A DNA stretch of 64,000 nucleotides from Antedon mediterranea (taxonomy: Eukaryota; Echinodermata; Crinoidea; Comatulida; Antedonidae). Location of the stretch: the NCBI RefSeq assembly GCF_964355755.1, contig NC_092680.1:4193001-4257000 (forward strand), in the 5' to 3' direction. The first letter of the stretch is position 1, and each line of letters starts with the position of its first letter. Position numbers and translations under genes: made by a program. Below are positions 1 to 64,000 of the stretch, one piece after another. The notes beneath the pieces were generated by a model that was given only the letters and a program-made list of their open reading frames with translations, made no database searches and was not told the origin of the DNA.

Positions 1-720
1 TGATAATGAGTATCAAGATACATGGGCTGAATGATTGACTTCAGGAATGAGAGAGTATATTCAATTTATAAAATTATTATTATTTTCTATTTTTTTCTCA
101 ATCATCTAAATCATTTTAATAAATTAGATCCTATCAGAATGCGTTGACTCATACTTATTGTAGTAAGGAATTTTCCCATATTTAAAGAATATACGATTCT
201 TTTCCACTTATTTTCCATACTATTTTTAACATAATTTAAATAATATTAATCATGTTTTAATAATAAAACAATCTTAGCAAACAGTGAAATATTGACACAA
301 ATACTGCATAGGCTTAATATTAGATAATTGCGAAGAATAATAATTACGGTATAACTTAATAATTTAAAAAAAAAAACATTGTATTTTTCCATTTATTTTC
401 CAATGTGACATTTGCTCTTTTTTTTTCAAAATTGAATAATAATTAAATACATCATTGGCAAACATTAGACTAATATTGCACAGACACTGTAGTAGATTGT
501 TAGACCTACAATCAACAAGGGATGCTACACTATTAGATAATTATCTAAATATAAAAATACTAATATCATCTTCTTTTTGAGAATTTTCCATTATCTTCCT
601 ATACAAATATTTTGGCTTAACTCCATAAACTGAATATAATTAAAATAAATTAAATAATAACAGAACATGATCCGATTCTGATTGGCTAAATGTATTGAGT
701 CGACTAGTCATGCGTGCAAT
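1..720. other. intergenic, degenerate ~195-bp duplication
   Basis: No coding exon is recognisable. The stretch is strongly AT-rich. Two segments (about 285-335 and 465-545) resemble each other, both with an ATTAGATAATT block. TTTTCCAxTTATTTTCC-like blocks recur near 195, 390 and 585, so an old tandem duplication with a period near 195 bp is likely. Confidence 0.4.
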
Positions 721-726
721 GTAGTC

Positions 727-780
727 GGGAAAGTACCGCCGGCATTACGTCATTCATCATTTAGGCCTAGCCTATATAAT
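727..780 (+). promoter_or_regulatory. core promoter of first IL-17-like gene
   Basis: A TATA box (TATATAAT, 773-780) lies about 100 bp before the start codon at 883. Just upstream are a CRE/ATF-like site (TTACGTCAT, 745-753) and a weak kappaB-like GGGAAAGTACC (728-738). Transcription would begin near 800-810, giving a short 5' leader. Site identities come from consensus matching only. Confidence 0.5.
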
Positions 781-882
781 ATTGGTTGCATGTATTGCCT
801 AGAACCAAACTAAAACATCAAACCAATACCAACTCATCAACTTTAAAGCATTAAGCTAGGAATCACTAAAGAAACTATAGAT

Positions 883-3146
883 ATGAAGGTAAGATATAAT
901 ATTATCAGTGATTTACATGGCTTGTATTGTAGCATTAGTGCGTATCTGTAGTGAGCATGGCCAGCCTAGTCTGTTTATAATAGGACAGTTTATCTCCATC
1001 CATGCACCACAAAATAATTTAGTCCAACTAAATAACAAGCCATACATTTGTACTTAATTTCTGTTGCACTATTATTATTTCAACCATACTAACGTGAATA
1101 ACATAACTATAAGAAAACAGCATTTTAGACATGAAGAATGAAATAGGTTGTTGTAAATGTTTTATTTTAAAATTTAATCGTTTAGGCCTAATAACAGTAT
1201 TTTACAGAGCCCTATATGGTGTTTTTTTAATCTGCATTTTTAATAGTTATTTAACAGTATTTTAACATTTTAATAGTATTATAACATCGCCTTATGCAAT
1301 TTGATGTATTTTCTTTGTTGTTTTATTGTTTTAATTGCCAAGAAACAAGAATTTCCATTTTAAAGTGGACTAATAAAATGTCTTGAATCTTTATTATAAG
1401 CCCAAGGAAGAGTGAGAAATTTCACTCTTCTCTGATATAGGCCTAATTAACATGTTCTACTATAAGCTTACGCCTACTATACTAATGCTAATAGTTCAAT
1501 TGAAATACATTTTCACGCTAGTGATCACTGTGGTTTGTAGGCCTTGATCAGCCTGTAATTAGCTGTTATAACCCACATACCTTTAGGCCTACTGTAAGTT
1601 GCTGTACTCTAACACATGCTTAAACCACCAAAATCATCGAGATCGTATGTTATTATAGGAGGTGCTGTTTCAATTTATTTATTTTTTTATTTTTTTTATA
1701 TTATAAAATAATTTGCAGTTTGCATCCACAAAATACAGCTTCATACAAATATGGTAGACCTACATAATTTATATTTAAAAAATAAAAAAATTCCTTGTTT
1801 GAATTGGGTATTTGATTATGTTATTGATGATCCATTTGAAACCATTACAACATGTATATTTCTTTCCCTGTAGGCCTTTTTATCTGTAAAGTCATCTTCA
1901 TTATCTCTCTACAGAATACATTTTTTTGCAGCTATTGTAATTTATAATAATGTCACAAAAATGGTTGCAAGATATTGACAATATACGTTAATTTGACTTC
2001 AGAAAGTCAGTGTCGTAAAGTTATTGTGACGTCAGTCAATTGTCGCGTAAAGTAAAAGGGGAATTCCCTAGTTTGTACTTTGTGACAGCGAACACAAGTG
2101 CATGTCCAATCAATGTAATTAGTACAAAAGATCCAAAGGACCACGTGTGCGTTATCTTTTTAATACACTTAAAACGTTCACAAATACGAAAGAAGGCATG
2201 TTTGTATATTATAGTAATTAGGCCTATCAAATTTTGAACGTGGCAGTGACGTAGCTTGGTAGTTTGGTGCTGTTATTACCCTTATTAAAAAAAAATATAT
2301 ATATAGGCCTAGAAAACATTGAACAAATTACATTTTTCTTTAAATTTCAGACTGCCACTATTTTAGTGATTATATTTACAATGACTACTGTTATCTTAGC
2401 CAATTCAACGAGACAAGTAAATGACTATGTTATTAGTTACCAACCACCGAACAACAGTGATACACAACTTACTATAAATACCACAGCTAAATATAAAAAA
2501 TGTTGTAAGTATTTCTAACGTTTAACATTACAAAGTTTAATTCCCATATTAGGACGCAACGCAAGGACGTAGGCGCAACGTAAATAGTTTGACCAATCAC
2601 ACAGTCGATGGATTATTCGAACTGCCGCTTGTATGATTGACCAAATCACTCGCCTACGTCGTTGATTTCCTTAACATGAACGATAATATGAATAAAATCA
2701 AACCTTGAATATGCCATTTTAGTTTTGATAACGTTATTCACTGACGCAGAGAAAAAAAACACACAATAAAAATATAATGATCAAAAAACTATAATATATA
2801 TCGGTTTTGTGTATTTTCAGCTAACGTTGCTATCCTCAATCAAACCAGAGAAGGATTCGAACAAGAAAAATGGAACTGCAAGTCAACGATAGTCACTTTA
2901 AAAAACGAACAACGTATTCCGATGCTTGTTGACAACGTAGTTTGTCAATGTGACCAATGTGTGATACATGGATGTCCAGGAAGGTGTCAAGAAATCTATT
3001 ATGAGGTGCCTATGTTATTTTATGCTGACAGGATTGACGAAAGCCTGTCGTGGTTCGAAATGCGCAAAGAAAACGTATCAGTCGGCTGCCAATGTGTCGC
3101 AAACAGCGGCAAGACATGGAAAAGATGCAGAAACTCACATTGTTGA
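883..3146 (+). CDS. IL17: IL-17-like secreted cytokine, gene 1 (3 coding exons)
   Basis: Predicted secreted cytokine with an IL-17-type cystine-knot core. Coding exons are 883-888 (ATG AAG), 2351-2504 and 2821-3146, joined at phases 0 and 1 with clean GT..AG sites, giving 161 residues. Residues 1-19 form a signal peptide. The core starts at WNC (73), followed by NEQRIP (82-87), cysteines 95, 97, 100, 105 and 109, then YYEVP (113-117) and the terminal VGCQC (141-145). These match the IL-17 order of R-x-P, clustered cysteines, x-V-P strand and V-x-C-x-C. Two extra C-terminal cysteines (156, 161) are unusual, and the CPxxY motif of the neighbouring paralogues is replaced by WNC. It heads a plus-strand set of four related genes and has its own TATA promoter. 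Intron 1 carries a CRE plus kappaB pair. Family assignment is firm; the choice of receptor or ligand subgroup is not possible. Confidence 0.8.
2027..2068 (+). promoter_or_regulatory. intronic CRE + kappaB pair
   Basis: A perfect palindromic CRE (TGACGTCA, 2027-2034) is followed 23 bp later by a perfect kappaB palindrome (GGGGAATTCCC, 2058-2068). Both lie within intron 1 of IL-17-like gene 1. Rel/NF-kappaB and CREB/ATF/AP-1 sites commonly drive cytokine genes, so an enhancer role is inferred. Confidence 0.5.
2541..2672. repeat. family B inverted-repeat element (degenerate copy)
   Basis: Lies in intron 2 of gene 1. It has the family signature: ACGCAACGCAAGGACGTA at the left, TTGACCAATCAC internally, and decayed complementary arms with GATTGACCAAATCACTCGC. 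The outer ends are eroded. Confidence 0.6.
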
Positions 3147-3187
3147 TCAAATAATGTCGAATTATATAAGTATATTAATTTATTTTA

Positions 3188-3193
3188 AATAAA
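3188..3193 (+). terminator. polyadenylation signal of gene 1
   Basis: AATAAA occurs 42 bp after the stop codon of the first IL-17-like gene, a suitable distance for a short 3' UTR. Confidence 0.55.
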
Positions 3194-3861
3194 GTAGTTT
3201 TAGCAGCTTCAGACACCACCAACGTTATTTTACTATATAAAATTTATTATACTTTTTACATTTAGGATGCAATGGGCTTTCAACCGTGAATATTTTAAAT
3301 TCATATGTTTGGGTTTAACCCTTTCACTTAAAATTGTCACTTTTTAATTTTTGACCAACTCGATGATAATTTAGTATATAGCTTGGAATCAGGTAGTTAA
3401 TTGGCCAGATGTGTTTACGTCAGCAGCTGACCAATCTAATGTTATGCAAAATTGATGAAACCGTTCAAAATTAATTATTATTTATAAATTGTAATTATTA
3501 TAATCTATATTATATACATATCACCTTGAAAATAGATACTACATTCAACTTTAACTTTTTAAAAAAATTTAAGGATTTAAGTCCTACTGAAATTACAGAT
3601 GTGATATTAATTCATTGGAATGGTATTATACATTTCATAACATGTTTACATTTTTTATGAAAAACATTGGGATAATATAACATAATGTTACATTATGATA
3701 AATTTAGTGTTTCCTAAGCTAACAAGGCCGATAACCACTAATAACGCAATGGTGCTCAATTGATTGCGGTGCTTATTTGATTACGGGGTTTATTAATTGT
3801 AATCCTTTATTAATTTTATCATTTGATCATCACTTTGCTTCTTCATTATCTTCTTATTGTA

Positions 3862-3985
3862 TTTTATATAACACCTAAATAAATTCCTGTCATTTGATTG
3901 GACGATTGTGGGTCACATGGCGTGCAATAGTACGCACTAACGATCGTTTAATAGTACTTTAATAGATTTATGAAGCAGCCCAAGC
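3862..3985 (+). repeat. family D dispersed repeat, copy 1
   Basis: Contains a TATATAACACCTAAATAAAT edge, then TCCTGTCATTTGATTGGACG, a GGGTCACATGGCGTGCAATA block and AACGATCGTTTAATAGTAC. The same series appears reverse-complemented at 9640-9787, so this is a dispersed element of unknown class. Confidence 0.6.
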
Positions 3986-4065
3986 GGAAGTGTCGGCAGA
4001 CTTTTCAGCAGAAAGGCAGTAAATCATCATCATCAAAATAGTACTTTTTTATAATATCCACGCAT

Positions 4066-4230
4066 TATCGCTATTTCTCAATCTTTACGTTAAAAATTAT
4101 ATATATATAATTATAAATTATTATATTATTATAAAGATTTTTTCAACATTATTGCTATTACTCAATCTTTACGTTAAACATTATACATATATATTTATAA
4201 ATTATTATATTATGATAAAGATTATTTCAA
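4066..4230. repeat. tandem duplication of ~82 bp
   Basis: Two direct copies (about 4066-4148 and 4149-4230) each contain TCTCAATCTTTACGTTAAA or a near match, an AT-rich core and TTATAAATTATTATATTAT. They differ by few substitutions, so the duplication is fairly recent. Confidence 0.65.
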
Positions 4231-4969
4231 TTTGGAATATAAAAAAACTAAGATTTTGAAAATCTGTTAGTTACGTACGTATAACAAGACTCTAGTACAT
4301 GGTTTATTTACTGTACTTGAACATTTTTTGTTAAAAAATGTTCATAAGTATTAAATTGTTCTTATTTTTATTTTATTGAAGCATCTTCAAAAATTAAAAC
4401 AACAGCGCCACCAATAACAGTACATAAACCTGTTCTAGATATTGTAAAAGTTGTTTTGTATCAAAACAGTTCCATAGAAATGGAAACAATGTAAAACAGT
4501 TTTCTGTTTTTTTAGTATAAAGATAATGAATGTTGAATGGTGAGAATATTTCATTTGTTGAAATTGCCGAATGAAATATTCTCTCATTCAAAGAAAACAA
4601 AACATTATTTTTTTTATTATAACACACCTACTGTATTCAATATCTATCTGGGCTGGGCCTTTCAAAAGGTAGCGTTGGAATCTTGGACCCGGGGTAAAAA
4701 AGTGATTTTTCACAAAAAATTTACAAAGAAGCTGAACGGTCAATAGTACCGTTTATCGGTCAATAGTGCAAACTAATGAACGGTTCAAATATAAGGATAT
4801 CCTCAGCAGGTGTGTTATAAACGTTAATAATTAATATTATTATTATTGTAAATTATGTAAATTACATTTATGCAAATTCAAATGATAGTATGTAATTAAT
4901 AATTTGTTTGATTTAATTGCATTCTGTTGTCAAACAAATACTAAATAATGCTATATTAAATATTATATT

Positions 4970-5480
4970 GCTTAGATAGGTATGTTAAAAATATTTATTA
5001 AATATTTTAAAGATTATAGAAGTGGAATGGTAATAATGGACATTCAAAGAAATTATAAATATGATGCAAAATAATATTACTATTAATTTTGCTAATGAAT
5101 TTGCATAAATTAAGATTTAAAGATATTGTATTCTACATTAATGAACCAAAGAACTACTATTAGTTAGATAGGTATGTCAATACGTAACATACATAGGATT
5201 ATTATTGAAGTGATCTGATAATATGGTGATAAGGATATTCTAAAATGACATTAAGTATATTATATATTAATAGTAAAATAATACTATAAAAGAATAGTTA
5301 GAGAAGGTTTATTAATAAATTTGCATAAATATGTATATAATTATACAATGGTGACAAGACATTCTAAAATGAAATTAAGTATATGATGTCATATAATGAC
5401 TTATATAAGATAGATATATAGATACACATGCTTAATATATACGTGCTTTTATTAATTCATAAAGACTATGATTCACTTAA
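4970..5480. repeat. degenerate ~190-bp tandem repeat region
   Basis: Blocks recur at about 190-bp spacing: TTAGATAGGTATGT near 4974 and 5164, AATTTGCATAAAT near 5099 and 5322, and ATTCTAAAATGA near 5238 and 5355. No coding potential is visible. Confidence 0.45.
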
Positions 5481-7984
5481 GTTATAAGAAATAAATATTT
5501 TGAAGACGCAAAAGTATGATTAAGGATGTTATTGTTACGCCTGTGACGTTGATGACTTTAAACGGAACTTTCTGACGGATTAAAATGGTGTCCAACTATA
5601 ACCATGGAGTTGTTATTTTACAACTAACTGCTATTGAGTCTTTTATGTAACGCGTCACACACTATAAATGGATAATGTTGCGCGCCTACAAATTTACTGT
5701 TGTCTGGTACACCAGAGCCATATTTATAATATGGCTCTGTCTGGTACTTTTCAAGAGCGCCCTCACATTATCTTCCAAACGATCATTCTATAGATTAGAT
5801 TATATACAGTATTATCAAAAGAATGTTGTTTACACTTCATTATACATACTACATACTAACTAATATTACAGAATTAGCCAGAGCCAATCTTGTTTGTTCA
5901 TTCATTTATCAGTGGAAAATCATTCCCATTTGTTTCCATTTGCATATAAAATATACATAACAATTATGGAATACCTAATAATCGAACGACAGAAATTTCT
6001 GCGACAAATCATCGTTCATTTCTATAATTAATATTTCAATAACCACTCCTGATGTTCTAGCCTTGTTGCATTCGTTTTGCTAGTGATTTTTCAAGTATAA
6101 ATCATGGCAGCATTAAGGGATTCGAACCAGTAGTAACACCAGTAGTTGAAACATTAGGCCTAGTTAGGCCTAATTATTTACAAGAGAAACACTTATCTCT
6201 TCAGCAATCAGTAAAGGTTCGGTACAAAAAAATAGACCTATCTATTATTAATCTGATGAAATTAGTAATTGCTACTATACTAGCAGTTGTTTGATTTGAT
6301 ATGGAAGCTGTCGATATGCAAATACAATTCAACGACACTACACAAATAATAAAGTGATGGACTTTATTGGAATATCGCCCTCTATTTATTGTTAGTAACG
6401 TAACGCATCCTTCCCGCAAGAATCCGGGTCAAATCGACGGTGACCTACATAGTCTGCTAGCCTGTCTGAAAAACCGTCCGTGAATATTTTTTTCGGTTTA
6501 ATTTAAATGCTTAATTTGCATGTATTGTTTCATGATATACATTGGTTAGGCCTCAGATAATGTAATACTAAGCGCATGTAACATCAGCTAAAATGTCAGC
6601 TTAAATAGGCCTACCGTACGTTTAGAGTAAACACTTTATGTTATAGGCCTACTTCAACCTTGAACAATATTTATATAGTTAATTAAAATTTATTTTTATG
6701 ATTACAAATAACATTTAGACCCATAAGTAAACGACAACATATCTCGGATGTGTCTGACTGCACTGCCCGACGCTGTTTTCATAATTCGGAAGGGTAGACT
6801 AATTAACAATGACATGTAAACATGTGCGTACCATAAGGTGGTATTCCTTAATATCATTAACAGATACTGGCAATTTATAGTATTACACCATTATCTTCCA
6901 AACTCACCTTCTCCCACTCTCTCGCTGCCCTATCCTCTTCCTCTCATTCTCGCTCCCCGCCACTAAATACAAGACCAAATGTAGGCACGTTACCATTACA
7001 ATAGGCCTAAATAGTCGCAAGCCTTTGTAGTATTTTCCATTGCTCGATCCTAAACGTTGCAAGGCCAAGCCGTTCGCATTGAGGGGAACCGAATAATAAT
7101 TGACACGAGAATGGCGTTCCGTAAGAACAGCGATTTCCCACGATTCTGTAATTTCGTTTCAGTAATGTTGTTTTTCGTAGTTTAAACTATGACATTTCTT
7201 TCCAATATGTTTTGTTTTTTTCTTTATATTTTTTATTTGAAAAAATACACGGATGTCTTTCAATTTTTTTACAGCTGTGTTTTCTTGGAAACAACCAAAC
7301 GCGTTCGACAATAATTTGGTCGAAAATGAAATAAAAGCGGAAAGAAAAATATTACAAGTCCTGAAAATCATAATTATGTTTATTACTAATTAGTTCGACT
7401 TACAATCACTACCATTATAATTTCTATTTTGGTCTAGTCTATTTAGATGATTGCATGCACGCGGTTTAAATTTAATCAATAGTCATACTTTTCAGAATAG
7501 GCTGGCCCAAAAATGTATTTAATCCTGACCAAATTGTACTGCAAATGGTATCTTAAGCCTAGTTACAAAAGGCCTATATTAGTCGGGTATTCACTGCGTA
7601 ATCTGGCTATTATTATTTACTATACAATCAATACGTTAATACACTATATGGCCTATCTTATACTAAAACAGGATTTGATATGAAAATCCACAAAATAACT
7701 TTCTGGATTTTCTGATTCACTTATAATACACATCACACTACACTGATGACTCAGCAGACGAATGCAGTTCAAACTAGAACAGGGGGATGCACTAGAATAA
7801 TAACAAAACTTATCATACAATATTTGAGTATCTTCTGTGGTTGGGCTGATGTGTACGTATGTTGTTGTGTAGTAAGTAATGAAGTGTAAACAACAACCTA
7901 AAAATAACCTTTGCACATCCATTACGCATGTGCCACAAAGGCAGACAAGTGTGAAATTACTCTCCCGCGCTCGAACACACTGTA
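5481..7984. other. intergenic, no gene seen
   Basis: No exon with a recognisable domain was found on either strand. Short ORFs have low-complexity composition. TAGGCCTA-type motifs occur near 6156, 6544, 6608 and 6645. Confidence 0.45.
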
Positions 7985-8149
7985 AAGCTTGGTGGTTCCC
8001 ACTAGGACGCAACGCAAGGATGTAACGCACCGCAACGTGATTTGACCAATCACAAGAGATCGATTTTTCAAACAGTTGCGTGTGATTGGTCAACTCGCTT
8101 GCGTTGCGTCTGTACGTCCTTGCGTTGCGTCCTAGTGGGAACCAAGCTT
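7985..8149. repeat. family B inverted-repeat element (near-complete)
   Basis: Begins and ends with AAGCTT. The arms are almost perfect inverted repeats: GGTTCCCACTAGGACGCAAC at the left reads as its complement at the right. Internal TTGACCAATCAC and GATTGGTCAA form an inner palindrome. A 146-codon minus-strand ORF here is produced by this palindrome. Confidence 0.8.
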
Positions 8150-8330
8150 AATCGATTTTTTTTACGTGTCCCCTAACTCAAGTAATAATATAAAAAACGT
8201 TAGCCATCGTAATTTACGTTTACATGGTGTCCATAGCGCAATTGTGTACTAAAAAGTTCTTATCATGCGATAGGCTACGTTTACACACAAGCCTGGCATC
8301 CCCTGACGTAAGCGATTGTAAACACGCGAC

Positions 8331-8446
8331 AAACATCGTAGGTTTGATTTCACGCAACAACACAACGCAATCTACGCAATGTACGAACATGCTCTTCCAA
8401 TAATTGTGCTTGCCCCCGCCTGCGTGAAATCAAACCTGCGATGTTT
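8331..8446. repeat. fold-back element with 26-bp arms
   Basis: Arms at 8331-8356 and 8421-8446 are inverted copies with about one mismatch, built around GGTTTGATTTCACGCA and its complement. The loop is about 64 bp. Confidence 0.7.
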
Positions 8447-8465
8447 CCAGCACTGTTGCATCGTC

Positions 8466-8546
8466 GGTTCCCACTTGTGATTACGCAATACAGCACTTTG
8501 CGTCAATACGTCGCTGCGTAGCGTTCTAGTGGAAACCACACTTTAA
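8466..8546. repeat. family B half-copy
   Basis: Starts GGTTCCCACT and ends with a CTAGTGGAAACCACACTTTAA edge. The CGTCCTTGCGTTGCG arm is altered and the centre is lost. Confidence 0.45.
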
Positions 8547-9639
8547 CAAGCGACAGTCGAGTGTTAATGACTGATATATATACATATATATATATAAAGT
8601 CATTATAAATTCATTTGTGTATGAATATACATTATGCAGAAATAAATGTAGGTTTGAAATATGGTAATATGATATTTCCAAAAGGATATAACCACAGAAT
8701 ATTAATAATAATAAATTCATATTTTTTAGGGTAAAATCGCAAGCTGATACAAAGTGTATTTCCCATGTTCCATTTGGTTAAACAAACCTACGTCAGACGC
8801 AGTGGAGCTCTTTATAATGCCGATAGAAAGCGTGTTGCATAGCGAGAAAACGGATGTGGAAAAGGAGGAAACATTGTAACTGCTTACCACAAAAACAACT
8901 CCGTCACCAATATAATACTGTAACTTATCTGGTTTTTACGCGGAGCCGGGTGATTCTAGTTTGCGCCTGGTTTAGCTATAGCTTTGTTTTTATTTTCCGA
9001 AATAGTCATTTTCTATATATGAATACAACACACCCTTCATAAACCTTGATGACTCACAAATCAACAGCATCCTTAAATTAAATTCGGCTGCACCACCTAA
9101 ATTGCCTCTTATCTGTTTCAGTATTTATTTATATAACCCATATCTTCACTGGGTAAACCCTATATTATTATGTATACCTAACTAAAATTGTGTACAATAC
9201 ATTACAGAGGTATAGTGACAAACTAGCATGTCAACAAATGATGGGGCACCAAGGGATACCCCCATGTATAGTGACGTCATAGCCACTCAAATGCTGCTCT
9301 GCTTTTACCAATACTTGAACATAAATAAACATAACCTTGCATATTATAAGTGCACTTGAATAGAACAATAGATTTTGACATTCATTTGTCCACGACCATC
9401 ACTTATTATTGTATATTTATATACTAGGCCTACACATAATATTGTTAATACTTCGTTGACATTTTATTTGTGCAGAGCCCCATGGAATAAACAACAGTGC
9501 ATTTATCTGGGCCACTGTCGTGGTTTAATATACAAATAATGAATGTTTATGAGTGCAATGGTACAAATAATGGCACGAGGTGAATGATGAAAGGTTATAT
9601 CAACGAGGCAAAACCATTACACGAATACAAAACATTCAT
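8547..9639. other. intergenic with (TA)n, no gene seen
   Basis: Contains a short TA/TATA tract (8574-8597) and AT-rich sequence. No exon was recognised. Confidence 0.4.
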
Positions 9640-9787
9640 TATTTGTTTTATATAACATCTAAATAACAAACAAAAATGTTTCAAAAAGTACTATTTAACG
9701 ATCGTTGAACAGTGCGTACTATTGCACGCCATGTGACCCACATTCGTCCAATCAAATGACAGGAATTTATATATGTGTTATATAATA
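9640..9787 (-). repeat. family D dispersed repeat, copy 2 (inverted)
   Basis: Reverse complement of the series at 3862-3985: GTACTATTTAACGATCGTT, then ATTGCACGCCATGTGACCCA, CCAATCAAATGACAGGAATT and TGTTATATAA. The two copies are 5.7 kb apart in opposite orientation. Confidence 0.6.
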
Positions 9788-10264
9788 AAGGTTAATTGAA
9801 TAAATCAGCAATATTTTCTTGGGAGATACATGTTCGATTTTGCTACATTTCTTTTGTTTGTGAAAATCGGGTATAACTTCAGTTTAGTCATTCGAACAAA
9901 ATATACCAATAAAAGTTGGTATCGAGCATCGCCCATTATTAACGGAAGTTCAATGTTGTGTTGTTAATGTCATGCATGCAAAAATGTTTCTTCGTCGACC
10001 TTTGCTTTTTACAGGGCGTGTAAACATACCAATATAAACCACAAATGCAGCAGATATTCATCTAAAAATGGAGTTACGAAAGAACTTTTTATCAAGCCGA
10101 CGAAAAAAAAAGTTCCGCGAATACTTACTCATCTTTCAGGATGTTCAATTTAATTAAGTAACGGTTTTATTGTTCTTATATGCATGATGTCATTAGACTG
10201 GTATTTGAAAATGTTAAATTTAAGATGATATATAAATAGTTATTATAAAGTACCGTATTAATAT

Positions 10265-10392
10265 TAAGCTCTGTCTACATTACCAAATATGGTAGTGATA
10301 TTCCCAATTATGGTAGTGATATGACATCATCATGTCCATTATGGGCACATCACATTATCACATAAACTTTTATAGTGTAAACGGAGCTTTAG
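10265..10392. repeat. family A MITE-like element
   Basis: Left end TTAAGCTCTGTCTACATTA; right end ATAGTGTAAACGGAGCTTTA. Internal motif ATGGTAGTGATATGACATCA. Slightly shortened centre compared with other copies. Confidence 0.75.
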
Positions 10393-10753
10393 TTAAGATG
10401 AACACTTTGCTCAGTGTACAAGAAAAACAATATTCCTATAATTATCATCTATTTTCGCTGGTTATCGTTTTAAAAAAAAGAGGCTATAATGTTGCCACAT
10501 TAATTCATGTGGATTGTGGGTCCTAACAAAACATAACCAGAGTTAACATACGTATATTGAGATGACTGTGTCAGTACTTTATTTTGTTTACGCCCGTTTA
10601 GGCAAAATCCATACAAGAGATCCATTTGAAAATAAACAAGAATATGTGACAGGCTGCTACCACCCCTCCCCACCCCTTTTCACACCCCGAACAAGCTTAA
10701 ACCGATCCATATACCATAAATGATTAAGAAAACAGTTGTGTATCTGTTGAATA

Positions 10754-10918
10754 TAAAGCTCTGTCTACACTATCAAACTCGTTTGAGAGAAAAAGTGTGA
10801 TGTGTCCAAATATGGTAGTGATATGCTTAAATATGGTAGTGAAATGACATCATCATGTCCATATATGGGCACTTCATTTTTTTGTCACATAAAGTTCGAT
10901 GGTCTAGACAGAGCATTT
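10754..10918. repeat. family A MITE-like element
   Basis: Left end AAAGCTCTGTCTACACTATC with the subterminal CAAACTCGTTTGA palindrome, two internal AAATATGGTAGTGA blocks, and a right end with GTCTAGACAGAGC. Confidence 0.8.
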
Positions 10919-11162
10919 TGAAATGAAAGAGTGTTTCGGTGATTATAACTTAAAAATGTATTTCATAATATCCGATGGACAATCTAAATATGAATTTAAG
11001 TTTCAACAAGCATTAATTAATGTTTTAATTTGTTTCATATTACTCGTATTAATGTTTAAATTAGCTTCCTGTACGTATGATGTATGTGTTTCATGAAGTT
11101 TCATTATCACAGATTACAATGTGGATAAACACATGTTGTACACAAAACAACGCAATCGACAA

Positions 11163-11184
11163 TGACGTCATTAGGGAAATTCCC
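11163..11184 (+). promoter_or_regulatory. intergenic CRE + kappaB pair
   Basis: TGACGTCA (11163-11170) and a perfect GGGAAATTCCC (11174-11184) lie three bases apart. No promoter is visible next to them; the nearest recognised genes are several kilobases away. A distal enhancer of the cytokine cluster is possible but unproven. Confidence 0.4.
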
Positions 11185-11319
11185 TTATCGGAAGGTAAAC
11201 ACTCTCTGTGGACAAACTGACAATTTATTACTTTGTTTGAAAGCAAAAGACACTGTGCAATATTACAACGTCACAAAATATTGGGTAGACCATATTTGGG
11301 TGTAATGTTATTTTTTAAT

Positions 11320-11690
11320 TAGTAATATTATCAATATTATTATTTAGGCATTTGTTTTGTATTTGTATCCGTTCTGTTGTTGTATGTTAACTCTGTAATT
11401 GACGAATTTTGTTTTATTTTTGTTGGTTTGGGTTTCGAAATAAAATATATAAATAAATAAAATGGCGGAAAAGTGAATTCTATATCAACCTACATGAGAA
11501 ATTGTTAAATTGGTAATATTATTAATATTATTATTTAGGCATTTGTTATTTGTATCCGCTCTGTTGTTGTATGTTCTGTTATTGGCGAATTTTTAATTTT
11601 TTTTCTGTTGGTTTAGGTTTCGAAATAAAATATATCAATAAATAAAATGGTGGAAAAGTGAATGTTATATCACCCTACACGAGAAATTAG
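11320..11690. repeat. direct tandem duplication of ~185 bp
   Basis: Units at about 11320-11504 and 11512-11690 share TATTATTTAGGCATTTGTT, TCTGTTGTTGTATGTT, GGTTTCGAAATAAAATATAT and ACGAGAAATT-like ends, with small indels. It may derive from the 3' end of a retroelement, but no coding part remains. Confidence 0.7.
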
Positions 11691-13340
11691 TTTTAGAAGA
11701 GTTCTGCCATGCTCCCAGCAATTTTTGGAGTACTAAACATACACTGTTCCTGCTTTTACTGCTGTTTGATGTGAAGCATATTTACATTTGAGCTGTTTTA
11801 TGATTTGAGTAGAGATGCGATAGCGCTAGAGAAAGTGTGGAAGTCAATATGTCTATGATCAATGTAATTGGTCACATGCTACATGTGATATATTGTTTGA
11901 AGGTTTGCTGTTGAGTTTCTCGACGTTTCGATCAATATGCTTTGATCGTCCTCATGAGTGAGAATATGCCTATATAAGCGCAATGATAATATGCTGGCCC
12001 AAAATAAAGATTTAATTTAGAATATTATTTCTATAAAAAGATATCTATAAAAAGAAAGGTGTGAATATATATTTTATTAATTTATAACAATATTTCCTTA
12101 TATTGGTACTAAGCGGTATTCTTTATGTGTATTTCGGTTATAAAGACAATTAAACCAACCTCGTGATTGTTACAAACTTGTCGTATTAAATTCAAATTGT
12201 AAAAATTACGTAATCTTATGAATTAACTTTTTGAGTGCACCTTACATTCAAGACTTTATTTAACAAGTGTTCAGACTGATATATCCATACATCTTGTCAT
12301 TCAAATAATAATTTATTGTCATAAAGCGTGATTCCATTTAAAGCGTAATTAGATGCTTATTTGTTTATTTGAGTTTCGATTGTGTTCTGTCTATTGGACA
12401 GTATAAGCGTATACGTTTATATAGTCAATACATTTATATTGAAGTAGATACTTACATTGAGAATAATATTCAATAATATTAATGGGGATCTCCCGGAAAA
12501 GTGTCACCCCATGCAAACTGAGTAATTTTTGACTGTTTTAGATAATTTGAGATTTACTTTTTACTATTTCCTTTATATTACTATAATAAATATTTAAATT
12601 AACTGTACAATATTGATATTACTAATATATACAATATAAATATATAGTCAAATTGGTTTCGTTAATATAAATCAAACAATTTGGTTTTAAACACGAAATC
12701 ACAATATCATGGAATATCTCATGAACAAACTTTTCATTTTTATTTTTGCTGAATGTTGTTACCATAGTGTACTAACACGTTCTCTATCTTAAAAACCTCA
12801 TGATTGTATTTTACAAAAAACAAAAAATGTAAATGTTATTAAACGTAAATGTCATATTGTTATGCAATCATATTTACAGGGGATACACGACAACAGAATG
12901 GTTGTAAAATCAAAGGTCATTTATATAACATTGCAGTGCCAGCCTTATGTTTACGGAATGTAGAATTCCTTCTTTTTATGAATTGTTTAGAAAATCAATA
13001 TATGGCCTGATGGGTAGACTAAATGCAAGCGAAAATGTTTTAGTCTCAACGATTATAAACAATGTCTTAGTTAAGTCGAAGATGCTCTCCAGGTGGAATG
13101 CCATCATGAGATGAGTAGTAATTAGTCTTGTTTATTTTATTTCATTTATGTAATTTAATAAACCAGAGATTCAGAAATAAAAGATTGAATGAATGAATGA
13201 ATGAATAAGAGGCAGATCAGGGTGAACTCTGAAAAATAATATCTATTATTAAGGCATGTTTCAGACACACACAAAAATGCAATTTGTTTGAAGAAAAGGG
13301 TTTCGGACCCATATCACTACATTTTAGTATCGATTACTAT

Positions 13341-13380
13341 TAACCTCTGTCTACACTATCAAACTCTATGTGACAAAAAA
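13341..13380. repeat. family A solo left end
   Basis: Only the left terminus remains: CCTCTGTCTACACTATCAAA followed by CTCTATGTGAC. The rest of the element is absent. Confidence 0.55.
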
Positions 13381-13484
13381 AAGAAGTTTACGTTGACAAT
13401 TAGTTACATTGAAATAAAAGAAATATATTTGAATATTGAAATATTAATAATAGGGTTTTATTCTTAACTTCTCATTTACGAGCT

Positions 13485-13612
13485 AAGAGCTCTGTCCACA
13501 CTATCCCATAATGGAAATGATGATGTCATATCACTACCATAGTTGGGTATATCACTACCGTATTTGGGCACATCACACTTGTTTTAATTTGATAGTGTAG
13601 ACAAAGCTTTAC
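13485..13612. repeat. family A MITE-like element
   Basis: Left end AAGAGCTCTGTCCACACTAT, right end GATAGTGTAGACAAAGCTTT. Internal TGATGTCATATCACTACCAT is in the opposite orientation to the copy at 10754. Confidence 0.75.
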
Positions 13613-15220
13613 TCTAATAATATAGAAAATAATTGGAAGATAAGGAACGATCCTGATTTTTATAATTATCTATGGTGTGTGACGTCATATTATGTGGTCA
13701 CTATATTCACTAAAGTTAAGGTTTTTATATTGAAAGCTCTTTTAAATGCGTGGGCATAATTCAACTTATTACAAATTCGGGTTTACGAATGACAGTGCAT
13801 ATTTTTTTTTAAATTATAAAACACAGGTACCTAGAAAAGGAAAGAGGAAACAATAAGGATAATTGTAGTGACATTATTTTTAAAATTAGTCCCCTTTGTG
13901 TCAAATAACTTCAGTAACGGAAATGTGCGTACTTAAGGCTTCTTCAAGTAAATTAAGAATCACAAGCTATTAATTTAAACTATTTAGTAAAGATAATAAT
14001 AATATTTCTTTAAATTGTTTTGAGTTTTTTTAGGGGAATTCTCATGTTTAAATTTGAAATTTTAAATAAAATGATTTAGATTAATGTCACTTTTTTCGAT
14101 GAGTAATGAAGACAAATAAAATAATAATGATAAAAAAACCGTAACAATATACTGTAGGCCTACCATATTTTAAACAAATGTGACGTCTTTTAGTGGGTTA
14201 GTATGGTTTACGGCCGATTTTCAGCAAAATCGGCCGCATAATTTTAAACGCATAATATTTACTCAACCCTATAAATATCAATCAACCAAACATTCTATTC
14301 GTATTGGTTGTCATGTCATGTCATGCGAACAATTATTACTCACATATTATTATAGATATTATTATAGTTCAGTATGATATTTCTATAAACCAATCCAACA
14401 ACTAAATAATCAACTTACCCTTAAATAAACACTCTGAATAACTCTTGAGTGTTGTAAGTGGTAAAATTGCCTTTGTATTTATAATGGCATCCGTATTGGT
14501 TTGGATTAATCATTCGTAAACTGAGGAGGGTAAGGGAGGGAAATAGAGGTGGGGGGGGGGGGTTAACTATGATCAACCCGTTTGAGAATTAAATTATTTG
14601 CTAATGTCCAAACTTACAGCAAGACAATCTAACCTTATATACTTATAGTAGCCAATTTTCTAAATTCCCTGATCAAGCATCTCATCAAATGTTACACATG
14701 TATCGTAGACTTTACCACATTAACTTAACCATCTATAAGTACCAAATAAGATGCTGTATCACGGCATTTGCCTTGACAAATGCAAGTTCAAGCAAAATAA
14801 TATTGGAGAAAAAGATTTTGTATAACGCTTGTAGAGCACAATCATCATCTTTTATCTTCATTATAAAAGTATAAATTATCATAAATTTAGCGCAAGTCAA
14901 AACATGAGGATCAGTGTTTGTTGTTCCTATAGGAACCATCATCGATTAGGCACACGCCAACACATTCCTGTTGTCAAAATATTTTGCTAGATATGATTTC
15001 CTTGTGGTTTTCTAAAATCTACCCACGCTGAAGGAACACAGTTTGAAATACTCAGTAAAACAATTCAAAGGGAATTTTTGTGCACAGTGTTTTTTAGTCG
15101 ATGGTAACAATTACAAAAATTCTAATTTTCATACCCTTGTTATTTTAAAAAATTATGACGAAGAAAAAAAAGAAGCAAAAAGCAGAAGACTAAAACATTG
15201 CGTGAGTATAGTGATACATT
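13613..15220. other. intergenic, no gene seen
   Basis: AT-rich sequence with a poly-G run near 14550-14562. No exon was recognised on either strand. Confidence 0.4.
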
Positions 15221-15486
15221 GTAATGATGATGATGTTGATGTGATGATGATGATGGTGATGATGATTTGTGATGAAGGTGAGGATAATGATGACACTGAT
15301 GATTATGTATGATAATCATGATGACGAGAATGATGATGTATGATGATGATGAGGAGGAGGAGGAGGAGGAGGATGATGATGATTTGTGATGATGATGATA
15401 ATTTGTGATGATGATGATCATCATTGGTGATGATGATGATAATTTGTGATGATGATTAAAATGAGGATGCATGATAGCGATGGCAC

Positions 15487-15517
<31 letters not shown>

Positions 15518-15560
15518 AACGACGATTATGACACTGATGATGTTGATGGCAATTAATTCA
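15221..15560. repeat. GAT/ATG trinucleotide-rich tract
   Basis: Imperfect (GAT)n with GAG and GGA interruptions. It opens long Asp/Met/Ile/Ser-rich ORFs in several frames and on both strands, which is typical of simple sequence and not of a gene. Confidence 0.85.
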
Positions 15561-16152
15561 ACAGTATTTATCCACAAAGGCCTAGATCATAACCGATTTT
15601 CGTACAGTATCATGTCTAATAACTATAAACAGCACCTGCAGTTCCTTGTCTGCTGACTACAACCTTTTTTACTATTCTTTCAGTTATTATGCCTCTTGTC
15701 AGCCATGGTAGTTTTTTCACCGTATGAGAATGGTATGCATAGATTACTATGACAATCTAAAGGCAAATTACTAAAACATTACAATACTTTGGGAGTGAAA
15801 GGATATCAATGGAGATACAAAATAAAATAAGAAAAATGCTAAATCAAAACTGGCAGAAAACAATTGCAGAGCTTTCGAGCAACACTAACCCTTCATCAGT
15901 GCAAGCAATATTATGAATGTTTGTTTTATCATGATCCGAATAATGGTTAAAGATTTTGTGGTTAGGTGCTATTAACTACGGAGGTCTTAATTAATGTGGA
16001 GGTGTAACTTGTATGTTACAATCCCCATCATCATCCCGTTGCATGTGCCTTACAGTTTTTATCACTGACAAATTGGGTTCTGGGATGATGGTTAAACAAT
16101 TTACGCAAATTAATAGATTATGGATAAAATAAATGATACATAAATCTTTTAT

Positions 16153-16680
16153 ATGTTTTCAAATCCATTCATCATTTTGTCCCCAGCGTATATTTCAGAG
16201 TTATTAAAGTTTCGCTCGGCGACCTGTACTCGTTCCCTTCGGTCAACGTCTCACTCAACCACTCTTGACTATCCACGGTGTAGGTTGAAGTCATGGGGAG
16301 CGATCTTTCGTGGTCACTGCTCCAAAATTGTGGAACTCTTTGCCTTTGGTGATTCGTGAGTCTCCCCTCCGTTTCAATCTTCAAAGTTCACTTGAAGACT
16401 CACTTGTTTCGTTCTGTGTGAATTATTATTTTTTTCTTTCATTCTATTGTTTGTTAGGCAGGATAGTCAGTGCTCACATCATTAAGATACTTGTGAATAA
16501 ATAGCTAGCTTGTCTTGACAAGTTACTGAAACAGACTTTTTTCTGTTGTTTTTATTCGGTTTATTAAGATTTCCTGGTTCGTTTTCATAAGTTTTTTCTT
16601 CTTTTTTTGTGCTTAACAGCGCATAGAGCATATTTGTATTTTGCGCTATATGAATGTAAAACCATTAAACCATAATGAAG
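16153..16680 (+). mobile_element. 3' end of a degenerate L2/CR1-type LINE
   Basis: Two plus-strand frames together encode the C-terminal tail of a non-LTR reverse transcriptase. The first gives YISELLKF...TRSLRSTSHS...RLKSWG and the second gives APKLWNSLPLVIRESPLRFN, separated by a frameshift near 16300-16320. The tail is followed by CGCATAGAGC...TTTTGCGCTATATGAATGTA, which resembles the hairpin-bearing 3' end of L2-type elements. The element is 5'-truncated and inactive. Confidence 0.75.
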
Positions 16681-18283
16681 CTACAATGATGTGATGTCCA
16701 TTCATTTTTTTCAGTCGGTCTCTATTTTTTGTATGCATAATTAATTTATTTTGCAATAACAGCATTATTTATTACGGCCAGCACCAACTGGTATGAATTA
16801 AAAAAATAAAATTCACTTGCGGTTGACTCCACTTCCTAATATAATCCAATATACAATTTCAAATCTTTCCGTTACGGAGCTTTTTCCTTAAAGATATTCC
16901 CATTTTAAATTCAATACCATTCTATTTTTAACCCTAAAGTATATATAAACCCAAGTGCCCAGAGATAAGACAATCCAACAATCTAAGAACGTCGGTAAGG
17001 AACACAACATTAAATACCAATATTGTCTCATAGGAACGGAGATAGAAACTGTTAACCAATACTTTAGACAAAAGGTAAGTTTTAATCTTTTTGGAATACT
17101 TCCTATGTTGTCTCTCATGTCATCCATTTGCGCTCTCTGTTCATCGCTTTAGCCATATATTTATGATGGAGGAAATGTATAGACTTTTAATGATACAGAT
17201 ACATTCCAACTAAGATATAGAAATAGTACTTTTTATTCGTCAAACATGTAAAGAACATTATTGACAAGTAGACCTAAACATACACATTTTTGCAACATTT
17301 AAAATACCGAATTAAAAAGTTATCTAAAATGCCAAAATTAAATGTATGGTGGTGTATTTGTTAGTAGTAAACAAAAGTGCCAATAAATTGAAATGATTAT
17401 TTTTATTCATATCTATATTGATGCTTAGTAAAACCTCAAAATTTATTTATTTATTTGTTTAAATATGACCAGTGGACAAAAACCAGATAAAATAGGAATT
17501 GCAAAATTGCCAGCTGTTGTGAAATTACTTTTTTTAAATGTATTTGTATTATTTGTTCGTCTTCAATACCATTACAAACTTTTTTGTTGTAAAACGTTAT
17601 ACTCTTCGGGTTCAGTTTGTGGTTATGTTTGCGTTCCAAACATATGGGATGAAACCCGGATATTTCTCTTAAAATCCGCTTGTAAACGTCACAATCCCTT
17701 GATATTTGTACAAACATCGTGAAAGGCTTAGGACAATAACCGAATGTCATGAGATCAGAGAAATTTTATCCCCCAAGGCTGGAATTGTGTTGGGAAAAAA
17801 ATCCCGGGAACAGTCTATTTCGGTAAAATACTAAATTCTTTGACTATTTCGAGTTTTACTGCAATTGCCGATTTTGCCACAAAGCAGAAATTGAAACTAC
17901 TGGTATACGGTCAACCATGCGTGTAATTTATTATTTTCTACTATTGTAACGTTTCACTATCGGCACAGTTGACCGTTGGATGTAGTGCTCTGTATCGATA
18001 TGCAATGTTATACAACCGGTTGTACTGTACATGCAATAACATCGGAACGTATAAGCTCACATTATTCGTTCAATTGATTGTTCATGTCTTTCATGAAAAT
18101 ATTAATTAAAAGATATGACAAATATTTGAATTAAAATATACCCGTCCCAGTTGGAGACGCATATTTTGGTCGTTGTTGAATCTAAGACGACGGATAATTT
18201 CACATGCAATAAAACCTTCCTAGAAGTGCAATTCCGGTCATGTTGATATCCCATGTGTGAACGTATGCAAAATAAAACATGTG
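16681..18283. other. intergenic, no gene seen
   Basis: Open frames on both strands near 17451-17750 show no recognisable domain and overlap each other. No convincing splice structure links them to the downstream cytokine gene. Confidence 0.35.
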
Positions 18284-18290
18284 TATAAAA
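18284..18290 (+). promoter_or_regulatory. candidate TATA box of IL-17-like gene 2
   Basis: TATAAAA lies about 260 bp upstream of the start codon, with a second TATAAAG at 18301-18307. A splice acceptor (TTTAAACAG, ending 18543) precedes the start codon, so a short non-coding first exon near 18310-18370 is likely. The donor was not resolved. Confidence 0.4.
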
Positions 18291-18547
18291 CGCTCTCTCC
18301 TATAAAGACTACCATACAATGTACCAAACGTTCAATAAATAAATTATTTGTCTTTTAATATATTTTAAAAAGTATGGATATGATATGTAGGCCTAGAGAA
18401 TTTTAGAAAGATATCAATCTAATCCACTGGACTTTACCTGGATGAATTATAATAGGCCTATTCATATCCGTATAATGTAGAGCATCTTTTTTTTTTTTTT
18501 TTAATATAACAGTTCTTTTATAAACTTTCTTCTATTTAAACAGAAAG

Positions 18548-19168
18548 ATGCACGGAAAATCAGGAGCAACAGCTATAATTAGCATAACTACCTGTATGAT
18601 GCTGTTTTACTTCACATCTTCACATGCAAATCCACTGCGTTCAAAACGTGCAGACAGCAATAACTCTATGTACAATGCAAACGCATCTTGTCACAATGTA
18701 TCGTCTGATGCGCAGTCAATTAACTTTTATCCAAATACGGACATTCTCCGTCTTCACGCATTTGATTATACCCTACTTGCAAATGATGTAAGTTCCAATC
18801 ACTCGAACGCAACGACGACGCAATCTTGCCCGTATGGTCAACCACCATCGTCACCCAGCATACAAGATGCAGGGTTATGTCCATTCGAATTTTACACTGA
18901 ATATAAAAAAGATCGTATTCCAGCTACAATAACGAAGGCTAGGTGCTTGCCGTGCAGTACGTGTATCGATCCGTTCACAAATGCCGCTTCTTCTACGTTA
19001 CGATGCCAGCCCGTTACGTACACGTTTACTGCGTTGAAACGCGTCAGTTGTGATAGTAACGCGTTCCATTATCAAGAGTACACCGAAGAGGTTCAAGTGG
19101 CGTGTATGTGTAGCAGACGCGTGAATACAAATACAGGGTCTATCAATTATCAAGGCAGAGAAAATTAA
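18548..19168 (+). CDS. IL17: IL-17-like secreted cytokine, gene 2
   Basis: Encodes 206 residues in one coding exon. A hydrophobic signal peptide (about 1-28) is followed by a basic RSKR (31-34) that could be a propeptide site. The variable region (35-93) holds several N-x-S/T sites. The core begins at CPYGQPP (94) and continues LCPFEFY (110-116), DRIP (122-125), cysteines 133, 136, 139, 153 and 168, PVTYT (155-159) and VACMC (184-188). This order is the IL-17 cystine knot. It is clearly paralogous to genes 3 and 4, sharing HAFD, CPY, CPFxxY and TCIDPFTN, but lacks the intron that those two carry between CPYxxxP and LCPF, so the intron was lost here or gained there. The first ATG after a splice acceptor was chosen as start. 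Confidence 0.88.
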   Translation: MHGKSGATAIISITTCMMLFYFTSSHANPLRSKRADSNNSMYNANASCHNVSSDAQSINFYPNTDILRLHAFDYTLLANDVSSNHSNATTTQSCPYGQPPSSPSIQDAGLCPFEFYTEYKKDRIPATITKARCLPCSTCIDPFTNAASSTLRCQPVTYTFTALKRVSCDSNAFHYQEYTEEVQVACMCSRRVNTNTGSINYQGREN

Positions 19169-20139
19169 CAAGTATTCTGCAATAGGCCCATGGGAAAGAA
19201 AAATAATATCAGCGTATTCATTCGGTATATACAGATACATTGATAGAATGTGTTGCAATACTCAATTTCATTTATTATATATAATTATAATATTTCATTA
19301 ATTCGGTTTCAGAATCAACAATATGATATTTAATAAAATATTGTTAATTAATATACTACTTATATTAAGTAATGGATATTAATACACGTTTACACTAGTG
19401 AGCTATTATTTATTGTTATATGTTATACATATTTAATATGTTATATTTATTATGCCTACGTCACAAAAGTGAATATATTTATTAGATTGTATATAATAGA
19501 TTTATAATCTTAATTAATGAAGATTTAATATTAAACAACAAAGTCGGATTATAATAATCCAAATGTGTTTTTATAAATAAGTTAAGTAACATCCACATTT
19601 TTTTTTGTCTATTTTTCTATAGGCCTATAGAAAGTATAGTTATTGTATTGTATTTATTACAAATATTACATATTTAACAGATTAAATTTTTTACGCTATA
19701 CCAACAATAATATACCTAAAAACTGTGGTGTTTCTAACAAACTTATTAAACTTTAAAGTATTCAAGTTTCGGATTACATTAATCCACTGTATTAATACGA
19801 ATATTATATAATGAATGATAATGTTTCACATCAGTCTATTACTTATAGAGTTACCTTTTAGATTTAGATATATAATTATGTTTTATTATTTATTTTAATT
19901 AATAATAATTTAAATTAGAAATAAATAGCAGAGCTTTCTGGCAACACTAGTATAGCCCTTTCTAAGTGCATGTGAGAGTACTATAAGGTATAAGTCAAAA
20001 TGTAGCCGTAATCTATCATATTTATTTTTTATATGTAAAATGTCATAGAGCTATTAAACATTATTTATAATTACATTATTTGTGTCATGTATTACTATGA
20101 CTTCAGTATTATTGTATTTATTTCAAGTATGAAGAGGAA
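19169..20139. other. 3' flank of gene 2, no gene seen
   Basis: Very AT-rich. AATAAA at about 19333 could serve as the polyadenylation signal of gene 2. A GAGCTTTCTGGCAACACTAG block near 19931 resembles one near 15870, so another dispersed repeat fragment may lie here. Confidence 0.4.
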
Positions 20140-20285
20140 AAGCTCGGTTCCCAATAGGACGCAACGCAATGACGTAAGCCGCAACTCAAGCGATTGGCCA
20201 ATCACATGCGATATTTAAGTTCAACTGTCGTCGATTGAGTTGCGGTTAACGTCCTTGCTTTGCGTCTAGTGGGAACCAATCTTAA
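20140..20285. repeat. family B inverted-repeat element
   Basis: First of four family B units in a row. Left GGTTCCCAATAGGACGCAAC, right CTAGTGGGAACCAATCTTAA, with GGCCAATCACATGCGA inside. Confidence 0.75.
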
Positions 20286-20377
20286 GCAATACTTCGAATA
20301 ACCCATTGTTTGTGATTGGTAAAATAATTTCCGTTGCTACGTATTTGTGTCCTACAATGACAGTGGGACCAAGCTTT
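20281..20377. repeat. family B partial copy
   Basis: Keeps TTTGTGATTGGTAAAATA and the right end GTGGGACCAAGCTTT; the left arm is missing. It abuts the preceding copy and shares its CTTAAG edge. Confidence 0.6.
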
Positions 20378-20412
20378 ATTTACTCGAGCGTAGCAAATAC
20401 ACGTTTCATTAA

Positions 20413-20555
20413 TGCTTGGTTCCCACTAGAGACGCAACACAAGGACGTAACGAAACGTAAGTGAGTTGACCAATCGCATTCAAACTGTCGCTTGTCATTG
20501 GTCAAAACGATTGCGTTTACGTCCTTGTGTTGCGTCCTAGTGGAAACAAATCTTA
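20413..20555. repeat. family B inverted-repeat element
   Basis: Left TGCTTGGTTCCCACTAGAGA, centre GACCAATCGCATTCAAACTG, right GTTGCGTCCTAGTGGAAACA. Arms are largely intact. Confidence 0.75.
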
Positions 20556-20639
20556 AGATTTAATGACGAAATAGCGTACCATCATCCTTCGATTTAGGAA
20601 ATGACTTAGTTGTTATGATTGGCTGACGTGGTTCTCTCT

Positions 20640-20827
20640 AAAGCTTGGTTCCCACTAGAACGTAACGCAAGGACGTAAACGCAACGCAAGCATTTTAACC
20701 AATGAAAAGCGAAGTTATAGACAGTTAGCAATCACAAGCGAATAAGCCATCGCTTGTGATTGGTCAATTCACTTGCGTTGCGTTACGTTACGTCCTTGCG
20801 TTGTGTCGCTAGTGGGAACCACGCTTT
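20640..20827. repeat. family B element, enlarged centre
   Basis: Longer than its neighbours: the centre contains two copies of an AATxACAAGCGA-type segment, suggesting internal duplication. It is followed by a solo GTGGTTCCCACTAGTGACGA end (20838-20862). Confidence 0.75.
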
Positions 20828-21534
20828 AGTTCAGTTAAGCGTGGTTCCCACTAGTGACGAAATTTTTCATTCAACTGTGTTTAAGTTAAATAAATGTGAA
20901 AGCATAACCTAACATGTATTAACAACGTATACAATCTCCTATGAATTACTTCAACTAAATGTAATATTAAACGTATTTTATATATTAACTAAAATAAATA
21001 CCCGCCTCAGTAGAGTAAAACCTTCCAAGTACAAAGCCCGCCAAAAACGCAATTCCACCCCCGAGCCCAACATGTACAGTCCCATTCCACCCCAAACAAA
21101 AAGTAGTTTAAAACCTTCCCAGTAGACCAACAATTGCGGTCATTTTGATACAACCCCATGCATGTATGTATAAGTTGCATATATACTTCTATGGTTTCAT
21201 TTTTAGGATCCCGATTTTAAATTGCGAAAACAGAGGCGTCATCACAAAACAAAGATTTACTAGCATCCTTTGTCGCTAATTTGAAATGGTGGCCAAACGA
21301 ACTACTGACGTAAAACGGGTGTGTCTTGTCCGGTTTGTTTTCTTTTATTATATGGGTCTTTTTAATGTTTTACTCATTGGTTATTTTTAGATCCTTATAG
21401 GTCACTTTGGGAATGAACCTTATTTATATTATCTTATTTAATCCTTTTTTGATGACCGGATAGCAATTTCAGTAACGTATTAGTACTGGTTTTTAAAATG
21501 TCAGTATGTCCTCCTTATAAAATGAGTTTTAAAA

Positions 21535-22350
21535 AATATTCTTATTACGAAAGTTCTAATAAAAATTGTTCTTATATTATATATTCTTATTAAGCATGTC
21601 TTTATAAAAATTGTTCTTATAATATATATGCTTATTAAGTATGTTCTTATAAAAATTGTTCTTATATTATATATTCTTATTACGTATGTTCTTATAAAAA
21701 TTGTTCTTATATTATATATTCTTATTAAGTATGTTCTTATAAAAATTGTTCTTATATTATATATGCTTATTAAGTATGTTCTTATAAAAATTGTTTTTAT
21801 ATTATATATTCTTATTAAGTATGTTCTTATAAAAATTGTTCTTATATTATATATGCTTATTAAGTATGTTCTTATAAAAATTGTTTTTATATTATTTCTT
21901 ATTAAGTATGTTCTTATAAAAATTGTTCTTATATTATATATTCTTATTAAGTATGTTCTTATAAAAATTGTTCTTATATTATATATGCTTATTAAGTATG
22001 TTCTTATAAAAATTGTTTTTATATTATATATTCTTATTAAGTATGTTCTTATAAAAATTGTTCTTATATTATATATTCTTATTAAGTATGTTCTTATAAA
22101 AATTGTTCTTATATTATATATTCTTATTAAGTATGTTCTTATAAAAATTGTTCTTATATTATATATTCTTATTAAGTATGTTCTTATAAAAATTGTTTTT
22201 ATATTATATATTCTTATTAAGTATGTTCTTATAAAAATTGTTCTTATATTATATATTCTTATTAAGTATGTTCTTATAAAAATTGTTCTTATATTATATA
22301 TACTTATTACGTATGTTCTTATAAAAATTGTTCTTATATTATATATTCTA
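21535..22350. repeat. 45-bp minisatellite, ~18 units
   Basis: Unit pattern TTCTTATTAAGTATG, TTCTTATAAAAATTG, TTCTTATATTATATA (45 bp). Because 45 is divisible by three and stops are avoided by chance, long ORFs of 15-residue repeats run through on both strands (IRTIFIRTYLIRIYN-like on the minus strand). One unit near 21890-21900 lacks a few bases. This is not a gene. Confidence 0.9.
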
Positions 22351-22995
22351 AAGTATGCTTTCACAAAATGTTTCTTATTAAAGTGTGTTCTTATAATAGC
22401 CTATACACAAAGTATTTCCTTGTAAATGATTGCTAATTGTTTTTAAAGTGTGTTTATAAAATTATAAATTAAGTTTTTATAAATTCTTATCATAAAGTGT
22501 TTTCATATAACTGTTCTTAAAGTATATTATAAGGTGTGTTCTTATAAAATGTATATTCAAAAATTATTTTATTATAAAGTTTGTCCTTATATAAATGTAT
22601 ATTTATATAATATGTGTTCTTTTAAAAAGTTCTTATTGTTCTTGCTCTTATATAAGAGATATAAAGTGAGTTCTTAATTCTAAAGTCTGTGTTCTATGTT
22701 CTTTATAGTATTTTCTTAAAATAATAAATTCTTATTATAAACCTCATATAACTGTACTTGGTATTTTCTTATAAGGTGACGTGTTCTTATAAAATGTATA
22801 TTAAACATATTATAAAGTTTGTTTTTATATAAATGTATCTTATAAATGTGTTCTTATAAAAAGAATGCGTTCTTATAAGAGTATATATAAAGTGTGTTCT
22901 TAAAAGTTAGTTCTTATTTCTAAAGTCTGTGTTCTTATGTTTTTTATAGTGCGTTCTTATAATAAATATGTTCTTATAAAAGTGTGTTCTTATAT
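22351..22995. repeat. degenerate continuation of the minisatellite
   Basis: GTTCTTATAAAA and TATAAAGTGTGTTCTTA sub-motifs recur at irregular spacing, so this is a decayed flank of the 45-bp array. Confidence 0.65.
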
Positions 22996-23368
22996 ACTAC
23001 AGCGTGCCAGAACTTATAAAAATAAGGTGTGTGATGGTCCTGTGAAATCGTTGACTTTTGACCAGCATCCATCATATTGTGTTATGCTGTATATTCATTT
23101 AAGGCTATCTATGGTTAATTGTATAAATAAAACGATAATTTGACGTCAGCAACATTACTTAAAACATGGAAAACAGGATTTTTCTTCATATACATGTATA
23201 TGTATAAACAAATATCATATTAGTTTAGTTAACCTGTTAATAATAATAAGTCAAAGTCAGAAGTCAATGTCAAAATTAGCACAGATATTCATAAGTAACT
23301 AAGCTGTGTAGCCTTTTATGGCATTCATCATGCGTAGACGTTTCCGATTGAACTTTGACTCTCACGAA

Positions 23369-23379
23369 GGGAAATTCCC
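23369..23379 (+). promoter_or_regulatory. kappaB-type site
   Basis: Perfect GGGAAATTCCC about 1.4 kb upstream of IL-17-like gene 3, the same 11-mer as at 11174. A TGACGTCA lies near 23142-23149. Confidence 0.4.
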
Positions 23380-23944
23380 TTTTAACTTCCAATGTCAAAA
23401 CAGAATAAGTGTGGGTGTAATGAACCGAAAACAGTTTCCTACTTTAAAAATAACTTAATAGGCCTGAATAAAGACTTTGCTTTTATTTAAAGAAAATATA
23501 AATAGAATTTTGCATAATGGCATTAATCGGATTAAGTGAGTGGAACCCAGTTTTCGACTAGCTTCAAACATTTTTTCCTATAATATTAACAATTTCATAA
23601 TAATTATACAATAATTAACACTTCTATAGTCAACATAGAAAGAAATATTTTCCATTACTAAATCTGCATTTTACAGCGAATAAATCTAAAAAGATTGCAT
23701 AAAAAAGCAAAAGTGTTAATATTTTATTTTCAAGAAACCTACATTATTGTATAAATACAATTATTTATATAAATAAAATATTACTCTGTATAATATATTA
23801 TAAATTGTTTACTATCACTATTTTAACTATAATAAATATTAGAATTATTATAATATATGAAAATAAGTTTAGGTATGAGATTAAATTGATGAATAATGGA
23901 ATGAACAAAACAAACCACCAATATTTTAAACTACTATTACTATC

Positions 23945-24113
23945 ACTGCCACCACCACTACCCATACCACTACTACCAACTACTACTACCACTAACACTT
24001 CCACCACAAGCACCTAAACCACAACCACTACCACTTCCACCACCACCTAAACCACCACCACTACACTGATACCACTACCACTACTACCACTACAACTACC
24101 ACCGCCACCTAAA
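23945..24113. repeat. (ACC/ACT)n simple repeat
   Basis: Imperfect CCACCA/CTACCA trinucleotide tract. ORFs over it are Thr/Pro-rich or Val/Gly-rich artefacts. Confidence 0.8.
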
Positions 24114-24225
24114 CCTTAACGGGACACCTCTTAAGGGAACAACAAACCTTAAAGGAACACCTCTTAAGGAGACAACTAATATATAAATCTTAAGGGGACC
24201 CCTTCTTTAAAGGGACACTGTGTTG
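24114..24225. repeat. CTTAAGGGGACA-type short tandem repeat
   Basis: About four variants of CCTTAARGGRACACCTC follow the ACC tract. They are imperfect and have no coding content. Confidence 0.5.
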
Positions 24226-24616
24226 GGTACTGAAGGTGTCCCAATAATAACGAGGAATTAATTAATCTATGCTCCTAACTAATATGATACGGTACACATA
24301 ATATATTATGATAATTATAATAATATAATATTATGTAATGTATTAGCATTCAGTCTGCTATACAAATGATCTAAAACGTAAAGAACAATAAAAATCCCTT
24401 AAACAAAAAAGTCCCTTTTAGGTAAACATCACTTTCTTTTTATTTTCTTGAATCCAATTCTGTTCCTTAGTTCCTTATTTTGTATAATACATTGAGGGCG
24501 CTGTTTATATCCTTATATAAAATATTATATTATTCAACACACAAACAAGGAAACAAATGGAAAAAAATAATACAGATGATCTCATTAGTGTAAGGTAAAT
24601 TCTAAAAATAGTTTTA

Positions 24617-24645
24617 GGGAAACCTCATTGAGTTTGTTATAAATA
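24617..24645 (+). promoter_or_regulatory. core promoter of IL-17-like gene 3
   Basis: kappaB-like GGGAAACCTC (24617-24626) sits 11 bp before a TATA box (TATAAATA, 24638-24645). Transcription would start near 24670. A 5' UTR intron ending at the TACAG acceptor (to 24759) is likely. Confidence 0.55.
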
Positions 24646-24779
24646 CTAAGCGTGTCCATAGACATTCATTCAAACAGCATTCACATACAGACTTGGTATA
24701 ACAATTCTAGTCCTGAACTATAATTGAAAACATTAATTTTTATTTATTTAACTGTACAGTGAATAGGCATAGAGGCAAT

Positions 24780-25665
24780 ATGAATTCAATGGATATTCTC
24801 AAGCTGGTATTATGTACTTTGGTATTCAACATGGCAATGGTGAGCGGCAACCCGCTATCATCTAGACTAAGACGATCAATTTCTTCGACTGCGAATCAGG
24901 ACGGGCCTTACAGTACTTGTTCGAATACTACCTCATTAGAGCGAACAATGTACTATCCACAAACAACTATTATTCCTGTACATGCGTTTGATGTTAGTTT
25001 GTTGCTGCCCGGTGACTACGACACACAGAGTAGCATTCCGAATAGGGAATGCCCATACAATCAGGCACCCAGTAAGTTTTATTTTACATTATACTACCTA
25101 AACCATGGAACTATAAAATTAGATAATTTTACATCCATTCCAAAACAATGTATCCATGGAGATAGCTTGATATATCTATACATTACGAACCAGATAGAGT
25201 AAATAGTGTACTTTGGACATTTCTAGAATCGTTTAAATAATTCACTGTTCAAATAAAGTGCAGGGAACTGAATTGGTTCCGGTTAAATAATCGTGAATAT
25301 TGTAACATATTCTTATTTTTTTATTGTCTTTTTTTGCAGCTGATTACAGTCTATCTGAGTCTGGTCTGTGTCCCTTTGATTACTACGAAGACTATCAATC
25401 TGATCGTATCCCAGCCAGAATCATGAAAGCAAGATGCCGGCCATCTTGTACAACATGTATTGATCCTTTTACCAACAAACAGACGTCAGCATTGCAGTGC
25501 AAAGAAGTAACGTATACAATGACGGTAATGAAAAAGGTTGGATGTGAAGGTGATGTGTTTAAGTATGAACAATACACTGAAGAGTTTCCAGTAGCGTGTG
25601 TCTGCCAGCGAACTGTAAGACCACAACCACCTAGAAGAGATGATACTGGTCTGCCACCACTTTAG
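24780..25665 (+). CDS. IL17: IL-17-like secreted cytokine, gene 3 (2 coding exons)
   Basis: Coding exons 24780-25071 and 25340-25665 join at phase 1 (CCC A / CT GAT), giving 205 residues. The signal peptide (about 1-23) is followed by a basic SRLRR stretch. The variable region contains HAFD (68-71) and CPYNQAP (91-97). Exon 2 holds the IL-17 core: LCPFDYY (107-113), DRIP (119-122), cysteines 130, 134, 137, 151 and 166, and VACVC (182-186), with a proline- and arginine-rich tail. The start could instead be the second Met (24789), which aligns with the start of gene 4. It is the closest paralogue of gene 4, about 3.4 kb away. Exon 2 of the two genes is almost identical while exon 1 has diverged. 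The proximal kappaB-like site suggests inducible expression (inference). Confidence 0.88.
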
Positions 25666-25840
25666 ATACAAAACGTCTTGTAAGTGTCCGTTCAGACGGG
25701 ACAAAAGTTGAAGCCTTGAAATTATTTCGTATTTATAATATTTATTAAATTATTGTATAGATAGAGAAAATATATTACATAATGTAGCTGCATTGTGTAG
25801 GCTCAAATTGGGTTACTGACTTTCGTGCAATATGGCAATG

Positions 25841-25878
<38 letters not shown>

Positions 25879-27045
25879 TTCTATTCTTTTTTAATTGCTA
25901 AAGATTCGTTCGTTATAGAACTTTAACGTGCCTTTTATATTATCAAACACAAACATATTAATTATTGGCTATACACTGTTTGTGCTAATTTATTATTAAT
26001 GAGTTTAAATGAAATGGAAGCTTTATAAGTATTACAGAATACATGTGGTTTTAACACATGTATCATAATGTTGGATAAACTCACTGTTGTTAACAGAAAA
26101 ATGATATGTATCTACTGTGTAGAGAATACATTGAGGAGCTCGTCACGTGACGTAAGTTCCAATCTAAAGAAAACAAAAAATATAAGCTAACTTAGCCTGT
26201 GTAGGCATACATTACAGCAGTATAATAATGTACTATTTTGAATATTTGTAAATTTATATTAGGCCTACTATTATTAATTATGATATTGTATGGTGTATTC
26301 CTTTTAGACATAACTAAGATTGTATATTGTATTCCACTTAGACATAACTACAAGTGATTTTTATAGAAAATAATAATAATTATTCGTATTTGAATCCAAA
26401 AAATTAAAGATGCTATAATTAACTATACTGTATATATAACTGCTAATCACAAATGAGATTTTATAAGCAGGAAATTTAGTTATCTAGTGCTATGTCAATT
26501 AGACTGTTACAGTTGATAAGAAAGTTAATGGCTCGTATTTATTAATGCTATTGTATATTTTTGATTTTGCTTTAGAATTTTTTAATTTTATGTAGATCGG
26601 CAATGATTACAGCTTATTTTCTATTTTGTTTACCATTACTTAGAAAGTAACAAACTGTATGATAAAAGTTTGAAACAATTACTGTAAATGTCAATATGAA
26701 CATAAAACGTATTTAGGTTGTTTATGATTACTGTTTTTACCTTGAAAGAATGAAAAAAAAAACACTAGGGCCTATAGATTCACGGTTGTAATTTCCGGAT
26801 AGGCCTATTTTTAAATATTTTATAAGCCTCTTGAAAATGCATTGAATTCAAATATTCTATTTGTTTCTATTGTTATTTGCTTATACTAAGCTTGCATATG
26901 ATCGTCTATTGTTGTAGTGTTAGTTTATTATGATTATCATTCACGATTATCTTAAACATTGAATGTAGAACAATTATTCTTTATCATTTTTGCTTCAAAT
27001 AAATATCATCGTATGAATCAATACTATTGAAGTTGTTTCTTTTTT
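25666..27045. other. intergenic with (TA)n, no gene seen
   Basis: Contains a pure TA repeat at about 25845-25875 and otherwise AT-rich unique sequence. No exon was recognised. Confidence 0.4.
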
Positions 27046-27234
27046 TTAAAGATGTATTGTCCCCCTGAAATTTTTTGTTGTTGAATAGTCATTTTAATGT
27101 CACATAGTTATTCAGTTTGACCAAAAATTGGATCGGAAAAAAACTATTAACCTTAAAAAAACTGTAATTTAAAGCAAAAAATAGTCAAATTGGCTGATAG
27201 CCAATGTGTTTTTTGGGGGGCAGTACATCTTTAA
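27046..27234. repeat. family C TTAA-ended inverted-repeat element
   Basis: Left end TTAAAGATGTATTGTCCCCC; right end GGGGGGCAGTACATCTTTAA. Internally it has TAATGTCACATAGTTATTCA and CAAATTGGCTGATAGCCAAT. TTAA at both edges suggests a TTAA target preference. Confidence 0.75.
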
Positions 27235-27390
27235 TGATTTACTTTTTAAATAACATCTACCGTAAATAACAATGCTTTTTTGTTTTTTGAAAATGACCAC
27301 GGAGAAGTGCACTGTATTGCAAAGCCTAAACATCTGTTTACATTGACTGCTTGACTTGAGTAGAATTGAATAATGTGAATACAATGATTA

Positions 27391-27512
27391 TAAACCTTCG
27401 TTCCCACTTGGCTGCAGCAACTCAAAGTCGTAATAATCGCGCCGCAAACAATCTGACCAATCACGACACGATCACCGGAACCAGTCCCTTGTGATCGGTC
27501 AACTCACTTAAA
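27391..27512. repeat. family B degenerate copy
   Basis: Left CCTTCGTTCCCACTTGGCTG and centre TGACCAATCACGACACGATC with GATCGGTCAACTCACTTA. The right arm is lost. Confidence 0.5.
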
Positions 27513-28152
27513 TTAATATTTTTCTTTAAAATGTATCAAACCGAATGATTGATTGAAGAGAAATATGGAATTACATTTCCACCAATTTAATTCAGTCTAT
27601 TCCGGATTTTCAAAACAAACAATAATCACACATGCTAGACCCGGGGGACTCCAACAGCGAACTCAATCGCTTTAATTTTTAGATCTCATTTGAGGGCAAA
27701 GATAAAAGTCTGTCTTGTAACTTTTATGCCATCCTTCTTCAGCTCTTCAATGCCTTTATATATTTACTTCACCTGTTATATCTTGCTCTTACATTGCTAT
27801 CATCCCCCGGACGCATTATTGTTTAATGCCCATCGGACTCGCATCGCATCCTTCCAATCTTCCGTTCACTGAAACTAATGCAATAAACACACTCTCATTT
27901 CTCAGGTGTATCTTTGGTACACGAGGACTTGCAAATTGGAGATATTAATATTAGAATACAATACTTGTACATGTGTACAGTGCAGTACAGTTTGTTTTTA
28001 GAATGGTTTCAAACTTGGCTTTATATTGGACCAGAATGTCCATCCATGAGTGGACCACGTTGGGCTCATCATGACCTCTGAATTAAACTTCAGGTAATCG
28101 ATTTCAATCTGATCTTTTATTACATAATTGACTAATGATAATAATAGTCTGA

Positions 28153-28162
28153 GGGAAATCTC
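28153..28162 (+). promoter_or_regulatory. kappaB-like site upstream of gene 4
   Basis: GGGAAATCTC lies 82 bp before the chosen start codon. It aligns with the kappaB-like site of the gene 3 promoter, but the clear TATA box of gene 3 is replaced by a weak TTATTTTATCA. Confidence 0.4.
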
Positions 28163-28234
28163 TCAGAAATAGACACTTATTTTATCATATTCAAACAAAT
28201 TATGTTATTAACTGGTAAAAGACATAGAGTGGGC

Positions 28235-29175
28235 ATGCGTATTTTGAAGTTGCTATTATGTGCTCTCGTATTCTACGACGTGACGGTGAGTGGTAACCCC
28301 TTATCGTCCAGGCTAAGCAGAACAACTTCTTCCACTGACGGACCCTACAGTACTTGTTCGAATACATCTTCAATAGAACGAACACGTTACTATCCACAAA
28401 CAACTATTGTTGCTATCCATGCATTTGATACTAGTCTGTTACTCGATGAATCTGGCAACACAGAACATGCAATTCCTGATAAGGAATGCGCATACAATCG
28501 GGTACCAAGTAAGTATAAATGTAAAGCTCTGTCTACAATATCAAATTTTATGTGACAACAAAATATGATGTGCCCATTATATGGACATGATGATGTTATA
28601 ACACTACCATATTTAGGCATATCATTACCATATTTGGGCACATCACACTTTTTTTGTTAAACTAGTTTGATAGTGTAGACAGAGCTTTACATTACCCAAG
28701 ATAATATTTCAAATATGGTATTTTAAATATCCGGAGTCTATCGAAATACCTCACTGTTGAATAGTGTAGGAAAACAATCTTAGTTAGTTCCGGTAGAACA
28801 TCAAGTAATCACCATGTTCATATTTCATAATCATATTTTTTTGCAGCTGATTACAGTCTATCTGAGTCTGGTCTGTGTCCCTTTGATTACTACGAAGACT
28901 ATCAATCTGATCGTATCCCAGTCAAAATCATGAAAGCAAGATGCCGGCCATCTTGTACAACATGCATTGATCCTTTTACCAACAAACAGACGTCAGCATT
29001 GCAGTGCAAAGAAGTAACGTATACAATGACGGTAATGAAAAAGGTTGGATGTGAAGGTGATGTGTTTAAGTATGAACAATACACTGAAAAGATTCCAGTA
29101 GCGTGTGTGTGCCAGCGAACTGTAAGACCACAACCAAATAGACCAGATGACGGTGACTTGCAACAATTCAGTTAA
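28235..29175 (+). CDS. IL17: IL-17-like secreted cytokine, gene 4 (2 coding exons)
   Basis: Coding exons 28235-28508 and 28847-29175 join at phase 1 (CCA A / CT GAT), giving 200 residues. The signal peptide (about 1-20) ends near VSGNPL. The variable region ends in CAYNRVP (85-91). The core carries LCPFDYY, DRIP (113-116), cysteines 124, 128, 131, 145 and 160, and VACVC (176-180). It is a tandem duplicate of gene 3; exon 2 differs there by only about six bases over the first 280, while the signal and variable regions differ at roughly a third of residues. The intron contains a family A element that gene 3 lacks. An in-frame ATG at 28202 would add 11 residues, but 28235 aligns with gene 3 and gives a standard signal peptide. 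That upstream ATG stretch may be 5' UTR. Confidence 0.87.
28522..28690. repeat. family A MITE-like element in gene 4 intron
   Basis: Complete copy: left TAAAGCTCTGTCTACAATAT, right GTGTAGACAGAGCTTTA with AAACTAGTTTGATA. It fills about half of the intron of gene 4 and is absent from the equivalent intron of gene 3, so it inserted after the duplication or was lost from gene 3. Confidence 0.85.
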
Positions 29176-29381
29176 GAATTACAACATTTTGTCTTTCTTT
29201 CTAACAGAAAAAAAACCTGAAGCCTGAAATCATGATTGTTTATATTTAATGAGTTCTGTAAATAGTAATTGCTGATGACCTTCATGAAATACTACAATGT
29301 ATTTAAATATATTAGGCCTATCGTGGAAATACCTAGTTATTTCGGGTTGTTTTACTTTATCGTTTTGGCTTAGTGTTTTAC

Positions 29382-29580
29382 TTAAAGATATAATTATTGT
29401 CACCCTAATTTTGTTTTCCAATTTTTTTGTTGAATATGCCATATTAATGTCACATAATGGTCACATATTCACTTTGACCAAAACTGGATCGAAACAAAAA
29501 TGATTTACCCGAAAAAATGTAATTTAATTGAAGCAAAAAATACTTAAATTGTCTATCAGACATTGGTTTTTGGTTAAAAT
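29382..29580. repeat. family C partial copy
   Basis: Left part resembles 27046-27234: TTAAAGATATAATTATTGTC, TTAATGTCACATAATGG, TTTGACCAAAACTGGATCG. The right terminus is missing. It lies downstream of gene 4, as the 27 kb copy lies downstream of gene 3. Confidence 0.55.
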
Positions 29581-30888
29581 TAACCGTTTCTTTGTCTTTT
29601 TATAAGTGAAATAATTTTTTTTACAGAAGTGAATAATTTTATTAAAACTGCAAACTGTTCTTTTTACAGTTCATTTCATATTATTGGGGTCATACACCTA
29701 ATTATTTCATCTGAGGTCTATCTCAATTGAGATCAAGCCAATGATAACAGCATTGTCATGTTTTTTCAATAATGTGCTTATATGTATCTACTGTGTAGAG
29801 AATAAACAAAATAGAATAAAGGATACTTTATGTAAGTTGATTGTCTGCAAACTACAATACAACCACAATATTGACAAAGTGGCACATAACAAGTCACTCT
29901 TTCTGTTGGGTGGTAGAGCAAGTATTCTAATTTAAATGATGACAGATTAAATCATGTGATTTTGTATAATATTATCATAAAGTTAACATTGGCTTTATGA
30001 GTGAGCATGTGAACTACTCTGCATCTAACTTCATTAAGGCTATTTGAAATTTATTCAATTCAATATTTCACGTGATGAGTCATCTATGCATTATCACGTG
30101 ATGCAAAACAATTGTCTATTTTGTATTTTCATAATTTGTTTTCATTTCTTAAATAGGCCTATACATTTTCTGTTTATACTATTAATAGATATAGAAGCAT
30201 ATAGCATATTAATAGCGCTCCTTCAAATTGCATGCAACGGCCTGACCTACGCTCATTGGTCGTCTCAAATTAATCCGCCAAAATTATGTAGAGTACACTG
30301 TAATCCAGTGAAAAATGTTCGTGCATGCACACATTGATATGATGTGGTCGTCCAGGTCATTACAGATGGTTCCCATCAACCACAATCACTAATTTCAAAT
30401 TGATAAATCTATTTCATTAATAAATAATAATAATTGAAGTGTATAAAATTTGTTTTTTTTTTATATTGTTATAGGCCTGACGGGTGAAGCAAAGAGAATC
30501 TCTCCATTAAGTAAGGTATCTCCCAAATAGTATGTGTCCAGTAATAGCCAAATTCCTTAATACAGCATCTCATGTGTATCACGGGGTGGTGGCTGTATCA
30601 TGTGGAATATGATACGGCGTAACTTCTGATACAGTACTGTATCACGTACCGTATTATTCTGTACTGGGAAAATTTAAATACAGTATCGAGAACTGGCTAA
30701 GAACTGAACAAAACAATGTAATAAACTATTAGTATTTGTGACCGATCACAAAATACGGATGACAAACATTAGAGAGAAACTCAGTAGGTATACCGCCATG
30801 TGCTCAGGACGGACCTAGGACCCTAACTTGCTAAAAAAACAATGGCGAGCACAGGCGAGTCGCGCGATGTCTAACGACGACTGGCGTT
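29581..30888. other. intergenic, no gene seen
   Basis: Unassigned. TTAATACAGCATCTCATGTG and GGCTGTATCATGTGG near 30560-30605 resemble part of the inverted repeat at 38062-38262, so a related repeat fragment is present. Confidence 0.4.
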
Positions 30889-31036
30889 TAAGCTTGGTTC
30901 CCACTAGGACGTAAACGCAACGTAAGCGAGTTGACCAATGACAAGCGACAGTTCGAATATGCCATCGCTTGTGATTGGTCAACTCACTTACGTTGCGTTA
31001 CGCCCTTGTGTTGCGTCTCTAGGGGGAACAAAGCAT
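30889..31036. repeat. family B inverted-repeat element
   Basis: Left AAGCTTGGTTCCCACTAGGA, centre TTGACCAATGACAAGCGACA with ATCGCTTGTGATTGGTCAAC, right GGGGGAACAAAGCATTAA. Near-complete. Confidence 0.8.
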
Positions 31037-32414
31037 TAAAAATAAGACGAGAAACTTCTATTTGGTTATTATTGATTAAACCAACGCTTAACCAAATAAT
31101 AATGTATAGTACCTTTTCCCCTCGGTGCCCTCCCGCTAAACGTCGTTCAAAATGTTGTTTTGTTTAAACTCAACGAATCCACTAGTGTTTAAGCATTATG
31201 CAAATGTGTGGGATGGGGGGGGGGGGGGGCTGGGGTACATGCACATGTAAGACTATAATAATATAGTGATTAATTATTAAATTCTGTTTTATGAACGTAA
31301 TGGCATGTCATGTCTGAATATAATAGGCTTATAACTGTAGACAAATATATAATATAATGTCTACACTGTGTATTTAATCAATAACTACACTGTATTGTGT
31401 GTTGCTCATTGTCAATGATGTGATGGAAATATACTACATCAGTGGAAACTGTCAGAAAAGCAGAAACAAAAGCGAAAAATAAATAAAAAAACACTATACA
31501 TGAGTGCTGGTGGTTCCATTCGAAGACATTATCACGATGAAATAATGATTTCATTTTCTTATTTGATTTCAAATTATTTGATTGGAAGTCCTTTGTGTGA
31601 AATTTAATATTCAAATCCTAGTTCTTGGGTTGGGTTAGCCAATACATTACGTCACACAAATATACCGGTATGTAAGTTTCCATTCATTCAGTCTGACCAC
31701 AATGTATTTTCCCGTGGTCAGATAATAATTTAGTGTATAGTATTTTCCATGTTCGTAACAAACCGCAGGTTATTTTACAATTTACCAAAAAAAAAAAAAT
31801 GGATAAAAATACATTAAGACATTAAGATAGTATTTTCAATTAGCCTATTATGTTATCTAATCATAATGCATAGGCTACGGTTATGTAAATTATTAAATAT
31901 TGATATATATGTATATATTATTTTAAGTATAATATTATACAATAAATGTTATTATGAATAACTGTATCATTTCTGTAGCGCTTTGCTCAATGAGGTCACG
32001 GAAAGTAGTGGAAACCATTGATTAAATTATGACAGGTTCAATATAGTTATTTTCCATTACAAAACATTATTACGGTGTGTTACTGTTATTCGTCAAGGAA
32101 AAAAACAGAAATGTTGCTCAGTAGGTCACAATGGATACGGATGGCTAATCCCAAAGCCTTATCATAAGTACATCGCTCAGTCTTGTTATATTTTGCATCG
32201 TTATTCGGCGTTTCAATACAGAGTTATATAACTTTTCTTTATTGGATTTTCCCGACGTGCCACTCGAAAATTAAGAAATTCTAAGCCGATAACATGACGG
32301 GCACTCTTGAATATTACAAGGCCTATTTAATCAGCAAGTATAAGTCTATATTCTGACAATCATTTATTTCACCTCTAATGTTGATTGGTCAGTTGCCTGT
32401 CCATCTCAGCCCTC
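31037..32414. other. intergenic with poly-G run, no gene seen
   Basis: Contains a poly-G run near 31215-31229. No exon recognised. Confidence 0.4.
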
Positions 32415-32574
32415 TTAAGCTCTACATCAAACTAGTTTGACAAAAAAAGTGTGATGTGCCCAAATATGGTAGAGGTATGCTTAAACATGGTAGTGATATG
32501 ACATCATCGTGTCCATATAGGGGCACATCCCATTGTTTTGTCACATAAAGTTTGATAATGTAGATAGAGCTTTG
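32415..32574. repeat. family A MITE-like element
   Basis: Left TTAAGCTCTACATCAAACTA, with ATGGTAGTGATATGACATCA internally, right TTGATAATGTAGATAGAGCT. Several substitutions in the left end. Confidence 0.75.
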
Positions 32575-33562
32575 GACGGTCAATTATTCAATCCTGTGAT
32601 GAACAAATACAATATTGAATCATAAAGCTTTACCTCATTGTGTGCAATTTGTATTATTTAATAACGATGATAGCATTTACAGATTATTATTGCCATTTAA
32701 AAAATGTTTATACATTGATTTTATATGTTGTACAAGACTGCTTCTCCTGGAGGTTTTATGAAATAAACAAAACTGTTTTTGTATTATGTACCTTTTTTTT
32801 TAAATTGTCATGGTACTGATACAAAAAGTTTAATATTTTTACTGACTTCATTATGTCTTTTATTATATTCAAATAATTTTATAATAATAATTATGGTTTT
32901 GTTTGCATTGTTTCTTAGTTGGTAGAAGCTGGTGATTAAGCACTTTACTTCAAGTGTTTCCTCTATATATACCACTGGGTTAGGCCTAACTATGTCATCA
33001 AAAAGACCTTTAAACTTTAAAATAATTACTGTAAACGTCCCCGTTCGTATTTTCACGTTCGGGAAAATACAACATACACAAGAATAAGCTTTCTATAGAA
33101 CTTCCTCACTCAGGGCTTGACAAAATTAGCCACACGCCACACTACCACGTGCAGACTTCAGTTGCGGGAAAAAGCATTTTTAACCAAAATAAAGCCTCTG
33201 TATCGCATGATTTAATAGAACAATTAATCTGAATGATATATATATATATACAGTATCAATTTAAAATGACACGAGAACAAAAAACAACCCGGAAATCATT
33301 ATAAAACTAGAAATTTGAAATGAGGTACAATATAACACCGATGTGTTCATATACTTTGAATGAATTTTTCATCTGATCAAATCGATACATAATATACAGG
33401 AAGCTAATAAAAGACCAAACTATGAAACATAAACAAAAAGATATAGCTTCCTTTGATGAAACAGAACAAGAAACATAAAACAACGTTAAAATTAAAGTTC
33501 CTTTACTTAACTTCGATAGAGAAAAAGATTAGAGAAAATGATTGACTATTGAATATTAAATT
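32575..33562. other. intergenic, no gene seen
   Basis: AT-rich; short ORFs without domains. Confidence 0.35.
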
Positions 33563-33972
33563 AATGACTGACCGACTGAATATTAACTGACAGGCCGACT
33601 GAATATTAACTGACAGGCCGACTGAATACTAACTGACAGGCCAACTGAATATTAACTGACTGACCGACTGAATATTAACTGTCAGGCCGACTGAATATTA
33701 ACTGACTGACCGACTGAATATTAACTGACTGACCTACTGAATATTAGCTAACTGACTGACTGAATATAATTTAACTGACTGACCGACTGAATGCTAATTG
33801 ACTGACCGACTGAATATTAACTGATTGACTGAATATTTACTGACTGACCGACTGAATATTAACTGACTGACCGACTGAATATCGACCGACTGACTGGTAC
33901 ATTAATGACTAACTGGTACATTAATGACTGACTGGCCGGCTGAATATAAATTAACTGACTGACCGACTGAAT
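33563..33972. repeat. GACT-based minisatellite (~23-bp higher unit)
   Basis: Units like ACTGACTGACCGACTGAATA plus TTA repeat about 16-18 times with variants (GACAGGCCGACT, GACTGACCTACT). The unit itself is built from GACT quartets. Confidence 0.85.
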
Positions 33973-35104
33973 AGTTGACGATTGACTGGACGACAGCGCG
34001 GCTATTATTTTTAGCGTGCGCAGCAGACACTGCAGTGTTGTTCTATTATCGCGTCATAAAATCGAAGAGTTATTAAAATCGTCATTAGAAATCACTCTTG
34101 CAGTCAGTTGAGGGAGACAAACATATTTTAGTTAATGTCACGTCTAAAAGTAATTTCGATTGTACTTGCATTTTTATTAAATTTAAAATTTATTTTAAAC
34201 TGAGATAAAATTTGAATATAATGTTTTAAAGGCTTGTTGTTTTAACCTCAAAGTCAATATTAATTTCTACTTTGATAGGATGCTCTTAAGACCATCTTTA
34301 ACTTCCCTCTTCCTTGTTTCGAGTATTGATGTTAAAAGAAGTAACTAAACTGGTGATACTTAAGTCATCATGCATGGTTATGAATATCCCCAAATAACCA
34401 TTTTCTCTGAAATTTTGACTATAATTTTCGGTTGAAACTTACACTGAGAATCAATTACGATTTTGAATTTTCTAGACATTACAATGCATTCATTTATGGT
34501 AGAATACGGAAGGATTGGTGTTTTGTAATATCGATTTTTACTGTTAAACTTGAACTATTATTTTTAAAACCAATAATATATTTTTTTTTAATAATCTGTG
34601 GTCTCTAGCATACAAACCTCCTGGTTTCCTGAAACCCCATTTCATCATTTTCTTGAAACATTGTACATATTATAATTTTTATTATGACTTGATGAATAAA
34701 TGTATCATTGTATTTTTTTGGTAGTTTCCTGGAGAATTTAATTTTAATCGTATTATTAAGTATTATGCACAAACGCTTCAGTCCTAATGCAGTTCGTAAA
34801 TGAAAAGTTAAAAAGAAAAGCCTATTATTAATATTTGAAGTATTACAATATAATTCTTTTATTTCAATGTAACAATTGTATTGTTGACATATACTATACT
34901 TTTACAAGTGACATTTTGCACGACAATGTGTACAAGAAAACTGTACATCATCTCACATCATGTGGAGAAATCATGGAAGAAAAAGGTTTATGATTTAATA
35001 ATAGAACAAGAATGAAAGTGCAGTACGTAGTAGTAACCGTTCGTAAAGTAGAAAGTTTGTTAATGAGAAGGATTTTGCTTTTTGAACCATAAGCTCTGCA
35101 AAAC
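33973..35104. other. intergenic, no gene seen
   Basis: No exon, repeat family or RNA gene recognised. Confidence 0.35.
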
Positions 35105-37205
35105 GTACACACTAAAAAAAAAAGGTGCAAATCTCTACCTAAAAAGGTGCAAACCGATGCAACAATAGCAGCTCCCTTTAAGGTGCACAACTGCACCTTT
35201 GACGGAAGGTGCAATTTTGAACCCTGATAAAGGGTGCTATAATGCTCCTTTGGAGTTCACATTTGCACCATATAAGGTGTAATTTTCTACCCTAAAAGGT
35301 GCAAACGAAATGCAACAATAGCAGCTCCCCAAAGGAGCAAAATTCAACCTCTAAATAAAGGTGCAACTTTACACCCTAATAAAAGGTTCAATAATGCTCT
35401 TCTAAGGTTCAAATTTCTGTTAAAAAGGTGCACAAATAAAAATCACCAAAATACAAAAAAATATTGATTAAGCTTGGTATAATTTTATTCAACTTTAAAA
35501 CATTACATTATTCAATTCAACTGCTGAATTATTGGATGGCAATTACCAGTCTTTGCACCTTAAATAGAGTGTGGCCATCTCTTCTCAAACCAACAATAGG
35601 CCTATTGCTAAAAGTATCTAATGATGACATCTTTGACAGTATTCTCTTCTTATTCCCATATATCTGAAACAGTGTTCTTGATGTCTGGTTCACCTTTTTT
35701 CCGAACATTTTCACCTGATTATGTACTTTCCTAAAAAGCATGAAATAGGAAGGGAAACTATTATATTAATATTATCATTAATATGACAATATCATACAAT
35801 ACATTATTGACATTGTTCTGATTTTTAAAGTCAAATTACCTTGTCCACATGCTTCACATACTTTAAAGTATGTTCCTCTCCCTTTCCTCAGCTCGTAGTA
35901 TAGTAGGCCCTATATATAATAGAGTATTACGGTACATGTGGTCACATTTCTTTCTCCTTTTCTGGACATCTTCATTGCTGCTGATCAGCAGAGCAGAGGT
36001 GCTCTTTCATGTTTAAACTTATTTTATCCCTCCATGACATCATGTAGGCTGTAACTATTTATAATTAAAAATAAAGTGTATAAGAAGAATTAATATAGCC
36101 TATAGGTAGGCCTAGGCATAATAATACCCAACTACACTACTGTAACTAATATTAATAACTAGGCCCTAGGCTAGGCCACTAGCCTGCCTAGCTAGGCCTA
36201 TTATTAATTATAGGCCTAGCCGCCTGGCCTAGGCTACCCTCTAGCTAGCTAGGCCTAGCTAGCCTTATTTATTTATTTAGCTATCATTTTAGGCCTAGGC
36301 TTATAGGCCTATATAATAATTAATCTAATAAAAACCACCAAATTACATGCCTATAAAGCTTCATTACTTACTTTTAACACGGGAGAGGTGTGGCATCCGG
36401 GAGCTAGACCTAGTTTTATAGGCCTGATTTTTTGGGCGCAAACTCCTCTCAATATTTAAACTGCATGTTTAACAACCGCACGCGCTTAAAATTATTGTTC
36501 AATTCCTGTTTCAAATAAATTTACAACAGATGCCTACATTATGATATTAAATATTCTAATAATATTGTTAAATATGAAAGAAAAGTTTACTTATTCTAGA
36601 CTTAAGCAAACCAGAGTAAATAACCTCTGAAATTCAATATTTTAAAAATTGTTTACAGACATCTTGCGTGCGCATACGGCACGAAAATTGTACAAAAAGG
36701 TGCTATTATGCACCTTTTAACTGATGTTAAACCTTATAGGGTGCCCAGTTGAACCTTTGAATTTATCATGTTAAAGGTATAAAACTTTAATTTTCAGTTA
36801 CAAGCCAGCGACTTTCTAATGTTCCGTAAGAAACAGATTTTTTCGAATTCCGATATTATTATGAATCTTTCTTATTTTTGTTTTAACTTACCACAATAAT
36901 GTCATTCTAAAAAAATTGTCATAATCATTACCTTTTAAGTTTTTAGAAGCCCTAAGTTAAATATATCAAGAAGCGTTCATTAATCTAACACTAATAGGTC
37001 TTATTTTGTCACACAGTCACCATGGCCTACTTGGGCCTTTGTGGTGCAGTTCTGCACCTTTTTATACTTGTCTGCATTTTTCGATATAAAAGGTGCAAAA
37101 ATAAACCTTTTATGAACTCTGCACCATTTTATGAGAAAAAGGCGCAAATTAGCACCATTTTATAGGTTTGCACCCTTTATTGCACCTTTAGTTTTAAGTG
37201 TGTAC
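35105..37205. mobile_element. 2.1-kb inverted-repeat element rich in AGGTGCAA
   Basis: The edges are mirror images: GTACACACTAAAA at the left and TTTTAAGTGTGTAC at the right. Both 300-400 bp ends are packed with AAGGTGCAA / TTGCACCTT motifs and variants. The left end also has an internal duplication (GCAACAATAGCAGCTCCC at about 35158 and 35311). The middle (about 35460-36680) is unrelated and has a CTAG/AGGCCTA-rich part. No transposase is encoded, so it is a non-autonomous fold-back-type element of unassigned superfamily. Confidence 0.7.
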
Positions 37206-38061
37206 TGCACTTGATCATAAAATTCCGAAGACAATGGTTGCGTAGCACAATGATGCGGTGATTGGCTGATTCGAAGATTAAGTGATCACTTACTGCTATT
37301 TCAAAGCAACCAGCCAAATACAGTTTTCACACTTGTTTTCACAACAAGTTGGTCCCTTGGCCTAGCGATAATAAGCCTACCGATTAAATGGTAATAATTA
37401 TCAAATAGGATAAGTTTTTATAGCCCTTAAATATAACAAATAATGAATCACTTACTATAACAGGAACTGTGATGATTACAAAACACATTTCGATGTAGAT
37501 TGAAAGTTTTCAGAGATATACGTGCAATAGGCCTACATGACGATAAGACGTATGTCCTACTCAGCGATATAATTCTGATTGACACGTGTCATTCAATTCT
37601 TACCCAATTCTCGATTCATGTATGGAAAATATTACAACATGAGGGGTTAAGCTTTGGCCATTTTTGACGGTTTTATATCTATTTTTGACAGATTACTAAT
37701 TTCATATCAGGTTACCGATCCTCCGTTTTATCCTGGATTCGCCCTTGGTATTATCTATTTGTTGGGGTGGTAGTTGTCTGGGGTCAGTTTTCCAGGTGGT
37801 ATACAGACAAGAACAACTTGTAGGCCTAGTACTAGACTTACATCTATCATTAGTATTACATTTACTGCCGTTCAGTATTGTAAAAAAATGCACCCCTGGC
37901 TCTACAAAAAAGTAATGAAAAGACATCTATTCACACGACTTGAAACTAGCATTTGGATAGGCCTACCCCTCACTTCACTCGGCAAATGATTCCATGATTT
38001 CTATATAAAGTTTTGTACCAGCGACACGGAGCGATCTGATGTGGTAAGTCCCGATTTCCAG

Positions 38062-38262
38062 TGCTGTATCTCCACATAGACCCTACTATCTATTTCCAAA
38101 GTATCATAGGAATATTTTTATAATACAGCATCTTATTTATATCACATGTGGTGCCTGTATCATGTATGGTTAACTAGGTTACTACTAGATAGATGTTAAA
38201 CACAAATGTGATGTGGTATTAACAAACATTCCTATGATGCTTTGGAAATAGATAGACCTACA
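38062..38262. repeat. inverted-repeat element
   Basis: Arms around CTATCTATTTCCAAAGTATC (about 38088-38107) and its near complement GATGCTTTGGAAATAGATAG (about 38236-38255) flank a centre with a TGTATCATGT motif. Outer ends also pair weakly. Confidence 0.55.
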
Positions 38263-39308
38263 GTACCGAGAATCGGTTGGTAAATGCGACATAGGGTGGT
38301 CGTCAAGTATATGTTTTACTATTGGCTACATCTACTAACAAAGGTGAAAGAGCAACCATATACTCGATTCGATACAACTTATTATTATCGATACAAACAC
38401 GAAAAAAAAATCTTTCAACGCAATTCAAAACTTCTTTTCTGTATTTTAAGAAATCATTAGCTCATGTAATCAATCATTTATTTCATACATAAATATAAAA
38501 TATAAAGCAATTGTATACAAGACTGAAAATACCATAATAACATTTATTACGTACGTACGTAAGGTTGGTTAAGAAAGCTAATTGTTAATTAAGTTTGTGC
38601 TAATCAAAACTCATAATAAAGTATCCACCCACATACCATTGCCCTCCGTCCCCAGACGAGATGGCATAATGGAAACATTCATATTTTTATAATGATATAC
38701 ATAACAAGTTGAAGACAGAGGGCATTTTAGCAGGTGAGAGAGCTCAGAGTTTTTACCCAGATCATCATGAAGCACACCGCCACACCGAATAGGACAAAAT
38801 AGGCCTAAATACATTAATTCACGTTTGTGAAGTACAGAACTGGGAATCTTGATAGATTATTCAACATTTTAAACTATACGACATTGAAAATTTGTTACTC
38901 TTCCTTCACACATGGATGTCTATTTTTATACCTCCATGCTTTACACATGATGATGATTAATACATCTTTAACAATATAATAAAGTTATTTTAATAACTTA
39001 AACACATAATTAAATATTGGAATGTTTATGAAGAACTTTCATTACATGTTAGTAGATAGGCATATGTCCTTTTAAAGTTTATAAATCAGCCTATAAAACA
39101 AAAGGTGCGTCGTTACTCCTACGCTGGACTTTGACTTTAGATGTATGATGTCCTGATTTTGACTTTAGATGTATGATGTCCTGATCCAGATTATTGTATC
39201 TTCTTAAAATGCATCAAAGAAAAAAACACCCCTTGTGGTGTGGAAGTAATTGTTTCTTTCTTCTCCTCTGATTGTCAGTGGATCGTCTGCTAAACATAAA
39301 AAAAACGT

Positions 39309-39794
39309 TCAGTTCGAAGGCCTGGAACAAGTACAAGCCACAGGTATAATTTCATCAACGGGTTTATAGGTGTAGACCCCGGATTCACATTTGCCTGTCT
39401 TTCGTAACACGGTAGTGATACGCAATATCGGTTTACACGACAAAAGAGCTGCAGCGGAATCGCGTTTAGTCTGGCATTCGTCACACATGCACCTGGCTAC
39501 GGACACCCTTGATGGGATCCGATCCGGATCGTCGATGTTTTCCATACGGTACGGACACAGTGTGGTAGCATCTGTTGGACATTCTTCTTTATCGGAAGCA
39601 TACGTGCTGATTCCGTCGTCGATTGGATCAAATCGTAACACTTCAGCCAGCTGGGAATAAAGAGTTTGTTCCAACGGTTCATTACATTCGAGGTCTCGGA
39701 ATTTCGTTTCCAGTATAGTATTGGTAAAACTATACGGTCCTGCAATTGCGTTGCAAACCAGGCCAAGAACAACACATATGGAGAGTACCTTCAT
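39309..39794 (-). CDS. IL17: IL-17-like secreted cytokine, gene 5
   Basis: First of three minus-strand members; 161 residues in one coding exon. A splice acceptor (GTCTTTCAG) sits directly before the ATG, so the 5' UTR is interrupted by an intron. Signal peptide about 1-18 (MKVLSICVVLGLVCNAIAG). The core starts ECPTD (71-75) and LCPYRMEN (79-86), then DRIP (91-94), cysteines 102, 104, 107, 120 and 136, YTYKP (141-145) and VACTC (152-156). The cysteine order agrees with genes 2-4, but the short form of the variable region (about 50 residues) and sequence divergence show an older split. Its own TATA promoter is visible at 40197. Ligand role in mucosal or immune defence is inferred from the family. 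Confidence 0.87.
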   Translation of the reverse strand: MKVLSICVVLGLVCNAIAGPYSFTNTILETKFRDLECNEPLEQTLYSQLAEVLRFDPIDDGISTYASDKEECPTDATTLCPYRMENIDDPDRIPSRVSVARCMCDECQTKRDSAAALLSCKPILRITTVLRKTGKCESGVYTYKPVDEIIPVACTCSRPSN

Positions 39795-40196
39795 CTGAAA
39801 GACAAAACGAAACATATTATGATTAACAAATTTAACCTAAAATGGTATTATGGTTATCGACATCAAATATTCACAAATATTAACAATTTTAGTATACGGT
39901 ATAGTAGTCGTGAGCAATAATTCCTTATATGCACATAATGAGAGAGCGATTTACAATAAGGAAATACATTATTATTTTTATACAATCATTGGAGACCGTG
40001 TTGTAATGTTAAACACAACACACGGGGTTAAAATAATATCAACATATTTATTCTACACTACTTCCGGGTTCTATTTTCGTCAGATATAGATTAAAATAAT
40101 ACCTTAACTTACTAAATATTAATAATATAGCAGACACTGTTGGATATTGTACCAAGAAGTCTTAATTCAAAAGTGGTATAAAGATCCCAGCATGAG

Positions 40197-40205
40197 CTTA
40201 TATAG
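40197..40205 (-). promoter_or_regulatory. TATA box of IL-17-like gene 5
   Basis: CTATATAAG on the minus strand, about 400 bp before the start codon. It predicts a first exon near 40170 and a 5' UTR intron ending at 39795; a TTG/GTACAA donor near 40153 is one option. Confidence 0.5.
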
Positions 40206-40933
40206 GGTTCAAATTAGCGGAACTGGGCTATATTAAGGAATGATAGATTGTATAATATAGAATGAATCATCTATTATGTGTGTTCAGATGCCTGTATTAC
40301 ACAACGCTATACTTATCTCTTTTGAAATGATGAAATATTGAATAATGAAATAACATACAGTACTACAACTAAAATTATCACAATATCACGGTGACAATAT
40401 ATTCATATTGACGGAAAGTTTAACATTATTTTAATAGCTTTGCCATGAAGTCACTTTCATGAAACGCGCCACTAAGAAATTACGATATAAGCCTACAGAT
40501 GATAACATTTTTTACAGTTGACCATTTCTACGGTTACAATCTGTTTCGTAATGTCTGTCAGTATGTCCTATCATTTCGTTATTATTTTTATTGTCATAAA
40601 TAACGTCTTCACCATTCATAACGGAGTATAATCATTGCCATGATCATTTATCATACCATTATCATCGTCATCATTATTGTCTTATCATCCTCATCAACCG
40701 CGTCATCATCACATAACCACAGTATCATTATCATCCTCATCATCAAGAAATATGTAAATGCTTCTTTTTAAATTGTAACCATTTTTATTGTATTTATTTA
40801 CCAGTACTTTTTGCGCTTGCGATTGACGAGCACAGAGAGGTGTTATTATTATGTTATGTTGTTATTATTATGGAAGAAACTAAGTTAGAAAAAAAGAACC
40901 CTTAAAATGTTTGTCTTAATCCCGATTATCGCG
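40206..40933. other. intergenic, TCATCAT-rich part, no gene seen
   Basis: A loose ATC/ATT trinucleotide-rich stretch lies at about 40640-40745. No exon recognised. Confidence 0.4.
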
Positions 40934-41098
40934 TAAAGCCTTGTCTACACTATCAAACTTTATGTGACAACAAAATGTGATGTGCCCATATATGGACTTG
41001 ATGATGTCATATCATTATCATATTTAGGCATATCACCACCATATTTGGGCACATCACACTTTTTTTGGCAAACGATTTTAAGTGTAAACAGAGCTATA
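40934..41098. repeat. family A MITE-like element
   Basis: Left TAAAGCCTTGTCTACACTAT, CCATATTTGGGCACATCACA inside, right AAGTGTAAACAGAGCTATAA. Confidence 0.8.
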
Positions 41099-41480
41099 AA
41101 TATTATTTGCTGTATTTATTTTAAATAGCCTGTTCCAGTTTCGATCGTTAAAACATTTTCTTATTTCTCTTCCTTGTTCTTAGTAGGCCTACAAACAATC
41201 TTTCTTTCAACACACTTCACAAACGAAACCAAAACCACTTGAAGTTGTTCTGCTTATGTTCTTTATATTTGTATGAATAAAGTGTGGAGGAACAAATAAA
41301 GAAACACAAAGAAAGAAAAAAGAAGTAATTTCAATCAATTATTTCAACACAAGTAAACTACTTGATGTGGGTACCATTAAGTTTCTTGGTGAAGGTTCAA
41401 CACTGGATAAAGATGTTGATGTATCAACAGAGTTACAAGTGGGGTACTGTCTCAGTTTGAATATTCCTGCTATTCACATT

Positions 41481-41638
41481 TAAAGCTATGTCTACACTAC
41501 TGATCAACAAAGTGTGATGTGCCCAAATATAGTAGTGATATGCCCAAATGTGGTAGTGATATGACATCATCATGTCCATATAGGGGCACGTCACATTTAT
41601 TTTGTCACATAAAGTTTGATAGTGCAGACAGACCTTAA
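41481..41638. repeat. family A MITE-like element
   Basis: Left TAAAGCTATGTCTACACTAC, right TTTGATAGTGCAGACAGACC. Orientation of the internal block is opposite to the copy 400 bp upstream. Confidence 0.8.
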
Positions 41639-43889
41639 GAGCGATATTAAAGGAATTAATCCGACCGAATACAATTACGAACTATTACTTTTATTACCAT
41701 TGTTATTGAGTGGTCTTTATGTATTAATAAATTAATAATAATAATTAGTGAAGAATAAGCAGACCCATTGGATAGAAGTGAACGTGGTCCAGAAAAGTTC
41801 AGGTACATTAGGCCTACTCACTCACCACCTATATATGTAAAGCTATAGATTAAATAGAAAATAAGAAACACCACGGACAAAATTACTACCTTAATCCATA
41901 GTGGCTGGGGATGTATCAAAGTCTAGGCATCTCCATAAGTAGAGAGCACTCCCAACCCTTACCCCAACACAGGTCCGTTTCTTTCCATACAATACCACTC
42001 CAGTACTGTATACAACAAATACATGCAATGACCAGTTCACTGTATATGAGTCCAATCTCACCAGCGATGTAACCGGTTTTTGACCAGGGAAATGGCATGT
42101 ACATTTCCTGACCGAAAACCAGTTACAATCAAATGTTTTGCTCAAATTCAGCACTTGAGAAAAGCTTGTGAACAAATTCGTAAGCCGAGCATAATATTGA
42201 GAACAACAATTTTCATATTAAATTGAAGTACTCCATGCTCAAACTCAATCAAATAAACTGAACACTAATAATGCCTTGATGTTTAGCCTAACGAAATAGT
42301 AAAAATGATAAAGATACATACCTTAACCCGGGCACACTGCACATAACAAGGCAATTGATTCGGTTAGTGAATGGTTCATGTAACGCAGATCAGTTAAACG
42401 GGGAATGAAAGGGGAATTCTCTTCTCGTAATAATAATAATCTATTGTTATTAGTACATCCTTCTCTGGACGCGACCATTATATGAAAGGGGTTGCTTGAA
42501 ATGTGTGTAAATATAAACAGTTTGTGTTATTGTTCAAACTTAAACTTTGTACCAGTGCATGGATAATCAAATATATATCTTTAAATATTCTTGCAGATAA
42601 ACTATCTAAAAGAGTGCGAGGGTCAAAACAATTTGTAAAAAGTTGTGCTGAACTTAACAATGCTACCGTATTTTACAATTTTCAAAATTTAGAGGGGGAC
42701 CGGGTGGACAAGACCCTCTACTCAATACAACATTATTTAAAATACCACGTTAATTAAACATAATGACATTTGGATTCATAAATATAATAAGCTAATATAA
42801 TATAAAATATGGAATTTTACATTTTTTTAAATCTCTAAAACAGAACAACAATCAATCTTTTGAAATTATGGAGAGAAAGTTTCGACTCCCGGTGATTTGA
42901 GTAACTTATGGCATCGCTGTTGGGTTTTAACATGGAGGTAAAAATAAGAGGAGTTATAAGTAGACGTTTTTTTATTTTTACCTCCGCATGGAATGCTACT
43001 CTTATTGTATACTTTCATCAATGTATAATCCATGGAGGTATCTATTTTTATACCTCCATGTATAATCCACATAAACCCAAAATCTTAAGGATGCGGTTAT
43101 TTTTTTCGGGGTTTAATTCGAAGTAAATAATAATTATAAATACTACCGTTGGCCTACAACCATATGTTATTTCATTTTGGCAGGAAATATCCTGGTCGCA
43201 AAGTAATCAAAAGAGACGTTTTAAGGGGATGTTTATTTAAGTATTTAAGTCAGTTGCTACATCATTTATTTGGTTCTTGTTAATGCGAATAAGCATTATG
43301 GCGTAAATGATGGGCCTTCTTGTCACACATAAGTTGTAATTGTGAAATGACAGGAAGAGAAGAGAGTTTGATGAGAAAATCTGATCTTTATGCCCATGTT
43401 TCAATTCGTTCTAGCAAGGAGTAGGGCTCCGGGCAATTCATTTTTTATACACCATGTCAAAATACTAAACTAGTCGGGTATGGCTTATACTGTACTAACG
43501 AAATAGGAAGTATACAATTATTATTTCTATTTTAATAATTTGTTAAAATAATAAGAGGGCTAAATTTTGTGTTTCTTTTTATTGTATATTTTACTCTATT
43601 TTTACTCGTTTACAGAGGCGTAGGCCGGTTGCTGTCTTGCTGAGAAGTGTAAATGCGGAACTAAACAAACTCGGACTTTATAGGCCTAAGCCAAGCCCGT
43701 CGGCGATTTCTTTTTCCGTAGGTAAGTTCCTCCATCGGTTCGTTTCGGCCTCAATCAAATGCGTGACAACGTATACAAACCGCCAGCTAACTTCACACAA
43801 GGCAGTCATAACCAAAGATCGTATAGCGCTACACATAGTGCGGCCAGCGTCGCTTGCGGCCATACACACCTGCCCTGTTAAAAATCACA
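41639..43889. other. intergenic, no confident gene
   Basis: Minus-strand open frames at 41891-42175 have GT-type splice donors nearby (near 41891 and 42322), but no family is recognised and the frames disagree. GAGGTATxxATTTTTACCTCC-type inverted blocks occur around 42930-43060. Confidence 0.35.
42411..42421 (+). promoter_or_regulatory. kappaB-like site
   Basis: GGGGAATTCTC differs by one base from the intronic site of gene 1. It is 2.2 kb upstream of the gene 5 promoter in that gene's orientation. A functional link is speculative. Confidence 0.25.
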
Positions 43890-44066
43890 CTTTTAACTTT
43901 TGATTTTGTTAATCAATTGAAATGTCCAATTCATGCAAGGTATTGTATTGTAATATTATCTTATGAATAAACGATTATTCATAACATATTACAATACAAT
44001 ATCTTGCATGAATCAGACATTCGCTACCAATGTAGCAACATTGATTAACAAATTCAAAATTTAACA
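43890..44066. repeat. large palindromic element
   Basis: Arms 43922-43970 and 43975-44020 are near-perfect inverted copies (GTATTGTATTGTAATATTAT and complement), with an AACGA-type loop. Outer ATTTTGTTAATCAAT and ATTGATTAACAAAT pair as well, so the full palindrome spans about 175 bp. Confidence 0.75.
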
Positions 44067-44426
44067 GTGTGGCGTGTTCATTCAATACCATCTTTCCCAC
44101 TACACCTGCACGTGACAATTGCATAACAACGCACGGCATACCAAACCGTTTTGTACATCTGCGATGAAAATATAAATTAATTCAAATTCTTTTAAATTTG
44201 AGGGCGGAAAACATAAAATTTACGAGATCAAATCCAAAAATAAAAAAAAAGTGCTCTCCCTGCCTCAGCACTAAGGCCCTGCCACAGACTTGGAGTCATT
44301 CCTACCACATCATCAACAGATGCATTGCTAGTGCCTTCTTACGATGTCTGGTGGAAAGGGGGACGTATAATTCTGTGAATCGAATCCCAAACACAGTTGT
44401 CGCATACCTTTAACTCTATTCCACCG

Positions 44427-44500
44427 ACCAGCGCGCGTGGGAATCGAACCCACGACGTAAATGTTGTCAACACGACGCTCAGTCGTCTGAACTAACTGGT
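44427..44500 (-). pseudogene. tRNA-Val(GAC)-like sequence, probable pseudogene or SINE head
   Basis: The minus strand reads ACCAG...CTGGT acceptor ends, a degraded A box, a TTGACAA loop (anticodon GAC) and a perfect T arm (GTGGG TTCGATT CCCAC). The anticodon stem pairs badly and two acceptor pairs are weak. It therefore looks like a decayed tRNA copy or the head of a tRNA-derived SINE. Confidence 0.55.
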
Positions 44501-45050
44501 TATTTTGGTTTTAACAAAGTTAATATGATATTTATGACGTAATGATTTTTGACTTATTGACTTTTGCAAACTAAAAGAGGGGAGCTGCTAGGTTCTCGCC
44601 CGGAAAATATTTTATTTACATGATTTGAACAATCTTCTAATGTAAAGATATCATTGGAAAAAAAATGACGAAACGCACCAATATTTTATTTGGACTTATT
44701 TATTTTCTTATAGATCATGGAGGCCATGTATAGATCAACACATTTTAAATTTATACAAAGTGATTAACAATAGACCCATTCCCCCTCCTCTTCCTCGGCC
44801 CCTCACACCTTATTCCCCATACTTTATTAAGTTTTGAATTTCAATATTAAAGAGTTATTATATTATAATTAGTATTATTATTTATACATTTTTCACTACT
44901 TATCACACCCTATTAACGTTATACTGTACATTATATTATAAACAAGAAATACAAATGAATGTTCGCTTCTCCTCTTCCAGGGACATTTAGCCGGGATACT
45001 CAGTTGAGTCTCGAAGGTGTCCCCCTACAAACAACGTGTTTGCACGACGA

Positions 45051-46117
45051 TCACGACGGACGCCGACAAACAAATGACGTAATCATCATTCTATATTTCT
45101 GTTCATACTTAGCAATATCATGCGAACCATAGCCTGTGTCTAACAGGTAAGGTACATTGTATTTAACTGGAAGGCAAAACTGGTCAGGAATCCGTTTATT
45201 TGTGTGTGGATGTATACAGTTATTATGCGAAAGAAGAAGCTCAGCTTGTTCGAACGAGGTCGGAATTGAACGCGTATCAGTGTACGTCACATGTACGTGT
45301 GGACACATCGTACCCAAGTTAAGCGGAGTGTAAACATCTGGTGCTCCAATCTCTTCTATAGGAGGTCGAAGTGGTGGTGTGAACAGAGGTTTTCTTGGAA
45401 CCTGCTCTGGTTGCCTCTCACGGTAGAAGTATTGGTGACCCGTTTTAACAGTATTGTTTTTTATTTCATGTTCGTTTGCCGTTACATTTTCGTGCACAAC
45501 ATCAGATACTACAATTTGATCTCTGGTCAGCGGTTGTCGGGTTGTTGAATGTTGTTTCTGGTGCCGGTGACGATGGTGGTGGTGGTTATGATGGGTGTGG
45601 TTTGGATGGTGATGGTTTACTTCAGGTTGACCATTCGCAGGCGTCTGATCAGAAATGTGGCCAACAGAGGGCGATATTATGTTCTTCAATGTCACCAATA
45701 CCAATATTATTGTCTGCAATTTCTGAATACCAAACAAATAAAATAAATATTTTTAAATATTTATATCAAGTATAATTCGTCAAAATGACGAATTAAAGTC
45801 TATTTATATTTAATATCGATTGTCTTACTATTAGTGTCTGTGCGTGCATACTTATAGTGTCTTTATTTACGGTATTTCAAAAAATAGCTCAAGAGGGAGA
45901 TGTGTACATTGGATGCAAGGATCACCTACGGTACATGGAAGATATAAAATGAGTGCGAATAAAACAGACACTGATTTCTATAGGTTTAACATGGGCGCTA
46001 AAATGAATTCAATGGATGAATTCTGCCACAGTAGGCCCACATAAAAGTTATGCCAGAATTAAAATTTTGTGATTCTAGTATACAAAAGGATAATGAAACA
46101 AATATAAAACTTACCAT
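45051..46117 (-). CDS. IL17: divergent IL-17-like protein with His-rich linker, gene 6
   Basis: Exon 1 is only the ATG (46115-46117) followed by GTAAGT; exon 2 (45051-45722) follows a GGTATTCAG acceptor in phase 0. The product has 224 residues and starts MKLQTIILVLV, a good signal peptide (about 1-22). Residues 38-59 are a histidine-rich stretch (about 13 His) that could bind metal ions. A proline-rich linker (105-135) leads to a C-terminal IL-17-like domain: MCPHVHV (140-146), RSIP (152-155), NNC (168-170), FCLPVKYNVPYL (183-194), and SFVCRRPS at the end. Only four cysteines (141, 170, 184, 220) are in the core instead of eight or nine, and the final strand has one cysteine, not V-x-C-x-C. 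It lies between genes 5 and 7 in the same orientation. The family call rests on the CP, R-x-IP, VKYNVP and FVC order. The exon 1 assignment is inference. Confidence 0.72.
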
Positions 46118-46516
46118 TGCGTTATTTCGACAAATTAACCGACTGTTGTATAGCAGGAATTGTTTCCTTTCTTCACGAAAATGTAGAGCTATCTACTGTA
46201 TGTAGCAGCGTAAAAACCAAGCTACTTGTTGATATAATTAGTAAATTAACTGATATACCTTAATTATGAGATTTTCTGCTTTTAAATGCTTTGACAAACG
46301 TACATAAATAGAACGTCGTAATATTATTTTTAAAATATACAATCATACACATGTGTGTTGATATGATGTTCTAAAGGTAGACCTAAATATTTGTTTTATT
46401 AGTAATATTAATTACTTCAAATGGAGGAAGTAGCTTCTTATCGTAAAACAATAAAATTAAACGCTACAGATAAAACTAAATATTTGCAGGTTTATCCTGT
46501 AGGTTGTTGTCGCGTT

Positions 46517-46524
46517 TGACGTCA
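46517..46524 (-). promoter_or_regulatory. CRE upstream of gene 6
   Basis: Palindromic TGACGTCA, 400 bp upstream of the start exon of gene 6. No clear TATA box was found for this gene. Confidence 0.3.
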
Positions 46525-46889
46525 CATAGACACGTACTGACGTGGACTTCTGGTAGATACATCATTATTTTTACATCACATTTCCAAATTTGACCAACAA
46601 CAAGTATTATTTTCTAGATGAATTCAAGTTTGAAAGAAAACAAAATTAACAAGAACATACCAATTGGAATATTGATATCTCTGTTTTATCCAAGTTCGCC
46701 CTCTAGTGGTGACTTAAAAGTTTTCCACTCTCAATTATTATCAGTTCGTGCAATTTGTTTTTTTAAATTCATATTGTTTATAATTTCTATAAAACCACAA
46801 TAATACCTAACAATTGATTTAAGTTTACTTATTCCTTGTTCCAAATCTTCCTCACATGATAATAAATAATAATCATAAAAAAAACTAAC

Positions 46890-47033
46890 CGAGTCTATGT
46901 ACACTATCTATCAAACTTGATGTGAAAAAAGTGATGTTCCCGTAATGAACACGATGACGTCATATCAGTACCATATTTGGGCACATCATATATTTTTTTG
47001 TAAAACTAGTTTGATAGTGTATACAAAGCTTTA
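46890..47033. repeat. family A MITE-like element
   Basis: Left GAGTCTATGTACACTATCTA, right AACTAGTTTGATAGTGTATA then CAAAGCTTTA. Left end diverged. Confidence 0.7.
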
Positions 47034-47171
47034 CGATTTCATGATATTTGATAATTTGATTAGTTTTAAAATTTTCTTTATCGAAAACAACATAATGCTC
47101 TAGCATACCTAAACCTATTTTGTAGTATCAAATAACTGGTAATATAAACTAGAATAGGCTAGTCTTTGTAA

Positions 47172-47309
47172 ATATCTGTCTACACTATCAAACTAGTTTG
47201 AAACAAAGTGTGATGTGCCCAAATATTGTATTGATATGACGTCACCGTGTCCATATATATAGGCATCATGTTTTTGTCACATAAAGCTTGATAGTGTATA
47301 CAGAGCTTT
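47172..47309. repeat. family A MITE-like element
   Basis: Left ATCTGTCTACACTATCAAAC with CTAGTTTGA, right TTGATAGTGTATACAGAGCT. Only about 140 bp after the previous copy and in the opposite internal orientation. Confidence 0.75.
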
Positions 47310-47546
47310 TTTCTTTTGTGGTTCACAACCACGTACCTTTAATCATTCAAAGTTTCGTTACATATATTTCTAAACATTTCCTAACTACATACATCAAATG
47401 CATTGTACACACCCACATTGTGTTGACACATGTAAACATAAACATTCATTTATATAATTTTCACAAATTTAACAAATATCAATTACCGTATTTATTTATT
47501 TATAATAATTATTATAAACACTTTTAAGTATATACAGAGTTTTAGG

Positions 47547-47623
47547 ATGATCCATCACGTCGTGATTTGTCAAATTATTGGCAGTGCGCTTACGTACGTC
47601 CTAATAGAGGGAACTATGCTTTA
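47547..47623. repeat. family B partial copy
   Basis: Keeps CGTGATTTGTCAAATTATT, TTACGTACGTCCTAATAGAG and GGAACTATGCTTTA; left arm missing. Confidence 0.45.
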
Positions 47624-47818
47624 CAATGCAAATTTGCTAGTACGTATTTGAGGCCTATGCAAATCCTAAAATTATGATTGTACACGATTGGGCGTGAATG
47701 ATGACTAGGCTAAATGTATAAAATCTATTTTCTAATTCCCATGTTATGCATTTCCATTCGATTGAAAAAAAGAACCTTATCGATTAATCAAAAAGGTATA
47801 ACGCACAACGTAGTTCAG

Positions 47819-47983
47819 ACCGTACTTTCAAAACATCCGTATAAGAGGATATACGTTGTCACATGCCAAGCAGCACAACTTGTGAATACAGTGGGTTGTA
47901 CCTCCGGAAAAATCTTTCTAAACACGGCCCGGAACTGTCCAGAACTAACAGTTCGTCATGTGGGTAATCAACAATGCCAATAA
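47819..47983 (+). CDS. possible orphan terminal exon, unknown product
   Basis: An open frame after a plausible acceptor (TAGTTCAG) runs 54 codons to TAA, with four cysteines and balanced composition (YVVTCQ, NTVGCTSGK, ARNCPELTV, NQQC at the end). No family is recognised and no upstream exon was found. Cysteine spacing does not fit the IL-17 core. It could be a fragment of a secreted-protein gene or chance. Confidence 0.2.
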   Translation, partial: TVLSKHPYKRIYVVTCQAAQLVNTVGCTSGKIFLNTARNCPELTVRHVGNQQCQ

Positions 47984-48128
47984 TACCTACTGCTTAATAT
48001 ATGTCCCTATTAAATTTTTCTTTTATTGAATTTTCCAACTTTGCATTGTCTAAATTGTATATTTCATGTTATAGACATATATTGCTTTGCGCGTATCATC
48101 GTCCTTAAGTATATAACGTGACCGACAC

Positions 48129-48268
48129 AAAGCTTGGTTCCGATTGGACGCAACGCAACAAGGTAGCCTCAACGCAAGTTCGGATGACTTATCGCGCGCG
48201 TCGTAATTGGCCAATTACTTGCGTTGCACCTTTTTCGTTGAGTTGAGTCCGAGTGAAAACGAAGCTTA
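48129..48268. repeat. family B degenerate element
   Basis: Left AAGCTTGGTTCCGATTGGAC, right GAGTGAAAACGAAGCTTAA. The arms have more mismatches than other copies. It abuts a family C element at the shared TTAA. Confidence 0.65.
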
Positions 48269-48590
48269 AAGATTGTCCCCCAAAAACATGAAAAATGAAG
48301 ATTAGTTAAATCAGACTTTGAATATGTTATTTATGTAGTTTTAATCAAGTTAATCACTTCAATAAAAAAAATGTTTTCACTTGACAAAATAAAATTGTAA
48401 AATTCAACCAAAAATCCATTGGCTGGCAGCCAATTTGACCATTTTTTTGCTTTAAATTACATTTTTTCAGATAAATACATTTTTTTCTATCCAATTTTGG
48501 GTTAAAGTGGATAACTATTATGTTACATTAAAATGGAATATTAAAAAAAAAAATTTTAAATTATTTTTCAGGGTGACAATTTATCTTTAA
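48266..48590. repeat. family C TTAA-ended element
   Basis: Left TTAAAGATTGTCCCCCAAAA, right GGGTGACAATTTATCTTTAA. Contains CCATTGGCTGGCAGCCAATT in the middle. Confidence 0.7.
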
Positions 48591-49483
48591 GTATAATTTA
48601 GAATGAAGAAGCTCAGAACATAACATTTTGTCACAAAACCTTTTATTAAATATCTATCATACTTAATCTATAAGTAACAATTACATATTTCGCATTATAA
48701 ATACTAAATTACACATTAATTATACTATTCTACATATTAAAGCAGCACAAAAATGCTTACATGATATGATCACGTTATTTGATACAAATGACGTAATTTG
48801 TGTTTTTTTTTAATTTGAGATCTTTTTATATAATGTATACACCAAGACCCCATTATAAATACAATAGCCTATATAAATAATTAAATATATTATGTCTTAT
48901 AATAAATAATAAATAACACATATTGCAAATAATACTACTTTCTACAGAGTGCTTTAAACTAACATTTTTATATTCACAATAGATATTATACTGTAATAAA
49001 CTTCACGTTCAACTTATAAGAAGTAACAATATTAATATATAGGCCTAGTAGATTCAATTAAAACAAAGATTATACGTAACTTTAAATACTTTTGTTCACA
49101 ATAAATGCATGGTTTACAAGCCTTAAATTAGGCTACATTTTACACAGCACACTCGGTAAATTGCTTCATTTTTGTTTTCACACACAAAACATCAATGTTA
49201 AGTACAAATTTAAACAAAACTCCCTAACTGTAAATTATGATGATAGCGGTATGGCATGATGTGAAGGAACATCATGTGAGAGAGGCATGGATTGTATCCG
49301 TAGATCGGAGGTAAAGCCGATGTACGGCATAATGGGACACCATAATGGTGTGTTAGGCCCTCTGGAAGAACAGTTTTTTTAGGCTATCCCAGTAAAAAGA
49401 ATAAATTATCTAATAAATAATATAAAACTATGAAAAATTTATTGTAATTGTGCAATAAAATAAATATTAAACTAAAGGTGTCT
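48591..49483. other. 3' flank of gene 7, no gene seen
   Basis: AT-rich. No exon or RNA gene recognised. Confidence 0.35.
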
Positions 49484-49594
49484 AAAGCTTAATTGCCTAT
49501 ACAACGTTTCAAGTGAGTTGACCAATCACAGGCGGCAGTTCGGATGATCATACGTGATTGGTCAAACTACTTGCGAAGTATAGAAACCAAGCTA
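49484..49594. repeat. family B partial element next to gene 7
   Basis: AAGTGAGTTGACCAATCACA and TACGTGATTGGTCAAACTAC form the centre; the outer arms are eroded. It ends 20 bp before the stop codon of gene 7, so it lies in that gene's 3' UTR. Confidence 0.6.
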
Positions 49595-49614
49595 TAGACA
49601 GACAGCCTATCGTC

Positions 49615-50100
49615 TTAAATACGTGATCTTGCACAGGCGAACCCAACAACTATTTCCTCAAAGGTCTGTTGATAATAGTACTTATCCTGAGTGTCCATAC
49701 TGTTTACACGTTTAAAAACAGGCACGTTATACTTGATTGCTTCGCATGTACCCCCGTGACCAATACAAGAACTGCAGCTACTATTTTTCTCTGATAGAAC
49801 TCGTGGTATTCGGTCGTTATCAATGTTTAATACGCTGTACCAGGGACACACAGCAGCATCGTCAATACTGCTACCCACATCAGGCGTCGAAGATCTTGGG
49901 CAGGAGGGGGCGGGTGACACCCCGCTTACAGGTGCAAATAAGGGTAAATTGTTAATAGATGTCTTGTTCGCGGCAAATAATAAAGCATTTGCACTTCGAT
50001 CCGTTCGTAACTGTTTGTGTTCGTCTATATTGTTGTTGTTTTGTTTTATTGGTATCGATACAGCATTCATTAATAAACAGCAACAGCCAATTAAATACAT
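49615..50100 (-). CDS. IL17: IL-17-like secreted cytokine, gene 7
   Basis: Minus-strand gene with 161 residues from the ATG that follows an acceptor (ACTTTTCAG). An upstream mini-exon at 50588-50602 (ATG GCG AAT TAC TTG, then GTATGT) could add MANYL in frame, so the true start may lie there. Signal peptide about 1-14 (or longer with the mini-exon). A basic LRTDR (31-35) precedes the variable region. The core has SCPRS (66-70), VCPWYSV (84-90), DRIP (96-99), cysteines 109, 112 and 119, KYNVPVF (123-129) and VGFAC (152-156). One cysteine of the usual pair in the last strand is replaced: FACAR instead of V-x-C-x-C, as in gene 6 (FVCRR). KYNVP is also shared with gene 6, so genes 6 and 7 may be sister paralogues. 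Confidence 0.83.
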   Translation of the reverse strand: MYLIGCCCLLMNAVSIPIKQNNNNIDEHKQLRTDRSANALLFAANKTSINNLPLFAPVSGVSPAPSCPRSSTPDVGSSIDDAAVCPWYSVLNIDNDRIPRVLSEKNSSCSSCIGHGGTCEAIKYNVPVFKRVNSMDTQDKYYYQQTFEEIVVGFACARSRI

Positions 50101-50709
50101 CTGAAAAGTAAACATACAATTTCAAAAGGTAGCAGTTATTATGTAACTTGTGAGGCCCAGCTCAGACCTATTCCACCCCAATCCTCCGTATTTTATTTAC
50201 AGAAACAATGGCAGTGAGTTCTGGTTATATGGTGAAAAAAAAACCCAGCAAAACGGAATAAAAATATTGTTAGGCTTATGCTGGTTTCTTGTCATCCACT
50301 TTTTTAATGTGAATTAAATTCACCACATATACAAGACAAAACTGGATAAAACATAAAACAAACACAACAAAACCAAACAAAAACAGGTAGACTTGTTTTG
50401 AAACGAAAATACATAAACATGGATAGTATAACATTTATATTACATTATTAAAAAATATTTGTTTTTTCAAATTTACTTAAATAAATACATTTTTAGTTAG
50501 ATACTCTTTTGACGGTTATGAAAATGTCAACACTTTTATGTATTATTTTCATCACTTTCTATAAATAATAACAATAATAAAACATACCAAGTAATTCGCC
50601 ATTTTCTAAGTCTGTGTTAGTAAAAATATCAAACAATTTATCTTGAGTTTTATCGACAACTTACAAAGTTCTCAAACTGAATTATGATGGATGCTAATTT
50701 TCCATAGGT

Positions 50710-50717
50710 CTTATAAA
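50710..50717 (-). promoter_or_regulatory. candidate TATA box of gene 7
   Basis: Minus strand TTTATAAG about 110 bp upstream of the possible mini-exon ATG at 50602. Weak evidence because the region is AT-rich. Confidence 0.3.
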
Positions 50718-50719
50718 GA

Positions 50720-51363
50720 ACTTAATCGAAAATAAATTTCCTAATATCTAATTATAGAACATCCAATAGTATTCTCAGTTCTATCCGTGATTGCATTCAA
50801 TGCTATAAACATATCCTGAGTGGGATGTATGGATAGCCCCTTATAATAACAATAACAATTGTAATGGCACCCATTAATTAATAATCATAAATTAACTCTA
50901 TGAGGGAAATGTTGGAATTTATGAATACGTCACCGAGAAATGGTCAAAATCCAATTATAACCTACCGACCTTTCCCTAATAATCAGATAAGGCAATTATT
51001 GATACTAAATTACATGTTTTTATTGTGAATATCATATAGTATTCCCTGGAGTCACGTGTTGAGTTTTGTTTATTTATTTCCTATCAAAACCAGGTTAAAC
51101 GGTTGATGGATTGTTTCTATTGTTTTACCCACTTAATTAATTAAAAAAATAAAATAGTATACAAATTATGATGAATTACATAATAATATGGTCACACATT
51201 ACCCATTTGTTTAGGCAGCTGAAATACGTCGACTCTGGATGTAACACTAAAGATGATGTTCATAAAAAAAACAAATTGGTTTTATTGGTAGATACAGGAC
51301 AGGACATGGTCATGCATTGACCATCGTGTGGTTTTGTGTCCTGGAGCCCCGAAAGAATGTTAA
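50720..51363. other. intergenic, no gene seen
   Basis: AT-rich, no exon recognised. Confidence 0.35.
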
Positions 51364-51899
51364 TTAAAGATGTATTGTCCCTTGAAACACAAAATATGAA
51401 GGTCTACATATTCTAAATTTAAATTGGCCATATCAAAGTAATATTAAAGTTATTCACTTTAGTCAAAAATTCGAGCCAAGAACAAAAAGTTTATATAATT
51501 AACAGGTAAATTAATTTGATTAAATTTCGTATGGAAAATTGTCGTGATTGAAAATAAAACAAAGATTTTAAACCACGAGCATATGCATGATGCTAATTAG
51601 AATTGTTTACAACTCGTCACGGTTGAGAAGGTGTTTTCACACAGATTGCGAGGAAGTTTTGTGATTATGCATACAGAGTAGCCAAATAAGCGCGTTGCAT
51701 TATGAGATATGTTTTGATCGAAAACTTTGACTTATTTTTTGAATAAAAAAAACGTCTGTATTTCAGTCGAATGATTTTTTTTCGACTAATTTTTGGTGAA
51801 AATTAATAACTATTATGATACTTCAAAATGATCCACTTTTTTTCAAAATATTTTTTTTTCAATTTTTTTGGAATTAGTGAAAGTGACAATACATCTTAA
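51364..51899. repeat. family C element, long form
   Basis: Left TTAAAGATGTATTGTCCCTT, right GTGACAATACATCTTAA. About 536 bp, longer than the 190- and 325-bp copies, so it may be closer to a progenitor. No transposase frame seen. Confidence 0.65.
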
Positions 51900-53384
51900 C
51901 CGTTGATTAAATTGAATACGCCTCATCGGTGCGTGGATATCTATAGTTATGCAATAAATACCTAACGCAGGGATGAAACACAATGATGTTACTCAAATGT
52001 TTTTTTAGGGCTCTCATGTGTTGAAGTACCGGAACCCGACCGAATTGGTAAAAGTAAAACGCTGATTAAAGCCTCATGCGTTTAATAACGTGATTAAGTT
52101 GTAGAAATGTCAAATGGAACTTCCGAAAGTATAAAATAAAATTAGAGATAACTATTAAAGACTCAGAACCAGAAATATCTGCAGCTTAATTACATGCATA
52201 TGCCTAAGGGAGACAATCGTAGCTGTCAGTGAAGCATATATTGAGAAGTCATAGGGTTAGAGTTATGGTAGTGTACTGTATAGACCTAAGTAAATTTGAA
52301 AGGCTATAATACACACATCATGGACTAAGATATTTCTTATATGCCTTAAGTATTTCTTCCATTTAAACTTATTGTAACTATTCATTTATTTATGTGACCA
52401 ATAGTTGCATTTTAATTTGTATTTATTTATTTTGAGATATAAGAACATTGGTAGGCCTATTGACATTCCGACCCTAATTTGAACATAAACTTTATTAAAA
52501 CCTTTAAATACATATTTATAAATTATAGGCTACTACAATATTATAAAAACATTGTTGAAATTGTATTTGTATTTTTGGAGGCCTCCGTGGTTAAATAAAG
52601 TTGAATTGAATTGTATTGAACAAAGCCATTGTCTTCGTTTCTCTTCATATTGGTAGGCATACCATCTTCACAAGTTAGGCTTATGTTTGAGTTTCCCTTG
52701 TTTTTCACACCCCGGTTGTTTTACTACTTATTTCACATGGTTTTAAATAGCATTTAATTAACACATAATACACACATAATTATTGTGTTATTTTATTCAT
52801 TTCTTTAGTTCTTTAGCGTTACATTTCATTTGCTATAAAAGCAGGTATAAAAGCCCTTGATTATCCTCATGAAAATAAAAACAGACAATAGAAATTGGAA
52901 CAAATACGAATCACACTCTGGCAACATTATTTATTTTGAATTTAAAAATCAAACTTTTGGAAAGTCTGTCGATGGTCGTCGTCAAAAACACACTGCTGTT
53001 TAAAAACTGTATTTTCACGTAAGTTTGAAGTTGTAGTTTTGTATAAAGTTTGCCAATATGAGTTATGATACTTTTGTTTAATACAGACTATATTATACTT
53101 CTAAGACAGGGGCACATTCTGTTTTTTAATGCCTAGCTAGGCTAGGCCTAGCTAGCTCTAGTAGAGGCCTAGGCCTACCTAGGCCTAGTCTCCTATTCTT
53201 TCTAAGCTAGCCTAGGCATAGGCCTATGTTTTACGGCGCTTCCTTAGGCTAGTGTTTGTACTCTAGTCGTTTGGGTTCACAAAAAAAGGATTCGTATTAG
53301 CTACTACTGTAGGCTATATTTGGCCTATTCAGTCTCTTTATTTTAACAAATAACCATGCTTTGCTTATTAATAATTAGGCCTAT
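51900..53384. other. intergenic with CTAG/AGGCCTA-rich patch
   Basis: A dense run of TAGGCCTAG and CTAGCTAG motifs lies at about 53130-53230. No exon recognised. Confidence 0.45.
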
Positions 53385-53393
53385 TTATTATTA

Positions 53394-54176
53394 CGCCGTG
53401 GCTAAAGATACGGTACCGTATTCTAACTTCTGTTTACTAAAGGTACGGTAAAATTGCATTACGTCATTACCAGCCAATGGGGTGCTGGTACGTGTGTGAC
53501 GTCATCGTATAAGGACTTTGGATTTTTTCATATCGCGAAAACAGTGATCAACCGCATTTTCTTTATGTTTCATTTATCGCGATTATCGCCGTCGTGTGTG
53601 ACAAAAACTAAATGTAGCCTACGTCTGTTATTATTATTAAATATTATTGAAAAGCCAAAACATGTTGATTTTAATTCTAGAATACAAAAAACCGTTTCAA
53701 AAGAGGCCTAGGCCTACTTACTACGTACTATATAACCTCATTATATGAGTTTGTTTGTGTAGGGAAAGCGATGCCAGGCTGGGTATGTTGACATGTGTGC
53801 GCTGATTTCTGTGACTCAGACCTGGGGCTACTGTCTAAAAATCATAGTATTTGAGGGCCCCTTTATTGTCCGCATTTGCTTGTTGTTTATGGTCACCATT
53901 GTAAACAAAGTTTAATAAAAAATATAGGCCTATAGGCCATTTGGAATAAAACCCTCATCAGAGCGCATACACGTACACCCATGCAGCCTGTTGGCGCCGC
54001 CGTCAGGAATTCTCTACATACACAACAGACGCGATATGAAAAAAAAATCAAAAGTCCTTATACGATGACGTCACACACGTACTAGCACCCCATTGGCTGA
54101 TTATGACGTAATGCAATTTTACCGTATCTTTAGTAAACAGAAGTTAGAATACGGTACCGTATCTTTAGCCACAGCG
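53394..54176. mobile_element. long-TIR non-autonomous element 1 (Mutator-like?)
   Basis: Terminal inverted repeats of about 145 bp (53394-53539 and 54030-54176), starting CGCCGTGGCTAAAGATACGG. It is flanked by TTATTATTA at 53385-53393 and 54177-54185, a 9-bp target duplication. Long TIRs with 9-bp duplications are typical of Mutator-like elements. The TIRs contain TGACGTCA, and no transposase is present. Confidence 0.75.
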
Positions 54177-54185
54177 TTATTATTA

Positions 54186-54951
54186 CGCCGTGGTTAGGAT
54201 TCCGGCACCGGAACTCAACTGCCCAGCGTTAGGGATTCCGACACGCTATTGCGCATGCCCAGAGCGAGGTAATCGGCGACTCTATACTTATCAACAGCGA
54301 TGGATTATTTCATAGCTGCGCCACACGGCGAACTAGCCTAGATGCCTTCTAATATGGGATCCACTAATCTAGGCTAGGGCTACCAGTTAGACTACGTGAC
54401 CAGTGGGCCTATAGTATTTATTTTGTAATTAAAAAGTGGTTGCTTCATTCATATATAAAATTCATATCATTATGAATTATATAAATACATGACTAGTTTT
54501 ATGATTTTTCATAACGCATTATACTGTACATATACAACATGCAATCACAAGTTGATTTGTTGACGGCAGCCACCGCGTGGATGTGAAAAAACTGTTCGGG
54601 AAGTCAGGGTCGCAACGCTAAAAACAGCATTACGATTCTTAGATAGATCAACTCCCTGGATAGATACTGATACTTATTAATATCATAATTATTTTAACGC
54701 GTGGCGTAGTCATATTTTAATTATTAATTCATGTATGGCATAGGCCAAGTTTCATCCATCGCTCTCTCGCTCGCGCAACGACTATCTAGGCTACAGTAAA
54801 TCCCTATAACACTCCGACTCTCCGTGGTGTGGCACTATTATTAGAGTGCAAGCTATAATTCACTTCCCAGAGCTCTGGGCATGCGCAATAGCGTGTCGGA
54901 TTCCCTAACGGTGGGCAGTTGAGTTCCGGTGCCGGAATCCTAACCACGGCG
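54186..54951. mobile_element. long-TIR non-autonomous element 2
   Basis: TIRs of about 80 bp (54186-54265 and 54872-54951), starting CGCCGTGGTTAGGATTCCGG. Flanks are TTATTATTA at 54177-54185 and 54952-54960. It shares the CGCCGTGG tip and the middle target copy with element 1. The remaining interior has no coding potential. Confidence 0.75.
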
Positions 54952-55109
54952 TTATTATTATGATGGCGTAGGCCTATTTCTATTGCATTGCATCGTTCAA
55001 TGTTTTATTTTTCAGAAATTTTAAGCGTTTCTTCCCTGAGTTGAGTGAGGCTGAGACTTGAATAATATCAATCCATATATTATTAATTACATTTATTATC
55101 CATTTAATT

Positions 55110-58100
55110 ATGGAACAATCTGTCTATATCCTGAAGAATGATGAAACAACAATGGCTTCTTTCATTGTTCAAGCAATTTTGAACAAGATCGACAAAGGTA
55201 TTTTCTTTATTTGAATATAAGTTATACAAAATACTAATTTACCTTGGCAACGTTTAGAGAGGCCTATGTTTGTTTGTCCCTCTTATGGATACATATGGGC
55301 TGGACCAGACCAGTTTATTCTATTCAGACCAGACTTAGGGATATTGACACATTTGGCATTTACAATTTCTATTGGCAGCGTGTTCCAATAATTCAATAGT
55401 AATACTCACACACACTATATCTCTTTCATATCTCTTTTTTACAAATATTAGGTCTACCTTTGTATACAGTAGTTTAAAATCATGACCTCGTGTTTTTGCT
55501 TACTTTATGAGCTTTTTCTGACTCAAATTCTATAGAAATTAGAATATCTTTTAAAATATGATGTTTCTTTTTCCAGGGTTAATAGTGATAGGAGAATTTG
55601 AGAATACCGAAAACATGATTGCAGAGACGTTTGAGAGTTTGTCGCATTATTTGATCCATATTTACAGACTACTGCGGCTTCATAAGAATGAACGACAGAC
55701 AATCTACAGTGAGGAGGACCAGTTATTAGCCACGCAGCTTTGCATGGCTGATTATAACAGAGAGGTAGATTTTAAACAAACAACATTAAGCTCTGTCTAT
55801 ACTATCAAACTAGTTTGAAAAAAAAGTGTGATGTGCTGAAATATGGTAGTGATATGCCCAAATGGTAGTGATATGCCCAAATATGTAAGTAATATGACAT
55901 CATCATGTCCATCCATGTATGGGAAGTAAAAAATAACAACAGTAGAACGTTGATGGAAAATGGAAAAACAATGTCATATTGATGGGATGTTTGCTGACTA
56001 GTTCTAAGCATTCTTCTCTTTAATCATCAAGATAATTGTGTCCAAAACGGTCATTATAGTGTGTGCACACAGCATTCTAATGCCATGTTGTATGTGCTTG
56101 ACCTTTGACTGCCCAGGAAAAATCTAATTACCATTACGGTACCATTTCAATTAAAAATTAAAATATTTTGTTGGTAATTAGTTATTAAACTAATATATCT
56201 TTATTTACAAAAAATACACATTTATTCAAATATTCAAATTCTTTATTGCAACAAAATAAATATTGTTGAATTTACAATATTAAAATAACAAAATAGTTCA
56301 CATTACGACATATGAAAATGTTAATACCTGTATATATAAAGTATAATGATAAAATGTTATTTAACAAAATAAAACAAGCGATGTAAATCATGTGTTCTGT
56401 AGGCCGACAATATTGTCATAAAATGTATTCATGAATTTGCTTTTCCTTCATCCAATCTACATAGTAAATGGATAAAGCTATTGTTCTAACCACGTGACTA
56501 TGTAGCGTAGGTTTTTTTAAAAAATATATCTACATATATATATATAAACACAAGAGGCAAAGAACATTAATTCTAAACCGCCCGGTGATATACTGAAATT
56601 TAATTAATTAATTTGAAACGATAAAGATGAGGAAATCTGTGAGATTGAGAAAAAGTCGCCCCAACCGAGACTCGAACTCGGACCGCCTGCTTGATATGCA
56701 GATGTCCTAACCATTAGACCACTGGGGCTTTCATATATATATATGTATTTGTTATATTTGCAATAATGTACACTAATTTGTTACTGAACTATGGAGAATT
56801 TTTTTTTTCCGAAATAAAAGATGAATGAATAGTACAGAATCAAAATTATCTGTTGATTTTGCATTGTGAGTATGTGCACTACACTACAGTAACATAACTT
56901 TCAAACTTAACTAAAAAATAATACAAAGAAATTACTATTGTGCATCTTTTATATACAGAAGTATGACTTGTATGATGTAGCAACTAGCGAAGTTCTCGGA
57001 ACAGCAGACCACTTAAACCAAGATGCAATAGAAGGGATAATGACAACCTCCGATTCCGTATCTGATTCAAAAACGTCCAAAAATGAGTACAATGAAATCT
57101 CAAGATTCTATCATGAATTTCTAAACAGTTGTAACAGCGTTGATCTTGCAATGGCATACTACAAAGTCAAGTGTGAGTTTTTAAATACTAAATCAGAAGA
57201 AACTGCAAAATCCTGGAGTAAATCGAAATATTTAATTCTTCAGCATCCCAGGAATATTATAGAGGTGAGTTTATTAAATATAGTTCAATAATTGGTTGAT
57301 AAATTCAAATTTTCAACTTGTTTAAATAACTTTTTTTAATTCATTGTTACAGTACATTTGAATTTTTTAATTTTGTACAAATATAATTCAGGCAATGTAA
57401 TTATATAAAATACACACAATCATTCTTTTGTATATAGCATTTCCTTTTTATTTACACACAGTTTTTCACTTAGTGATATCTATTTTTTACAGTCAGAAAA
57501 GAAACCAAAAACCATAGTATCTAACTATATAGAACAGCATGATATAAAACCTTAGTTTCTTTATTTTTTTAATGAAAAATACAGTTTTGAATTCTTACTA
57601 AAACAAAACATTGAGAATTACAGTTTTGAAAAAGTTTTGTTATTTTTTCGTAGTCAATTGCTTTTTTTAATTTATGGTATTTAATGCTCATCACATGTTT
57701 AAAGTTTCTCAATGTTGACAATTTTTTTTAAATCAAAGGTCAATAATGAATGTTTTTTAAAATGTTTTATTTTTGTAATCAAGTAATCTATCTAGTTTTT
57801 TGTGTGCATGATATTTAAATGATCACGGATTTCAAGATTATCAATGTTGACACAATTTCAAGGTTAATCAGTTTCTATATAATTTATTTTAAAATTGACC
57901 TACTAATTCATAAAAAAAAAATTAATTGTGTTTTTTATGTGCATGGTATTTGAATGCTCATCACATGTTTAAAGTTCTCAATCTTGACAAAGATCCAAAT
58001 TTAAATATTTTTACTTTTTCTAATTTTCTTTTTATTTATGGATTTTTGTTATGGGATGTGCATGATATTTATGTTCACATCACATGGTTTTCAAAGTGCC

Positions 58101-60977
58101 AAAAAAACGTATGATACTTTTCAATTTCATTACATTTTTTTTAGAAATTAGGATGCTTTTGTTTTTGGTAATAATGCCAAAGTAATCAGGACACGGCATT
58201 AGTATCGCATTCACGCTGATTCGCTGACAGGAAGACGATTTTGATGTTTAATTATTTAGGACTATTGTTGCTAATGTTAATCCAATGTTGTCATCATCAT
58301 CAGTTCCTGTTAAAAATTGAATTGAAAGTGTAATAGGACCAACCAACCAGGACAAAACAACATTACCATGACTAGGTCTGATTATCATTCTGCCTGTTTT
58401 AAAATATCTTTAGTTGAATTATGATACTAAAAAAAAATATTTATAGATATAAAGTAAATACAATTTAATGACAAAAAAAACAATTAATTTAGTTACGGTA
58501 TTTATTTAAAAAAAACCCCAGCTTTGAATAAACGCTCCCCCTCCCATAGAATATCATTTTGAATAAACTCCCCTTCCCCCTTGAATAAACATCCCGGGGC
58601 CTTTAATTATTTCCACGAATAAACGCCCCTCCAACATACATTGTACATACATTTACAACACATTTCTATTTGTAGTAGAATTCATTGATTGATCGACATG
58701 ATCTACAATTTACCAAACGTTTTGATACAATTTTTACTTCATACTTTATTAATATTAATAGTTAATTGTATTTTTTCAAGATACAAGAAACTTTATTTGT
58801 CTTTGTAAAAAACAAAGAAATGTAGATTATCAGCAAATCCAATTAAAAGATACATATCGTACTAAAAAATTACAAAAAGTGTAAAAAGTATAAAGTAAAA
58901 AAAGTATTGTTACAAATTACATTCTAGAGAAACCGTTGTTAAAAATATGAATGGAGTTTGGCACAAACAAATTTTGTCTAGATATACTTGTTACCATATT
59001 ACTCCCCCAAAAAATAAACACCTCCCCCTCGAATAAACCTCCCCTCAACGAGCCCCCACCTCCCCCCCCCCCCAACCAACCATGAAAACAAAATACCTCT
59101 GCACAATAGACAACCCTTTTGCATGTAGTCAATAATAATCTTATCAATGATGACTAATTAAAAATTTAACTCAAAATAACTGCAGACTCTGTGTCTGTTT
59201 ATAAATAACCAATAAAGGCATTCTCCTCAAATATTTTGATTGAGTTTAGAACCAGGAACTACAACAGGTGATTAGGACCCATGCTTACTACACTACACTA
59301 TCAAACAGCAACATAAAAATATGATAAATTTATTTAAAATAACACAATACAGTGGGTATCCTCTTACTCATAAATCGAATGGGACACAATTAATTTTCCG
59401 GTTGTTAGTATTTAATTTTGTTTGTTAGGAATGGTACACATGGTTTGGACATGTGACGATCATACCACGACGCATAAAGCCAGTAAATGATGGACAGAAA
59501 TAATCTAATTACTAATAAAATTAAATATTTTAACTAACAATAGATTATTATTTTAAAGATAAATAAGCAAAATGCTATTATTAAGTCACTGTTTCTCCCG
59601 ATATTCACGTATGTTTTCTCAAATTTACCAGACCCACCCGATTGTTTCCTTCAAGATATTCAAAGTAAAATTTTTAAATTTATATGGAACGGAAAACCCG
59701 ATAAAGTCAAAAGAAAAGTCATGCTTAACAATTTTGACGAAGGAGGGTTAAAAATTCCCCATATTAAGAGTTACTGTACATCTCTCAAATCATGTTGGGT
59801 GAAAAGATATCTTGATGGAAATCAATCCAAGTGGAAAGTGTTTTTAAAAAGTAAGATTAAAGAGGTTGGAGGAAATATTGTTTTCGAAACCAACTTTTCT
59901 AAATCTTCAAAAATATTAAAACAATTTGAAAGGTTCCATAAAGATATACTCTCTGCGTGGAGTGAATACAATTTTGTAGAACCGTATACGATAGAGGACA
60001 TCTTAAATCAATCTTTATGGAACAACTCATGTTTTGATAAAAGAGAATTTAAAGTTGAAAAAAATTGGTTGGTTAAAAATGTAAACTATGTAAAAGATAT
60101 CGTGAACAAAGAAGGGAAAATATTAGAACTAGACGAATTTAACCAAAAATATAATTTTAAACCAGACTTCTTATTATATCACCAGATTGTAAATTCAATT
60201 CCAAAGCTCTGGAAACAGAAATTAATTGAACAAGGTATAAACACAACTAATGAAGTTGAATCCAAATTACAGACATTCATTTCTGTGAAAACGAGAAATT
60301 GTCATTATATCTATAAACACATTATATTAAAAAATGTTGAAGAGCCAATTGGAATTGAATCCAAATGGGAAAAGGAGTTTGACAACAAACTTAATTGGAA
60401 AAACCTTTTCTCAAATTTACACGCCTGTACAAATGACACTAAGCTAAAAAATTTTCAATTTAAATTTATTCATCGTATAATTTATACAAATACAATGCTC
60501 TTTAAGATGTCAAAGGTCGATTCACCAATGTGTAGTTTTTGCAAGGAAAAGCAGGAAACACTGCTACATATGTTCTTTGAATGTGATCTGGTAAAGAACA
60601 TTTGGGAAAATGTAAAACAATATATGTATCGAAATATCAACAATAACTTAATTATCACCAAAGAAAGTATATGTTTTGGTTTTGGAAAAACACACAGTGA
60701 TGCAAACATTTTAATTTTAATTACAAAGTGGTACATATTTAGTTGCAAAATCAAAAAACAATTACTTAATTATAATCATTTATTTCACATTTACCAAAAA
60801 TACAAGGCAACCATATTATTAGCAAAATGATTATTATTAAGTGTATTTTTGCGATACATTATTTTTTTTTTCTTTAATTTCATTACTCTCTTATTTTTGA
60901 GAGAGTATTATATCGTTTTAATTGTTACGTTGCCTTTATTTATTAATTTTGTATTATGTATGTGATGAAATGAAATA

Positions 60978-61010
<33 letters not shown>

Positions 61011-63933
61011 AGCAAAATGCCTTTGCAGTAAACAAAATATTAAAAAAAAATGAGCCAACTAACACTGTTTACAGGGCATACCGTATGTATAGTTTTTAGT
61101 TGTATTAATTATTACATACACGATACATACATTGAGTGCAAATTTGTAAAAATTTAAATCACTTTCATAATATTTGATTCCATATGATTTTGTTATATAC
61201 TGTATGTTCTATTCTCTCTTTATTTTTTAATAACGGACCACGTATAATTTTGTTATTTATAAAACATCGTGTTCTATTTTTTCAATCTAGGACTAACTGT
61301 TAAAGCCTTGTCTACACTTTCAAACTTTATGTACAACAAAAAATGTGATGTGCCCATATAGAGTATGGACATGATGATGTCATATCACTACCATAGTTGG
61401 GCATATTACACTTTTGTTGTCAAACTAGTTTGATAGTGTAGATATTCACTTGCAGATATCAGAAGATTATTTTATTAATATTGTTGCTGCTTGGTTATTC
61501 TGTTGATAACACATAATGCTATTTGCACTTTGTTGATTATCAACACAAACAAACAAAATCAACTTAGTTTGAATAAACAATTTATATACAAAATTTTAAA
61601 AAATAAGATATCCAAAACGGTTTGATTAATATTAATAATACAGTATATATGTATAATTATATACACTAATACTAATAGACATCTGTTTTATTCGTTTGTG
61701 TTTTTTTCTTATTTTCAGGCATCATTTTTATCCCTGTTGTGTAATACATCTGGACATTATTCACAAATAACTGTTGAAACCCACATCACCACATCGTCAT
61801 TAGCGACAGACAACATCGAGATCAGTATCGAAGAAACGATACTGCCCTCTTGTGAGGAAATGCTCACCAAGAACATATCGAAATGTTGCGCAACTCCAAA
61901 CATTTATAAATCGACATCTAGTGGTCACCGTTTATCTACAACAGAAGTGAGTTTACATAAATTTGTATAATAATGTATGGGTTATGAATAAGCTCACCCT
62001 ACATAATATACAGCAAATCCACCCATATACTGTATTGTAAATTTTTCCTAGATACTAGGCAGACTTGATATTTCAATTTCAATTTATTTCCACAAAATTA
62101 TAACATACATGATATACATTATGACATAATGTTAAACAAGTTTGTTTATAATACAATGAAAAGTAGTTCCGTCATGTGGGGGTTAGGGAAGAGAGTCATA
62201 TTCAAGCACAAAATAAAATGTTGTAATTATAGAATGCAGTACCTTTAAATAGACAAAGAGAAAAATAAAAGAATTCATGATATTAAATATCGGTCAAGAA
62301 TACAAATATATTAATTAGAGAAATTAAGAAATATATTTGATTCATATGTTATTTGAAAAACGATTATAAAATAATAAAAGAAAACAAAATGTATACAATA
62401 ACATGTCCTATTTTATGTACAAGTAAAAAATTTTCTTAACCTTTCAGATTTATTTCAAACGTGTTTTCCTGTCTTATCTGACACTAGTTGTTAATACGCG
62501 TGATGAACTTGCTTTAGCCAGATGTTTCAACGTGCCCGAACGAGATTTAGATCATGCCGCCTTTACCGCCCTCAAACGAGAAGCTCGTCAAAAGAGCATG
62601 CCTATGTGTCAGGTAAAAAATAATACTGTATAATAAAGCTTTTATTTCCTTAAATATTTTTAATTAAAATAGAACGCATTTAATGAAATAAATTGTGACT
62701 TTTCCTGATATGACAACTATTCAACTGTTCAACTGTAGACAGCGACCTCATTTGTAATGAAGATACGAATAGGAAGCAAGAGCTACTCCGCAGACCAATC
62801 ATGTCAGATTGCGCAATACGTAAAAGGTTTGAGTGAATTTGTCAGCCTTATCCAAAAACTGCAAGTGATCATAGAAGAAGAATTGAATCCAAGGTAAATT
62901 AGTTTACAAACACACCTTGCCATAAAATCAATCTTTATTTCCATCAAAACAGTACAAATTATTTTTATGATTATTGCATTTTTAACACTCTCTATCTCAT
63001 TATCTCATTTTGTGTAATTTATGAAACTGTTTTTTCTAAAAAATAGTTCAGCATTGTTGCGGTTGGTCAATCAAATTAAAACAACTTTCCTGAAGGCGAA
63101 ACAAGTGGGGTTTAACAAGGAGATTATTGAACGAGTTGTACGCTATTTGAAGTTATCCATAGGGAAGCTAAGTAGCGGAGACAGCTTGGGAACTCCTCAA
63201 AAGGTTTGTGCTATAAATGTTTTCAAACAGGTCTTAAGCTCTGTCTACACTTTCAAACTTTATGTGATGATGTCATATCACTACCATATTTAGGCATATC
63301 ACTACCATATTTGGGCACATCATACTTTCTTTGTCAAACTAGTTTGATAGTGTAGACAGAGCTTTACTAAATAATATTTAACTGTATTTGATTGTTTATT
63401 AAAGTATCACCTCACCTATCCCATTGCACAAGGCGTATCATATTCTCTCCATCCATCTCTCCCGGTTTCTTGCCATCGCTTCTGCATCTATCCATGATTC
63501 TCATCCCGTTTTCCTTCTTTCCTGTTCATTTCTTTACTCTCTCCACATCACCTTAACCTTGTTTCACACTAGAACGCAACACAAGGACATAAGCACAAAT
63601 AATTTGACCAATCACTATCGATAGTTAACCCGTATGAAATATCGGCCAAAAAATCAATGTGGCCAAGTGTATATAATGGTCTATTAGCCCTTCTTCCGGT
63701 TCACCGCTGAATAAAAATCCCATTTACCGTATTCCTCAATCTTATGTTTATATTATCTGATTCCAGAGTGTTGGAAATGGTGGTAGTATGGCTGGTACAA
63801 AGACTATCAAACTGTTGAATAGACTGCTGGATCAGGAGGCTAGCAAAGTTGCAAGTCGTGTCGATGTATTATGCGATGGAATGGCAAGCCAGGGAACACC
63901 AGTCAGACTCCCCTCCCTTCTCTCAATGTTCAG
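55110..63933 (+). CDS. PARPBP: PARPBP (PARI) orthologue, eight 5' coding exons, partial
   Basis: PARI binds PCNA and RAD51 and restrains homologous recombination in the nucleus; it has a UvrD-helicase-like fold without helicase motifs. Exons 55110-55197, 55577-55764, 56959-57264, 61719-61946, 62448-62612, 62739-62893, 63047-63203 and 63767-63933 all join in frame (phases 1,0,0,0,0,2,0,2 at their ends), giving about 484 residues before the window ends. Similarity to the vertebrate protein is clear in exon 2 (ERQTIYSEEDQLLATQLCMA), exon 3 (FYHEFLNSCNSVDLAMAY), exons 5-6 (DELALARCFNVPERDLDHAA, YVKGLSEFVSLIQKL) and exon 8 (KTIKLLNRLLDQEA, SLLSMFR). The first ATG of exon 1 was chosen because it lies in an otherwise plausible leader; the N-terminus is longer than in human. 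The C-terminal PCNA-binding motif would be right of the window. Introns carry a tRNA, a LINE and three family A elements. Confidence 0.88.
55786..55922. repeat. family A element, right end truncated
   Basis: Left TTAAGCTCTGTCTATACTAT, TCAAACTAGTTTGAAAAA, three GGTAGTGATATG-type blocks, then GACATCATCATGTCCATC and stops. In PARPBP intron 2, about 20 bp after its donor. Confidence 0.7.
56650..56654 (-). terminator. Pol III terminator of the tRNA gene
   Basis: Five T residues on the minus strand, two bases after the tRNA 3' end. Confidence 0.6.
56657..56728 (-). tRNA. tRNA with anticodon ATC (Asp-type by codon)
   Basis: Full cloverleaf on the minus strand: acceptor GCCCCAG paired with TTGGGGC (one G-T), D arm GTCT/GGAC, anticodon stem TCTGC/GCAGG with a T-G closing pair, loop ATATCAA (anticodon ATC), and T arm CCGAG TTCGAGT CTCGG. 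A and B boxes are intact. Discriminator is G. Anticodon ATC would read GAU (Asp), whereas eukaryotic tRNA-Asp normally has GTC. It is antisense within PARPBP intron 2 and has a T5 terminator. It may be a functional but mutated tRNA or a well-preserved tRNA-derived copy. Confidence 0.65.
57265..59560. other. PARPBP intron 3, left part
   Basis: Contains a repeated TTTATGTGCATGGTATTTG-like block (about 57800 and 57930), with TCATCACATGTTTAAAGTT at 57690-57710 and 57959-57977, indicating a degenerate tandem repeat. C-rich tracts with GAATAAAC blocks (58525-58630, 59015-59080) follow. No exon seen. Confidence 0.4.
59561..59575. repeat. target-site duplication, left copy
   Basis: AAATAAGCAAAATGC directly before the LINE; repeated at 61006-61020 after its poly-A tail. 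Confidence 0.8.
59576..61005 (+). mobile_element. 5'-truncated L1/Tx1-type LINE insertion
   Basis: Inserted in PARPBP intron 3 in the sense direction. It begins immediately after the left target duplication, encodes the C-terminal part of ORF2, has a short 3' UTR and ends in a run of about 27 A residues (60979-61008). Perfect target duplications and the uninterrupted frame indicate a young insertion made by target-primed reverse transcription. Confidence 0.88.
59577..60830 (+). pseudogene. LINE ORF2 C-terminal fragment with zinc knuckle
   Basis: An open frame of 417 codons runs from the insertion point with no start of its own; the first Met is at 59721. It begins in the thumb region of the reverse transcriptase (SLFLPIFTYVFSNLPD..., then FIWNGKPDKVKRK and EGGLKIPHI, typical of L1/Tx1 ORF2). 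It ends with a zf-RVT-type C-x2-C-x8-H-x4-C motif (CSFCKEKQETLLHMFFEC) followed by W. Endonuclease and the catalytic RT motifs are absent because of the truncation, so it is inactive. Confidence 0.88.
61006..61020. repeat. target-site duplication, right copy
   Basis: AAATAAGCAAAATGC; the exact left boundary merges with the poly-A tail. Confidence 0.8.
61301..61444. repeat. family A MITE-like element in PARPBP intron 3
   Basis: Left TAAAGCCTTGTCTACACTTT, right CAAACTAGTTTGATAGTGTA with GATATTC replacing the usual GACAGAGC tip. Confidence 0.75.
61947..62447. other. PARPBP intron 4
   Basis: AT-rich intron between GAA/GTGAGT and TTTCAG. No further feature recognised. Confidence 0.5.
63234..63366. 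repeat. family A element in PARPBP intron 7
   Basis: Complete ends (TTAAGCTCTGTCTACACTTT and GTGTAGACAGAGCTTTA) but a shorter centre, and only 30 bp after the splice donor. Confidence 0.85.
63560..63632. repeat. family B partial copy in PARPBP intron 7
   Basis: Left TTTCACACTAGAACGCAACA, CAAGGACATAAGCACAAATA and TTGACCAATCACTATCGATA; right arm missing. Confidence 0.55.
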
Positions 63934-64000
63934 GTAGGTGGATTACCATATGCATTCAGTTTGTATTTAGTCAGTTTTTTATGGGTCTTCCCCCCCCCCC

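Follow-up and report, generated by a model that had tools for sequence, protein, structure and literature searches.

The closest described counterpart of the genes reported here is the SpIL17 set of the sea urchin Strongylocentrotus purpuratus (PMC5457136). Its 35 genes encode IL-17 domains, lie in tandem arrays of unequal members and have one to three exons; in SpIL17-1 and SpIL17-4 the first coding exon is of one or a few codons. The proteins carry an extra, invertebrate pair of cysteines, identity between subfamilies is about one third, and one subfamily, SpIL17-1, comprises 11 genes averaging 94.9% identity. An expansion of IL-17 genes in sea urchins had been mentioned in an earlier note on the present DNA, and the published set bears this out. 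The genes described here resemble SpIL17 in their domains, tandem arrangement, exon number, tiny first coding exons, extra cysteine pair and level of identity between subfamilies: eight of them lie in about 52 kb, and in most the start codon falls within a tiny first exon or next to one. They differ (i) in number, nine genes against 35, and (ii) in that the close pair found here is alike over one exon only. With human IL-17A, IL-17F and IL-25 they share a profile match and a predicted fold. A limited literature search, weak as a negative result, found no survey of IL-17 genes in crinoids. In what follows, the window is the whole stretch of DNA that was analysed, 64,000 nucleotides long.

Layout of the cluster and gene models

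Seven IL-17-type genes lie in the window, four on the plus strand and three on the minus strand, as the earlier note had proposed, and the two blocks do stand tail to tail, meeting across 29175-39309:

883..3146, plus strand: g1, exons 883-888, 2351-2504 and 2821-3146; 161 amino acids; GT-AG introns, one stop
18548..19168, plus strand: g2, single coding exon; 206 amino acids; Pfam IL17 59.8 bits
24780..25665, plus strand: g3, coding exons 24780-25071 and 25340-25665; 205 amino acids; Pfam IL17 58.9 bits
28235..29175, plus strand: g4, coding exons 28235-28508 and 28847-29175; 200 amino acids; Pfam IL17 63 bits
39309..39794, minus strand: g5, single coding exon beginning at a splice acceptor; 161 amino acids; Pfam IL17 54.1 bits
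45051..46117, minus strand: g6, exon 1 46117-46115 (Met only) and exon 2 45722-45051; 224 amino acids
49615..50602, minus strand: g7, exons 50602-50588 and 50100-49615; 166 amino acids; Pfam IL17 36.5 bits

Position 883 is the ATG of g1 and position 50602 that of g7, on the minus strand. The count of seven is an effect of the window, because a further plus-strand member, g0 (C11:4191090-4191956), lies to the left, its last exon ending about 1 kb beyond the left edge; the cluster holds at least eight genes. A ninth (the C5 gene) stands alone on another contig. A Pfam search of the whole genome found eight loci, to which g6 is added to make nine, and eight of these nine genes fall inside about 52 kb, in a genome of 354 Mb. 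Against a curated cut-off of 24 bits for the IL17 family (PF06083), six of the seven window genes score 29 to 63 bits (E 1.2e-6 to 3.5e-17), and both g0 and the C5 gene exceed it as well; the domain of g1 is the most divergent (29.2 bits, E 1.2e-6). The seven window genes give GT-AG models, and the models of all nine have consensus splice sites and a single stop. All nine products are hydrophobic near the N-terminus (best mean over 10 residues 1.94 to 2.98, by hydropathy only), and in g2 an RSKR site follows the putative signal peptide.

The ATG sits inside an exon of 3 to 15 bases in g1, g6 and g7 and abuts the acceptor in g5 and the C5 gene. By eye, an acceptor lies 4 bases (g2) and about 20 bases (g3) upstream of the ATG, and upstream of g2 we infer, again by eye, a non-coding first exon. 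Exon 1 of g0 is uncertain; in g4 no clear acceptor was seen, and its start codon is not settled because a second in-frame ATG lies upstream. Motifs of the kB, AP-1 and C/EBP types are not enriched upstream of the genes, the one strict kB match lying before g4.

The search for extra members with a local profile, over the window plus 30 kb to its left and 25 kb to its right, returned the same eight genes, the best other frame reaching 9.0 bits (E 0.094). Genome searches with single proteins from four of the nine members (g6, g1, g7 and g2) returned the known loci and weak matches. Three of the latter were rejected: the match on C6 (E 2) comes from a bZIP protein that by eye looks like c-Jun, and those on C2 (E 0.53) and C9 (E 1.69) are by eye without IL-17 features. 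Two still weaker ones (on C3 and C2) contain internal stops.

Elsewhere in the genome, a tektin-1 exon has as its top match 8snb, which we take to be a sea urchin structure, at 182.4 bits, with the next entry at 138.9 bits; the other exon tested has Tektin-3 entries as its top matches (208 bits), with 8snb at 121 bits. The tektin-1 result makes an echinoderm host plausible. A search for COX1 gave no match.

Divergent members and the cysteine framework

Since g6 misses the Pfam cut-off of 24 bits, scoring 13.6 to 13.7 in an alignment that spans 2-75 of the 81 positions, it is called IL-17-like by its fold and its similarity to its neighbours. In a single-protein search it is 29% identical to g4 and g3 (E 0.0036 and 0.0089). 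Structure prediction, a check that the earlier note had proposed, has this weakest member folding as an IL-17: its AlphaFold2 model (pLDDT 81.5), built like that of g1 on an alignment that includes clear IL-17 siblings, which may pull the fold towards theirs, matches human IL-17F and IL-17A, with a modest best Foldseek E of 1.3e-4 (IL-17F; the rmsd in the top rows is large, 9.4) and a best VIA-align Z of 9.8 (rmsd 2.3 over 81 residues). The matches listed for g6 (50 of 339 in Foldseek and 50 of 363 chains in VIA-align) are entries of IL-17 ligands or of complexes; one of them, 5n7w, carries an antibody title, and its chain X is IL-17A. The top fold match of the g1 model is IL-17A (best Foldseek E again modest, 7.2e-4, with a large rmsd of 7.4 in the top rows), and the matches listed for it (50 of 300 in Foldseek) are IL-17 entries. 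We consider it unlikely that g6, and maybe g1 too, has ceased to be an IL-17 gene and is turning into a pseudogene, or has taken on a non-cytokine role: g6 has few cysteines, four in total, and a long His-rich pro-segment, and g1 and g6 form the two longest branches in the tree, but each has an open frame and consensus splice sites and retains the invariant cysteines and the I-P motif.

That motif had been given as R-x-IP, which was loosely stated: only I-P is invariant in the seven window genes, within D-R-I-P in five, Q-R-I-P in g1 and R-S-I-P in g6. By eye, the K/T-Y-x strand motif is present in five of the seven, g1 having Y-Y and g5 lacking it, and the terminal strand reads V-x-C-x-C in five and F-x-C in two, just as described. 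The members had also been called very unequal in sequence, which holds for most pairs among the nine (14-34% identical) but not for g3 and g4, whose domains are 96% identical, nor for g2, at 53-55% to these two.

Four columns of alignment A1 (36, 43, 93 and 95), which on the basis of IL-17F we take to be the knot residues, hold cysteine in six of the nine genes (g1, g2, g3, g4, g5 and the C5 gene), as in human IL-17A, IL-17F and IL-25. The remaining three, g0, g6 and g7, keep of these cysteines only columns 43 and 95 and have Phe at column 93; unlike the human proteins, they lack the column 36/93 pair, presumably one disulfide. In a further difference, columns 14 and 57, the CP/QC pair, hold cysteine here and are reported as serine in chordates. 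Tentatively, g0, g6 and g7 might constitute an IL-17 class with two disulfides, both cysteines of one knot bond having gone together and Phe having taken one of the two positions, a reading that we hold to be possible but doubtful; such a class may mirror what is seen in chordates, in which serine has replaced the other pair. Neither g0 nor g6 has a spare cysteine, so that they would not be expected to form disulfide-linked dimers; if the class is real, both might be non-covalent or antagonist ligands. Mussel IL-17 isoforms 18 and 21 resemble g0 and g6 in having four conserved cysteines only, which the authors read as two chordate-type bonds, a set other than the one kept here (PMC8353272).

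The F-x-C genes were also considered as a clade, and this was given up. In one tree a branch separates them from the rest in 50% of the bootstrap replicates (47/83 support), and the support is gone once four cysteine columns are removed: the branch then appears in 0% of 200 trees, yet is not rejected (p-AU 0.134). Neither tree had any fully supported fork.

The last exon of g3 and g4 and a downstream hairpin

Genes g3 and g4 have in common a tract of 315 bases with 96.8% DNA identity:

25329..25643, plus strand: g3 tract common with g4, putative donor or recipient of conversion (blastn, NG86, alignment)
28836..29150, plus strand: matching g4 tract (blastn, NG86, alignment)

Between the two genes, dS (NG86) is 0.10 in the last exon against 0.72 in the preceding exon. 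Synonymous changes number 30 at about 65 sites in the preceding exon against 2 at about 56 sites in the core of the domain (Fisher p 2.8e-8), a region picked after the table was seen; the whole last exon gives 6.5/68.8. The 600-base flanks outside the tract have alignment scores within those of shuffles, and the intron scores 36 against a shuffle maximum of 35. A 98-base flank match (78.6%, ending near 29516) overlaps the dispersed repeat I21 and was set aside. From these sequence comparisons, g3 and g4 are best read as an old pair whose last exon would recently have been homogenised by gene conversion; the tract could be an assembly artefact. A recent duplication of the whole gene followed by fast divergence of the first exon would also yield the 96% identity, and the two genes are adjacent, in the same orientation and of the same exon structure, with one 25-base block common to their 3' flanks and an intron score just above shuffles; but given a dS of 0.72 at the synonymous sites of the preceding exon, and flanks no better than shuffles outside the 315-base tract, we regard such a duplication as quite improbable. 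On the reading by gene conversion, the old duplication proposed in the earlier note fits most members but not the domain exon of this pair. Gene conversion among echinoderm IL-17 genes was not found in a limited, and as a negative weak, search of the literature.

The block common to the 3' flanks is as follows:

26104..26128, plus strand: 25-base block after g3, 439 bases past the stop; 5-bp hairpin with a UGU loop
29780..29804, plus strand: identical 25-base block after g4, 605 bases past the stop

It is the longest exact match between the 1-kb flanks of g3 and g4, a length that 1 of 400 random window pairs also reached, and a genome search with 66 bases of context (E 0.001) found only g3's own copy. 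A test devised after the block was seen asked for a YRY loop closed by a C-G pair and for no fewer than 5 Watson-Crick pairs; on both strands of the window just two hairpins answer to this, and they are these two. The hairpin accompanies two of the nine genes, as copies of one element, and is absent from the other seven. The z scores of its folding energy are unremarkable (-0.44 for 25 bases and -1.55 for 17 bases), the best predicted fold of the 66-base context does not contain it, and poly(A)-like signals lie upstream of it in both genes. The constitutive decay element of vertebrate TNF mRNA, which is bound by Roquin, offers a comparison (PMC11609897): the g3/g4 block has the YRU three-base loop and C-G closing pair (CUGUG) of that element, but its stem is of 5 bp, where 6 to 8 are preferred. 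A ROQ_II locus is present in the genome. That the g3 and g4 mRNAs contain, past their coding part, a decay hairpin of the Roquin type (C-UGU-G) seems to us improbable, and we offer it as a lead only; a limited literature search, again weak as a negative, found no decay hairpin for invertebrate IL-17. If the hairpin does lie in the mRNA, Roquin control of an invertebrate IL-17 would be directly testable, and if it is a decay hairpin, post-transcriptional shut-off of IL-17 messages would lie deep in animal history.

Family assignment and biological meaning

The earlier note had allowed that the cores might match other cystine-knot families no worse than IL-17. Searched against the PDB, a profile of the nine domains fits IL-17 best among cystine-knot proteins (IL-17A 1.6e-9, IL-25 5.1e-8, IL-17F 2e-7), the next such protein being PTTH at 0.0039. 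That these genes only resemble IL-17 and are members of some other cystine-knot family (PTTH/Trunk, Spaetzle or neurotrophin-like) can hardly be credited, for although PTTH does appear in the search and g6 alone is under the Pfam cut-off, IL-17A has there an E-value six orders of magnitude lower than that of PTTH, six window genes are above the curated IL-17 cut-off, and the matches listed for g6 (50 of 339) and g1 (50 of 300) are IL-17 entries.

On the receptor side, the genome has four SEFIR loci, and the two that were compared with the PDB both match IL-17RA/RB entries best. The family model of the IL-17R ectodomain gave no match in the genome, a miss that does not show absence.

The best overall explanation, in which we place high confidence, is that eight or more intact genes for secreted cytokines of the IL-17 family stand here in tandem, most likely in an echinoderm. 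The cluster would have grown through old tandem duplication, and the domain exon of g3 and g4 would later have been homogenised by gene conversion, with the signal and pro-segments diverged. Each ligand would be secreted, dimerise and bind a pair of SEFIR receptors, and the ligands may drive an inflammatory response to bacteria in epithelium or coelomocytes, as SpIL17 is reported to do in the sea urchin; an immune function of the cluster is what we infer from such relatives.

This type of cluster has already been published, and the overall view of IL-17 expansion in marine invertebrates stays as it was. What the present genes add is a chromosome-placed IL-17 set small enough for gene-by-gene study, which offers a clear case of domain-exon homogenisation, as we read it, and what may be a natural experiment in disulfide loss.

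Family membership and gene structure

The seven IL-17-type genes of the window (g1 to g4 on the plus strand, g5 to g7 on the minus strand) form a real IL-17 cluster of a kind already known, and the earlier note, made from the sequence alone, had named it correctly. In the genome searched (354 Mb, 18 contigs), eight loci exceed the Pfam IL17 cut-off of 24 bits: six in the window, one just beyond its left edge (g0) and one on contig C5 (the C5 gene). Scanned directly, g1 to g7 score 29.2, 59.8, 58.9, 63.0, 54.1, 13.6 and 36.5 bits; profile membership was borne out for six of the products claimed in that note, g6 alone falling under the cut-off. Against the PDB, a profile of all nine domains matched IL-17A (1.6e-9), IL-25 (5.1e-8) and IL-17F (2e-7), followed by PTTH at 0.0039, which favours IL-17 over other cystine-knot families; the best single domain, that of g4, matched IL-25 only at E 0.016 when used alone. 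As a genome query, g6 retrieved g4 (E 0.0036) and g3 (E 0.0089), at 29% identity.

Structure prediction, run for g6 and g1, points the same way. The model of the g6 domain (mean pLDDT 81.5, pTM 0.63) has IL-17F as its top Foldseek match (E 1.3e-4, TM 0.69/0.66, rmsd 9.4), with IL-17 entries filling the best 50 of 339 matches, and VIA-align gave Z 9.8 with rmsd 2.3 over 81 residues. For the g1 model (pLDDT 79.0), IL-17 entries fill the best 50 of 300 matches (best E 7.2e-4). Because the input alignments of both models included clear IL-17 siblings, these predicted folds support the IL-17 reading but are not independent of it.

Splice-consistent models were obtained for all nine genes, each with a single terminal stop (the g4 start is provisional), and the outer limits claimed earlier, 883 and 50602, proved to be the start codons of g1 and g7. 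The gene to the left of the window is:

C11:4191090-4191956, plus strand: g0, splice-consistent model, tiny first exon uncertain

The first coding exon has 2 codons in g1, 1 in g6 and 5 in g7, and the ATG of g5 and that of the C5 gene stand directly against a splice acceptor. This tiny-first-exon layout is close to the pattern of SpIL17-1 and SpIL17-4, as described in PMC5457136. Elsewhere in the genome, a tektin-1 exon matched 8snb, a sea urchin sperm entry, at 182.4 bits, with 138.9 for the runner-up, and a second tektin exon had Tektin-3 entries as its best matches; these two, taken from 21 tektin matches, would fit an echinoderm or a close relative as host.

Divergence, cysteines and the g3/g4 tract

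The description of the members as very unequal holds for most pairs of the nine domains (14-34% identity) but not for g3/g4 (96%), nor for g2 against these two (53-55%). The domain trees have long branches and no fork with full support, and give no firm sequence of duplications.

Cysteine occupies columns 14, 43, 57 and 95 of the nine-domain alignment in 9/9 members, and columns 36 and 93 in the same six; g0, g6 and g7 lack both, and all three have Phe at column 93. This six-of-nine pattern is unique to these two columns among 103, and the matching residues of IL-17F are bonded to each other. A paired loss of one bond in g0, g6 and g7 would fit. The exact chance of the pattern is 1 in 84, but it is only suggestive because it was chosen after being seen and the genes are related. 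The whole proteins of g0 and g6 contain four cysteines each. In published work, a third disulfide bond is described in invertebrate IL-17, with serines instead in chordates (PMC4517768), SpIL17 subfamilies 3 and 9 are without the two C-terminal cysteines (PMC5457136), and two mussel isoforms have four cysteines (PMC8353272).

The two exons of g3 and g4 differ sharply: (i) in the signal/pro-segment exon (91 codons) dS is 0.72 and dN 0.24; (ii) in the domain exon (107 codons) dS is 0.10 and dN 0.056, with change mostly at the C-terminal tail. The similar tract spans 315 bases at 96.8% DNA identity and begins about 11 bases before the domain exon. The 600-base flanks score within shuffles (3', 29 vs a maximum of 41; 5', 28 vs 31), and the intron score of 36 (shuffle maximum 35) comes from the stretch running into the domain exon. 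A Fisher test on synonymous changes gave p 2.8e-8, with site counts rounded and the core picked after the table was seen. Gene conversion is the simplest reading of this sequence contrast; the tract could also be a local misassembly.

Downstream hairpins and other sequences

The 3' sides of g3 and g4 have one exact 25-base block in common, 439 bases past the g3 stop and 605 past that of g4; a match as long occurred in 1/400 random pairs of 1-kb window stretches. It contains UCUAC-UGU-GUAGA, a 5-bp hairpin. A Roquin-binding study (PMC11609897) gives the constitutive decay element loop consensus as YRU, CUGUG as an enriched loop plus closing pair, and preferred stems of 6 to 8 bp; our hairpin shares the YRU loop and C-G closing pair, but its stem is shorter. 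ROQ_II has one genomic locus (E 2.0e-30), and according to a survey (PMC11172303) invertebrates carry a single Roquin gene. On both window strands, the g3/g4 pair are the only hairpins with a YRY loop, a C-G closing pair and at least 5 Watson-Crick pairs, a criterion set after they were seen; they are two copies of one element, missing within 1 kb downstream of the other seven genes. Their folding energy is ordinary, and the hairpin is not part of the best predicted fold of 66 bases. A Roquin-type decay hairpin is a lead, not a finding.

A short inverted-repeat family with end motif GTGTAGACANNGCTTTA, which looks like a MITE, has 10 window matches at no more than 1 mismatch (0 in 100 shuffles), and the g4 intron holds one copy.

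Repeats and other sequences in and near the window
Window 10754, 13595, 28522-28689, 40934, 41481, 47017, 61301, 63234-63366: GTGTAGACANNGCTTTA element copies
Window 21536-22349: minisatellite, 18 copies of a 45-base unit, open on both strands (299-aa ORFs, probably spurious)
Window 59544-60830: 428-aa ORF, a probable retrotransposon fragment carrying a zf-RVT domain (E 1.9e-7)
L024:5789-6187 (outside stretch, about 10.8 kb beyond the right edge): exon with a confirmed WD40 domain, PAK1IP1-like by eye
L002:859-1332 (another outside stretch): ORF without a Pfam match; by eye, its end (QKTLSTFF) resembles a PCNA-binding motif

Candidate receptors and possible function

The genome has four SEFIR exons (one on C10, one on C4, two near-identical on C9), and both of those compared with the PDB (2/4) matched IL-17RA/RB entries. 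The C9 genes (L012, C9:1087677; L013, C9:1055032) lie about 33 kb apart and stem from one receptor-like gene that was duplicated recently. For the sea urchin, PMC5457136 reports two IL17 receptors, with Act1 not detected. Upstream of the cluster genes, kB, AP-1 and C/EBP promoter motifs were not enriched. By analogy with the IL-17 family, the cluster ligands would be secreted, would bind receptors and may take part in inflammation, in the gut or in coelomocytes.
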